Part shown: positions 1 through 64,000 of the stretch, one piece after another
How positions within the stretch are numbered: position 1 is the first letter of the stretch
How the letters are laid out: each line of letters opens with the position of its first letter
Assembly: GCA_949152475.1 (NCBI GenBank)
Contig: OX424564.1
Span: forward strand, 9,548,001 to 9,612,000
Reading direction: 5' to 3'
Length of the DNA stretch: 64,000 bases
From: Terebella lapidaria
Taxonomy: Eukaryota; Annelida; Polychaeta; Terebellida; Terebellidae
Translations under genes and position numbers: made by a program
The notes under the pieces: model-generated
What the model was told of the DNA's origin: nothing
The model's database searches: none
Seen by the model: the letters and a program-made list of their open reading frames with translations, nothing else

Positions 1-339
1 TAATAACAGCTGAGCTTTGATGTTTCAACTAGATAGCCTACACAGTAATTGAAGTGATATTTTTTTATGAAAGCATGATCTTTGAATCCGTCGTTATGTA
101 TCGAAACTGATTTATTTTCGAACACCACTTTGCTTGTGGGCAGCGCCATTTTAAATCCAGGCCAGCAGTGAATAAAATAATAACCAATCAGAATTGAGAT
201 TTCGCCAATACGTTCGCACCTACGGTCATGTGTCGTCAGAAATGTGTTCATGGGAGGGAATATGTGTGACATTTGTGTGCTATCTGGATGGAGGTGGGAG
301 TTGAAATCATGAGGATAGAAAGACTCTCCAGTGTTTCTA
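1..339. other. Unassigned AT-rich DNA
   Basis: No open frame, repeat match within the window or RNA-like structure was recognised before the LINE remnant begins at about 340. Confidence 0.5.
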
Positions 340-954
340 TATGCAGTTGACACTAAAATATACAGATAAATTAAATGTGACAGGGACAAAGAATTACTGC
401 AAGAAGATCTACATAAACTACAAGCTAGAGTAGAGTGACTGCCTACTGTTGAAACTTCACCCAGACAATGTAAATCATTACATGTAAATATCAAGCAAAA
501 CAAAAGGCCTCATTCTTATAATTGTAAAGTGGAGAAAGCAACAAAATACTTCAAAATGTAGAATGTGAAAAAGACGGAGTAACAATTAACTGACACAGAA
601 TTAAGTTTTGAACGTCACAAAAATGAAAAGATTAATTAACAAAGCAAATTGTATGTTTTCAATAATACGAAGAACTTTTACAAACTCAAATGAGCAAAAC
701 TTTTTACACCTATATAAACCCATGGTAAGAAGCCAAGTAGAATTTGCAAGCTCAGTCTGGAACCCCACCAAACAAAATCTTATTGACACAATGAGGTTCC
801 TGTTTGCCACCAGGATCGCCACCATGCAATTCGGGTATAGAAAAACCATAGAAACAGTCTACTGTGCCATATAGAACAAAAACGTAATCATGTTGCATCA
901 AAATGTTGTCATGTTTGTTTTTGCATAATGCAGACAATGAACATGACGTTTTTT

Positions 955-1868
955 TGCACTTTTTGACATTAGAGCGTTGGGGGCGAAGCCCCCAACCCTC
1001 TACATGTCTATGTGCTGACTTTTTCGTGGAGGTTTCATGCCAAACTATCGACGCCCGTTTGGGGGCGTAAACGTTTGCATACCTACTTCAAATGAGGATT
1101 TTCTTCGTCCTTGACATAAAATCTCTCGATTTGATGGCAAGCTTTGAATATTCTGCAGATATATAATGCATAAATCGATGTGTTATGTTTGAGAAAATTA
1201 CGCAAAATGCTCAGCTCGTCTGAAAAAACGTCAAAATGGCGGAGCCGATGGAAATTCACGTTCCCAGAATGCAAAGCAAATTTTACCGCAATGACTCGTA
1301 TTTTGGAAAGTACAATTTTCCGTGCAGCATTTCGTGCATGCATGTACATGGAACATTGCTTGTGCCCTTCTTTAGCGTAATGAAGGAAACACAGAGATTC
1401 GTTTGCGATACCACGACTACGTTTACCGTAATTTGACGTATTTTATCACATGGCAAGGTGTTCCATGTTGGGTTGCGAAACCTTTTTATTCTATACCGGT
1501 CTTTCAATTTTCCCAGTATGCATGTGTTAGCTATATCATGATATCAGATGCAGATATTCCTCATAGTTTCCAATATTCTAAGGATATTTTATTGAGGTTG
1601 AATATCATTTTATCAGGTGTATCTGTTGTAGTGAGTTCAAAATAAATGTTTATAGGAATATGATTGAAGTAGACCTATGTGTTTCATCATAATATACGGG
1701 ACGGAATGAATTGGAATCATGTGGGGGAGGATATGTTCCATCATTATTTTTTGCGGGGCGGGGGGGGGGGGATGCGGGGGAGGGGGGTAACGTTATGTAA
1801 GATACATTCAGCTTTCGTGGTTCTGGTGATATGCTCGAGCTCTAATGTCGTCTCCCGCAGTTAGCTGC
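955..1868 (-). repeat. Interspersed repeat, copy 1 (about 0.9 kb, unclassified)
   Basis: It matches the segment 54268-55192 in opposite orientation over almost its full length. Its landmark end is a perfect 9-bp stem, 3-nt loop hairpin at 976-996. It sits inside the LINE remnant, so it inserted later. No terminal inverted repeats or target duplication were found. A G-rich tract at about 1757-1790 corresponds to a C-rich tract in the other copy. Short open frames (MAEPMEI... at 1236) occur in both copies, but diverge and carry no recognised domain. Confidence 0.7.
976..996. repeat. Perfect GC-rich hairpin
   Basis: GTTGGGGGC, loop GAA, GCCCCCAAC. The same hairpin with a TTC loop is present at 55153-55173 in the inverted copy of the host repeat, so it is part of that family's end structure. 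Confidence 0.85.
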
Positions 1869-2400
1869 ATTTTCTTGTTGGGCATAATAGACTGTTTCAT
1901 AGCCCCAAAAGCACATGGCATCAGCAGGTACCCCATTAAAAACGTGCAAAGACGTGCAACTAAACAAATTCCTAACCTAAAAATTTAAGTTATGAGGTCC
2001 GACTGAGGAAATTAAACCTACCAACACTAGTATTCAGGATATTAAGAGGGATATGATTGAAACATACAAAATATTAAACCACATAAATCGCCACACATAT
2101 ATGATTGGATAAACATTGGTGTAATCAGGAAGTCCAATTCAATTATAGAACCGCTCTTGATCCAAAATGTACTCGTAGAGGATTGCATCCATAAGAAGGA
2201 GATAAAACCCAAGAATGCAGTCTACAAACGAGCTGGAAATTAGTGGAAGCAGCCAGCTTCCAGAAGAGGTCCTAAGGTATCCCACTTTTTTCCCCATGCC
2301 GATGCCAATGCAGGCCTATATCTATTATAATACCTCCTAAAGTTACAGGAGAACCATCAACATGTCATATGTTTATGAATAAAATTAATGTTATGGTTAA

Positions 2401-2735
2401 GGGAAATAATGTGTGTATATAATATTCTAACTACACCAGGACTAAGAAAATCCATGATTCAGGATATTGCACATACATGTATTGTACACTGTACAGGTAT
2501 ATCGGGGTATGAGTTTACGGTATACAAACATGGGATAGGTCTATTGGACAGGTAAGATGTGACAAGGGACGTACATGTTGTGACTAAAGGTTGGCTCAGA
2601 AGAGGGTGCAATGCTCTTCTGTGATGGAGCTCTACAACAGCAGACGGGACAGTTCCTCACAATGTTGTTGAGGATAGTTATATCCCTGTCATATGAAGAC
2701 AAAACATCCCAGGCAAGCTTATATTATACATCATT
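2401..2735. other. No gene seen
   Basis: Intergenic repeat-flanking DNA between the LINE remnant and the foldback cluster; nothing further recognised. Confidence 0.5.
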
Positions 2736-5640
2736 TATACTCTGAGTTTTCACACTGTTTTTTCGATGATATATTGGCGATGATAAATGGTATCGCATTA
2801 TAACTTGGGATACTTCACATGGGAACCAAACGGCAATTTTAAACTGTCAATTATCCAGATGATAGTTTGCTCCAAGGTGAAGTATATGAAGTCATAATAC
2901 GATAGCATTTAGCGAAATATGCGCTGTAGATCTACCAGCTAGAGTGGAGGAAAATATAAATGCTGGCTATACGTAATACGTATTTAGCTCATCGCATGTC
3001 TATAGCTGTCTAAAGAGGGATATGGCTCAAAATTAACATTCATTTAATGTATGTCATAATATCTGTCTATAGCTGTCTAAAGACTAAACCACACATATTG
3101 CCATTAGGCTATTATGACATACATTAGATGAACCCCAGACTTGAAGCTATCTGAACGAGATCATGCACATCTATTACTAGTAGTATACTCTGATTTTTCT
3201 GACTTGATTACACCGGCGTTATGACCATAATTTTGTGATGCCGAATCGTATCAGCCTATAATTTGGCATACTTCAACTAGGAGTCAAACAGCAATCTGTA
3301 CCAAATTTCAGACTTCTATCGGAAAAATTGAAGAAGTTGGCCGTCTACCCCAATGTGAAATTTCAACCCAAAACGGGATCTCGAGAGTCTGAGCATAATC
3401 GAGATTTGGTTCTGTTTACATCCATCAAGATTCAGTGTATTATTCTAATTTTGGAGTGGAAGACACATTGGGATATGTATTCTACACAAACATGTTGATT
3501 TCAAAAGATTTCACCGCTACAAAACCGAGCCAATGCACAAAATTGTGTGCGGACCCAGAAATTAAATGACTATAAAAAATACTCGGATTTTTCTAACTCG
3601 TTTACACAGTTTTTCGCTAATATTTTTGTGATGCTAAAGGCTATCGTTCTAATTTTGGAGTGGAAGACACATTGGGATATGTATTCTACACAAACATGTT
3701 GATTTCAAAAGATTTCACCGCTACAAAACCGAGCCAATGCACAAAATTGTGTGCGGACCCAGAAATTAAATGACTATAAAAAATACTCGGATTTTTCTAA
3801 CTCGTTTACACAGTTTTTCGCTAATATTTTTGTGATGCTAAAGGCTATCGTTCTATAACTTGGCATACTTCATCTGGGAGTCAAACGGCAATTTTCTACC
3901 AAATTTCAGACAGCTATCGCGAAAATTGAAAATGTTGGCAATCTACCCCAATGTTAAATTTAGCCATATTATTTATTTTCTGGGCCCGCACACAATTTTG
4001 TGTATTTGCTCGGTTTTGTAGCGGAGCAATGTTTCAAAATCAATATGTTTGTGTAGAATACACCCCAGTGTATCTTCTGGTTCAAAGTTACAAGAATATT
4101 TTGAATCCTGATGGATGTAAACAGGACCAATTTCTCGAATATGCTCAGATTCTCGAGATCCCGTTTTGGGCTGAAATTTAACATTGAGGTAGATTGCCAA
4201 CTTTTTCAATTTTCACGATAGCTGTCTGAAATTTGGTAGAAAATTGCCGTTCGACTCCCAGATGAAGTATGCCAAGTTATAGAACGATAGCGTTTAGCAT
4301 CACAAAAATATTAGCGAAAAACAGTGTAAACGAGTTAGAAAAATCCGAGTACGGCTTAATTTAACATTGGGTTAGATTGCCAACTTCCGAAATTCGGTAC
4401 TAAATTGCCGTTTGATTCCCATGTGAAGTATGCCAAGTTATAGAATTATACCATTCAGCATTGCAAAAATATCAGCAAAAAACAGTGTAAACGAGATAGA
4501 AAAATCAGAGTATATAGATAATGCATGCGTGCCTACCCACAGTTAAAATGTTGTTCAATACATATTTAGTACGAAACAGTGCTAAGGTGGTGTTGGGAAA
4601 TTTGCTTCACAAGTTTTGTTTACAACTGAAAAACTTGCGTGTCAACGTTTTTAACATGCTTTGAATGGTTGACACTAGATGTATACATTCGATTTAAACA
4701 AATCTAATGAAAATTACACTCAGCCAGCTCATCACAGTGATTGTAAACATTCCACCAGCGCGCCCCACGCCCCTGGGTCCGCACCGCCGCCGGACCATCA
4801 TGATGAACTGCTGAACACCGAGGAGGCTGGTAGGTGGGCAGGGGATACTTTGCTTTTGTTGTCATGGAACTGAACTCTTTGGTATTTATTCTGAAAAACG
4901 CGGATGATAAAATGGGTCCACGACATGCAATCAGTCAGATTTTATGCATATGGCATTGTTTTGAGTGCTAAATCGGTTTATCTAGCACTGTTACCCAATC
5001 TAGGCCGAGCCTATAGGCGAGGCTTGGATGGTGATCACGGTGGAGTGCGAGAATATGTTAATTTTGAGCCATATCCCTCTTATTTCGCAATTTTCGGACA
5101 TAGTGATTGTAGTGTGTGCCTTCGTCCGTCCCCATAATTCTCCAAGATAAATAGATCTACTCGGATTTTTCTAACTCGTTTACACTGTTTTTCGCTAATA
5201 TTTTTGTGATGCCAAACGCTATCGTTTTATAACTCTGTAACTTGGCATACTTCACCTGGGAGTCGAACGGCAATTTTCTACCAAATTTCAGACAGCTAAC
5301 GCGAAAATTTAAAAAGTTGGCAATCTCCCTCAATGTTAAATTTCAGCCCAAAACGGGAGCTCGAGAATCTGAGCATATTCGAGGAATTGGTCCTGTTTAC
5401 ATCCATCAGGATTCAAAATATTCTTGTAACTTTGAACCGGAAGATACACTGGGGTGTATTCTACACAAATATGTTGATTTTGAAACATTACTCTGCTACA
5501 AAACCGAGTAAATGCACAAAATTGTGTGCGGGTCCAGAAATTAAATAATAGGGCTAAATTTAACATTGGGGTAGATTGCCAACTTTTTCAATTTTTGCGA
5601 TAGCTGTCTGAAATTTGGTAGAAAATTGCACTGGTGTCTG
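2736..5640. mobile_element. Cluster of related foldback/MITE copies
   Basis: The same module recurs in both orientations. It starts with ACTCGGATTTTTCTAACTCG, followed by a stretch ending in GCTATCGTTCTATAACTTGG and then a CTACCAAATTTCAGACAGC-like stretch. Copies or pieces are seen at about 2736-2930, 3185-3570, 3580-3960, 4160-4350 (inverted against the preceding one, a clear foldback), 4370-4510 and 5158-5640. A short decayed piece lies at 18110-18240. Open frames here (for example 3951-4181 and 5336-5566) are the same module read in alternate directions and are not genes. No transposase is present, so these are non-autonomous elements. Confidence 0.75.
3443..3852. repeat. Recent tandem duplication, 2 x 205 bp
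   Basis: 3443-3647 and 3648-3852 appear identical by eye over essentially the whole 205-bp period, inside the foldback cluster. The identity implies a much younger event than the surrounding diverged copies. Confidence 0.85.
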
Positions 5641-6417
5641 TTGAATCTCGTGGATGGATGGTAATTTCCAATGATTATCAACATGATCAATGATAGACAT
5701 GTAGTGCAATGTATAGAAAAACATTTGTCGATGAGATTGGACAGGTCAGGTGCTCTGCAAATAGCATTTTGAGGCGATGCCACTAGTCTGTCGAAGATAG
5801 GTTTTACCAGGTCGCGATGTGATTCAATACACATCACCTAGTGACAACCCACATTTCATGTTCAATTTATGTATGTACCAGTATACCTCTATCGGTCGTG
5901 CTGCATCTGTGCATGCTGTGTGAGTATGCTCTATCCATGATCCATATTACCTATCAGTTCCAATGACCTGGGTGACTGACCGTACCCTAGTCCCTCGTAC
6001 ACTTTAGGCACTGTCCCAAGGATTGCAATGTAACTGATTGCACTTATGATGCTGAATTAAGCAGTGATGCCAGCATCATGCCATGACTCCCGCACGCCTC
6101 GAACCCAATGGGACTAGTAAACCTATTCTGGTACACTGGTTACCAAGGGTTGCATCTAAATAACAGACATGACAATACACATTCGTTTTCATCCAATATC
6201 ACTCTGTGCTTGCTACATGTAATATCAGAGATATCAAACCTGTGTTCGAGATCTATGCTAATATGCTGTTCCTAATTTCAGGACTTAAATCATGACGTTT
6301 TGTTATGCTTTGTGACAGTTTATCGGTGTGTTTACCATTTTACTATCTACATGTTTATGTTTACTACAGATGTTCAACGGGTGCCAGTAGTTGTCAGTGG
6401 CCCGTGGAGCAGTCACC
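5641..6417. promoter_or_regulatory. Upstream region of ATMIN
   Basis: Unique-looking DNA between the last foldback copy and the ATMIN start codon. It must contain the ATMIN promoter and 5' UTR. No TATA box or clear initiator could be identified. A CAG at 6368-6370 might be an acceptor for a 5' UTR exon. Confidence 0.35.
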
Positions 6418-9400
6418 ATGGCGACCGTGACGACCGAAACAACAGCAGACGGGGGAATTGTCAAGTTGTTTTTTCCCCCAGCCAGTGAGCTAAATGCACC
6501 GATACAGACAAATATCCCGTGCCCCCAGTCGGGCTGTAACAGGGTCTTCAAGCAACCAGCAGCGCTTCGGTTCCACATGGAAAAAGTCCACAAAATTATA
6601 AAGGTAAGACAACACTGCCAAATCTACCATTTTTATATGACATGACATAAAACACAATCATGTCAAACAGAAAATTGCAAAAATCATTTTCCATGAAAGG
6701 GTTTGTAATGAAAAGTCCATAATCCAAACTAAGTTTGGTAGATATCACATGTATAAATTTACAAGCATGATTGTCGTCACGCTCGTCGTGTATGTAGACA
6801 TTCCTTACTTCACCTGTTTGTTACATGATTTCTTTGGTTTCAGGAGTCAAATGCACAGAATGCTGTGAAGCCTGAGGCAGGAGTGACGCACCAGTTCTTC
6901 TGTCCCGAGGCTGACTGTCCGTACCACTACAGCAAGATGTCAGACAGGCGGAATTTCTTCCCTTGCAAGAAGAATTTAAGAATGGTTTGTGATTCAGATG
7001 CTGGATAATAAATCGTGTAATACATGCACATATGCGTGTGATGAATTTCTTTCATGAATTCATGGGCCAACAGGTGCTTGGTGAACAAATTTCCAAACTG
7101 GAAGCAAAAAAGAATTTGTACTGTAGATATCCAAATGCAGATGTTATATCAAACTAGTTGAGAATCACAGCTATTGATTCTATATTATCACAAGTATTCC
7201 ACAATCCCGGTATCATGTTTAGTACATGAATGAATGACATCTTCCGTCTATTTCAGCACTACATGCGCTGTCACATGGAGAAGCAATTCAAGTGTACGAA
7301 GGACGGTTGTACGAAGGCGTTCTCAGTGGAGCTGGATCGTCGTATACATGAGGTCGAGTGTGGGCAGACGTTTACGTGTCTCGCCTGTGACAGCGTGTAT
7401 GACACCAGCAAGGCGTACCTGACACACTGCAGAAGGAAAGGGCATCCCGTTCGCACAGACTTGCAAAACCCCAGGTAAACTATGTGTTTAATATTGAGCA
7501 GTTTGTTCTGGATAGAAAATTTAAAAACTTGGTAGTTCATTTGTGTTAACATAACCATGTGTATGTTTAATATAGTGCTATCATTGTCATGTTTATTGTA
7601 TTCCAATGTTTGTAAACATATACAATGTCATGATCACAATAGGCCCCTACCATTGATGATGACGTATCAATATTATACTAGTTCACTGCAAATTGAGAAA
7701 TAGTGGAAAATACTGAGGATTACTATCCACTACTAATATTAAAAATAGTACAGTGAGCTTTCCTTAAAATCATAAAATCTTCCTGTCGAAAGCTCATGCA
7801 CATTATACATGTTATAAACATACCTACATATAGATATCGCGCTCTACATCATTCTTTCTTTTTTCAGGAAGATATTAGCACAAGCAGCCAGGGTCTCAAT
7901 GCCACCAGCTTTCCCCAACAACAGCCAGCCAGTGCAGAAGTCTAGTCCCAAGCCATCTCAGCCCCAGCCCGTTAGTATAATCCCAAGGCCTGACATCATG
8001 ATACTGTCAGTGGACTATGTATCTCCGCCGACAAGCACAGACTCTACCTCACCCACAGCCGAAGAGGGCGCCAAACCGGGAGGCATTATGATTCCTAAGC
8101 AAGTCATCTATGTTGCCGATGCACGAACCACAGAGCAGAAACAGTCGCAGCCTCTTTCCCTCGTCAGCGATGTTCTAGTCAATCATGAAGGAAATGACGC
8201 GACTGAGGCATGTGGTCCCTCAGATTCTGCCAGCAAGGTGCCAAATGCAACAGTGTTCAAAGAACATAAATGTACTCGATGTGGCAACCTGCATCTATGT
8301 GACAAACAACTGCCAAGAAAGCACACACGCGCACTAGGAACACCAAAGTCTTCAGCAAGCACGCAAACTAGTCACAACAAAAGGAAGCGAATTGGTGCTC
8401 AGACTCAGACAACTGGTGACTTCATCCTCCGCAGAGCCATGCAGTGTGCCGACATTCCCATCCAGAAAGAATCGCGAGGGTCACAAGTGTCACCGCGAGC
8501 CAAGGTCAAGCACAGTTCCAGTTCCGCCAACCTCCAAACTAGTCAGACCCAGACCGTCGCTAGTCCACGCCCGGTGAAGAAACGTCGCCGCAAGAAACTT
8601 GTCCAGGTTCAGGATACTGCCACGACGACACTTTTACAGTCGACAGAGGAATTGGAAGTCACAAGTGCTGGTATCTGTAACTCTGTGGTTGAGGTAGGAG
8701 TTTCTGAACCATCCACCAGCAGTGCTGATGGTTTGAAGGATGGCTACACTTTGACGATACCAGACAACCCATGGATGTCAGTAACAGACACACAAACACA
8801 AACCATTGCACTGTTGGATGAACTTCAAGCAGGACTCGGAGAAAGTCACTCAACCCAGACTCTGCATAGCTATCTTCTCGATGGAAAAGACAGCAGTGAA
8901 GAAAACAGCAGCGACCTGCTTGCAAATGAAGAGAAGACAAGTCAAAATTATGGTGTGCCATTATTGGATAATAAATCTGAGAGAACTGTTGACCAGGGGG
9001 TGTTCTGTGACCTCCGATTAGACACTGACTTGACGGCTGACACGAACACCAGATCCATGGCTTGCAGTCCAATCTTCAACGTAACAAGTGGTGATACAAT
9101 GGACATAGGAACCGACCCGTTGTTTGATCCATTTCTGCTCAATGAGCCGAGTGCCAGCTTCTCGATGTCTGCTCAGAATGACCCGAACTGTGTCGAAACT
9201 TGTGATGCAAACATTGGAACTCAGACTGGCTTGGAAGATGTTAACTTCCCTGAATTGTTGACTTCTGGTGTTCAAACTTCGGATCTAGATGGTATGTGTA
9301 TGAACATTGAAACGCAAACCATGGAAAACGACTCTGGAAACATGATCGATCAGCTGCTAACAAACATGCAAACACAGACATCGGATGATTTCCTTGTGGA

Positions 9401-9698
9401 CTTTTCTTTCTGTGACATTGAAACACAAACACCAATGACGATGTCAACAAACTTCGATACGAGCCAGAGCACGACGGGAAACTCACTAATGACTCCGGTT
9501 CGCTATGTACGCCAGGAGATACAGACGCAGACAAGCCTGTACAGCCTCAGTCAGCAACAGGGGGCAGCACCGTCCACGGACACACAAACACAGACCCTAT
9601 TTGACAGTGGACCAGACATTACTCCAAATCTTGCAGACTCATTCACACAGACTGCGTTTCAAGAACTGGAGAACCTAATGGACGATCTCACGAAGTAA
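6418..9698 (+). CDS. ATMIN: ATM interactor / ASCIZ zinc-finger transcription factor
   Basis: Four exons: 6418-6603, 6844-6984, 7257-7474 and 7868-9698, giving 791 aa (human ATMIN 823 aa). The start is the ATG in a strong Kozak context (CACCATGG). Residues about 30-195 hold four C2H2-type fingers (C-PQSGC...H-MEKVH; FCPEADC, split by intron 2; FKCTKDGC; FTCLAC), matching the ATMIN finger block including the -ECGQTF- and -RRKGHP- linkers. The long last exon encodes an acidic, disordered C-terminal region with a basic KKRRRKK cluster. It has at least twelve TQT motifs (for example DTQTQTIALL and IETQTMEND), the known binding sites of dynein light chain LC8/DYNLL. In vertebrates ATMIN activates DYNLL1 transcription, is restrained by LC8 binding to these motifs, and also acts in ATM signalling. 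A polyadenylation signal candidate lies at 10065-10070. The orthology call is firm; function here is by homology. Confidence 0.96.
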
Positions 9699-10666
9699 AC
9701 AAAAATCTGTGCCAATGTAAAAATATATTGAACGATTTTCCAATAATTTTCCAATTTCAGTAGGACTGTTTTTCTTCCGTGTTCAAGTGTACATGTACAT
9801 TGTATTGATGAGCCATGTCCATAATATTATACTGTTTGCTTGCACCAAGGCTAAATCGCTGCTGTAACTATTTTGCATGCAAGTTAGTTAAGCTGAGACT
9901 ATCAATCATTTACAAATGCCATCTATTGGGTCCCTAGCACTGGCCCTACACTGACTATGTTTTGAGCTAAATGGAGCCAGGGGTGGATGGAAAATGGGAC
10001 TTATGGTAAAAATTGCTCACATGCTATGATTAATGTCATATTGATGTGTTAATCAGTGATTGATAATAAACACCAGTCCAATGAATATGTTTATTATGGA
10101 TACATTGATAGATGAAAAACATTGCCACATGAGAAATGAATACAAGTCATGATTTACAGTAAATTTGAGAAACACAGGTCATGCTTCATTCATGGATAGA
10201 ATTTGTTGAAACCTAACTTTGTGGCAAATAATAACAATGAATTACTGGTACACTTTGATCAATATTGTTGAATACATGTAGTTGAGAATGTAACTGATTT
10301 GTAGTTGACAAGAATTTCAAAATGAACCATTCTAGGTACACAAAAATAATACCTGACCATAAACACAACACAATATTTTTACTCAGATTTGTTGTCAATT
10401 GTGCCCAATAACATTCATATGCAATTCCGTTCATCGCTTAAAATCAATTAAAATTTGGTACACTTGGTGTACATAAAAATCAAAATTCCATTGAAAATGA
10501 AGAAATAAATGCAGATGGACAAGAATCATAAAAGACAAATACAATGAAACCATAAAAAGAAAAAAGTTAAAAATCATATTAAAGAAATATACATTTTCAG
10601 TATCATCCCGGCCAATCATATACCTATCTACATATGATTTGATCTATGTAAATGTCTGCACAAACT
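9699..10666. other. Convergent 3' UTR interval between ATMIN and CENPN
   Basis: The two genes end toward each other about 970 bp apart. The interval is AT-rich and holds an AATAAA at 10065-10070 on + for ATMIN. No clear polyadenylation signal for CENPN was found immediately downstream of its stop on the - strand. No additional coding sequence was recognised. Confidence 0.6.
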
Positions 10667-13600
10667 TCAGGAAGCACTACGGGACTTCTTTCGCAGTATG
10701 ATATAGTTCTGAGCCATGCGGTGAACGTTTCCGAGATGTTCCTTCATGGGCAGTTTGGCGAGGCCTGCCACTGCAAGGTTCCTGATACCCTCCAGTACAC
10801 TAGGGCCCTGGAACTTCACCCGGCAGTGGAACAATGACTTGTCCTCTGTCATCTCTGGGAAAGTTGTGCTGCCCTTGAAGGCAGTCTCCAGCTGAAAGAA
10901 TGGGAATATCTTGTATGGCTTTTTTTTGTAAACGGAGATGAGCATCACTCAACGATATATTACTAATGTGGGGGTCTCAGGAGAGCTTTGAAAGGCGGCC
11001 ACATTATAGTGGTCAATGTAGTAGACTGACTGTCACATGATAGTGTTTATTGTATTGAAATCAATATACATTTACATGTACCTTGTATTGAACTGTTTCA
11101 AGTTTTGGTTGCTTAGCAGCGCCATAGTTTGAGTCAACGTAGTCCTCTCGCTTGCGTTTCTGTGCTCTGTTCTCATTCCGAATAGAGCTGGGCAAGTCCT
11201 CTGTAGGAATGCATGAGATGGCAATGAAGTGAAGGTTGTTCGTTCTGGGGATATTAGTCTCGGGGTTAAGTGAAAAATCACAAAGGATATAACAATATCT
11301 GACCTTCCTGTCGTGCTCTCCGAGCTTCTTCAGCGGAAGGCTTCTGTCATTGGTAAAACAGAGAAAGTATTGAATACTTTTGCTATGTTTGTAGGTATCT
11401 ACAGTTTACAAATACATACTGTAATCCAACACCCATAACTGACCTTGCTGTGTTTATTAACAACTAGTTGAAGCAGTGACGCGATATGTCGTCCAGATAA
11501 ATGCACAGGTTCGATAGTCTGCCCTTTCAGCACCATCATGAAAACCTGCATAATGAAATTCATGAGACATGATGCAAACCAAGAATTGTCTGTGAAACAT
11601 TCTGCATGACTGATGATCAACAAGATGACATTAAAGTACACAAACTATAGGGCCAGAATTTCAGCGAGAATCCAAGAATCCATTCTCGCAGAGATTTTTG
11701 CAAATTTATGGAATTCCCATTTCGAACTGCGTACTGCGAGCTACTAGGCCTATAGGAACGAGAAATGATATCGTATATATGGCTTATTCCATAGTAAACC
11801 ATGGTTTAATACGGAAAATGTATATAGACCTACCAAATAATCAAGTTGTATTTTGTTGCACACAGGTCACAGTTTGTAATTCGAGCTTACAGGACGCAGT
11901 TTTACCTCGCAGGTCAACGAGTTCATAGATTTTATTTCGCAGGTCACATGTCTCAGGCTGTCTGTCTCAGTTTATGGCTCGCAGCTCGCAGTACGCAGCT
12001 CATGGTTCGTAATGGGAATTCCATACAAAATGGCCCTTCATTCTCGCAAAATATAATGAAGTACATGAAAAGAGGATAGTGTAGACGTATGAAATTTCGC
12101 GATGTCTTAATTTCGCGAATTTCGCATTTGAAAATAAAAAATTAGCCCAATGGGCTAGAAAGGTTACCGGAGAAATATACAGAGTTAAGCCGAGAAAGTT
12201 GAAGGTCAAATTCAAGGTGACCATGCACTGAAATCGCCATATCTCTAACCTTGAAAATGGGATCAAAGGTTAAATTCTAGATCACCAAACTATTCAGCAT
12301 ACATCATTTCCTATATGTTCACTATGGACCCCTAAGCTGTAAATTTGATAATAAGCGAGATATAAGCCATTTTGTAATCTGACTTTGAAAATAAAATGAC
12401 TGACCTTGAAATTTAGGTCAAAGGTCAAATTCAATATCATTAAAATATTCAGAATATATCATTTCCTATATGTTCACAACTGATTCCTAAGCTGTAAAGT
12501 CGATAATAAGCGAGATATTAGCCATTTTGCCCTGTTGACCTTGAAAATGAGGTCAAAAGTCAAATTCAAGGTCACTAGAATATTCAGCATATATCATTTC
12601 CTTTATGTTCACAATTGATTTCTAAGCTGTAAAGGCGCTAATAAGCAAGATATTGGCCATTTTGTCCTGTGACCTTGAAAATGAGGTTAAAGGTCAAATT
12701 CAAGGTCACGAGAATATTCAGCATATATCATTTCCTATATGTTCACAATTGATTCCTAAGCTGTAAAGTCGATAACAAGCGAGATATTAGCAATTTTGTC
12801 CTGTGACCTTGGAAATGAGGTCAAAGGTCAAATTCAAGGTCATGAGAATATTCAGCATATATCATTTCCTATATGTTCACAATTGATTCCTAAGCTGTAA
12901 AGTCGATAATAAGCGAGATATTAGCCATTTTGTCATGTGACCTTGAAAATGAGGTCAAATGTCAAATTCAAGGTCATGAGAATTTTCAGCATATATCATT
13001 TCCTATATGTTCACAATTGATTCCTAAGCTGTAAAGTCGCTAATAAGCAAGATATTGGCCGTTTTGTCCTGTGACCTTGAAAATGAGGTCAAAGTCAAAT
13101 TCAAGGTCACGAGAATTTTCAGCATATATCATTTCCTATATGTTCACAATCGATTCCTAAGCTGTAAAGTCGCTAATAAGCAGGATATTGGCCATTTTGT
13201 CCTGTGACCTTGAAAATGAGGTCAAAGCTCAAATTCAAGGCCACGAGAATATTCAGCATATATCATTTCCTATATGTTCACAATTGATTCCTAAGCTGTA
13301 AAGTCGATAATAAGCGAGATATTAGCAATTTTGTCCTGCGACCTTGGAAATGAGGTCAAAGGTCAAATTCAAGGTCACGAAAATATTCAGCATATATCCT
13401 ATCCTATATGTTCACAATTGATTCCTAAACTGTAAAGTCGATAATAAGCGAGATATTAGCCATTTTCTCATGTGACCTTGAAAATGAGGTCAAAGGTCAA
13501 ATTCAAGGTCACAAGAATATTCAGCATATATCATTTCCTATATGTTCACAACTGATTCCTAAGCTGTAAAGTCGATAATAAGCGAGATATTAGCCATTTT

Positions 13601-16600
13601 GTCCTGTGACCTTGAAAATGAGGTCAAAAGTCAAATTCAAGGTCACGAGAATATTCAGCATATATCATTTCCTATATGTCCACAATTCATTCCTAGTCTC
13701 TAATTTCAATATTAAGTGAGATATTAGGCTTAATGTGTGCCATTATAAAGCATAGGAAAATTTAACATGGGAAAGTCACATTTGGGCCGAGTTTGGGCCC
13801 AAAATGGCCCACTTCAAGCCATTCAAGCGCAACGAAATTTATACATGTCACAGGGGTACATATGAGGAGTGTTTTTCATCAATAAAAAAAAAAAGTTACT
13901 GAACAGATTTTGAGAAAACGACCGTCGAAGTCCAAAATTGGCCATTTTTCGACGAAAACGGCTGCTCTGACCTTGAAACCAAGGTCAGAGGTCAAATTCA
14001 AGGTCACGACAATATTCAGCATATATCATTTCCTATATGTCCACAATTGATTCCTAGTCTCTAATCTCAATATTAAGTGAGATATTAGGCTTTAATGTGT
14101 CCCATTATAAAGCATAGGAGAATTTAACATGGGAAAGTCCCATTTGGGCCGAGTTTGGGCCCAAAATGGCCCACTTCGAGCGATTCAAGCGCAACGAAAT
14201 TTATACATGTCACAGGGGTACATATGAGGAGTGTTATGCATCAATAAAAAAAAAAGTTACTGAACAGATTTTGAGAAAATGGCCGCCAAAGTCCAAAATC
14301 AGGCATTTTAAGTCGAAAACGGCCGCCATTTTGGAAAAAAAATGCGAAAATCAAAAAACTAAAAAATACCTCCCTCTCGAAATATTTTTAGGCATTTTTG
14401 TGCAAAATTTCAAAAAAATTCGATTGTAAACTTTAAAGATAAAATTGTTGACGGAGGACGACGACGACGGACGACGACGACGCCGGACGCATCGCCATGC
14501 CAATAGGTTACGGACCAAAGGTCCGGTAACCTAAAAAACCCCCAAAAGTAAATACATGCAAATACACGGTTATTCAATCGGGGGGCCTACCATTCACAAC
14601 AGTCACGAACTTAAATCCACGCGAACATGTTGAGATGTTGAAAACGCGAACAATGATACACGCAAAATTTTATACGTTTACAGTATCGCAAAATTTTACG
14701 AAATTTCAACCCTGAACTATCGATCCACCTGCAAGAGGTATTCACTGTGAGCAGCTCTCAGGTGGGTGAGGAGCAGATATTCAGTGTTCTTCGGGTGCAC
14801 AATGTATGTCACAGTGGAGAGAATGGTTCCACTTCGTCGCATTGGCTGCTGAATTGATAGTCGCACCCAGTACGACTCACTGAAATTTTTGACGTGGACC
14901 TCCTGAAATACCGTACGTATGCTACATGTATGCAACAAGATTACAACTGGACAGTAATGTAAAAAGCAGGTATGATGACGTTACAAGACTTAATTATGTT
15001 TATGGAAGATACAAATACATGAAGGTACATGCAGTCCAATTTAAGCTATTAATTGTGCAATACTTTGCCATTGCTAAGGTGCAAATACTGCCTCTGCACA
15101 TAACCTACCCCATTGAAATACAGGGACATTTGATCAGCAATGGCTTCTTCAAATGCATCAGCATCAGAAAACCTTCTGTTCTCTGTAACCAATGAAAGCG
15201 ATCCTGATTGGAAGGTTACTTGATATTCACAAATCAGTACATATGTTTTAAAAAAATACATTCATGAGAATATGTATCTCGCGTACAATGACATGATACT
15301 AACTACTGTAGTACATGAGATATCGTCAATCGGCAAACAAAACTGAAATACATACTGGGGATTTTCTTCAATTTGTAAACTTTCCATATTTTCTTGTGCG
15401 AATATCTCTGCAGATCTGGAAATGAATGAAGACACAATTCTATTCAGTCCATGTCACAATAGTAACAAGGATACTTTGCAAATGAGCACAGATCATTTTA
15501 TGTTTACCAGTAGGGGACACATGGTCCATGGTCACAGCACTTACACAGGAGATCCAAGTCTGCAAAAACACCTGCTGGCGGCTTCTTTTTCTGAAAAAAT
15601 AATAATATTAATGACACAATAAATGTTAATGAAACAACGAAACAATAAATATGTGAATTAATAAATTCAATATTGTTCTTAGGCTTATTGTATTATAGAT
15701 CTAGACCCCTAGACTGGAAGCACATGTTCAATTAAGTGAGCAATTCACAGATCTAGAGTACTAGTAAACATTTTTCTATCATCAATTAAGTGGGCAATTC
15801 ACAGATCTAGAGTAAACATTTTTCTATCATGATTCCCGGTTAGAGTCTACCAGGTTACGACTTACGGACTAGATATATGCTAGATCTATACGAAATCAGC
15901 TGGGAACAAGTATAACGCCATGTTTTTAGAAAAACATGGCAGAAAACCCGGCCCTTTTATATGTACATGTTTTCCATGGACTCACAATACTGAATGTCGA
16001 GTTCACATTGTAAAAAGATGTCCCATAAAACTTGGAATAAGTCACACCAATATTTATACAGTTCATATAGATAGTCAGACAATCAGTCACATCAAAGTAA
16101 ATGATACAGGAAATTGTGTACATCCTCAGACAATTTATCTCCCCCAAGTCTATTTAGATGTACCTATCCTTGTCAGATCGCCAGATCGCTAGCCGTCGGC
16201 AGCTCTGTTAAAATCATCCCACTGAATTCCAGTTCCATATGTCGCCCAGAACTCAGAACCTTCTTGTTTAAAATCCCGGATTACCAATATCCTCCAAACA
16301 TCACTATAGGTACACACAAAGCGCCTTTATAATCTTCTTAACACTTTCCACAATCAGGTCAGGTCTAACCCCTTCCCGTTGATATGCAAAAAAATTATCG
16401 ATAGGGCATAACAGCCTATCATGGATGATGCACAAATACGAATTTCCGCTCCCTTTAAATATTTATATATAAGTGGCAGGATTTGATGAATACGTTTAGG
16501 CCTATTACAATAAACATGATAAATAGATGTGTAGTTCCTGCACACTAGGCCCCTGGGCATATATACAAAATTATGTAATAGGGTTCATATAAAATAGGAA

Positions 16601-17524
16601 AATTATGCCTTTATTAGCAAATTATTTCAATGACTGGTGTACGCTAAAAACTCGGCTTCGTCACGGCGGTCTTGGCTATTTAATGCGGTCGCGCTTGTAA
16701 AGCAATTTTCATGCTTCAGTTTCGTTATGCTATAGCCAAAGCTCATCATCGACAAAGTAATCAAACCTAATAGGCCTGATACAATGAAAACAATTTGGAA
16801 AGAGAATTTCAAACTATTTTCTGAAATGATTACAACTAATTATCACTGTCCATCCCTGCAATACAACATATTTCTAGCGGTTACGTGTTGGCGTAGTAAT
16901 ATAGGTAATTATAGTAATTAAACCAGGTCAGACTTATGCGAGTTCCAAGATACCTGGTAGGAGATTCGGTAATTGCACTTGCGCATACCAGCCGCAAACT
17001 AATTCAAAACAGCGCTTTCCATTGTCATGCAATTACAGTTATTAATACATTTATATCAGCAGTGTTTTTCAATCAGTTTAACGAGATGTACCGGGTTTTA
17101 TCGTAAATTTGCGAAACCCACACCAGTGTATGCTGAATCTAAGAGAGTCGTCCGGAGAAGTCGGAAGACAGGAGATACATTGGGTGAGGTCAACGACAAT
17201 CACATATACCCGGCCCTGAGGGGCCGGGAATGAAATTGCCCACTAAATTGAACATGCAACCCATAAACATGAAGATGACTGACAAATAAAATATCAATTT
17301 CATAAACATGAGACCTAGGTGCCAAATACTGAAGATATGTTTGACTATGATTAAAATACCTTGAACTTCTTTCTCATTGCATCAAAAAGTTCATTTTTAT
17401 GCAGTTTCTCCAAATTTTCTGATGCGAGATCAGTTGCAGAGATTGTGGGCCAATTTTCAAACAGGAATGGATAATCAACTCTGGCAAAACGCCCTAAAAT
17501 CCTATTGATTGAAGCAACTTCCAT
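10667..17524 (-). CDS. CENPN: Centromere protein N
   Basis: Nine exons on the minus strand: 17524-17360, 15590-15545, 15415-15356, 15203-15109, 14902-14729, 11545-11444, 11343-11304, 11200-11082 and 10891-10667. They give 341 aa (human CENP-N 339 aa), with all junction phases agreeing. Exons 1-3 encode the N-terminal pyrin-like domain that reads the CENP-A nucleosome (INRILGRFARVDYP, then DLDLLYLQRYSHKKIWKVYK against human DIIYMQFHQHQKVWDVFQ). Exon 5 carries the SYWVRLSIQ strand (human NAVWIRIAW). Exons 8-9 encode the C-terminal CENP-L-binding part (VQYKLETAFKG; CRVKFQGPSVLEG; NLAVAGLA). Exon 2 is only 46 nt and uses the perfect GTAAGT at 15544, not a GT 37 bases further on, which would break the frame. 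CENP-N recruits the constitutive centromere network to CENP-A chromatin. Intron 5 is 3.2 kb because of inserted repeats. Confidence 0.95.
11665..12060. mobile_element. Foldback MITE in CENPN intron 5
   Basis: Arms at about 11675-11745 and 11985-12050 are inverted copies. Both contain GGAATTCCCATT, a TTCGAACTGCGTACTGCGAG-type stretch and a CATTCTCGCA-type outer end. The interior is unrelated and has no open frame. Superfamily not determined. Confidence 0.65.
12142..14534 (+). mobile_element. Non-autonomous element with 134-bp internal satellite (family S1, copy 1)
   Basis: It starts with a TTAGCCCAATGGGCTA palindrome followed by AGGTTACCGG. It ends with a long hairpin (14501-14531; TAGGTTACGGACC, AAA, GGTCCGGTAACCT) and CTAA. 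Inside are about 11-12 tandem units of about 134 bp (12187-13740), each with a TGACCTTGAAAATGAGGTCA core. A 3' tail follows that is itself repeated (13740-14100 and 14100-14440), then a GGACGACGACG microsatellite. It lies wholly in CENPN intron 5. No transposase frame. Related copies occur at 37706-41978 and 23834-24215. The tail-hairpin plus satellite plan resembles non-autonomous Helentron-type elements of marine invertebrates, but that assignment is inference. Confidence 0.8.
15732..15832. repeat. Short tandem duplication in CENPN intron 1
   Basis: Two imperfect copies of about 50 bp share AATTAAGTG, GCAATTCACAGATCTAGAG and CATTTTTCTATCAT. The rest of intron 1 (15591-17359) shows no recognised feature apart from a GC hairpin at 17209-17228. 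Confidence 0.7.
17209..17228. repeat. GC-rich hairpin upstream of CENPN exon 1 donor
   Basis: CCCGGCCC, loop TGAG, GGGCCGGG; a perfect 8-bp stem in otherwise AT-rich intron DNA. It may mark the end of an unrecognised mobile element. Confidence 0.6.
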
Positions 17525-18288
17525 TGGTGACTTCTACATGGCATAAAATACAACAACAACGATAATATTTTTGTAAACAAGTGTCCAAAACACAAATCAA
17601 GTCAAATTCGCCGCCATTTCTTCATAAATACACATAAATCGATGACGTCATCAATATTATAAACAGCGTCATGGTTTAGAACGATCGATATCTACACACA
17701 TTATATGGGCGGTGTACGCTGAAGAAAGAAAAAGTTGAAAAAAAAGTTCAATCCATACCGAGATGCTTATTTTAGCCCGATCATAGAATTTATGGGCCCG
17801 CATACATTTGCTTGATTCTTCAAACAATAAATTAATTGAGATTGATACAGTAGGCCTATGGGTGGCTAGGATAGATCTAGGCCTATATCGAAAACATGTT
17901 TGCATCTTCAGAGCATGCACAGGCACCTCAGGAAGATGACGCGAGGGTGCGGGTGGGATGGGGTATCTTCTTCACATATCCCCCTACCACCCTGTCCCAA
18001 GATAGATGCCCGTGGTATTGAATAAGATCTACTTTCATTCTTTGGGATAATAAAAATCCTGCAAACCCTTTATTGGGTTAAATTTTATTGGGTTTCAACT
18101 TTTAAGACGAAGGCCTACTGTAGATTGCCAACTTTTCCAATCTTTTAGAATTGAGTCTTGCATTTTCAATTTAGAATCTAGTAGATAATCAATTTTGACT
18201 TCACAGTGTGCCAAGTTAAATGACAAAAAATAAAGAAAGATGAAATAGCCTAAGTGAAGGGTCAGGTCCTGAGTAAATGGGACTGACA
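17525..18288. promoter_or_regulatory. CENPN upstream region
   Basis: Start of the divergent interval between CENPN (-) and the first crotonase gene (+). It must hold the CENPN promoter. It contains a decayed piece of the 2.7-5.6 kb foldback family at about 18110-18240. No core promoter motif stands out. Confidence 0.35.
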
Positions 18289-19129
18289 TAGGCGTATCTA
18301 GGGGGGGGGGGGGGGCACGTGACCCCTGTGCCCAAAAATGATGTCTTTATGCCCCCTCTTTAGAGAGACTATACCCCTGTCCCTCCCTATACCAATAATA
18401 AAACATATAACATAAGTCCTATAAGCATTTACATTATCGAAATTATAAAAGTTACCGAGCATTAAATTTGTTCAAAACTTTCTTGCGGAGATTTATAATA
18501 GTTGCCGGCCGCTCCTGTCATATGGAGAGCCTCGTCGAACTTGCGGAGTTCCCCCGTATTGGGTTACTGTATGCGATCCGTTGCTCACTCATCGCACGGC
18601 ACAGGTGAAGTCGGGAGACAAACCAGAATTAGTGGACCATACCCGTTATGTTATGTATTACTAAAAAGGAGTGCCACCATTATTGCCCAGTATTGAAAAT
18701 AAATATGCATGTCAGTATCTGTATACATAAGGAACAACATATTGTATTCTCTGACTTTATCATTTATCTATGAAAATTAGTTGAATTTTCACATGCATAT
18801 TTCATGGTTCATGTCAAATTACAACTGAATGCATACTAGTCTATAAATATTTGATTGCAAAACTGGTTGTACATGTAGTCAAAACTGTTGAGCTGTCAAG
18901 GGTAATATGTACCCAAAATAGGACCAGAATGCACCAGCAAACACCAAAAAGCGTTTGGCTTCTGGGGCCCTTAAGTGCAGCCTCTTAAGTGCAGCCCCTT
19001 GCCCTTAAGTGCAGGCCCTTAAGTGCAGCTTGGGACTCGCTGCGCTCGTGCCTCGCTTCGCTCGGACCATCCACTGAATTTGATTCCTGTGCCCCCCCCC
19101 CCCTTTCTGGGATTTCTAGATACGCCCCT
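18289..19129. mobile_element. hAT-like MITE
   Basis: Terminal inverted repeats TAGGCGTATCTAG (left) and, reverse-complemented, AGGGGCGTATCTAG (right). They are flanked by 8-bp direct repeats GACTGACA (18281-18288) and GACTGACC (19130-19137), 7 of 8 matching. This TIR wording and an 8-bp target duplication are typical of hAT elements. Poly-G/poly-C runs lie just inside both ends. No transposase. Confidence 0.85.
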
Positions 19130-19137
19130 GACTGACC

Positions 19138-19768
19138 ACCTGTATAAACTGTGTCACTTGATTTATTTGTATATACATATACATATATGAATAATGTTTA
19201 TATAGACTTCCAACAAGCAGTTATAGCCAGAGCAGATTCACGTAAATGTATATATTGGGGTTCCTAAGGATGCTTCAGCACAAAAATGAAATTAAAAAAG
19301 GACGTTTCATCATGGCTATAACAGCAATTGTTGGAGATCTAACACCGAACAATTACCGTACATGTATGCCTACTGCACTGCCGGGCATTGAAGTCACCAC
19401 TAGACTCATCCGATATCATATTAATAACGCTCCAACCTGACATATATGCTCCAGTTAAAATTGCCGTTGAATGTAGACCTACATTCCATATGCAATGTGG
19501 ACACACTATCAATTTCAAGATGCAATAGCCTTTTCTAACACCTAGTTCATTGATATTTACAAACATGAACACGTGCCCTTGTTTACAAATACAAACACGT
19601 GATAAGACATGCGCAGTGGTGATTTTTTTGCTATCTAGACAGATAGCATTAGGAAGACTTCGCCCTTCGTAGGTTCTTTAAACAGGACACCACTTTAAAT
19701 CCGGGATTGGAGGTTTTGTAGGTTTTTGTGCAATCTTATTTGTAACGTAGATTCCATTTAAAAAAAAA
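19138..19768. promoter_or_regulatory. Upstream region of the + crotonase gene
   Basis: About 630 bp without coding signal; it should hold the promoter and 5' UTR of the gene starting at 19769. An A9 run sits immediately before the ATG. Confidence 0.35.
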
Positions 19769-21395
19769 ATGACGAAACGACTTGAAGTTCGATTTGATGA
19801 GAATATAGCATTCATTGAGTTTACTCATGGGAAAAACCAGTTCACGCATGAATTCCTTGACGATTTGAACACGGCCTTGGACCAAGTATTAGCGTGAGTA
19901 CATAGTGTAAGTAAGTTGAGGCCCTATATTAAGTGGACCGAATAACAGCTCTAGGCCCCTATTTGTAGTTAAAATCCATAATGGGTTTTTGATGTTTTGT
20001 ATATAAGGTTACCCTCAGGCATGTATGTGTAGTTGTGCTCCAGATTATTTTGTAACGTTAACGGCCTGAAAGATTACACTATTCCCATTTATGGTTATAA
20101 TGTACTTTTGAAAAAAATATCCGTTTATCAAGTTTATAACCAATTAGTATATATACATAACTCATTGTTTTTGTCAGTAACCCCTCAGCCGAAGCCCTGG
20201 TGACGTACTCCACAGGCAAGCACTACAGTGATGGTCTGGACCTGGCCACGATAGGGGCCGCCGGACTCCAGTACGCCCTCACATTCTCAAAGAAGTTCTG
20301 TGAATTCCAAGCGAGACTCCTGACATTCCCCATGCCAACTATTGCTGCTCTCAATGGTGAGCAAGGATTTTCAGCCAAATATAAACTTGGCATTTCTTTC
20401 AAAAAGGCAACAACGTATTTATACATATATTGCCAGTTTTACTTTTAATGATATTCTTCATTTCCATCATGTTATCTAAGGTATTACTTGTTTTTCATTC
20501 CGATATATTATATGTTTTCCAACTCAACAAATTCTTACAGGCCATACAATTTGCTTATATTTCCAATAAGCCACGGTTGTATGTGAAACTTTGGGGACAT
20601 TGCACACCTTCTCTATAATCAATCTTATTACATCATATACTAGTACATACATATATAACTATACATCTGACAGGCCACGCCTTTGCGGGTGGCGCAGTGA
20701 TGGCGCTGGCTCACGACTATCGTGTGATGAATGCTGACAAGGGCTGGCTCTGTCTTCCAGAGGTCAAAATCAGGCTCATGTTCACCAGAACACTCATGGA
20801 GATCCTCAAGTGAGTCACAATGCTTTATGGATAATATGATGATGATTCTGAAATTATACTCTCCGTGTACAAAGATCCAAACTTCACAGATATATAATAT
20901 TTACATATACATGTATGGCCTTCTCTTGGAGATGTCTTGGAAGTTTTGATTTCCATTTGAGAGATCACGTTTATCAATCCAAAGGACGTGTACCATGATA
21001 AGCGGATTAGAAATAACGAGACCGTCAGTCCGACATTACTTGTTTGCTTTCTTGATAAAATTTTCAATAGTAGTCCGTAGCAATGTGTTATCTCACCACA
21101 CTCGTGCTTCAGGGCAAAGCTGCCTGTGGGACACATCCAACGGGACATGGTCACGATGGGGAGACGGCTAACTGGGCCCGAGGCTCTAGAGCTCGGGGTC
21201 GTGGATCGCACGGCGCCCCCGGCTGACCTGGTCAGGGAGGCCACTCGGCTCGCCGGGGACCTGCTCAAAAACGGCGCCTACGGACGGCAGATCATGGGCG
21301 ACATGAAAAACGATGTTTACTCCAATGTCGTCGATACACTTGGCGATAACAAGTTCAATTACTTAACGACGCAAACATTTAAAAGTAAAGTTTGA
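19769..21395 (+). CDS. Crotonase-family enoyl-CoA isomerase/hydratase-like protein, copy 1
   Basis: Four exons: 19769-19893, 20178-20356, 20674-20809 and 21113-21395, giving 240 aa. It shows the crotonase fold signatures: the first oxyanion-hole region TGKHYSDGLDL (about aa 54-64), FPMPTIAALNGHAFAGG, the second oxyanion hole with its Gly-Gly pair, MALAHDYRVM, and LTGPEALELGVVD. It most resembles the short eukaryotic peroxisomal delta3-delta2 enoyl-CoA isomerases of the plant ECI type. That family moves double bonds of unsaturated enoyl-CoAs so beta-oxidation can proceed. The C-terminus is -SKV, near but not equal to the canonical peroxisomal SKL, so location is uncertain. AATAAA follows 9 bases after the stop (21404-21409). 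A paralogue with identical exon lengths lies on - at 29946-31232. Exact substrate cannot be assigned. Confidence 0.94.
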
Positions 21396-21705
21396 ACGAT
21401 ATGAATAAAGTTTTTTATTTGCACAAAAAAATCGTGTTCATGTCGTGTCAAAAAAGAAAAGAAAAAAGTGAAGAGTGATGAAGCATTGGCTATAAGTTGT
21501 AGTTGATCTTATGTACATTCAATGCAATGTGATTCAACAAATTATTATGAAACCTCTGACCGTTTCATAATGGAACAGAATCTATATCGTAAAAGGATAA
21601 CAAAGCTTCTCACAAGTAAAGTATTCTAAGTAACAACACGACACCATTTGGAATCGCATATATGAGCAAAAACGGGTTACAACTAGACGTGAAGGCTTAG
21701 AGGCC
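21396..21705. other. 3' flank of crotonase copy 1
   Basis: Contains the polyadenylation signal at 21404-21409 and otherwise nothing recognised before the satellite element. Confidence 0.6.
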
Positions 21706-23415
21706 TTGGGGCATTTCGATACACAACACAATCTCAGGTGAACTGTTAATTACTGACAACTCTGCAACCAAAATGATTATGTAGATACATCCATTTCAAT
21801 CCAAGACGACGTGTTCATGTCGATGAGATATAAATGAAAATAAACCGAGATATGACCGAAAATGAAAAATGCCGATTCAGCAGAAAAAAAAATTTGGTCC
21901 AGGCACAATTTCACCCAACATACCCCTAAGACATGTTTGTCTAGTACCACGAGTCCCAAAATAACATCCACTTCATTCAACGATGCATCGTTTCCGAGAT
22001 ATGGCCAGAAATGAAAAATGTCAAGAAAGCGAAAAAAATTTGGCACAGGATCAAGTTGACCCAACATACCCCTAAGACATAATTGCCTAGTGTCACGAGT
22101 CCTAAATTAACGTCCGTTTCCCTCTACGATGCACCGTTTCCGAGATATGGCCGAAAATGAAAAACGCTGACTCAGCAAAAAAAAAATGGCCCAGGGCCAA
22201 GTTCACCCAACATACCCCTAAGACACGTTTGCCTAGTGTCACGAGTCCGAAAATAACGTCCGTTTCGCTCTACGACGCACCGTTTCCGAGGTATCGACGA
22301 AAACCAAAAATGCCCCTTCGGCAAAATAATTTCGGGTCAAGGTCAAAGTTCATCTATAATACCCCTCAGACATGTTTGTCTAGTGCCACGAGTCCGAAAA
22401 TAACGTCCGTTTCGCTCTGCAACGCACCGTTTCCGAGATATCGACGAAAACGAAAAATGCCGACTCAGCTAAAAAAATTCGGGTCAAGGTCAAAGTTCAT
22501 CCATAAAACCCTCAAGACCTGTTTGTCTAGGTCGACGAGTCCAAAAATGACGTCCGTTTCGCTCTACGACGCACCGTTTCCGAGATATCGCCGAAAAACG
22601 AAAAATGCCGACTTGGCGAAAAAAATTTTGGGTCAAGGTCAAAGTTCATTCATAATACCCCTAAGACATGTTCGCCTAGTGTCACGAGTCCGAAAATAAC
22701 GTCTGTTTCGCTCTTCGACGCACCGTTTCCGAGATATGGCCGAAAATGAAATAGGTTGACTCAGCAAAAAAAATTGGCCCATCGCCAAGTTCACCCAAGA
22801 TACCCCTAAGACATGTTTGCCAAGTGACACGAGTCCGAAAATAACGTCCGTTTCGCTCTACGACGCACCATTTTCGAGATATCGAAGGAAACGAAAAATG
22901 CCGACTCGGCAAAAAAATTTCGGGTCAAGGTCAAAGTTCATCCATAATACCCCTTAGACATGTTTGTCTAGGGTGACGAGTCCGAAAATAACGTCCGTTT
23001 CGCTCTACGATGCACCGTTTCCGAGATATGCAATCAGCCTCAAGGATGACTCACCAAAATTGTTTTCGGCCCCTGGGTCAAAGGTCGTTTGAGGGATTGA
23101 CTCCATAATCAATAGGGTTCCTCTGAGACACTATATCAACGTATATGTCAAGTTTCAGAATGGTAGCACAAGTACTTTTTGAGTTATCATCCGGAAACCA
23201 TTTGACACAAAATTCATCCTCACAGACTAACCGGACCTCGGAGCCGGCTCTAAAACAATAGGGTTCATCTGTGTAATATATGTGATAACTGGTGAAAATT
23301 TCTCGAAGATTCGTCAAGGCGTTCTTGAGTTATCGTCCGGAAACCAAAAAGTGAAAAAAAAAAAAAAAAAAAATCTGACAAAACCATAAGGACATTTCGT
23401 GCCGAAATGCCCTAA
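21706..23415. mobile_element. Non-autonomous element with ~147-bp internal satellite (family S2)
   Basis: 13-bp terminal inverted repeats (TTGGGGCATTTCG on the left and TTAGGGCATTTCG reverse-complemented at 23403-23415, 12 of 13 matching). The right end is also a hairpin (GGACATTTCG / CGAAATGCCC). The interior has about eight tandem units of 143-151 bp sharing a CGTCCGTTTCGCTCTACGAC stretch, CACCGTTTCCGAGATAT and GGTCAAGGTCAAAGTTCAT. The 180-aa open frame at 22157-22699 is simply read through these units (period near a multiple of three) and is not a gene. A poly-A run lies at 23354-23373. Confidence 0.8.
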
Positions 23416-23833
23416 CAATCAGAATATAACCTTATTTTGATCTCAAGTGATTGCCGCCTAAAAATCAAGCAAATGCCCAAAACTGTCTTCGGACCAGATT
23501 TTTCACGACGCTGCGGAAATTAGCGACTACGAGACAGCAATCTGGTAGAAAGTTGCCCTTTGACTCTCAGGTGGAGTCGCGTTACATCAGAATACTAGCA
23601 CCGTTCAGGGAGGACGATGGGCGAGACTCTATAGATACGTGATCAGGTTACAAAAAATCCCGAGTATATCTAGGTAAATACACATCTCTCTTGTGTATTT
23701 CTGGTAAATCATATCAAAACACCGATCACACTGTTCATCATTATTGCTAATATATATCGGATCAACGTACCAGGGGTTCGTCAAGTCGAAAAGCTGGACT
23801 CCGTTCTAAGTCCATTTTATCAACGCTTGAAGT
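23416..23833. other. No gene seen
   Basis: Short spacer between two satellite-bearing elements; contains a decayed piece resembling the foldback family of 2.7-5.6 kb (about 23540-23600). Otherwise unassigned. Confidence 0.4.
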
Positions 23834-24215
23834 TTAGGTTACCGTTACATTATTGCTAATATCTCATTTAATATTGTGATTATAGATTAGGAATCAATTG
23901 TGGACATATAGGAAATGATACTAAGTATGCTGAATATTCTCATGACCTTGAATTTGACCTTTGATCTCATTTTCAAGGTCACAGAACAAAATGGCTAATA
24001 TCTCGCTCATTATCAACTTTACAGCCTAGGAATCAATTGTGCACATAATATAGGGAAATATATATATGCTGGATACTGTCATGACCTTGAACTTGAACCT
24101 TATTTTCAAGGTCGGAGCACATAATGGCTAATATCTTGCATAATATCGAATTTACAGCTTAGGAATCCATAGTGAACATATAGGAAATGATATATGCTGA
24201 ATATTCTGGTGATAT
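23834..24215 (-). mobile_element. Truncated S1 element copy
   Basis: Begins TTAGGTTACCG, the S1 terminal motif, and contains about two and a half units of the 134-bp satellite in reverse orientation (TGACCTTGAATTTGACCT and TCATTTTCAAGGTCA). Confidence 0.75.
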
Positions 24216-24289
24216 ATATGTGGCGATTTTGCCCAAAGATCGCAGCAGGAGTCTTTGCAAAACACTAACCAGTTTTACGGTCTATTTTT

Positions 24290-24780
24290 TAGATCACTCC
24301 AGTTCGGAGCGTGCGTTGCCTCGCAACGCACTGTACTCAATTGAGCCCAGTAAACTATAACAATGGTTTGACCTAGTTTCTCCTCCCGCCTCTCGGTTCG
24401 ATATATACGCGAGCATTGGCTTGGTCTGTGAGATTGTCCCAGAGCAAGCCAAGAGGCAGGACGAGAGGCTCGCCATGAGCTTTACGTCCCTGTGTCTTGG
24501 GTAAGGCCCTCGCGGGCCCTGGGGACGATTTCCATTGGGGGCCCAGGTGGGGGAGACCGTTGCTGACTCGGGGGCTCACGCCCTGTGGATGACCGGTTTC
24601 TTACCACCTGGGGTGGTGTGACACAGGCTCTGGCAGACCGTCAGGCTGGCTCAGAGTTCCATCTCTGTGACAGTGCCTTCGGCGAGGCCGGCCAGCAACA
24701 TGCCCACGTGTACGGGTTCCGTGGTGCCGCTCCCATGGCATCTCGGGCTCTAGATACGGCTACATTACCATAACTATGTA
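24290..24780. other. GC-rich block of unknown nature
   Basis: It is markedly more GC-rich than its surroundings and contains a perfect hairpin at 24311-24331 (GTGCGTTGC, loop CTC, GCAACGCAC). Small open frames on both strands (24585-24773 +, 24373-24579 -) have no recognised domain. It could be a fragment of a repeat that originated elsewhere. No terminal repeats were found. Confidence 0.45.
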
Positions 24781-25689
24781 ATATGCATGTTGTAGTTGAG
24801 GAGTTGGTGAGATGCATGTGTTATGTCGTAGTGTATGACGGCCGGACTCGTTCCGGGCTGACTGTACCTGGTTGTAGTGTTCCGTAGAGTAGTGCCAGAC
24901 GCCCTGTAGCGGGCGCCCGCCGAACTTTACATATATTGTCCGATAACCTTTATTGGCCCTTTGGCGAATTTTTGTATACATGTATAGGATATTTCCATGA
25001 TCCTACACTTAAAAGCCGAAACATGCGACTTTAGTTAAGACAATACAAGTATTGCCATCACCGAGGGCAGGTCGCCCCTTTACTGTGATACACCCCCATT
25101 TTCTCTCACTGAACGCACCCCATTCAGCCTGGTTGACCCATCCCAAACAAGGTCTTATTTCGGCCCAGGAATTTGATGCGTCATTGCTACTTGTATCTAC
25201 TGATGATTTAAAAAGATAACTACTATAGATACAATGTCTTCATTCAGATGAGCAGCATAATATACAGGAAGACCTACCATACATTCTGTATATCCTGTTA
25301 CTTCAGTCAAATGCTGATACAGGTCGTATTTTCGGTCAAGTACACATTTTTGATGATTTTCAGAGACAAGAGCCCATCTTACAAAAATCTGACACACAAT
25401 AAGTAGCCTTTCGGACTTCATCCCCATGATTCATCTCAGGTGCTCCTAGAACTCACCAAGTGTCCGCCTTTCAAGCCCAATGTCAACAGTGTCGGCCATC
25501 ATCAGTGCAAATTTTGAAATACTGTGAACATTGAGTCACAGACAACCCTGGTGCGCATATAAAAGACTGTGATTTACCTAGACTGTTGTGGATGCATGTG
25601 CATGCTAACATCAGGAATGCAAATAAACATTTATTTAGTAACAACATTTGAACAATCATGTTCCACATCATACAATGTAAATGGATGCA
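24781..25689. other. 3' flank of CMC2, no other gene seen
   Basis: Holds the likely CMC2 polyadenylation signal (AATAAA on -, 25630-25635). Nothing else recognised. Confidence 0.5.
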
Positions 25690-26833
25690 TCACAATTTCT
25701 TGATATATTCCTCAATAAATTCGTTTGGTTCCTTCTTCTTTTTTTCTCTATTCTTCTGTCTCTTCATTTCTCTCTGTTGATGATGAAAAGTTAGTGATTA
25801 AAAAACTAACCAAACACCATATTCATATTTAGTCAAGGAATATCGTTGATAACACTTTACCTCTTTTGCCAGACACTGGCCCATGAGTATGTCAATCTTG
25901 TTACATTTCCCAACAAATTTGCCGAATGGATTCTGCAAGAAATCGTAAAAAAATTTCATATTAAACATGCTAAATGTACAGACAGAAATATATTGAATGG
26001 ATTACTGTTTCCTGGTAGGCGAACAGACATGTCTATAGATATGTTGGCAGTATCAAACAAAGGGTCGCAACTTGCATGTAGGATAATGTACAGCATAGAT
26101 AGTGTGAGATTTTTATTTATACAATTGCACATATAAGTATAGTAGTATAGGAAACCCCCTCATATTAATGAATGAAAGTTACAATTTGAGTAAATTGAGA
26201 CTTTAAAGGGGAACTCCGGCGAAAAATGATGTCCTGTAAAAATTATATCAAATGAAAGTACATAAAAATAGGTATCTAAAAGAAATATAAATCGATTTAT
26301 TTACTTCACGGTTGATGAGAGGGCGTCAATTGAAATAATTAATAAATTAAGTGCGGGCCTCAATTTATGTGTACATTTCATGTGCTAATTGCGTAATATT
26401 TCGTACTTTCACTTTCGGTAGATTATGACGTTTTTTGGTATTGATCGACAGAAACATGATGAATCGGTCAGGCCTCGTGAACAGTTTTATCGATGTATAC
26501 TTTTCAATTCAACTGAAGTCAGTTCATTCAATCTTCAACATACACAAACAGTGCAGTACAATACAATGATAATACATTGGAATAATGAAAAGGAAATTGT
26601 TTGAAGCTGAAAGCTTACTTAACAAATATTTTAGATCTATTATGTCATAGTATGAGACACTAGTATTCCTGAAAAATAGAATTAATATGAGCTCTGTAGT
26701 GAGCGCCATCTATTGTACCATCCATCCATCTACGATTTAAATCTATACTCACATCTTTGTGACATTTGTGAAGTTGTGCTATCAGCTCGTTACATTCTGG
26801 AGTGTGTAGGTGTGGAGACAGGTCGGGGTGCAT
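25690..26833 (-). CDS. CMC2: COX assembly mitochondrial protein 2 homologue (twin CX9C)
   Basis: Three exons on the minus strand: 26833-26753, 25932-25861 and 25773-25690, giving 78 aa (human CMC2 79 aa), all junctions phase 0. The N-terminus [14 protein letters not shown] is nearly identical to the human protein. The first CX9C pair is Cys14 and Cys24 in exon 1. The second is in exon 2 ([20 protein letters not shown]). The third exon is a Lys/Glu-rich tail. Twin CX9C proteins are imported into the mitochondrial intermembrane space by the Mia40 relay. CMC2 takes part in cytochrome c oxidase biogenesis. AATAAA lies about 55 nt after the stop. The gene sits between two convergent crotonase paralogues. 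Confidence 0.96.
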
Positions 26834-26864
26834 CTGGAAACACACATAACAAATATTGGCAATA

Positions 26865-27060
26865 CTGTAAAACGACTAATTATGGCGGCTATTAAATTTG
26901 GCGGTTGTGAGCCCCACATTATTTGGCGGAGATTTAATTTGGCGGTTTCAGAACCACATATATATATCTAGTTAATTTGACGGACGATTTAATTTGGCGG
27001 TTTTTCCCCTACCGCCAAATCCGCCAAATAAATCGTCCGCCAAAATTAGTCGTTTTACAG
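26865..27060. mobile_element. 196-bp MITE with TA target duplication
   Basis: Terminal inverted repeats CTGTAAAACGACTAATT (left) and its near-perfect complement at 27044-27060, flanked by TA on both sides (26863-26864 and 27061-27062). The interior is rich in the repeated word TTTGGCGG. It lies only 31 bp upstream of the CMC2 start codon, so it must be in the CMC2 5' UTR or core promoter. Confidence 0.88.
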
Positions 27061-27062
27061 TA

Positions 27063-27239
27063 TCCTTCATGATCGATAATGACGCTAGACCTGTTGTGGT
27101 CATTCTTCGAAATTTGGACAATCTCGAGAAGGACCAGGGCAAACTTGAGCATTCCAAAATGGCCCAGGACCATTTTGGAAGGATGCTTTACAATGATGAT
27201 TTTGATTTATTTCTTGACAATATGGCAAATAAATATTAA
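27063..27239 (+). CDS. Possible coding fragment, unrecognised
   Basis: After the MITE an open frame runs to a stop at 27237-27239 and reads like real protein (for example RPVVVILRNLDNLEKDQGK and AQDHFGRMLYNDDFDLFLD), with mixed codon use and an acidic C-terminus. The MITE end (CGTTTTACAG) could act as a splice acceptor. No family was recognised and no upstream exon identified. It may be a gene fragment or chance. Confidence 0.3.
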   Translation, partial: SFMIDNDARPVVVILRNLDNLEKDQGKLEHSKMAQDHFGRMLYNDDFDLFLDNMANKY

Positions 27240-27357
27240 TGTAAATTATGTTTAATAATCAAGTTGGATTATACAAAGCTAATTAAATGGCAGAAAATTG
27301 ACAAGCATGGAAAAACTGGATTTGACAGATAAATGTGAATAGAACAAACCTCCAATA

Positions 27358-27494
27358 CGAGCCATCCGTCCTAAATTCGCCGCATTCCTGAATTCCCCAA
27401 CAGGGTTTTCAGACCTTGTAATGCAAATGAAAGCTCTGATAATATGAGTTGGCGAATTTTGGGATGTGGCGATTTTGGGATGTGGGATGGCTCG
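27358..27494. mobile_element. 137-bp MITE with TA target duplication
   Basis: Termini CGAGCCATCC and GGATGGCTCG, flanked by TA (27356-27357 and 27495-27496). The interior contains GGCGAATTTTGGGATGTGG-type words. Tc1/mariner-like size and target; no coding capacity. Confidence 0.75.
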
Positions 27495-27496
27495 TA

Positions 27497-28150
27497 TATA
27501 TACGAGCGTAAATGTATTTAATCATTGAATAAACATGTGGGAAAATTTTATGAATTTATATTTCTCGATTTTAATTGGAAGGAAAATTGTGTACATGTTG
27601 TTTGCTGTTTACATCCAATATTTAGTTAGAAACATTTCATATTCCAAGATTGTATTGGGCTTCCCCGAGAATGTCCAAATGCCCAAGAATAAGTGCTACA
27701 TACGCTGGGATATTGAGTTACTACTTTCCTCGAATATCGCCCACAATTTTCTACACACAGACAGTCGTATTTGCTTTTCAGTGGCTAGAAGCAATATAAA
27801 TAGATAAGTATGGAATCATTGAATCATAATCAGAACGATTTGTCGAAAAGTAAATGTTAGAAAAAATGCTAAACATACTTTGATGCAACGTTTCGACTCG
27901 ACGTTTGACCTCGGTGTGTTCTACGTCATCATTTTGTGTGCAGATCGTATTACTGGTGAAGAACTGTACCGAGAATAAATATTTTTGAACGTCTCCTTCC
28001 ACATGTACAAGCAATTAGACCTCGCTCTTGGTCTCTTGATAGTCGGTATCGTCGTTTTTGTTAAGATTTTTTAAAAACGAAACTGGTCAAAAATAGGGAA
28101 GCTAAAGCTTATCAGGGACATTAAACTTTTTAGGAATTACATGTACAGTA
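27497..28150. other. No gene seen
   Basis: AT-rich DNA with a 90-aa open frame at 27535-27807 that has no recognised domain and no splice or composition support. Confidence 0.45.
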
Positions 28151-28600
28151 AGTAGGCCTAACTTTTTTTTCTGAAGTATGATTTACTCACTGGGAGAACC
28201 TGGGAAACTGGGAATTGAATATTTAAAACCATAAATTAATTATTAGAACCAGGATTCAATTATTAAAACCGGGAAATATGTGTTATGACCTGGAATTAAA
28301 TATTATAACAGGGAAAAAACTGCTAAAATCCGAAAATAATCATTTAAAACCGGGAAGTAATAAAACCTGGAATTAAATAATACAACCAGGAAATAAATGT
28401 TAAAACTCAGAATTAAGTATTAAAATCGGGATTGTTATATCTATTTCCCGGTTGTAATGTTTATTTCCTGGTTTTAATATTTAATTCCAGGTTTTAATAT
28501 CTAATTCCGGGTTCTATATATTTAATTCCCATTTTGAAAAGTGAGTAGGCCTAAACAATTCATCAGAAAAAAAATGTATATCCATTCCTTAATAACAAAA
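28150..28600. mobile_element. Foldback element built of short tandem words
   Basis: The left half repeats AAACCGGGAATTAAATATT-like words about every 20 bases on one strand. The right half repeats the complementary AATTCCGGGTTTTAATAT-like words. The outer ends share GTAGGCCTAA followed by a TCNGAA-containing stretch. The whole can fold into one long imperfect hairpin centred near 28430. Confidence 0.7.
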
Positions 28601-28845
28601 GCTGAATGTATCTTATGAACTTCTCTACATACTGACGATTGATTTATTGTTTAAAAGTCTTAAAACTATCAACAGAATTTCGCCTTTTAGCCCATCTGAG
28701 TCAGCCCCTGTCTATACCTTGTCTTCAGACTATAGTTTTAAATGACACTAACAATAAAAAATGGATAATTGGCCGTTTTGGTGGTGTACGAATATGTACT
28801 GGATGGACTGAAACAATATTCATGTTGTAGGGCTGGAAAGTCACT

Positions 28846-28990
28846 TGCCGTCATGGTGTGATTTTGGTGACAAACAACCGTACACCTTTTGTTTATTTTG
28901 AGTACAACTTCATTCAGAACTCCCATTAATCAGGTGTCACAAAAGGTGTATGTTTGCTTGTCGCCAAAAATCATACCATGGCGGCATGAT
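28846..28990. mobile_element. Foldback MITE, about 145 bp
   Basis: Inverted arms at about 28847-28891 and 28937-28986 share TGCCGTCATGGTGTGATTTT-like outer and GTACACCTTTTGT-like inner sequence, around a 45-bp centre. Confidence 0.75.
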
Positions 28991-29945
28991 GCAGTTTTAC
29001 TCTGGCTACTCATTAAACGATGCATTCCTATTAATATAAAATCCGTTCCCTGCTTATGAATGGAAGTACAAGTCGCCGCGTGGCTTACAGTCCCTTATCA
29101 GTGCATGATATAGTTCAGCCTTGAGGTCACATGATATGGACATAACAACTAAGGAATTTATTGTTCTAATCTCCCTTCGAGGCCTCTAGGTATCGCTAAT
29201 ATCAATGAACAAGTGAATAAGAGTGAACAAGCGACGTTCGTAAATCATTACACGCGAATTTATGTGCACACAGTGTGAAGATACTGATTAGCGTCTGTTA
29301 AAACAAGTATAGTATTGGAAAAGAAAAACAATTGCATGACCCAACCAAAAAAAATATTACGCCTACTACAAATTCGATCACAATTACTAAACACGCAAAT
29401 CAAAAATGCAAATGCAGGGCATCGAGAGGTATAACCACATGACAGCGTGGGGGTGTGGTGGTGAGGGGGGGGGGGGGGGCGGGATGAGGGGTACGGGGGT
29501 TACAAAGAATCTTTTATATATGCCTACTATTACACCGGAACCGCGCTCTCCCCTGAGACAATTGCCTGTGGGTATAACCAGGTTCCAGGATCCACATTGA
29601 TAATTGATAGCCTAATTTACTGATATCAGTAAATGAGGCTGAAGAAGGAGTTCCTGCAGTGTATGAGTAATGATCGACAAAGGGTACGTGTCCATTTGTT
29701 TGATTCCGCTGCTCTCATATCCAGGGACAATACAGTAGCCTAGGCATTATAACAGATAGATCATGGATGGGGTAGAATTTATCTAAGTAACCCATGACAG
29801 TACTGCTATCTATGGATAAAAATTGCCGAAAACAAACGTGTGTGCGGATTAATTTTTTTTCTCCATGTTACTTGTGATTCCAGTTTTCTTTCAATTTCTT
29901 TATTAAAAAACAACCATACAAACGATATTATGCAGTAAGTGTACT
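28991..29945. other. 3' flank of crotonase copy 2, no gene seen
   Basis: Includes a G-tract with quadruplex potential at about 29462-29500 and AATAAA on the - strand at 29899-29904, the likely polyadenylation signal of the - crotonase gene. Confidence 0.55.
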
Positions 29946-31232
29946 TCAGTAGTTACTTTTCAACATGTATGATGTCATGAAACCAAAGTTCTTTTCCTCC
30001 AGGGAGTTGACCACGTCGCTATAGGTGTCGTGTTTCATGTCTGACATTGCCTCTCTGCCGTAGGCGCCACTCACGACGAGTTGTTTCGCTAGGGACACAG
30101 CCAGGGGAAGCAGGGAATCAGCGGGCGCTGCCCTGTCGATGACGCCAGCAGCCAGCGCCTCTGGTCCCGTGAGTCTCTTGCCCATCGTTATCATATCTCG
30201 CCGGGGATTTCCTACAGGAACTTTGGCTCTGAAATTATTTGAGAGCCAGATTTTGTCACACTTCAATGATGGATTAAAACATTCATTCGAGACTTCTTCA
30301 TGGAAATGAACAATATAAATACATTATAATCCAACCCTAGCCATCACTCACAGAATTATTTCCAATAGTGTCTTGGGGAACAGTTGTGGCATGTTGACCT
30401 CAGGTAAACACATCCAGCCTTTGTCACCGTTCATTACTTTATAATCGTGGCACAGGGCCATGATACAACCTCCGGCGTAAGCATGACCTAGCGAAGTTAT
30501 GATTACGATAATAAATTATGTACAATAAATGTACAATGCCTAACATTGTCAATCACATAAAACGTTGCAGAAAGTCATGCATACAAATAAATACATATTT
30601 TATATATTACTCTTTTTCCCACATATATTCGAGCAGGAATGGAATAGACCAATCCATATATTGATCAGAATATTGATTAGGCCTGAAATTAACAAATTAA
30701 TATAAACCTATATAAAAAAATATATGAATAAGTGTGGCTTACGATGATACCATTATATGGATGACAAACCCTGTACCATTTACAGCAGCTACAGTTGGCA
30801 TTGGGAACAGTGTCAGTCTCGCCAGAAACTCTGCGAGCTTTTTCATAAACAGCATGGAGCTATGCACGCCCTCCGCCCCGAGTGTCACCAGGTCGATCCC
30901 GTTGCTGTAATGCTTACCCGTCCCATAGGTTACCAGAACCTCCGCCGAGGGGTGGCTGAATAGGCAAGAATGACTTGCTTTAGTACCTTCATTAGCACGT
31001 ATCCATGGCTCCATACCATGGAGCCATGGCCTGTGTGTCGTTTATGAAATATTCGATGAGAGAATTAATATTTAATATTGCAGTAATAACCATTTTGAGG
31101 CACTGACCTGAGAACTGTGTCAAGTGCTTGGTTGAGATCGTCAAGGTATTCGTGAGTGAACTCATTCTTGCCATTGGTGAATTCTATGAAAGCTACGTTG
31201 TCTTCGAATCTCAGATCGATTCGTTTAGCCAT
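29946..31232 (-). CDS. Crotonase-family enoyl-CoA isomerase/hydratase-like protein, copy 2
   Basis: Four exons on the minus strand: 31232-31108, 30955-30777, 30487-30352 and 30228-29946, giving 240 aa. Exon lengths (125, 179, 136, 283) and intron phases equal those of the + copy at 19769-21395. Motifs: TGKHYSNGIDL, FPMPTVAAVNGHAYAGG, MALCHDYKVM, KGWMCLPEV and LTGPEALAAGVID. It has the same likely role as copy 1 in fatty-acyl-CoA double-bond metabolism, but differs at many positions, so the duplication is not recent. The C-terminus is -KSNY, without a peroxisomal SKL-type signal. Intron 1 contains a perfect 12-bp-stem hairpin (31003-31029). No disabling change was seen, so both copies look functional. 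Confidence 0.94.
31003..31029. repeat. Perfect hairpin in crotonase copy 2 intron 1
   Basis: CCATGGCTCCAT, loop ACC, ATGGAGCCATGG: 12 bp of uninterrupted complementarity 48 bases upstream of the exon 2 acceptor on the transcribed strand. Confidence 0.85.
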
Positions 31233-32199
31233 TGCGACTATTTCCGTGCACTAGACAAGATACACACACCCTCGATCGTGTCCGAGTTATTGACCCGCGG
31301 ACCATGCGCATTGATCCTTGCCCCCATAAGTTATTGTTTACATATAACATGTATAAAGTAGGCCTAACTTACTAGAATACAACCATATCTATCTGTGATA
31401 AAACATGCCGGCCGAATAATTTGTTGAGTGACACTTTGGTGGCCCAATTACATGGTCAGACGTGTACACAAACCGTCAAATCTTTGACCTAAACCAGGAA
31501 CCACACTTTCTTTGGTAGACCAAGCTAGACATGGCGGTGTGTAGCAGGTTTTGTGGATGAAGAACATTACTGTTTTGTTACGGCTCGAGTCACACAATCA
31601 ACACGTTACCACACTTGGTAAATTCCAAAAGACGGTATATTCTTATATTGCAGGAGTTCCATATATATTAATAGTTATATATTAGTACTAGTATATTGCA
31701 GGAGTTCCAGTGAATAAGCCTATAATTAATCGATCAATTGTGTAAGTCTGGATATATTACTAGTATATAGCGGCCATTAGTTTTGAACTGCTCTGCACAA
31801 CTTCATTGCAACAAATGGCTAAATGTAACAACAATGGCCTTGGATAGTTCAGCTTTGTGATCTACAATTGAACTTTTGTCAAGCTCATTGAGACAGTATT
31901 TTGTGGCGAGTTCGGGTTGATTACTAGTATTTCCGTGATGTACTAGTAGTTTAATTTTCTTTGTTTGAACATTTTCTCAAAAAATAAATTAGTATCATGC
32001 CTTCGTTGTACGTTCACGGCATGCTTCAGTCAAAAAATTTTCATTAAATTGTACAGAGGTATATAAGAACAAAGGACTTTGCGACAAATATATCAGGTTT
32101 AACAGAAACAACGTGCAAGAATGTCCCCTGGTGTCTAGCCGAACACCTCCCATTCATGGAATAATTAGGGAGGTATATTTTTTTTATTCGAACATAATA
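31233..32199. promoter_or_regulatory. Upstream region of crotonase copy 2
   Basis: About 1 kb without coding signal before the left arm of the large inverted duplication. A short direct repeat (TATATTGCAGGAGTTCCA, at about 31649 and 31692) was noted. Confidence 0.35.
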
Positions 32200-35100
32200 T
32201 CCGTTCGGTTGTTTATCCGCATTGTACTCCAGATATAGAATAAATACCGATTGTTTCCCTAAGATATTTCAAGCCTCCCCAACTCATTTACGGAAATATT
32301 TACGGAAATATAGTCGATGAAAAGATATAATGAATCCGTTCCTCCTCCGCCCCACACCCCAACTCTTGAGTATTCGGCTCGTACATGTAATCAAAAGAAT
32401 TCAATTAATTTGCAGCCACACAAGCAAATTCAGTATTCACCCAATATCAGGTCTCACACTGTGCATTCTAACTTGGAGGGTTTGTCTGCCTCGCGACAAG
32501 ATTAAATCAGTACATAGGATCCGAGCAAGGTCAAGGTCACGCTGTAGCACTGGGCGTATTTCATTAGCCTTAACCAAATTGGTGGAGAATGTCCGGACCA
32601 AAACAAACAATGGACACCCACACCACGCCATTGAGGCAGTGATTTCCGGGGTCTTATCCCATTTTGATCAAAGGCCCCTTGAAGGAAGTGTTAAACACTT
32701 TTATTACATGATCAACACTGCCGAAACTTTTGACAGACAGTATAGGTATCATAATATTTACAACACTAATTGACATTTGTTTCGTGCTTTCGTATGTTTC
32801 GAACGAGCTGATATTTCCCATATGCATGCATTTCATGCAAAGTAATACACTTGTGCGCATAACATAATCAGAAATACATCGCTCGTGTATTTCTGCATGT
32901 ATGTAAATACTAGTTTTCAACCCAAAATGTATCAGGTATTCCAATGAAGGGCAGTTCCACTGTAGTATGCTCAGGAAGACCTCATGTCACGAATGTCTGG
33001 ATGTTCTGGAACTGAACGTAGCCATGGTGACTCCCCCGTGACAGGGCCAGTCTGACCGAGGGGCCGGGCTCTGGTTCTGATGTCAGCGGTAGCTCCTGCA
33101 GTATAATGATAAAAATGTTTTATTAAAAAAATATTAATATGCAGAATTATATATTAATATTTTGAAAACAGATATACGTGTTAAACGATCCACTATTTAG
33201 GTCCAGCAAATCATGGGATCCAAGATCCAGAACACGGAATACAACCTTAATAAATATTTTTCAATTGGTGATGGGCCAAGATGGACATTAAAACAATTCT
33301 AATGTTGGCCGTGTTGAAACATGCGAAGGTGGTTGATTATAGGTAATGTCCCAGTGGTGATCCAGAGCCGTTCTGATCCAGACACGACCCGCTGCCGATG
33401 TTACTGCCACACGACAGCAGCCCTACACTAGAGGCGCCACTGTAGCCACTGACATCACAGAAAGGGGTGTGACCTATAGAAATAATTGTAATTTCATTTC
33501 GTGTCAACAGATATAAAGCCAGTATTCTAATAGTAGATGGTAGATTCTATTCTATTTTGTATCTTATAAATTGAATGTCATCTCAGGTTTGTAGTTATTG
33601 CCGAGAACTACTTGTTCTGAAGACCAACTCAATAGGGATTAAAGGGACGTATTTGAATCGAACGGATTCATCATGAATTTGTTTTTCAGTTGGGTCGAAA
33701 TAATGTAGAGCAGCACATTTTGTTCAAATATCACTAAGACAAACTACATGCAAGAACTTACACCGGACCACGCCGTCAACAAGGGAGACACGCCGACACC
33801 GCCTAGCACAGTTGCGGTTGGGATCCACGTAAAACTTGGGTCTGCGGCGGTATCTGATGGCGATAACCGCCAGTAAAATAAACACAGATACTTGTGTGGT
33901 AATGATGCAAATGGAAAATATTGCCTTTAGCATCCAAACGATGGATCATCAATTGTCAGCGTGAAGTAGAACTATGATATATTTATTCTTCTGATAGTCT
34001 CTTATTAAACAATTGATATAATTGGTGACAATGGAAATAAAGCTGGACATGGAAGATGAACTGCAATCACATACGTTCACATCAATTTAATAAGGTAACA
34101 ATACATGTAGTTGAGTAATGAGAGTAGTATAATAAATTTCTTAGATATAAAATATATAGCTAATATAAGATATATACATTTCTTAGATATAGTTTATCAA
34201 ATGTTATTGATAATAGAAGGCATTGATATTACTAGTAGAATTCTCAATTACCTGGAATGTCACAACCCAGACTGTGTCTCAGATTATGACAGTGAATATT
34301 GCTGCATATGTCCGTGTATAGAACACATGCGTCTATACACAACACTGAACCATTAGGACACACACTGGATAACCCAGGCCAGTCTTGCATAGTGATATCT
34401 GCAACGAGCAATACGCCCCATAATGCTCCCATTTGTTAACGGACACGAAATATGTGCGACAGAAACAAGAGAATGTATGAAATAATAGCGGCAATATTTA
34501 TATCGGAGACAACAGAAGCAAAAAGTGGTCGGAAATGAAGGTGGCGTGATGGATGTAAAGAATAGGAAGGAACTCTACGTATATAATGTATGAATGGGTA
34601 ATCATTCACTTTGTTCAATCAACGAGTTATCTAAGCGTGGTAGCACAATGAAGCGTAATAGTCGAAATGGACTGGCGGAGGTAATGAGGGTGATTTATAT
34701 CTCACTTAGACATAAATGATACATACGATCCACTTATTGATCTGATTCTATAATTAGGAGTATTTCATATGCGGAGAAGTTACCAGGGTCATTCAAATTA
34801 TCATATACGACAGAATAGCAGATAGATGGAATCTGAGCAGGTAGGTCTACTACTGTACATGTACGTGCACATGTACATCAAATGGGATTTTGAAATAATA
34901 ACATAGCTTAGCAAAGTAGAAATGGACACCGACAAACAGACAAACTCATATTCCATCAGCAAGGTTGACCAGTAAGATGATGTCACTGTCCAACATTCAT
35001 ATTGGCTCCCCATCTACGCGAGGTAGTGTTTCGTTTTCAGCCTCGTAGTTGTATAATGATTGGTCCCAATGAAACAACACCATCATGGATCGTAACTGAC

Positions 35101-37700
35101 AAATCTAGAATGCATTTCGAAGGCACGTAACGGATAGGCTAAGTTCATATGTTCAACTACCTATATGGATACATGTTCATAACACAATTTCAAGTACTCT
35201 ACTTTTTTGCAAATATGTTGGGAACGCTAGATTCTAATAGAAACCTAGATACACAAATACAGTCAGAAACTATTGAGGCTCAAGTGATGGATATAGTGCA
35301 ATTTGGGACGACACTACTGGCGTTTGAGCTTGCAGTAAATGCCAGTATTAAAGTACTTCTTCCTGAAAATGTCATGTCCCACAATGAGAGCTGGATATGT
35401 TGGAATGTGCTGCTTTTATGGATGACCCAGATGTAGTCATGTACTTTGCCGTTTGACCAGTGAGATGATGTATACAACAAGTCACCGCCCGTGACGTAAC
35501 GAACATGCCCACCACAGTCTGCAACAGGCAAATGGAGAGAGCACCATTACTGTTAATGGAAGGTACTGACCTTACATTTACTAGATGGTACCTGCATCAT
35601 TTTTTTTATTGAGGCTTTCAACGAGGTAGCAAGCTAAATGCATCTGAGTAATCATTATTTATGCAGATTGTCAAGGTAAATAACAAGTTTAGTTTCATTC
35701 TGATTACAAGAACTCACCCGTTTCCATGTCATAGCTGATCATATTGGAATCCTTCATTTTTTCTGGTTTTTTTTTTGCCCGGAATACACGTATGTGGTTA
35801 AGAACACATGATTGTGGAACACAGGATTAGTATTCTTCAACTCACAACCTATCGTGATCTGTAAATAAAGGATTCACCGAAGTCCTTATAACTGTAGGCC
35901 CACTTACCGGGAATGAAGAAAAACTGTGCCCGAAATCCGGTATCACATGGCTGATCCATGATCAGAGAGGGTGATGACGTAATATCCTGCTCGAAGATGG
36001 ATGTGTGCAACACCGGGCGGAAGTAGTAACCATAGTGAATAGACAACAGGTGCCTGGTGCTCGTAGAACTAAACAGACAAAAGATGTGGTGCATGGCCAT
36101 TTAGGTCTAGTAATATTAAGTTTACGTTTCAGCATCTAGCTGAAAATGGTAAATTGCATGTGAGCCTCACCCGCTGGAGTTTATAAGATCAGGCCTATGA
36201 ACTTGCTAGTTTTACATTGTACCATGATGCACGTGTTCTGGCTAATGTCCCAGTCCAGGAAAGCGAGATGGTTCCATGGACATCTGTATTCTCGATCATG
36301 TAGACATATTTCTCCCCCTGTCTGGAATACCCGGAGGGGAAGAAGGGCGAGCTGATTGTGCCATTTGTCACGGGGCCCACAGCCGAGCCTCTATAGTGCT
36401 CCAGCTTCCCTGTACGGGGCGTTAAAAGCATGAAATTGTTCATGTCATTTCCAATAAAAGCAACGAGGAGTTATTTGGACAATTCATTGCCTCATCGTAG
36501 AACAAAGCCGAGGAAATCGGCCATCAAGTACATATGTGTCGAGATGAGTAAGAGAAAACAAAAGTAACATTATGTGTTAAATACGAGTTTCGCACTAGAG
36601 CATCAAGCTTTCCCCGTTTATGGATAAAAAACGTACTCATTACGACACTCAATTCGCACAGAGAGGTCAATTCTGGAGTGATGTGTGAATTCGATGTATT
36701 ATCCCGGTAGAAGCAAGCCTCGAGCCTACCTCGCGATGACACGGAGCTGTATGAGAACGAGCTCTGATTGGCTAATGCAAACGAGGTCCAGTTAATTTCC
36801 AAGTAAAATGGTGTGAATAATTCCAGGAAGCTGCAACTGAAATGAAAAAGTCATTTACTTTCCTTATATCACTGCCTTCTCATATTAGCAGAAACAAATG
36901 AATGCAATGAGCACGACCTATTGTTGTTTACGCCTTATTTTCTCAATTCGACGCAACAGCCTCATTTTACAACACAGGGAATATGAAAGCAATAACATGT
37001 GTTTACAGATGAAAAATACATGAATATTTTTTGACATTTAGAAGAATTATGTTTCACTTGTTTGTGCACAAATCTCCTTCTACTGCCGCCAGTTTGGCGC
37101 GTGACGGATGTCTTCTGATTGATGGATCACTCGGACACGCCCACTCCTCCTGTGCCATCCCAGTGATCGTCAGTTTACATTCGTCACAACCAATCAGTGT
37201 CAAGGAACAGCACACGTGGGATGGTGGGTCGGTGCTATTTGGGTCAGGTCGATCACGTGGTACAGTGGGGTTAGAGGTTAAGTACAGCGTGTGGCGAGAA
37301 TCTGACTGGATAATACCGTCCATCTTCTGGACTGGTACAGGAGACGTATTCAGTCTGCTGGCCTGTGTAAATACGTGAACCACGTTAATCTTACAAATGT
37401 ATATAAATATCAATATGTCCGTTTGACTGATTATCAATGGTGAAACAAATCTTTGCCAATGGAAATTGCTGCGTATTTTACCACAGTGTATCCCAGCGAC
37501 ACAATAGGCCGAAGGCATAAATAATTGCATTGTTTGACTACACATAGCTCAACGGGACTCCAATGCTGTCTTCTAGCATACGTTTTCTGGCCAGGAGTGA
37601 ACAATTTCGTTCATCTATTACAAATATTTTCAGGCACATCCATCAAACAAATTATGTGTTCTTATATGTGCATTATAGAGATTACATGAATGCATCATAG
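32200..37700 (-). repeat. Left arm of the large inverted duplication
   Basis: Matches 54090-62960 in reverse orientation along its length: 3' flank (32230-32780 with 62350-62960), then exons 14 to 2 and the intron sequence between them. The right arm carries extra insertions (61313-62206 and 54268-55192). The left arm lacks the segment equivalent to about 58470-59540. Confidence 0.9.
32982..37362 (-). pseudogene. Decayed inverted copy of the CUB/LDLa receptor gene
   Basis: Recognisable minus-strand exon equivalents of the gene at 53617-61243: exon 2 (37362-37050), exon 3 (about 36835-36650), exon 4 (about 36410-36225), exon 5 (about 36075-35910), exon 7 (35525-35362), part of exon 8 (about 35070-34960), exon 11 (about 34405-34259), TM exon 12 (about 33910-33762), exon 13 (about 33475-33345) and exon 14 (about 33100-32982). 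Exon 7 and the TM exon are still open. Exons 2, 3 and 4 each carry a small deletion that shifts the frame relative to the + copy, and exon 5 has lost 11 bases near its start and 18 bases later. Exon 13 ends early in TAA after GHYL. The two LDLa exons (9 and 10) are missing. A first exon on this strand could only come from 42203-42275 or 46361-46433, both of which lack a GT donor. Transcription cannot be excluded. Confidence 0.85.
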
Positions 37701-39858
37701 AAAAATTAGCCCAAGGGCTAAGAAAGGTTAGCGGACAATATATATTTTAAATCTTAGCCTTTTGTCTGGTGACCTTAATAACAAGGTCATTGGTCAATTC
37801 AAGGTCGTGAGAATATTCAGCATATATCATTTCCTATATGTTCGCAACTGATTCCAAAGCTGTAAAGTCGATAATAAGCGAGATATTAACCATTTTGTGC
37901 TCTGACCTTGAAAATGAGGTCGAAGGCCAAATTCAATGTCACGAGAATATTCTGCATATATCATTTTCTATATGTCCACAATTGATTCCTAGGCTGTAAA
38001 GTTGATAATAAAAGAGATATTACCCATTTTGCGCTCTGACCTTGAAAATGAGGCCAAAGGGCAAATTCAAAGTCACAAGAATATTATGGATATATCATTT
38101 CCTATATGTCCACGATTGATTCCTAAGCTGTAAAATCGATAATAAGCGAGATATTAGCCATTTTGTGCTATGACCTTGAAAATAAGGTCAAATGTCAAAT
38201 TTAAGGTCATCAGAATATTCAGCGTATATTCTTTCCTATATGTCCACAATTGATTCCTGAGCTGTAAAGTCGATAATAGGCGAGATAATAGCCATTTTGT
38301 CCCGTGACCTTGAAAATGAGGTCAAATGTCAAATTCAAGGTCACGTGAATATTCAGCATACATCATTCCCTACATGTCCACAATTGATCCCTAAGCTGTA
38401 AAATCGATAATAAGTGAGATATTAGCCATTTTGTCCCGTGACCTTGAAAATGAGGTCAAAGATCAAATTCAAGGTCATGACAATAATCTGCATATATCAT
38501 TTCCTATATGTTCATAATTGATTCCTAAGCTGTTAAGTCGATAAGAAGTGAGATATTAGCCATTTTGTCCTGTGACCTTGAAAATGAGGTCAAAGGTCAA
38601 ATTCAAGGTCATCAGAATATTCTGCATATATCATTTCCTATATGTCCACAATTGATTTCTAAGCTGTAAAGTAGATAATAAGCGAGATATTATCCATTCT
38701 GTTCTTTGACCTTGAAACTGAGGTCAGAGGTCAAATTCAAGGTCACGAGAATATTCAGCATATCGTTTCCTATATGTCCACAATTGATTCCTAGTCTCTA
38801 ATCTCAATATTAAGTGAGATATAAGGCATAATTTGTTCCATTATAAAGCATAGGAGAATTTACCATGGGAAAGTCCCATTTTGGCCAAGTTTGGCCCAAA
38901 ATGGCCCACTTCGAGCGATTCAAGCGCAACGAAACTTATACACATCACAGGAGTACATATGAGGAGTGTTGTGTATCAAAAAGAAAGAAAGTTACTGAAC
39001 AGTTTTTGAGAAAATGGCCGCCAAAGTCCAAAATCAGACATTTTTCGTCGAAAACGGCTGCCATTTTGAAAAAAATGCGAAAATCGAAAAACTAAAAAAA
39101 CCTTTCCTGGAAATATTTTCAGGTATTTTTGTGCAAAATTTCAGAAAGATTCGACCGTAAACTTTAAAGATAAAAATGTGAACCGACGACGGACGGACGA
39201 CGGACGGACGACAGACGACGGACAACGGACGCAACGCCACGGCAATAGGTTATCGGACCAAAGGTCCGGTAACCTAAAAAGTTACTGAACAGATTTTGAG
39301 AAAACGACCGTCAAATTCCAAAATTTTTTTTTTACTAAAATGGCCGCTCTGACCTTGAAACCGAGGTCAGAGGTCAAATTCAAGGTCACGAGAATATTCA
39401 GCATAATCATTTCCTATATGTCCACAAATGATTCCTAGTCTCTAATCTCAATATTAAGTGAGATATTAGGCTTAATGTGTCCCATTATAGGGCATAGGAG
39501 AATTTAACATGGTAAAGTCCCATTTGGGCCGAGTTTGGGCCCAAAATGTCCAACTTCGAGCGATTCAAGCGCAAAGAAATTTATACATGTCACAGGGGTA
39601 CATATGAGGCGTGTTATGCATCAATAAGAAAAAAAGTTACTGAACAGATTTTGAGAAAACGACCATCAAATTCCAAAATTGGCCATTTTTAGACGAAAAC
39701 GGCCGCTCTGACTTTGAAACCGAGGTCAGAGGTCAAATTCAAGGTCACGAGAATATTCAGCATATATCATTTCCTATATGTCCACAATTGATTCTTAGTC
39801 TCTAATTTCAATTTTAAGTGAGATATTAGGCTTAATGTGTCCCATTATAAAGCATATA

Positions 39859-41566
39859 CAGTAAACTCCCGTTATAACGAAGTCAATGGGACCCAGATGA
39901 TTACTTTGTTATAAAAAAAGTTTGTTATAAAAGAAGTTACAAGTGTAAATTTTTTTTCTTGTTCATTTTTCCAGGTGGTTTCTCTCGAAATTGGAACGAA
40001 AATAGTTCGTTTTTGTGGTACCAACTTTCTAGTAACCGACATTTATTTTGAGCGAATATTGAAACGTTTTTCTCTTAATCAATATTTATTTTTTGTCAAA
40101 TAAAAATACCAGTGAAACATAATGACATTCATCATATTCATAGCTCACAAGCACACAAATTCATCAATCACAAGCATACAAATTTGTCAATCAATATGTC
40201 CGGTAGCGTCCTGTTTCATAAACTGGGTCATGAGCATTTGCAGCTTGCCGGTGTGTTGCATTTTGCGCGCAAATTCTTCAAGTCCATTCAGGAACGGCAC
40301 ACAGTGGGATGATTCAGGTTTAGCCATGAGAATCGGACCAGAGATGGGCACGTTTTGGCTTCTGGCATTTTTAAACCACATCAGTAGTGCTGATTCAACG
40401 TCTGCATGTTTTGCTGTTCTCATGCGCTTTCTAGCGGGGCAGAAGCTGTCTTGAGATTTTGCGAGAGATTCTCTGTTTTTCAACCATGTTGATAAGGTGC
40501 TGATCGGCACTTCAAATTGTTTTGCAACTTCTGTGTTAGACTTTATTTTTTTGTCGACTTCAGCAATAGCTGCGAGTTTTGTTTCGATGGATACATGTTT
40601 CCGTTTGGTAGCCATGATGACGTTTGATAAATTTGTTCATAATTTGCTTTATTTATACTGTCCGCCCTCAAGAAAGTGATAAACCTCCTATTGTTACATA
40701 ATCTACTCAATATGACAAAATCTGCTCGATATCATGTGAAAGGAAGACTGTAACTACATCGTGGAACAACTGAGCCCAACTGATTGCAATCGACCAGTGA
40801 CGCATTCAGACAGCCAGCAACTAAATTCACAGCCCGCTATGCACCAATAGCCAATGTATGCGGCCACGATTTCTATCTGAGCCGCGATTGTCAATTGCCA
40901 GTGGAGCGTGAAATTGACCGGCTTCGATGACTTCGATTTAAAGTGATATTGGCAGTAAGTTATGGATTTTTCCATAACTTTCTGATTGAACGAAGAAAAC
41001 ATAACAGTTATATATCTGCACTTGTATACTCAAACAGATGTCTCTTTCTAATCGATTTCGTTGGGAGTTTCTGGTGGAGATATTTTGAGTTTGTTTACAT
41101 TGCCGCCATTCTCGGTGCTTTGTACCCCTTGATGCAGTGCGATTCCAGCCTACTTGTATATGTTCGAGCCATTCGAGCGTGAAATAGGTCAAGTCAGAGG
41201 TGACTCTGAGTGGCGCACAAAACAAAAGAAAAGCGGCTGCTAGTACTGTCATATGCTTGATTTATCCATCTGATCAAGCTTAGTTTGTTGTGTAACCTAT
41301 TTTTCTGAGACCACAGGCGTATATGTGATTGATTTAGAAAAAATGGTTTTCCTGCCAACATCACTTTAACCGCAGTAAATTCAATGATTTCACTGGGTTG
41401 GGACCAGCTAATATGTTTGATATAAGCGAAATTTCGATATATCCATTTCGTTATAACCGGCTTTGTTTATAATGTAATTGAATGGGGACTGGGCGGGACC
41501 AACATTATGCTTCGTTATAAGTGGGTACTTCGATATATCCGACTTTGAAATAACGAGAGTTTACTG
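39859..41566 (-). mobile_element. Pogo/Tigger-type DNA transposon, internally deleted
   Basis: 1708 bp. Terminal inverted repeats begin CAGTAAACTCCCGTTATAACG (left; first 20 bases quoted are the informative ones) and, reverse-complemented, CAGTAAACTCTCGTTAT (right). TA lies on both sides (39857-39858 and 41567-41568). It carries one truncated transposase frame on the minus strand (40187-40615). Non-autonomous: the DDE catalytic domain is absent. Inserted into an S1 tail module. Confidence 0.9.
40187..40615 (-). CDS. Tigger transposase fragment with CENP-B-type DNA-binding domain
   Basis: 142 aa. Residues 1-55 form the N-terminal CENP-B/psq helix-turn-helix (KRKHVSIETKLAAIAEVD, then EVAKQFEVPISTLSTWLKNR). 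Residues about 75-100 start the second helix-turn-helix (LLMWFKNARSQNVPISGPIL). The frame then jumps directly to a C-terminal tail (FLNGLEEFARKMQ), so the whole central DDE nuclease domain has been lost by an in-frame internal deletion. It could at most bind Tigger ends, as CENP-B-like proteins do; catalytic activity is impossible. Members of this family gave rise to host CENP-B-like proteins, but nothing here suggests domestication. Confidence 0.88.
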   Translation of the reverse strand: MATKRKHVSIETKLAAIAEVDKKIKSNTEVAKQFEVPISTLSTWLKNRESLAKSQDSFCPARKRMRTAKHADVESALLMWFKNARSQNVPISGPILMAKPESSHCVPFLNGLEEFARKMQHTGKLQMLMTQFMKQDATGHID

Positions 41567-42202
41567 TAGGAGAATTTAACATTGGAAAGTCCCATTTGGG
41601 CTGAGTTTGGGCCCATATTGGCCCACTTCGAGCGATTCAAGGGCAACGAAATTTATACATGTCACAGGGGTACATAGGAGGAGTGTCATGCATCAATAAG
41701 AAAAAAAGTTACTGAACAGATTTTGAGAAAACGACCGTCAAAGTCCAAAATTGGCCATTTTTCGACGAAAACGGCCGCCATTTTGAAAAAAAAATGCGAA
41801 AATAATAAAAACTAAAAAACTTTTTCCTGGAAATATTTTTAGGTATTTTTGTGCAAAATTTCAGAAATATTCGACTGTAAACTTTAATGATAAAAAGTGG
41901 ACGGACGGACGCCGGACGCCGGACGACGGACGCAACGCCACGGCAATAGGTTATCGGACCAAAGGTTCGGTAACCTAAAAACTGAATGCATGAATCACAG
42001 ATATAGAGTATGTATAATTCTGATTGATTCTCGCCCCACATCCAGGTGTTTTCCCACGGGGCTGAGCCAATAAATCCCCGGGGAATGCTCCTTGAACTCG
42101 ATACACTTCATTAAAAACTGATGGTTTATCGCTTGGTGTATTTATTAAAGAGATCCCACAGAATTGTTTTCAGTCTGAAATATTGAGACCAAGGAAACTT
42201 AG

Positions 42203-42275
42203 CGTTGATCGATTGTATGAAGAGCAGAAAAAAGAATTCTACCATTGCTTTTGACATTAGACTGTTGTTATCCAT
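42203..42275 (-). pseudogene. First-exon copy 1 (signal peptide), minus strand, unit A
   Basis: 73 nt from ATG at 42275, reading MDNNSLMSKAMVEF then a hydrophobic FFLLFIQSIN stretch. The base after the exon is C (CTAAG) where the intact copy has GTAAG, so the splice donor is lost. It is in the right orientation and about 4.8 kb upstream of the decayed left-arm gene. Confidence 0.75.
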
Positions 42276-44274
42276 GTTCAAGCATTATTCACACAGCACA
42301 GGTATTCTCAATGGTCTTTAGTTCCGTCGATATCCATTACATGCAGGCGTCCTTTCGTCTACCGGACCAGATTACAAAATGGCCCACGTGTAGAATTATA
42401 GATTTTGGATATTCCAGAATTATGTTGTAGGTCACCTTGTCCCAATTCTACATCATGCATGGAATGTATTAACATTATGGATCGCCTTTGTTCCAGCCTG
42501 TTTCTGTTTTTGAATTCAGGCACTGCAACCGTTGGCTGCAGGCCATCTGAGTGTGTAAAACAGATGTTATGTTAGGTCACCTTTTTGAAATCCTGTATGT
42601 TATGTTCCAAATTTATAGATCGTTTTTGTCCCAGCCTGTATTTAATTTCAGGCCCAATCATTGCTATTCCAACTGCATGGTGTTACATATGAGAATGTAA
42701 TCATGCGAACGTCAACCTCAAAAAGTAATGATTCTCATACTTCCAACTTATAACTATGCCATCTACTTTCCTCTCTCGATAATCATCTGCTTTCACTACG
42801 TAGCAGTGTTTTCCTGGCTTGGGATAAGCACAGGTATTAGGACACTACTATATCATTTCACTCCATTCGGTACCTCCCATTTCCTAATCCGAGAACGGTG
42901 ACATTATGGATGCTCCTAGTTTAATCGGTTAATCTCCCACGATGGTACCATCTATCCCGGGCCTGGGACGTGCAGAGCCCAGCATTAGACGTCTTCCACT
43001 GGAGACGCTGTCACTATGGAAGCACGAGACCGTCACCATGGATGCACGCGCTGACTGGCGGGTGTCCACGGCGGCATAAGCAGTGGAACGAACGTAACAG
43101 GGAGTCTCTGAGATGCAGAGCACTGTCCCCACTGAGGAGCTCGTATCGCCAGTCCCTTGTCTCAAGACTTTCATAATATACGTGCAGGTCGGACGAAGGA
43201 TGCAGGGAACCTTAGAAACCTGTCTCTAGTCCAGCTGCAGAACATAACTAACAATTTATCAGATGGAGGGTGTGTAGTGAGATAGGAATCATGAGTGGGA
43301 AAGGGGGATTTTGAAAAACTGGATGACTATATATAATACATGTTCTTAGTGGAATCGATACACGTAACTGGTGAACACGTTGATTTTATTCACAGATGCC
43401 TTGATATTTGCACAAAGAATATTTTTTTCTTAAATATGTTTGGTGTTCATTCTCATTTCCACGTGGGAATTAGGTTACTCTATAGAAACTTTACCAGAAC
43501 ATTATTCTGATATTGATATCAATCTCCCAAGCTTCAAGGTTAGCCAACGTATACATAGTTACTCACTATTTTATGTTAATGTTCTGTCAAGTATCAATAA
43601 TATTCATTTACTAAATGCGTGAGGCATGCGAATAAATACACTCATAAATACCAGTATCAATGATTTTATAAATTGGTTCACATTTCTCACGATAATACTT
43701 CATAAACACCTAAAAATATTGCACAAGTCATTCGCTGTCTTTGTGAGTATTCTTTTTGGTAAGTTCATATTATTGATAATATCCCATAAGAAAAGCAATT
43801 GCTGGTTAGTGATCCACACAATACAATTACCAGTGTTTTCCAATGTTCCAATTCTTCCAATGTTTCCTTTGAGATTATTCAATTAGTGTTTTTGTTTTTT
43901 GTCCTCAAGTAGCTTTGGTTTTAATTCAATATAAATGTGGAGCTATTGCTGCATCCAACTCCCAAATATAATTGCCATTGTCCTTGGTCTTGAATTTGTG
44001 ATTCAGGGGTAAGTAATGACATACACATAACCACTCACTGGTAACGTATCATGAGGCACTACATGCCTTTAATGTAGATGCCATGATACAAACCTAAGCC
44101 GCACCTTCAAACATTCGGTGTTCTAGTATCAATTCACAATGTTTGAGTTGACATACCCTGGAGTGTGCGTATTCAGTATTTAAGATACCAAACGATGCAT
44201 CATATAGGACTTCCTATACACTCGTAAAGGGAACCTCAGCAGCAATTCCTGTGCTGTGTGAATCCTGTTTGAGC

Positions 44275-44334
44275 ATGGATAACAACAGTCCAATGTCAAT
44301 AGCAATGTTCCTGACTTTCATACAGTCGACAAAC
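44275..44334 (+). pseudogene. First-exon copy 2 (signal peptide), plus strand, unit A
   Basis: MDNNSPMSIAMFLTFIQSTN followed directly by GTAAGT. The donor is good, but the exon is 60 nt and ends in phase 0, whereas exon 2 at 55227 needs phase 1. It would not splice in frame to that gene. Confidence 0.7.
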
Positions 44335-46360
44335 GTAAGTTTCTGTGGTCTCAATATTTCAGACTGGAAGCAACTCTTGTGTCATCTCCGTGATCAATAC
44401 ATACGCTGATAAACCATCAGTTTTCAATGCAGTATATCAAGTTCAAGGAAACATTCCCAGGAGATTTGATGACTAAGCCCGTAGGAAAACATGTGGGCAT
44501 GGGATGGAAGTCAAGTCAGGATGATCTGTGCTGCTGTATATCTTTGATTAATGCATACGGTCTTTATTCCACTATAAGGCACAAAATGACATAGATTTGT
44601 TCAATGCATGTGTACCAAAATCATCAGCACATGATGACAGAAATTCATGCACCCTGAACACACAACTATATATGAATGAATGAATGTGCAAAATGAGTAG
44701 TGTTTACCCACACTATATTGTATTGTAGTTCAAGTATCATGTTCATTTCGTAATTAGAATATACAAATCAGAGTTCGGAATTTTCTGATTCCAGAAAGGC
44801 CCATGTGTGTAAAAAAAAACATAGATCTACTTCGCTGTAGGTCTATGAAAAAAGCCCCTGAAAAAAAAGCCTCTGAACGTATTTGATATACATGTATTTT
44901 TGACACCATTTACAAATTGCATGTTCATTATCTGCCATTCATCATAGCAAACAGCAATTTGGTTGTGTATACGAGACACCACTCGAAGTAACAAAACCAA
45001 TTGAGAGAAGAATTGGGTGCATAGAAAGACCAGACTCTTGGACTGATTGGTTTGCAAATAGCAAAACGTTGAGAACTACTTGTAGCTTGTATTCTATCAT
45101 TCAAAACTGAAAATTGGTTTCTGTTCTGCAAAGCCTGATGACTTATCGCTAATGAAGCTTGGGAGAAATTGAAATTCACGAAGTTCCCAGTTAGTCTATA
45201 AACTGCTGCGACACGGATATGTTTTACCAAGATTAATGGTCGTGTTTAAGAAATTATATGGGCATCGTCACAATCTGGTTGAGAAGTACATGTACAGCAA
45301 ATCTGTGATTGCAAAGTGTGCAGCAGGATTTGTTTGCATATTAATATTGTTGGGAATGCATGACGGTTGCTACACGTGGGGCAGGGAATGTTCACTTTTA
45401 ACGGACCACCTGATTTCACGTCCTCATGCCATATATTGAAGTTCAAAAAGTTCCATACAATTTTCTCGATTTTGCCTGACATAGGACTTGAGATTGGATA
45501 GCGGACTCCATCTTGTTCGCACGGCATACTTTATATTGGTTATTGGTACTATGTATACTGATGACTTTATTTGATCTTCCTTCTTTAGTTCACCGTGGTG
45601 GATGATTAACATCATTTGTTAAGTGTCAGAATGACACCAGAAACAAATCAATATGTGTCATAGGAATTATGCTAGAAATTTCATTGTCAATGATGAGAGC
45701 CATCGATCTATGAAGGAAAGTGTGGAATGATGGCACATGAGCTGAAATTTGTAGTTAACTTGATAAATGTGTTAATGTACTACAAATGTCCAGGGAAATA
45801 CACATTCTTGATTACCCCGGTATCAACAAGGCATACCAATTACCATACTAGCCTGATGGTTCAGAGCTTTCAGCAAAACAGTGTAAGGCATTTTGCCAAT
45901 GAAAATTGCTGCGTATTTTACCACAGTGTATTCCAACGACACAATAGGCCGAAGGCATGAACAGTTGCATTGTTTGACTACACATAGCTCAACGGAACTC
46001 AATTGCCGTCTTCTTGCATGCGTTTTCTTGCCAAGAGTGAACAATTTCTTTCATCTTTTAAAAATATTTTCAGGCACATCCATCAAACAAATTATGTGTT
46101 CTTATATGTGCATTATAGTAATTATATGAATGCATCATAGAAAAATGGAATGCATAAATCACAGATATACAGTGACATATATGTATAATTCTGATTGATT
46201 CTCGCCCCACATCCAGGTGTTTTCCCACGGGGCTGAGCCAATAAATCTCCAAGGAACGCTCCTTGAACTCGATACACTTCATTAAAAACTGATGGTTTAT
46301 CGCTTGGTGTATTTATTAAAGAGATCCCACAGAATTACTATTGAAACCAAGGAAACTTAG

Positions 46361-46433
46361 AGTTGATCGATTCTATGAACAGCAGAAAAAGGAATCCTAG
46401 CATTGCTATTGACATTAGACTGTTGTTATCCAT
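46361..46433 (-). pseudogene. First-exon copy 3 (signal peptide), minus strand, unit B
   Basis: 73 nt from ATG at 46433, reading MDNNSLMSIAMLGFLFLLFI. It ends in T and is followed by CTAAG, so as in unit A the GT donor is absent. Confidence 0.75.
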
Positions 46434-48476
46434 GTTCAAGCATTATTCACACAGCACAGGTATTCTCAATGTTCTTTAGTTCCGTCGATATCCATTACAT
46501 GCAGGCGTCCCCTCGTCTACCAGACCAGATTACAAAATGGCCCACGTGTAGCATTATAGATTTTGGATATTCCAGAATTATGTTGTAGGTCACCTTGTCC
46601 CAATTCTACATCATGCATGGAATGTATTAAAATTATAGATCGTCTTTCTCCCAGCCGTTTTTGAATTCAGGCACTGCAATCGTTGGCTGCAGCTCATTTC
46701 ATCTGAGTGTGTAAAAAAGATGTTATGTTAGGTCACCTTTTTCAAATTCTGTATGTTATGTTCCAAATTTATAGATCGTTTTTGTCCCACCCTGTATTTA
46801 ATTTCAGGCCCAATCATTGCTATTCCAACTGCATAGTGTTACATATGAGAATGTAATCATGCGAACGTCGACCTCAGAAAGTAGTGATTCTCATACTTCC
46901 AACTTATAACTATGCCATCTACTTTCCTCTCTGATAATCATCTGCTTTCACTACGAAGCAGTGTTTTCTCGCTTGGGATAAGCACAGGTATTATGACACT
47001 ACTATATCATTTCACTCTATTCGGTACTTCCCATTTCCTATTCCGAGGATGGCGACATCATAGATGTTCCTAGTTGGATCGGTGAATCTCCCACGATGAT
47101 ACCGTCTATCCCGGGCCTGGGACGTGCTGAGCCCAGCAGTAGACGTCTTCCACTCGAGACTGAGCACGCTGTCACTATGGAAGCACGAGACCGTCATCAT
47201 GGATGCACGCGCTGAGTGGCTGGTATCCACGGCGGCATGAGCAGTGGAACGGACATAACAGGGAGTCTCTGAGATGCAGAGCACTGTCCCCACTGAGGAG
47301 CTCGTATCGCCAGTCCCTTGTCTCCAGACTTTTATCATAATATACGTGCAGGTTGGATGAGGGATGCAGGGAACCTTAGAAACCTTTCTATAGTCCAGCT
47401 ACAGAACATAACTAACAATTTATCAGATGGAGGATGTCTAGTGAGATAGGAATTATGACTGGGAAAGGGGGATTTTGAAAAAATGGATGACTATATATAA
47501 TACATGTTCTTAATGGAATCGATGCACTAACCTGGTGAATACGTTGATTTTATTCACAGATGCCTTGATATTTGCACAATGAATATTGTTTTGTTAAATA
47601 TGTTTGGTGTTCATTCTCATTTCAACGTGGGAATTAGTTTACTCTATAGAAACGTTACCATAACATTATTCTGATATCGATATCAATCTCCCAAGCTCCC
47701 AGGTTAGTCAACGTATAGTTACACACTATTTTATGTTAATGTTCTGTCAAGTATCAATAAAATTCATTTACTAAATACGTGAGGTATGTGAATAAATACA
47801 CTCATCCGTAAAAGTGTGGTACGTGATGATGATAAATGGCACAAAATACCTACCAGTATCAATGATTTTATAAATTGGTTCACGTTTCTCGCGAACTTCA
47901 TAAACACCTGAAAATATTGCACAAGTCATTCGCTGTCTTTGTGAGTATATTCTTTATGGTAAGTTCATATTATTGATAATATCCCATATAAAAAACAATT
48001 GCTGGTTAGTTGTCCACACAATGCAATAATCAGTGTTTTCCTTCTTCCAATGTTTGATTATGTTTCCTTTGAAAATATTCAATTAGTGCTTTTGTTTTTG
48101 TCCTCAAGTTGCATCGGCGTTAATTCAATAGAAATGTGGAGCTATTGCTGCATCCAACTCACAAATATAATTGCCAATGTCCTTGGCCTTGAATTTGTGA
48201 TTCTGGGGGTAAATAATGACATACACATAACACACTCACTGGTAACGTATCGTGAGGCACTACATGCCTTTAATGTAGATGCCCATGACACAAACCTAAG
48301 CCGCACCTTCAAACATTCGGTGTTCTAGTATCAATTCACAATTTTTGAGTTGACATACCCTGGAGTGTGCGTATTCAGTATTTAAAATACCAAACGATGC
48401 ATCATATAAGACTTCCTATACACTCGTAAAGGGAACCTCAGCAGCAATTCCTGTGCTGTCTGAGTCCTGTTTGAGC

Positions 48477-48539
48477 ATGGATAACAACAGTCCAATGTCA
48501 ATAGCAATCATCTTTCTGTTGTTCATACAGTCGATAAAT
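48477..48539 (+). pseudogene. First-exon copy 4 (signal peptide), plus strand, unit B
   Basis: MDNNSPMSIAIIFLLFIQSI, then GTAAGC. A 63-nt exon ending in phase 0, out of register with exon 2 of the + gene. Confidence 0.7.
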
Positions 48540-50007
48540 GTAAGCTTCCTTGGTCTCAATACTTCAGATTGGAAGCAACTCCATGTCACCTCCGTGATCA
48601 ATAATGAGTTGATAAACCATCAGTTATTAATGAAGTGTATCAAGTTCAAGGAAACATTCCCAAGAAACCCAGAGATTTGATAGCTAATCCCGTGGGAAAA
48701 CATGTGGTCATGAGATGGAAATCAAGTCAGGATGGTCTGTGCTGCTGTATACCTTTGATTAATGCATACGGATTAAACAGTAAATCTCAACATGACACAG
48801 TGTACATGGGTACCAGAAAAAACATCAGTACACGATGGCAAAAATTCCTTCACCCTGAACACACAACCATATATGAATGTGCAAAATGAGTAGTGTTTAC
48901 CCACACTATATGGTATTGTAGTTCAGGTATCATGTTCACTTCGTAATTAGAATATAAAAATCAGAGTTTGGAATTTTCTGATTCCATAAAGGCCCATGTG
49001 TGAAAAAAAAACCCAGAGCTGTAGGTCTATGACCCCCCCCCCCCAGCAAAATTGATTTGAACGTATGTGATATACATGTATTTTCGACATCATTTACAAA
49101 TTGCATGTTTATCTGCCATTCATCATAACAAACAGCAATTTGGTTGTGTATACGAGACACATACCACTCGAAATAACAAACCAATTGAGAGAAAAATTGG
49201 GTGCACCGAAAGACCAGACTCTTGGACTGATTGGTTTGTAAATAGCCAAACGTTGAGAATTACTTGTAGCTTGTACTCAATCATTCAAAACTGAAACTTG
49301 GTTTCTATTCTGGAAAGCCTGATGACTAATTCTTATCACCAATGACGCTTGGGAGATATTGAAGTTCCCAGCTAGTCTCTAAGCTGTTGCGACAAGGATA
49401 TGTTTTTATCAAGATTAATGATCGTGGACATCGTCACAATCTGGTTGAGGCGTACACTAAATCTGTGAGGAATGTGCAGCAGGACTTGTTTGCATATCAA
49501 TATTTTTGGGAATGCATGAGTTGCTACACGTGAGGCAGGGAATGTTCACTTTCAACGGACCACCTGATTTCACCTCCTCGTGCCATATCTTTAAGTTCAT
49601 AAAGTTCCATACCATTTTCTCGTTTTTCTCTGACATTGGACTTGAGTTTGGATAACGGACGCCATTTTGTGCGAACGGCATACTTTATATTCATGTATAC
49701 TGATCACTTTATTCGATTTTCCTTCTTTAGTTCACCGTGGTGAAATGTGCATATGATAAAATTAATCAATATGTGTCATGAGGATTATACGATTGTTATA
49801 AATATCCTGTTCAATGATGAGAGCCATCGATCTGTGAACGAAAGTGTGGACGAAAGTGCACAGGAGCTGAAATTTATAGTTAACTTCATAAATGTGTTAG
49901 TGTACTGCAAATGTTCATCTCACATTTTTGATTTCCTCGGTATCAACAAGGCATACCAATTACCACACTAGCCTGGCGGTTCATAACTTTCAGCACAATA
50001 GTGTAAG

Positions 50008-52354
50008 AGTCACAACTGAGGCCAGCAATACAACAGGCATCAATTAACACTGACCATTGGGTTGCCTTCGAACCAGCTCATTTTTCTGTAAATGTATATA
50101 GTATTATGCTTATATTATACTTTTCTTGAATAGTAGCCTAATTTTCAATCACATGTCAGATTCATGACGGATCTATCACGACAGATCTATCAACCAAAGA
50201 TCATTTGGGGTTTTGTGTTGAACTTGGCTATAGTGATGCGGTATCCATTTGTACCAGGTTGTCATTTGTAACTATAATCACAAACTGCATATATTTCCGT
50301 TATGGGCCGAGTTACTAAACAAGAAAACCAACTGAGAACAAAACCAGTGACAAAACTAATTATCACAAAACAGCTTGAATGAACGATGTGCTGAGTGACA
50401 TTTTGCACAAACTAGTTGCTCGTTCTCGAGTAGTTAGAATTAGAGACTTGTTTCTGTTGAGAGAAAACCTAAGGACATGGCACTCAGCGTTAATGAAGCT
50501 GCATGTAGTATTGAACCAAGCTTGGTGATGGCTATTCAAGTCCATCGGGTTTTGTATCCCCCACGTTGTAGTGTAGTCCACAGTGGTGTGATATGTATAG
50601 ATATGCTGAAATTTATTCTTCATGTTTCTGTACCAGATCCATTCTTGGAATATGTAATATGTATTGTAGAAGCGATACATGGACCACTGAGTATTCTGAT
50701 AGCTTTTTGTTATCTAGTAAAATATAGAATCGACCCAGGAGATCCAGCCATGTTTCAATCGCATTCCTGTGTCCATAGTTATCCAGCTCGTCTTGTTCTA
50801 AAATGAACCACGTTCAGGTCCACGCATAAACAGTAACATGATGATGACATTCATCAATGCACCATTTCCAATCCTTACATGTATGTTTATATGAATCACC
50901 CACCATCCTCTCACCAATAATGGTGTATCGTTAATTACCCCAGGCTGGGATTATAGTATAGAAAATCCGTCTTCTCGCATCCACGTCTTAGTGGCAAATT
51001 ATTGCATTATCCTGATCACGTCGCTACAATCACCGCTATGATACTACATCAGCAAAATTCAGTTGTGGTACAGGAGGGAATTCCGTGTGTATCAACATAT
51101 ATTTATAACAGCTTACCTATAAAATTTCGATGATGCCAATAAAAACGAATGTCAAACTTTTTGATGCATTCATATCTAAAACCACACACACACACACACC
51201 AGGGGCAGACTGTGTGTAAATATAGTTGTTTCTACTCGGTAACAAATGTGACAACTGTGCAAAGCAACTTGCACATATTTCAGGTTTCATTTCACTTGAC
51301 CAAATCTCCAAAAGACAGGTTTACAATAACAAGTGTAATCATATATGCTGGCAGTAGGATACAACAGTGTCTCTAATGTGATTAAAAATACAATCGATTA
51401 TGCAGAAAATCTGGTTACCTCCAAACGAAAAACCCTTGCCTGTTGTGGTTTGTCTCCAAATGATGATATTTGTCAGGTGGCTGCTGATGCCACCTTACTA
51501 TCGTGATTGGAATGGTACAGATTAAATTTCTCGAAGAAAATAAATATTTAGCCGTTCACAATAAGAACAGCAGCCCGTATGTATTGTTCATTCAAATTCG
51601 AACCTCGGTTACTGGTACATTTGCATACAACTGTAATTTATTTACTTATACAAAATGGCTTGATACACATAACCAGATAACTGTGAACGTGGGGATTCTG
51701 CTACATTAATATTCACTTTCGATAATGCTTGATAGATGAAGAAGAGATCAGGGCTGGCTCATCTTTGTCATGAAAAGACAGTGGTGCTATGTGCAAATCA
51801 TTGCGGAGAGTCAGCTAATCAACACAGACAAGAATGAGATTAAGTAGAATGAATGTTTGAATTATGCCCAAGGTCACTGGATCTGTCGCAGATAATTGTA
51901 GATTGGTTCGGATGCACAAAGAAATATAATGTGAAATTATTGACACACAACAGGCAGTGCAGTTCCATCTAACTATGGACTTTTGTATTAAGGCAGAAAT
52001 ATATACACATACATACATCACCTGTATTTCATATATGAAATTGTTTAAAGCTACTGGGTGTCTAAAATCAAAGAACATATTGTCGATAATGTTTTATCTA
52101 TACATATTTTGACATAGCTTATTATACTATGTTCGTTTCCACAAGAAATATATGTGTACATTCACATTTATACACTATTAATGACATATCATCAATACAC
52201 AACACAATTCGCGAGATATGCATAGAAACTTGTATGGTCAATTTGAGTGCACGTCGAACACAATCTCTTCCATACAGATTCTGCTATTTAGATACTTGTG
52301 ATAAAACTCGAACGAATTTATGTATAACATTGGTATGTCATGTTTTCGTAGCAT
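50008..52354. other. No gene recognised between unit B and the inverted unit
   Basis: Open frames of up to 110 aa (for example 50477-50806) lack domains, start context or a second copy to compare. A short CA repeat lies at about 51184-51200. Unassigned. Confidence 0.45.
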
Positions 52355-54190
52355 TATTCGTCATTACCTACCACGCCTTTCCTGACGAGTCCATTGTAAC
52401 TTCATGCTTTGGCAACTGCAATATATACTTGATACACAAAACACCGACTGAAATCAGATGTGAACAACGTGTAATAACCCAAAGGCTTTTGAACATCTAC
52501 ATTTATATCTTCGTACTGTACTAGTAATGCATCTTCACAATAAAACAACTAAATATATCTGAAGAAACTTTTTTTTCAAAACATCGATCAACTCTTTCAT
52601 CATCAGCACGTAAATGCCAGTGTGTTTACCAGTTACGTGCATCGATTCCACTAAGTACATGTATTATAAATAGTCATCCAATATTTCAAAATGTCCCTCT
52701 CCCAGTCATAATCCCTATCTCGCTACAGTCCCTCCATATGATAAATAGCTAGTTATGTTCTGTAGCTGGACCAGAGACAGGTATCTGAGATTCCCCGCAT
52801 CCCTCGTCCGATCTGCACGTCTATGATAAAAGTCTGGAGACAAAGAGACTGGCGACACGAGCTACTCAGTAGGGACAGTCAGTCGTGTTGCTCTACATCT
52901 CCCAGGCTCCCTGTCCGTTCCACTGCTCGTGCCGCCTTGGACACTAGCCAATCAGCGCGTGCCTCCGTGTCGACGGTCTCGTGCTTTCACAGTGACGGCG
53001 CTAGAATGCTCGGTCTCGAGTGGAAGACGTCTACTAGTATTGCTAGGCACAACACGTCCCAGGCCTGGGATAGATGGTATCATCGTGGGAGATTAACCGA
53101 TCCAACTAGGAGCATCTATAATGTCACCGTCCTCGGATTAGGAAATGGGAGGTAGCGAATGGAGTGAAATGATATAGTAGTGTCCTAATACCTGTGCTTA
53201 TCCCAAGCGGAAAAACAGCACCACGAAGTGAAAGCAGATGATTATTGGAGAGAAGAAAGTAGATGACATCTAGCTACAAGTTGGAAGTAGATTTAACGGA
53301 ATCATTACTTTCTGAAGTTAGCATTCGCATGATTATCCACTGAGTTGAAATGGCGTACAGTTGGAATACCAATGGTTGCAGTGCCTGAATTTAAATGCAG
53401 ACTGGGACAAAGACGATCTATAATGTTTGAACATAACATGTAGAACTGGGAGAGTGGCGACCTACAACATAATTCCGGAATATCCAAAATCTATAATGCT
53501 ACACGTGGGCCAATTTGTAATCTGGTCCGGTAGACGAAAGGACGCCTGCATGTAATGGATATCGACGGAACTAAAGAACATTGAGAATACATGTGCTGTG
53601 TGAATAATGCTTGAACATGGATAACAACAGTCTAATGTCAATAGCAATGCTAGAATTCTTCTTTTTGCTGTTCATACAATCGATCAATGGTAAGTTTCCT
53701 TGGTCTCAATATTCCAGACTGAAAGCATTTCTGTGGGATCTCTGTAATCAATACTCCAAGCGATAAACCATCAGTTATTAATGAAGTGTATCCAATTCAA
53801 GGAGCATTCCCCGGGAATTTAATGGCTCAGCCCCGTGGGAAAGCATCTGGATGTGAGAGGAAAATCAATCAGGATTATACATATATATATATTTATATCT
53901 GTGATTTATGCGTGCCTTTTTTGTGCAACTCACTCTAACGTACATAATAACACAAATACATGCAAGAAGACATGCAGTGATACATGCAGCTTTTACTCAG
54001 AGTAGACCGTAATTGTAATTCTAATCAGTTCACTAATCAGTATTTTTGTAGTAAATCGATCGGTTCACTTCAAAAGTACGAATCGGAATTTGGAGTTCCT
54101 CTAAGCTATACGTGGTCAAACAATGCAAATTGAAAACATGCCTTATTGTGTTGATGGAATACACAGTGGTAAAAAAACAGCAATTTTGAT
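52355..54190 (+). repeat. Inverted partial copy of the unit A/B first-exon region
   Basis: Reverse-complement match to 41985-43400 plus 37453-37530 (promoter-side block at 52740-53160, first exon at 53617, downstream intron sequence to 54190). The distal part 52355-52830 also matches 63490-63985 in reverse. It supplies the first exon and presumably the promoter of the + receptor gene. Confidence 0.85.
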
Positions 54191-57100
54191 TGGCAAAATC
54201 TTGTTTCACCATTGATAATCAATCCAAAGGGCATATACTAGTATATACCAAACAAGAAAATGCAGCAAACTGCGGAAGACGACATTAGAGCTCGAGCACA
54301 TCATCAGCACCACGACAGCTGAATATATCTTACACAACGTTAGGCCTACCCCCCCCCCCCCCCCAAAAAAAAAGAAAGAAGAAGCCATAATTTCATCCCC
54401 TATGTGATTCCAATTCATTTCCGTATACTAGGATGAAAAACATGGCCTACTTCATTCATATTACTAATAAGTAAACATTTATTTTAAAATCGATCAATGG
54501 AACAGATATGCCTGCTAAAATGATATGGAACCTCATTAAAATATCCTCAAAACATTGAAAACTATGAGGAATATCTGCATCTGATAACATCAGATATAGC
54601 CTAACACATGCCTTTACTGGGCAAATTAAAATACCAGTTAAGAATAAAAAGACTTCGCAATCCAGCACAGAACACCAGCTTAATTGTCATATTATAAAAT
54701 ACGTCAAATTACGGTAAATGTAGCCGTGGCATCGCAGACAAATCGCTGTGTTTACTTCATAACGCCAAAAAAGTCCACACGCAGATGCCCACAATAAACA
54801 CATGCATGTATGCATACACGAATTGCTGAACAGAAATTGTGTTTCAAAATACGCGTCATTGTGGTAAAATTTGCTTTGCATTCTGGGAACGTCAATTTCC
54901 ATCGGCTCCGCCATTTTGGGACGTTTCTAGATAATTTGAACATTTACGTTATTTTCTCAAACCTAGCACATCTATTCATGCCTCATGTATCTGTGGAATA
55001 GTCAAAGTTTCCCATCAATTCGAGAGATTTTATGTCAAGGACAAAGAAAATCCTCATTTGAAGTAGGTATCTAAACGTTTACATGTCAAAACGTGCGTCG
55101 ATAGGTTGGCATGAAACCTCCATGAAAAAGTCAGCACATAGACATGCAGAGGGTTGGGGGCTTCGCCCCCAACGCTCTAATGTCAAAAACTTTGGTGAAA
55201 TTAATGCGGTTCATATTTTTACACAGGCCAGATGACTGAATACGTCTCCTGTACTAGTCCAGAAGAAGCCCGGTATTATCCAGTCATAGATTCTCGCCAC
55301 ACCCTGTACTTGACCTCTGATCCTGCTGTACCACGTGATCAGCCTGACCTGAATACCACCGACTCACCATCCCACGTGTCCTGTTCCTTGACACTGATTG
55401 GCTGTGACGAATGTAAACTGAGTCTGACAATCACTGGCATGGCACAGGTTGAGTGGGCGTGTCCAAATGATCCACCAATCAGAGTACACCCATCACGTGC
55501 CAAGCTGGCGGCAGTTGAAGGAGATTTGTGCACAAACAAGTGAATATTCTTCTAAATGATAAATATGTCGAATATATTCACGCATTTTTCTTATTATCTT
55601 CATATTCATATGTTGCAAAATGAAGCAAATTTATATCAAATTGAGGCAATAAAGCGTTCACGATAATAGGTCGTGCTCACCGGATGCATTGGTTCTGTTA
55701 ATATGAAAAGGCAGTGATACAAGGAAGGTAATTGTAATTTAATTTTCAGTTGCAGCTTATTGGAATTATTCGAACCATCTTACTCGGAAGTTAGCTGGGC
55801 CTCGTTTGCATTATCCAATCAGAGCTCATTCTCATTCAGCTCCGTGTCATCAAGAGTCAGACTCGAGGCTTGTTTTTACTGGAATAATACATCGAATTCA
55901 CACATCTACTCCAGAATTGACCTCTCTGTGCAAAGTGAGTGTCGTATTGAGTATGTTTTTTTATCCATAAATGGGGAAAGCTTGATGCTTCAGTGCAGAA
56001 CTCTTATTCATACACATATAATGTCACTTTTGTTTTCTCTTATTCATCTTGACACATATGTACTTGATGGCCGATTTCCTCGGCTTCCTCGGCTTTGTTC
56101 TACGATGTAGCAAGGAATTGTTAAGGGGAAAATAACTCCTCGTTGCTTTTATTGGAAATGACATGAAAAATTTTATGCTTTTAACGCCCCGTACAGGGAA
56201 GCTGGAGCACTATAGAGGCTCGGCTGTGGGCCCCGTGACAAATGGCACAATCAGCTCGCCCTTCTTCCCCTCCGGGTATTCCAGACAGGGGGAGAAATAT
56301 GTCTACATGATCGAGAATACAGATGTCCATGGAACCATCTCGCTCAATTTCCTGGACTGGGACATTAGTCAGAACACACGCATCATGGTACAGTGTAATA
56401 ATAGCAACTTCATAGGCCTAATATGTCTGCCTCTGATTAGGCCAGTGTGTCTTTGAATAAACTATTCAGTGGGCTTTGTTTCTATTCCAAAATGTTTTAC
56501 TTTGTTATTGTCATCATTAATACTTAGTTGTATCGGTGGATATAGGTTGATAGGTCCTCTGTCTGTCCGTGAGGACACCAGTGTGTCTTTGGATATACTA
56601 TTTGGTGGATTTTGTTTCTATTCTGAAATGTTGTATTTTACGTTTGCTATTATCATCATTAAAATCTGCTTGTATCGGAGGTAATGGGTTGATACTTATA
56701 TTTGTAACACTTAATGAGCTGGTGTCACTGCTGGTGGACGTTAAATCTGTCCCCGGGGATATCATAAATTCAGTAGCCTTTTTCTAAATTATTTTCATAG
56801 GTTCTTGGGTAGTTCTATACTAATTTCACAGGTGTACAGTAGAAACAACTACATTTCACACACTGTCTGTCCTTGATGGAGCCAGTGTGTCTTTGGATAA
56901 ACTAATTGGTCGGGATTTGTTTCTATTCCAAAATATTGTATTATACGTTCGATATTGTCATTAAAACCTAGATCAAAATCTGTATTACAACAGATTAAAA
57001 TCTAGTTGTAATGATACTTACATTACTTATAAAAACTAGCCGGTGAGGCTCACAAATATTTAATTATTTCCAGTTATGCTGAAACGTAAGAATAATATTT

Positions 57101-60100
57101 CATGTCGCATGCACACTCGTGTTTGCAAGTTTATTGGGTTTTAAATGTATACACAATTATACTAGACATGGATGTCCATGTATCACGTCTTTTGTCTGTT
57201 TAGTTCTACGAGTTGAGGAATGAAACCAGGCACCTGTTGTCTATTCACTATGGTTACTACTTCCGCCCGGTGTTGCACACATCCACGCCGCAATTACTTG
57301 TGATCTTCGAGCCGGATATTACGTCATCACCCTCTCTGATCATGGATCAGTCGCGTGACACCGGATTTAGGGCACAGTTCTTCTTTATCTCTGGTATGTT
57401 GGCCTACAGTTATAAGGACTTCAGTGAATCATTTATTTACAGATCACAATAGATTATGAGTTGAAGAATACCAATCCTGTTTTCCACAATTATATGTTCT
57501 TAACCACATACACGTATCCCATGAAAAAAAACCCAGATGAAATCAAGGATTCTGATACGATCAGCTATGACATGGAAACGGGTGAGTTCTTCTAATCAGG
57601 ACGAAATGTTATTTACCTTGACAATCTGCATGATTGTGCCATAATTACGAAGATGCATTTAAACTGCTACCTGATTGAAAAAATACTGCCTCAATAAAAA
57701 AAAAAATGATGCAGGTACCAACTAATAAATGTAAGGTCAGTAGCTTCCATTAACAGTAATGGTGTTCTCTCCATGTGCCTCTTGCAGACTGTGGTGGGCA
57801 TGTTCGTTACGTCACGGGCGGTGACTTGTTGTATACATCATCTCACTGGTCAAATGGCAAAGTACATGACTGCATCTGGGTCATCCATAAAAGCAGCACA
57901 TTCCAACATATCCAGCTCACGTTGTGGAACATGACATTTGCAGGGAGAGGTACATTAATACTGACATTTACTGCATGCTCAAATCAATACCTCCCGAAGT
58001 ACGCTCTCTCCATCGCGTAGTCGTAATGGAACTAATTGTGCATGTTTTATTGTAGCTAGGTTTCTATCAGAATATAGCGTCACCTTCTCATGCCAAAAAA
58101 TAGAGTACTTACAATTGTGTTTGATACACGAACATATTATGACTTATTATTGTGAATATGTTCCCATGTTTGTAGCTGAACAGAAGAGAATAGCCTATCC
58201 ATTACGTTGCTTAAAAATCTATTCCAGATTTGTCAGTTACGATCCATGATGGTGTTACGTCGTTGGGACCAATCATACACAACTACCGGGCAGGAAACGA
58301 AAGTCTGCCTCACGTAGATGGGGAGCCAATACGAATGTTGGACAGTGACAGAGGGTTCTACGTCAGGCTCCGGGGAACTGTGTATCACAGTGATACATTC
58401 TTCCTGACTTTTGTATCTTATAATGACCCTGTCGACGAACATATCAACGGTACGTGATAGATAGTATACGGAACTGAAACGGCATTTGATATTTAGCAAA
58501 CGATTCAATTCAAGGTCCTCTCAGAATGTCATGGAAAATATTCTACGGGTAAATGTTGCTGCGGCCTATATAATGTGGCAAGCATGACAATGGCATTATA
58601 ATCAACATTGAATGGGATCAATGAAAATGATGCTCTGTGTACACAAAAGGATTGCCTCTATTATATATGCTGGGTTAAATTATACATACCGGTATTGAAC
58701 TATGCATGGGAAAGCGAAAACCGAATTGGATCCAATCTGGGAATCAGATATTTCATTACACAAGGGGTTGTTACAACCAACTATTAACACAGGGCCCTAC
58801 AATCCAATGAACACTCGGGGCCTCCTGTTTGCTGAATATTAACGAGTGATAACACATTTTTTTCACAATCTAAGTCGATACTAAGTCCCGTATTTGAAAT
58901 GTAATTATACATTTGTAAATCCAATATTTGGTCTATGGATAACAGACTATATTATCGTATATCTTGCAGGTAGTGCAAATGCACAATGCTGGGGCGTGAA
59001 GGAGTTTTACTGCCCTGGATCTCCAGGCCTCTGTATTGACATCAACTTCCTGTGTGACGGTCACGTACACTGCCCGGGGGCCGAGGACGAAGCGTCCATC
59101 TGTAGCTGTCAGTATGTTGAGTCAGAGATTGTCTCATTTGCAAAAGTTTCGACATGAAAAGCGTGCTGAAGAGATATCAAAATCCAGTTGCAAGGTTTCA
59201 AATTCCATATCGACGAAATGTTAAGATGCTGGTATTTCTGTACCACTTATGGCGTTGGTGACTTTTATGTTATTCCTTTTTTGAGACAGACGCTCACGTG
59301 ATGCCAGACCACCGAGTGCAGACGACACACGAGTCTCACAACTGTTCCCAGGCCGAGTTCATGTGTCTCCATGGCAACAAGTGTGTACCACGTGATGTCG
59401 TGTGCGACTACTGGCCTGATTGCCCGGATGAAAGTGATGAGTTCAACTGTGGTATGATTGAAGTCGGTTGTACATGATGAAGTAATTTGCGCATTGACGA
59501 CATAACAAAATGTTTTGTATTTTATTATTTCAAAATCCAATCCCAGTAGGCCTAGTACCTGCTCAGATTCCATACACTTACTATTGTGTCGTATGTGATA
59601 ATTTCAATGACACGGGTTTTTTTCCTACGGATAAAATACTCTCAATAATAGAGTCAGATTCATGAATGGACCGTATGTATCATTTATGTCTTAATGATAC
59701 ATAGATCACCGTCGTTTCATCAGCCAGTCCATTTCGACCATTATGCTTCATTGTGCTACCACGTTTAGATTATTCGTTGATTGAACAAAGTGAATGATCA
59801 CCCATTCCCATATACCTAGAAAGTTTCTTCATATTCTTTACATCCATCACTTTACCTTCATTTCCGACCACTTTTTGCTTCTGTTGTCTCCGTTATAAAT
59901 ATTGCCGCTATTATTTCATACATTCTCTTGTTTCAGTCACACATTTTCCTGTTAGTTAACAAATGGGAGCATGATATGGGGCGTATTGCTCGTTGCAGAT
60001 ATCACTATGCAAGACTGGCCTGGGTTATCCAGTGTGTGTCCTAATGGTTCAGTGTTGTGTATAGACGCATGTGTTCTATACACGGATATATGCAGCAATA

Positions 60101-61243
60101 TTCACTGTCATAATCTGAGACACAGTCTGGGTTGTGACATTCCAGGTAATTGAGAATTCTACTAGTAATATCAAAGACTTTTATTATCAATATCATTTGG
60201 AAACTATATATTTTATATCTAAGAAATTTATTACACTACTCTCATTTCTCAACTACATGTATTGTTACCTTAAATTAACGTCTGTGATTGCAGTTCATCT
60301 TCCATGTCCAGGTTTATTTCCATGTAATTTCATATTGCAGCAATGCCACATAAGATATCGGATGATATCCGCTGGTCGCTGATCATTCCGCTGTGTTTCT
60401 CCATCTTCTGCGTATTTATTTTACTGGGGGTTATCGCCATCAGACACCGCCGCAGACCTAAGTTTTACGTGGATCCCAACCGCAACTGTGCTTGGCGGTG
60501 TCGGCATGTGCCCTTGGTTGACCGCGTGGTCCGGTGTAAGTGTTTGCCATGAAATTTGAAACAAATATGCCTAGGCGATATATGCTGCTCCATAATACTA
60601 GGCACCACTTAAAGTGTTTTGTTTCCTTTCGTCTTGTTCCTGATTTAATGATCCTTCAGAAGAAATATAGTATTCAGCATAACAAACTTTGGCATGATAT
60701 ACCTGTAATAAACCGTTTGCTCTATATCTGTATTTCAATAGGTCATGCCCCTTTCTGTGATGTCAGCAGCTACAGTGGCGCCTCTGGCGTTGGGCTGCTG
60801 TCGTGTAGCAGTAACATCGGCAGTGGGTCTTGTCTGGATCAAAACGGGTCTGGATCACCACTGGGACACTATCTACAGTCACCCACCTTCGTACGTCCCC
60901 AAATCTTTGTAATACTGTAATTGATGTACATGAGGTCTATCAACATGCTGTCAATTGAAACAATTGTTTGCAGAATTAACTTATATGCCTAAATCTTGTA
61001 CGTTTTATTAGTGGTCCTGGATGTTTCATTGTGGCTCGCATAAAACCTTCAATTAGCACTGTAAAACGTACTACGATTGTGATAATCTATATAAAGATGT
61101 CCTTGTTTATACACCCACACCCCACACAGGAGTTGCCTCTGACATCAGCACCAGAGCCCAGCCCCTCAGTCAGGCCGTCCCTGTCACGGGCCAGTCACCA
61201 TGGCTACGTACAGTTCCAGAACATTCAGACATCCCTCACATAA
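53617..61243 (+). CDS. Single-pass membrane receptor with CUB-like and LDL-receptor class A domains
   Basis: Fourteen exons with consistent phases: 53617-53689, 55227-55539, 55750-55934, 56197-56387, 57204-57393, 57453-57581, 57788-57949, 58228-58449, 58970-59107, 59290-59451, 59999-60145, 60341-60535, 60742-60890 and 61130-61243, about 789 aa. Signal peptide 1-24. CUB-like regions at about 25-190, 191-360 and 361-488 (the last opens DCGGHVRYVTGG). LDLa modules at about 494-534 (LCIDINFLCDGHVHCPGAED) and 550-588 (FMCLHGNKCVPRD, then CPDESDE). A Cys-rich LDLa-like segment spans 589-637. TM helix about 649-671, then an RHRRRPK stop-transfer and a Ser/Gly-rich tail ending QNIQTSLT. The plan resembles the CUB plus LDLa endocytic receptors (LRP3/10/12 or NETO type); ligand unknown. 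Exons 6-12 are all symmetrical phase 1-1. The exon 6 acceptor and exon 9 donor were chosen by frame and are the least certain junctions. Confidence 0.88.
54268..55192 (+). repeat. Interspersed repeat, copy 2 (same family as 955-1868)
   Basis: Opposite orientation to copy 1. Its hairpin (55153-55173) lies about 50 bp before the exon 2 acceptor of the receptor gene. The left arm has the uninterrupted site (about 37385-37425 on the - strand), giving approximate ends. After the hairpin comes GCTCTAAT; both copies continue with TGTCAAAAA. Confidence 0.75.
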
Positions 61244-61312
61244 GGTCTTCCTGAAAATACTAAAATGGGACTGTCCATCATTCGAATATCATTCTGATAC
61301 ATTTTGGGTTAA

Positions 61313-62206
61313 AGTACTAGTAAAGTGAAAATATGATGTTTTGTTATATGAAAGATCTAATTGATCTGAGCAAATTGGTCTTTACGGTTTATCAATATCT
61401 CTATCCGTTCAAAAGTTACAGCCATTTGAAACTGCCATTCCGGCACTACATTACAGAAGCCAGTTGAAAAGTTCTAGCAACTCATTTATATGCAAATTAG
61501 ATGCTAATGAGAATTCATGACGTCACGAGGGGAACAAATTTTAATTAGGATATTTCAAGCCATGATATAATGATTCTTATTGAAGGTTCTGACGATCTGA
61601 CTAGTGCATATTATTATGTACCATACATAGTCAATATCCACACAAACTGTACTGTTGCTATGGTTACCAGTCGTTCCCTATAGTCGTAGTTACCCATGGT
61701 TGCCATGGCCATTAACTGCCAAGTCATTCTATCCACAGACTTTCTGTCGATTATTTATGAAATAAATTATTATAGAGCTCAAGTTGGCACCATTTTTATG
61801 TGTGCATACCCTGTTCTAAGTGGGTTTCTGGCCCTAGCAACCATGGTTGCTATGGGCCATACCAGGTCACTGGTTACCTTGACAACAACAGGAAAAGTGA
61901 AAACACTGATTATTCATATTAAAATCTGTATAGAATAAGTTTTGATGAATAATCATAACATTAAATGAATGAATAATACATATCAAAGTACCTAATTAAA
62001 ACAACTTCCCCCGATGACGTCATGAATATCTCATTTGCATACTAATTAGCTAAATTGTTTTGAAAAAGCAAATTTGCCGATTTCAGTCTTTAAAGTGCTG
62101 TAACTTTTGAACGGATTGTGATATTTACATTCCGTAAAAACCATTTTGCTCAGATCAATGAGATCTTTCATATAAGTGCACATCATATTTTCACTATACT
62201 AGCACT
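61313..62206. mobile_element. 894-bp MITE with TTAA target duplication (piggyBac-like)
   Basis: Inverted termini of about 130 bp begin AGTACTAGTAAAGTGAAAAT on the left and AGTGCTAGTATAGTGAAAAT, reverse-complemented, on the right. TTAA flanks both sides (61309-61312 and 62207-62210). The left arm of the inverted duplication has the empty site (TTGA followed by AAACTAG on the - strand, about 32916). The interior contains repeated GTTGCYATGG/CCATGGTTGC words. No open frame of note. TTAA specificity points to the piggyBac group. Confidence 0.9.
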
Positions 62207-62960
62207 TTAAAAACTAGCAGGTACATGGATGTTTGGCACAGGTGTACTCATTTGCATGACATTTCTATGATATGTTAAGTATTTGTTCGTCCAAAACATA
62301 CGGAAGTGCATATCGAATGTCAATTAGTGCTGTAAATATCATGATACCTATACTGCCTGCCAAAAGGTTTGGCAGTGTTGATCATGTAATAAAAGTGTTT
62401 AACACATTCTCATAAGGGACTTCTAATCAAACGGGGATCAGATCCCAGCAATCACTTCCTCAATGGCGTGGTGTTGGTACCCACTGTTTGTTCTGGTCCG
62501 GACATTCTCCACCAATTTGTTTAAGGCTAATAAAATACGCCCTGTGCTACAGCATGACCTTGACCTTGCTCGGATCCTGTGTACTGATTTAATCTTGTCG
62601 CGAGGCAGACAAACCCTCCAAGTTCGAATGCATAGTGTGATACCTGATATTGGGTAAATACTGTATTCACTGGTGCAGCTGCAGATTAAACGAACTCTCG
62701 TTTACATGTGTGCGAGTGGAATACCCAAGGGATCTGTGGTGTAGGGACGGAAAAGGATTGGATTCAGTATTCTTATCGACTATATTTCCGTAAATGGGTT
62801 GGAGAGGCTTGGAGTACATTGGGAAACAATCGATCTTTATTCTGTAGTAAAATGTGGATAAACAAATCGAATATATATTATATTTGAACCAAAACTGGTC
62901 CTCCTTGATTACTGCAGAAGTTGAATGTGTGCGACCAGACACCACAGGACATTCTTACAC

Positions 62961-63480
62961 ATATACTTCCGCTCATACATAAATGTATGGTAACATTTAT
63001 ATCCATAAGAATTTCTGATGCTTCATGTTCGTTTTTTAAAGTGTTCACGGAAGTTTTTTTTTTATCTATACCGACAAGTTCTCGATGGTGGAAAAACTCT
63101 AGACGTGGGTATTATTTAGTAATGTTCAATGCATATTTGATTTTACACTGAAGCACAAGGCTCGATGCAGAAATACACGCAACAGCTTTAACTGCTGAAC
63201 TAATGTGGTGACAACTATGCACGATAGGGAAATGGTAATCAGGTTACCTTGTTGCAACCAGATCCGTATAGCACTGCGAATAACATGAGTTAAATTTTAA
63301 GCCTAATTATGAATAACCATAAGAGCCATACTGCACCTTTCTGTAGAGCCCGACGAGCTCCTCGGAGTGGTGTATATTGATGGCAGCATAAGGGACGGAA
63401 GGGGTTCAAATTGGTAGATCTTGCGATATGGCAAAATCCACATATGACTGCCACTGCGGAGCCTGTTTCGTGTGTCTTAT
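62961..63480. other. No gene seen
   Basis: Sequence beyond the right arm before another copy of the promoter-side block. Open frame 62921-63151 has no recognised domain. Confidence 0.4.
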
Positions 63481-64000
63481 TGTCTTCAGACTTTTAACAT
63501 ACTAGTAGACGTGCAGGTCGACCGAGGGATGCAGGTAACGTTAGATACTTGTCTCTAGGACATAACTAACAATTTATCAGGTGGTAGGATTGGAGTGAGA
63601 TGGGGATTATGACTCAAGGGGAGAGGGTTGAAACAGTGGATGGCTATTTATAATACAGTACTGAGTGAAATCAATACATTTAACTGGTAAACAGACTGGT
63701 ATTTAGGAACTGATGTTGAAAGCGTTGATCAATATTTTGCTCAAATACTTCTCTTCAGATATATGTGGTTTTTATTCCTAATGCAACCTGGAAGTTGTTT
63801 TACTGAGCAGATACATTACTAGTACAATACAGAGATATTGCTTCAGGTTATTTCATGGCTTTCATATCAGCTGTTAGTTATTGTTGTGCATCAGGTATGA
63901 TATCGCCATTGCCAGTTGCCATTGCATGAGGTATAAAATGGACTCGTCAGGAAAGGTCTGATAGGTAGTGATGAATAATGCTACAAAAAACGTACTATTA
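63481..64000 (-). repeat. Partial copy of the promoter-side block, running off the window
   Basis: Reverse-complement match to 52355-52840, in the same orientation as the minus-oriented blocks of units A and B. It indicates that another first-exon region, and perhaps another gene copy, lies beyond 64000 or was truncated here. Confidence 0.75.

What the first reader, a model, noticed from the sequence alone, without database searches (positions are those of the whole stretch)
32200..62960. Giant imperfect palindrome holding one intact and one dead copy of a CUB/LDLa receptor gene
The two arms carry the same 3' flank, exons and introns in mirror order. The right copy has 14 exons in consistent phase; the left has several frame-shifting deletions and lacks two exons. 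The centre is a further array of first-exon units. This looks like a receptor family expanding by inverted and tandem duplication, a pattern common in invertebrate recognition receptors.
Basis: partly seen in the sequence, partly recalled or inferred. Interest (0 to 1): 0.75.

Follow-up and report, generated by a model that had tools for sequence, protein, structure and literature searches.

The report
Inverted receptor gene pair, one dead
An animal genome, probably a segmented worm's, carries two mirror-image copies of a cell-surface receptor gene, one intact and one broken, that seem to have copied short stretches of sequence from each other; each part of this is a known kind of event, so it is a good example rather than a surprise.

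Summary
Two arms (about 32.1-43.4 kb, minus; 52.6-63.0 kb, plus) carry one receptor gene in mirror order. The right copy is intact: 13 exons in consistent phase, 746 aa, with CUB and LDLa domains, one transmembrane helix and a tail. A predicted Paralvinella (annelid) protein matches 96% of it at 39% identity. The left copy is dead: five frame-shifting indels, two in-frame stops, damaged splice sites, both LDLa exons gone. Four more first exons lie between the arms; none is usable. Arms are 87% identical and dS is about 0.31 outside tract-like regions, so two joined alleles are very unlikely. New here: identity is a mosaic. Runs of up to 190 matching bases cross exon-intron borders and silent sites (0 of 10,000 shuffles reach this), pointing to gene conversion between the arms. 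dN/dS of 0.28 suggests both copies were constrained for most of their history and the left died late. 'Expanding recognition-receptor family' is not supported by the window: one usable copy, purifying selection, a conserved tail. The host genome could not be searched, so total copy number is open.

The parts
53617..61243 (+). intact receptor gene (R), 13 exons: 53617-53689, 55227-55539, 55750-55934, 56197-56387, 57204-57393, 57788-57949, 58228-58449, 58970-59107, 59290-59451, 59999-60145, 60341-60535, 60742-60890, 61130-61243 (stop included)
   Evidence: 2241-base CDS, no internal stop, phases agree; aligns to P0001 (Paralvinella palmiformis) to the last residues
56197..57393 (+). exons 4-5 of R, holding the only segment that passes Pfam's CUB cut-off (residues 205-294)
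   Evidence: PF00431 24.2 bits, cut-off 21.4
58970..59451 (+). exons 8-9 of R, two LDLa domains; absent from the left copy
   Evidence: PF00057 50.4 bits, 2 stretches; no left counterpart
60341..60535 (+). exon 11 of R: transmembrane segment and start of the tail
   Evidence: sequence; the matching residues 534-559 of P0001 hold the only confident helix in its otherwise poor model
32982..42275 (-). dead receptor copy (L): first exon A 42275-42203; remnants, read off the arm alignment, of exon 2 at about 37362-37058, exon 3 36836-36653, exon 4 36409-36223, exon 5 36068-35908, exon 6 35518-35357, exon 7 (truncated) 35104-34982, exon 10 34398-34252, exon 11 (partial) 33885-33762, exon 12 33473-33325, exon 13 33095-32982
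32113..32856 (-). 3' flank of L, matching 62236-62960 downstream of R
   Evidence: 79% over 753 columns
62236..62960 (+). 3' flank of R
41977..45887 (.). tandem unit 1: first exon A (minus), upstream region, first exon C (plus)
   Evidence: 86% to 46141-50007; 91% over 3766 aligned bases
46141..50007 (.). tandem unit 2: first exon B (minus), upstream region, first exon D (plus)
37452..37706 (-). intron-1 piece of L, repeated at 45892-46146 at the end of tandem unit 1
   Evidence: 92% over 255 bases
56130..56368 (+). putative conversion tract, paired with L 36476-36242; end of intron 3 plus most of exon 4, with a run of 190 aligned bases without mismatch (broken only by the 4-base deletion in L)
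57191..57347 (+). putative conversion tract, mostly exon 5, paired with L 36081-35954
   Evidence: 98.4% over 128 aligned bases
57678..57916 (+). putative conversion tract, end of intron 5 plus most of exon 6, paired with L 35618-35390
   Evidence: 96.5% over 229 aligned bases
59856..60174 (+). putative conversion tract, end of intron 9, exon 10 and start of intron 10, paired with L 34540-34223
   Evidence: 97.8% over 317 aligned bases
54244..55189 (+). insertion in intron 1 of R only; another copy at 960-1886 on the other strand
   Evidence: 81% over 967 columns; in the left arm the flanking matches end at 37400 and resume at 37413
37707..41976 (.). 4.27-kb insertion in intron 1 of L holding GGTCA-type minisatellites and a CENP-B-like fragment; the junction of the tandem units near 46141-46146 shows the site without it

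Best explanation
A single gene for a CUB/LDLa transmembrane receptor, probably annelid, was duplicated in head-to-head inverted orientation. Both copies worked and stayed under purifying selection for most of their history, while short tracts were exchanged by gene conversion between the arms. The 5' region of the left copy was later duplicated in tandem. Repeated elements entered intron 1 of each arm separately. The left copy then died by small deletions, splice-site loss and loss of the LDLa exons, so only the right copy can make the receptor. Shown: the arms, the right gene model, the lesions, the identity mosaic. Supported by pairwise identities: inversion before tandem duplication. Inferred: gene conversion as cause of the mosaic, late death of the left copy, and the protein's action as a surface receptor or co-receptor.
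For: Mirror order of exons, introns and 3' flank. Intact 746-aa frame and a near full-length homologue (E 1.3e-158, 39% identity over 96% of the query; tail and splice joints agree). Lesions of L. Order of events: R-A 86.4%, R-B 85.4%, A-B 93.1%, with 129 of 206 sites where exactly two of the three agree pairing A with B. Conversion: runs of 190, 130 and 87 matches; 0 of 10,000 shuffles stratified by codon position and non-coding sites reach any of the three; two-state over one-state model 2dlnL 127; dS 0.017 in 182 codons of the five longest-looking tracts taken from the 12 listed, against 0.309 in 366 codons outside them; tracts cross exon-intron borders. Late death: dN/dS 0.28 (CI 0.20-0.40) outside those tracts; the 4-, 11- and 18-base deletions of L lie inside these tracts, so they are probably younger than the exchanges; of 62 amino-acid differences (two of them the L stops) 20 keep the Paralvinella residue in R, 9 in L, 30 in neither, 3 face a gap.
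Against: The tracts were chosen by identity, so its contrast is partly circular; the shuffle test does not have that flaw, but it assumes independent sites and one rate per class. The 20 against 9 split is not significant alone (two-sided p 0.06). No DNA outgroup was available, so the direction of conversion is unknown. Tract exons show no rise in GC (0.48 against 0.51 outside; introns 0.35 in both), so no GC-biased footprint. CUB support is thin: one segment passes Pfam narrowly, exons 2 and 3 scanned singly give nothing and the Paralvinella protein shows only LDLa, comparisons among the CUB-like segments fail, and every PDB match falls in or beside the LDLa region (34 sequences, 39).
Confidence: 0.8

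Rival explanations
1. Assembly artefact: two haplotypes of one locus joined head to head.
For: No read evidence was on hand; such joins happen in heterozygous invertebrate assemblies (recalled).
Against: dS 0.31 outside tracts; arm identity 86.7% over 4331 aligned bases; a tandem unit inside the centre and insertions specific to each arm; no N in the window.
Confidence: 0.05
2. No gene conversion: the near-identical tracts are exons and splice regions under unusually strong constraint, or regions of low mutation rate.
For: Exons are on average closer than non-coding parts (91.6% against 83.7%).
Against: Silent sites in the long tracts are nearly unchanged while exons 2, 12 and 13 carry many silent changes (dS 0.29, 0.38, 0.45); tracts run into introns; the left copy is dead; codon-class shuffles never reach the observed runs (0 of 10,000).
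Confidence: 0.12
3. Recognition-receptor diversification: this is one node of a large, fast-evolving family made by inverted and tandem duplication.
For: Repeated 5' duplications (A-D) and an inverted copy at one locus; such domains occur in recognition proteins (recalled).
Against: Only one usable copy in the window; spare first exons are unusable; dN/dS 0.28; conserved tail; a single homologue was returned among the 7992 candidates scored in each of two searches, which is weak evidence because that search reaches only relatives sharing short exact words.
Confidence: 0.1
4. The extra first exons are alternative start exons feeding the intact right copy.
For: C and D lie on the plus strand upstream of R and keep a GT donor.
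Against: C and D have 60 and 63 coding bases before the donor, so they end in phase 0 where exon 2 needs phase 1; read onto exon 2 the third codon is a stop (from the sequences). A and B are on the other strand and have CT in place of the GT donor.
Confidence: 0.03

Closest known systems
GSTT2 inverted duplication in great apes (PMC3375281; passages read)
   Same: Tandem inverted duplicate gene pair, gene conversion between the copies, duplicates described as dying in humans.
   Different: GSTT2 duplicates are 99.4% identical in humans and silencing is regulatory with a deletion polymorphism; here the arms are 87% identical with only short converted tracts, and one copy carries coding lesions.
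Caenorhabditis inverted-repeat gene pairs such as F44E5.4/F44E5.5 (PMC1803023; passages read)
   Same: Divergent paralogous pairs in an invertebrate that stay locally alike; gene conversion proposed; some copies alike only over part of their length.
   Different: The C. elegans F44E5 genes are 100% identical, with intergenic arms at 95.7% and a 126-base spacer, and no dead copy is mentioned in the passages I saw; here the spacer is about 9 kb and one copy is dead.
Mammalian sex-chromosome palindromes (PMC3723533, PMC8981503; abstracts in search listing)
   Same: Large inverted repeats with arm-to-arm conversion.
   Different: Those arms exceed 99% identity by frequent conversion; this one is 87% identical overall.
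CULD and NETO, CUB/LDLa transmembrane proteins (PMC4732287; passages read)
   Same: CUB and LDLa domains with one transmembrane segment.
   Different: CULD has one CUB and one LDLa; NETO-type proteins two CUB and one LDLa (from a reference title in that paper). Here one CUB passes Pfam, with two CUB-like stretches, and two LDLa plus one degenerate; no similarity beyond LDLa was found by the sequence searches made.

Membership tests
CUB/LDLa single-pass membrane receptors (broad class) | at least one CUB and one LDLa domain | tested here: met
   PF00431 24.2 bits (cut-off 21.4), PF00057 50.4 bits (cut-off 24.1) with 2 LDLa stretches. Against: the Paralvinella relative shows LDLa only
CUB/LDLa single-pass membrane receptors (broad class) | signal peptide and one transmembrane helix after the LDLa domains | tested here: inconclusive
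   hydrophobic N-terminus in exon 1 and hydrophobic segment in exon 11, read by eye from the sequence; confident helix at the matching place in P0001. No dedicated predictor was run
NETO family | exactly two CUB and one LDLa | tested here: not met
   one CUB, two LDLa above cut-off
NETO family | sequence similarity to a NETO over more than the LDLa | tested here: inconclusive
   PDB matches lie in or beside the LDLa region; an 'NMDA receptor auxiliary protein' chain matches only residues 451-497 at E 0.057. NETO sequences were not compared directly
Palindrome homogenised by frequent arm-to-arm conversion | arm identity above 99% | tested here: not met
   86.7% over 4331 aligned bases
Inverted duplicate with local gene conversion | tracts of identity longer than chance, crossing silent and intronic sites | tested here: met
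   runs 190, 130, 87; 0 of 10,000 stratified shuffles
Inverted duplicate with local gene conversion | trees of tracts group paralogues within a species | not testable with these tools
   no second species with both arms on hand
Joined haplotypes (artefact) | arm divergence at allelic level | tested here: not met
   dS 0.31 outside tracts
Expanded recognition-receptor family | many intact paralogues in the genome | not tested
   The genome search did not answer at any of 8 tries; one intact copy in the window
Expanded recognition-receptor family | positive or relaxed selection on the ectodomain | tested here: not met
   pairwise dN/dS 0.28 outside tracts; in none of the 10 exons compared (of 13) does dN exceed dS; exon 10, wholly in a tract, has dS 0.034 and dN 0. 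A pairwise average cannot exclude a few selected sites

The most novel reading that the evidence does not exclude
The dead mirror copy still takes part: it acts as a template from which the live receptor gene is patched or varied by conversion, so that a pseudogene shapes the surface receptor's ectodomain in populations.
Probability: 0.05. Interest if true: 0.6.

Novelty: new member of a known kind. Interest (0 to 1): 0.3.

Why it matters
It is a clear case, readable from one window, of the life course of an inverted duplicate: long double function, patchy conversion, then late death. It also supplies an exon-level model of an uncharacterised receptor whose conserved tail suggests a signalling or sorting role in annelids. 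If population data showed the dead arm feeding the live gene, it would become a test case for pseudogene-driven receptor variation.

Tried and rejected
A 14th exon near 59547 was dropped: the right arm lacks a good donor in the needed phase (sequence) and the Paralvinella protein has nothing between the neighbouring exons. A first joining of exons with other donors for exons 8 and 11 broke the frame and was replaced. Widening the homologue search by a two-sequence profile gave the same single protein. A search on residues 560-746 (365 candidates) gave none; since it missed even the known homologue it shows nothing about absence. Profile comparison of the CUB-like segments among themselves gave no support (about 1.3 to 1.7 effective sequences each, so weak). 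AlphaFold on P0001 alone was poor (mean pLDDT 33) and no fold search was made on it. Exon-wise alignment to P0001 misplaced many of the short exons and was not used; alignment A6 was made but not used. Rfam gave no match at its gathering scores. Papers: six searches (8 to 12 rows seen of 54, 20, 23, 192, 68 and 341 papers) showed none describing this gene or locus among the rows seen. Rows dropped before counts: and 60 codons with a gap in L, and exons or parts with no trusted counterpart (exons 1, 8, 9, the end of 7, the start of 11); one search also dropped codons split by introns; and 27 used seven homologous segments and ungapped columns only.

Full report
What is there. The window has 39% GC and no N. 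A self-comparison finds two arms in mirror order, from 32113 to about 43.4 kb on the minus strand and from about 52.6 kb to 62960 on the plus strand. A direct alignment of the arms shows homology through exons, introns and the 3' flank, broken by insertions and deletions special to each arm. Over 4331 aligned bases in seven homologous segments identity is 86.7%: exons 91.6%, the rest 83.7%.

The intact copy. On the right arm, 13 exons with GT-AG borders join in consistent phase into 2241 bases (stop included) with no internal stop, giving 746 residues. Pfam finds one CUB (residues 205-294, 24.2 bits, cut-off 21.4) and two LDLa stretches (50.4 bits). By eye there are two more CUB-like segments, made by exons 2-3 and 6-7, and a degenerate six-cysteine LDLa-like segment in exon 10. 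These did not reach Pfam (exons 2 and 3 singly), comparisons among the CUB-like segments gave no support, and PDB matches lie in or beside the LDLa region (34 sequences, 39). The first exon and exon 11 hold hydrophobic stretches that I read as signal peptide and membrane helix.

Its relative. A search of a 5.8-billion-protein collection, in which 7992 candidates were scored, returned one relative: an unnamed predicted protein of the vent annelid Paralvinella palmiformis, at E 1.3e-158, 39% identity over 96% of the query (taxonomy). The alignment agrees with the splice joints, including exon 8-9 and exon 9-10, and with the cytoplasmic tail to its last residues. The relative lacks much of exons 4-5, perhaps by misprediction, and Pfam finds only LDLa in it. 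I take the organism to be an annelid on this one match; that is an inference. A search restricted to residues 560-746 returned nothing, but it missed the known relative too, so it is no evidence of absence.

The dead copy. Against the right copy, the left has deletions of 2, 6, 1, 4, 11 and 18 bases and a 1-base insertion in exons 2, 3, 4, 5 and 7, five of them frame-shifting. Read in the right copy's frame it has stops in exons 7 and 12 (a third stop listed there, in exon 13, is the natural end). The donor sites of exons 1, 3 and 12 have changed. The end of exon 7, all of exons 8 and 9, and the start of exon 11 with its acceptor have no counterpart. It cannot make the receptor.

The centre. 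Two tandem units, 41977-45887 and 46141-50007 (86%; 91% over aligned bases), each hold a first exon on the minus strand (A, B) and one on the plus strand (C, D). In the first-exon segment A and B are 91.5 and 89.9% identical to R, C and D 74.1 and 75.7%, so C and D are older. A and B have CT where the donor GT should be. C and D keep GT but end in phase 0, while exon 2 needs phase 1; joined to exon 2 they would meet a stop at the third codon. So none is a usable alternative start. Over the longer 5' module A and B are closer to each other (93.1%) than to R (86.4 and 85.4%), with 129 sites for A+B against 44 and 33, so the inversion probably came before the tandem duplication.

Insertions. A piece at 54244-55189, also present at 960-1886, sits only in intron 1 of the right copy. 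A 4.27-kb piece at 37707-41976, with 134-base minisatellites carrying GGTCA motifs and a CENP-B-like fragment, sits only in the left; the junction of the tandem units shows the site without it.

Mosaic identity. The longest runs of aligned bases without mismatch are 190 (broken only by the 4-base deletion in L), 130 and 87. When mismatches are shuffled within codon positions and non-coding sites separately, none of 10,000 shuffles reaches these values (largest 151). A two-state model beats one state by 2dlnL 127, with identities of 0.96 and 0.81, and lists 12 tracts of 40 or more aligned bases, such as 56130-56368, 57191-57347, 57678-57916 and 59856-60174. Several cross exon-intron borders. 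In 182 codons inside five of these tracts dS is 0.017; in 366 codons outside them it is 0.309 (CI 0.23-0.40; the choice of tracts by identity makes this contrast partly circular). Constraint on the protein does not hold silent and intronic sites, so gene conversion between the arms is the best reading. Its direction is unknown, and GC is not raised in the tracts.

Timing. Outside those tracts dN/dS is 0.28 (CI 0.20-0.40). If the left copy had been neutral since duplication the value should be about 0.5 or more (inference). The 4-, 11- and 18-base deletions of the left lie inside tracts that are otherwise nearly identical, so they are probably younger than those exchanges. Of 62 amino-acid differences, two of them the L stops, R keeps the Paralvinella residue in 20, L in 9, neither in 30, with 3 at gaps; the lean towards change in L is not significant (p 0.06). 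Together this suggests a long shared life and a late death.

Artefact. Divergence of this size, the nested tandem unit and arm-specific insertions argue against two alleles joined by the assembler; long reads are needed for proof.

How it likely works. The right gene makes a single-pass surface protein whose CUB and LDLa domains bind a partner and whose conserved tail acts inside the cell. By comparison, the CUB/LDLa proteins CULD and NETO act on other membrane receptors and channels, in trafficking or channel function (PMC4732287, passages). A co-receptor or sorting role is thus plausible for this protein but is not tested.

Known or new. Inverted duplicates with conversion are known, for example GSTT2 (PMC3375281, passages), Caenorhabditis gene pairs (PMC1803023, passages) and mammalian sex-chromosome palindromes (abstracts in a listing). 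The gene itself did not appear in the rows seen of six paper searches. The locus is a new member of a known kind.

Limits. A structure prediction of the relative without an alignment was uninformative apart from the membrane helix.

Noticed in passing
7818-9698 (+): A 626-codon stop-to-stop frame with 12 TQT motifs, like the C-terminal part of the ATMIN/ASCIZ protein that binds dynein light chain (name and motif recalled; Pfam gave nothing above cut-off).
   Followed up: partly
12242-14537, 37751-39856 and 41567-41981: Related arrays of a 134-base unit with GGTCA motifs, embedded in longer repeated pieces; perhaps a mobile element carrying minisatellites.
   Followed up: no
21845-23029: Tandem array of a 147-base unit, about 8 copies, with a 197-codon open stretch at 22106-22699 inside it.
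   Followed up: no
23847-24215: A short copy of the same 134-base repeat on the opposite strand.
   Followed up: no
29946-30323 (-): Exon-like frame resembling enoyl-CoA hydratase/isomerase (PF00378, E 1.3e-5, 25.1 bits against a cut-off of 27), next to the left arm.
   Followed up: partly
40187-40636 (-): Fragment with a CENP-B N-terminal DNA-binding domain (PF04218, 30.2 bits), perhaps a pogo/Tigger-like transposase remnant (recalled), inside the left-arm insertion.
   Followed up: partly
63453-63989 (-): A diverged (70%) copy of the region upstream of first exon R (52343-52870), just outside the right arm; either another family 5' end or a repeat.
   Followed up: partly
2736-5629: Cluster of direct and inverted repeats, including a perfect 204-base tandem duplication at 3443-3855.
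   Followed up: no
56423-57026 (+): About 600 bases in intron 4 of the right copy, with internal repeats, absent from the left copy.
   Followed up: no
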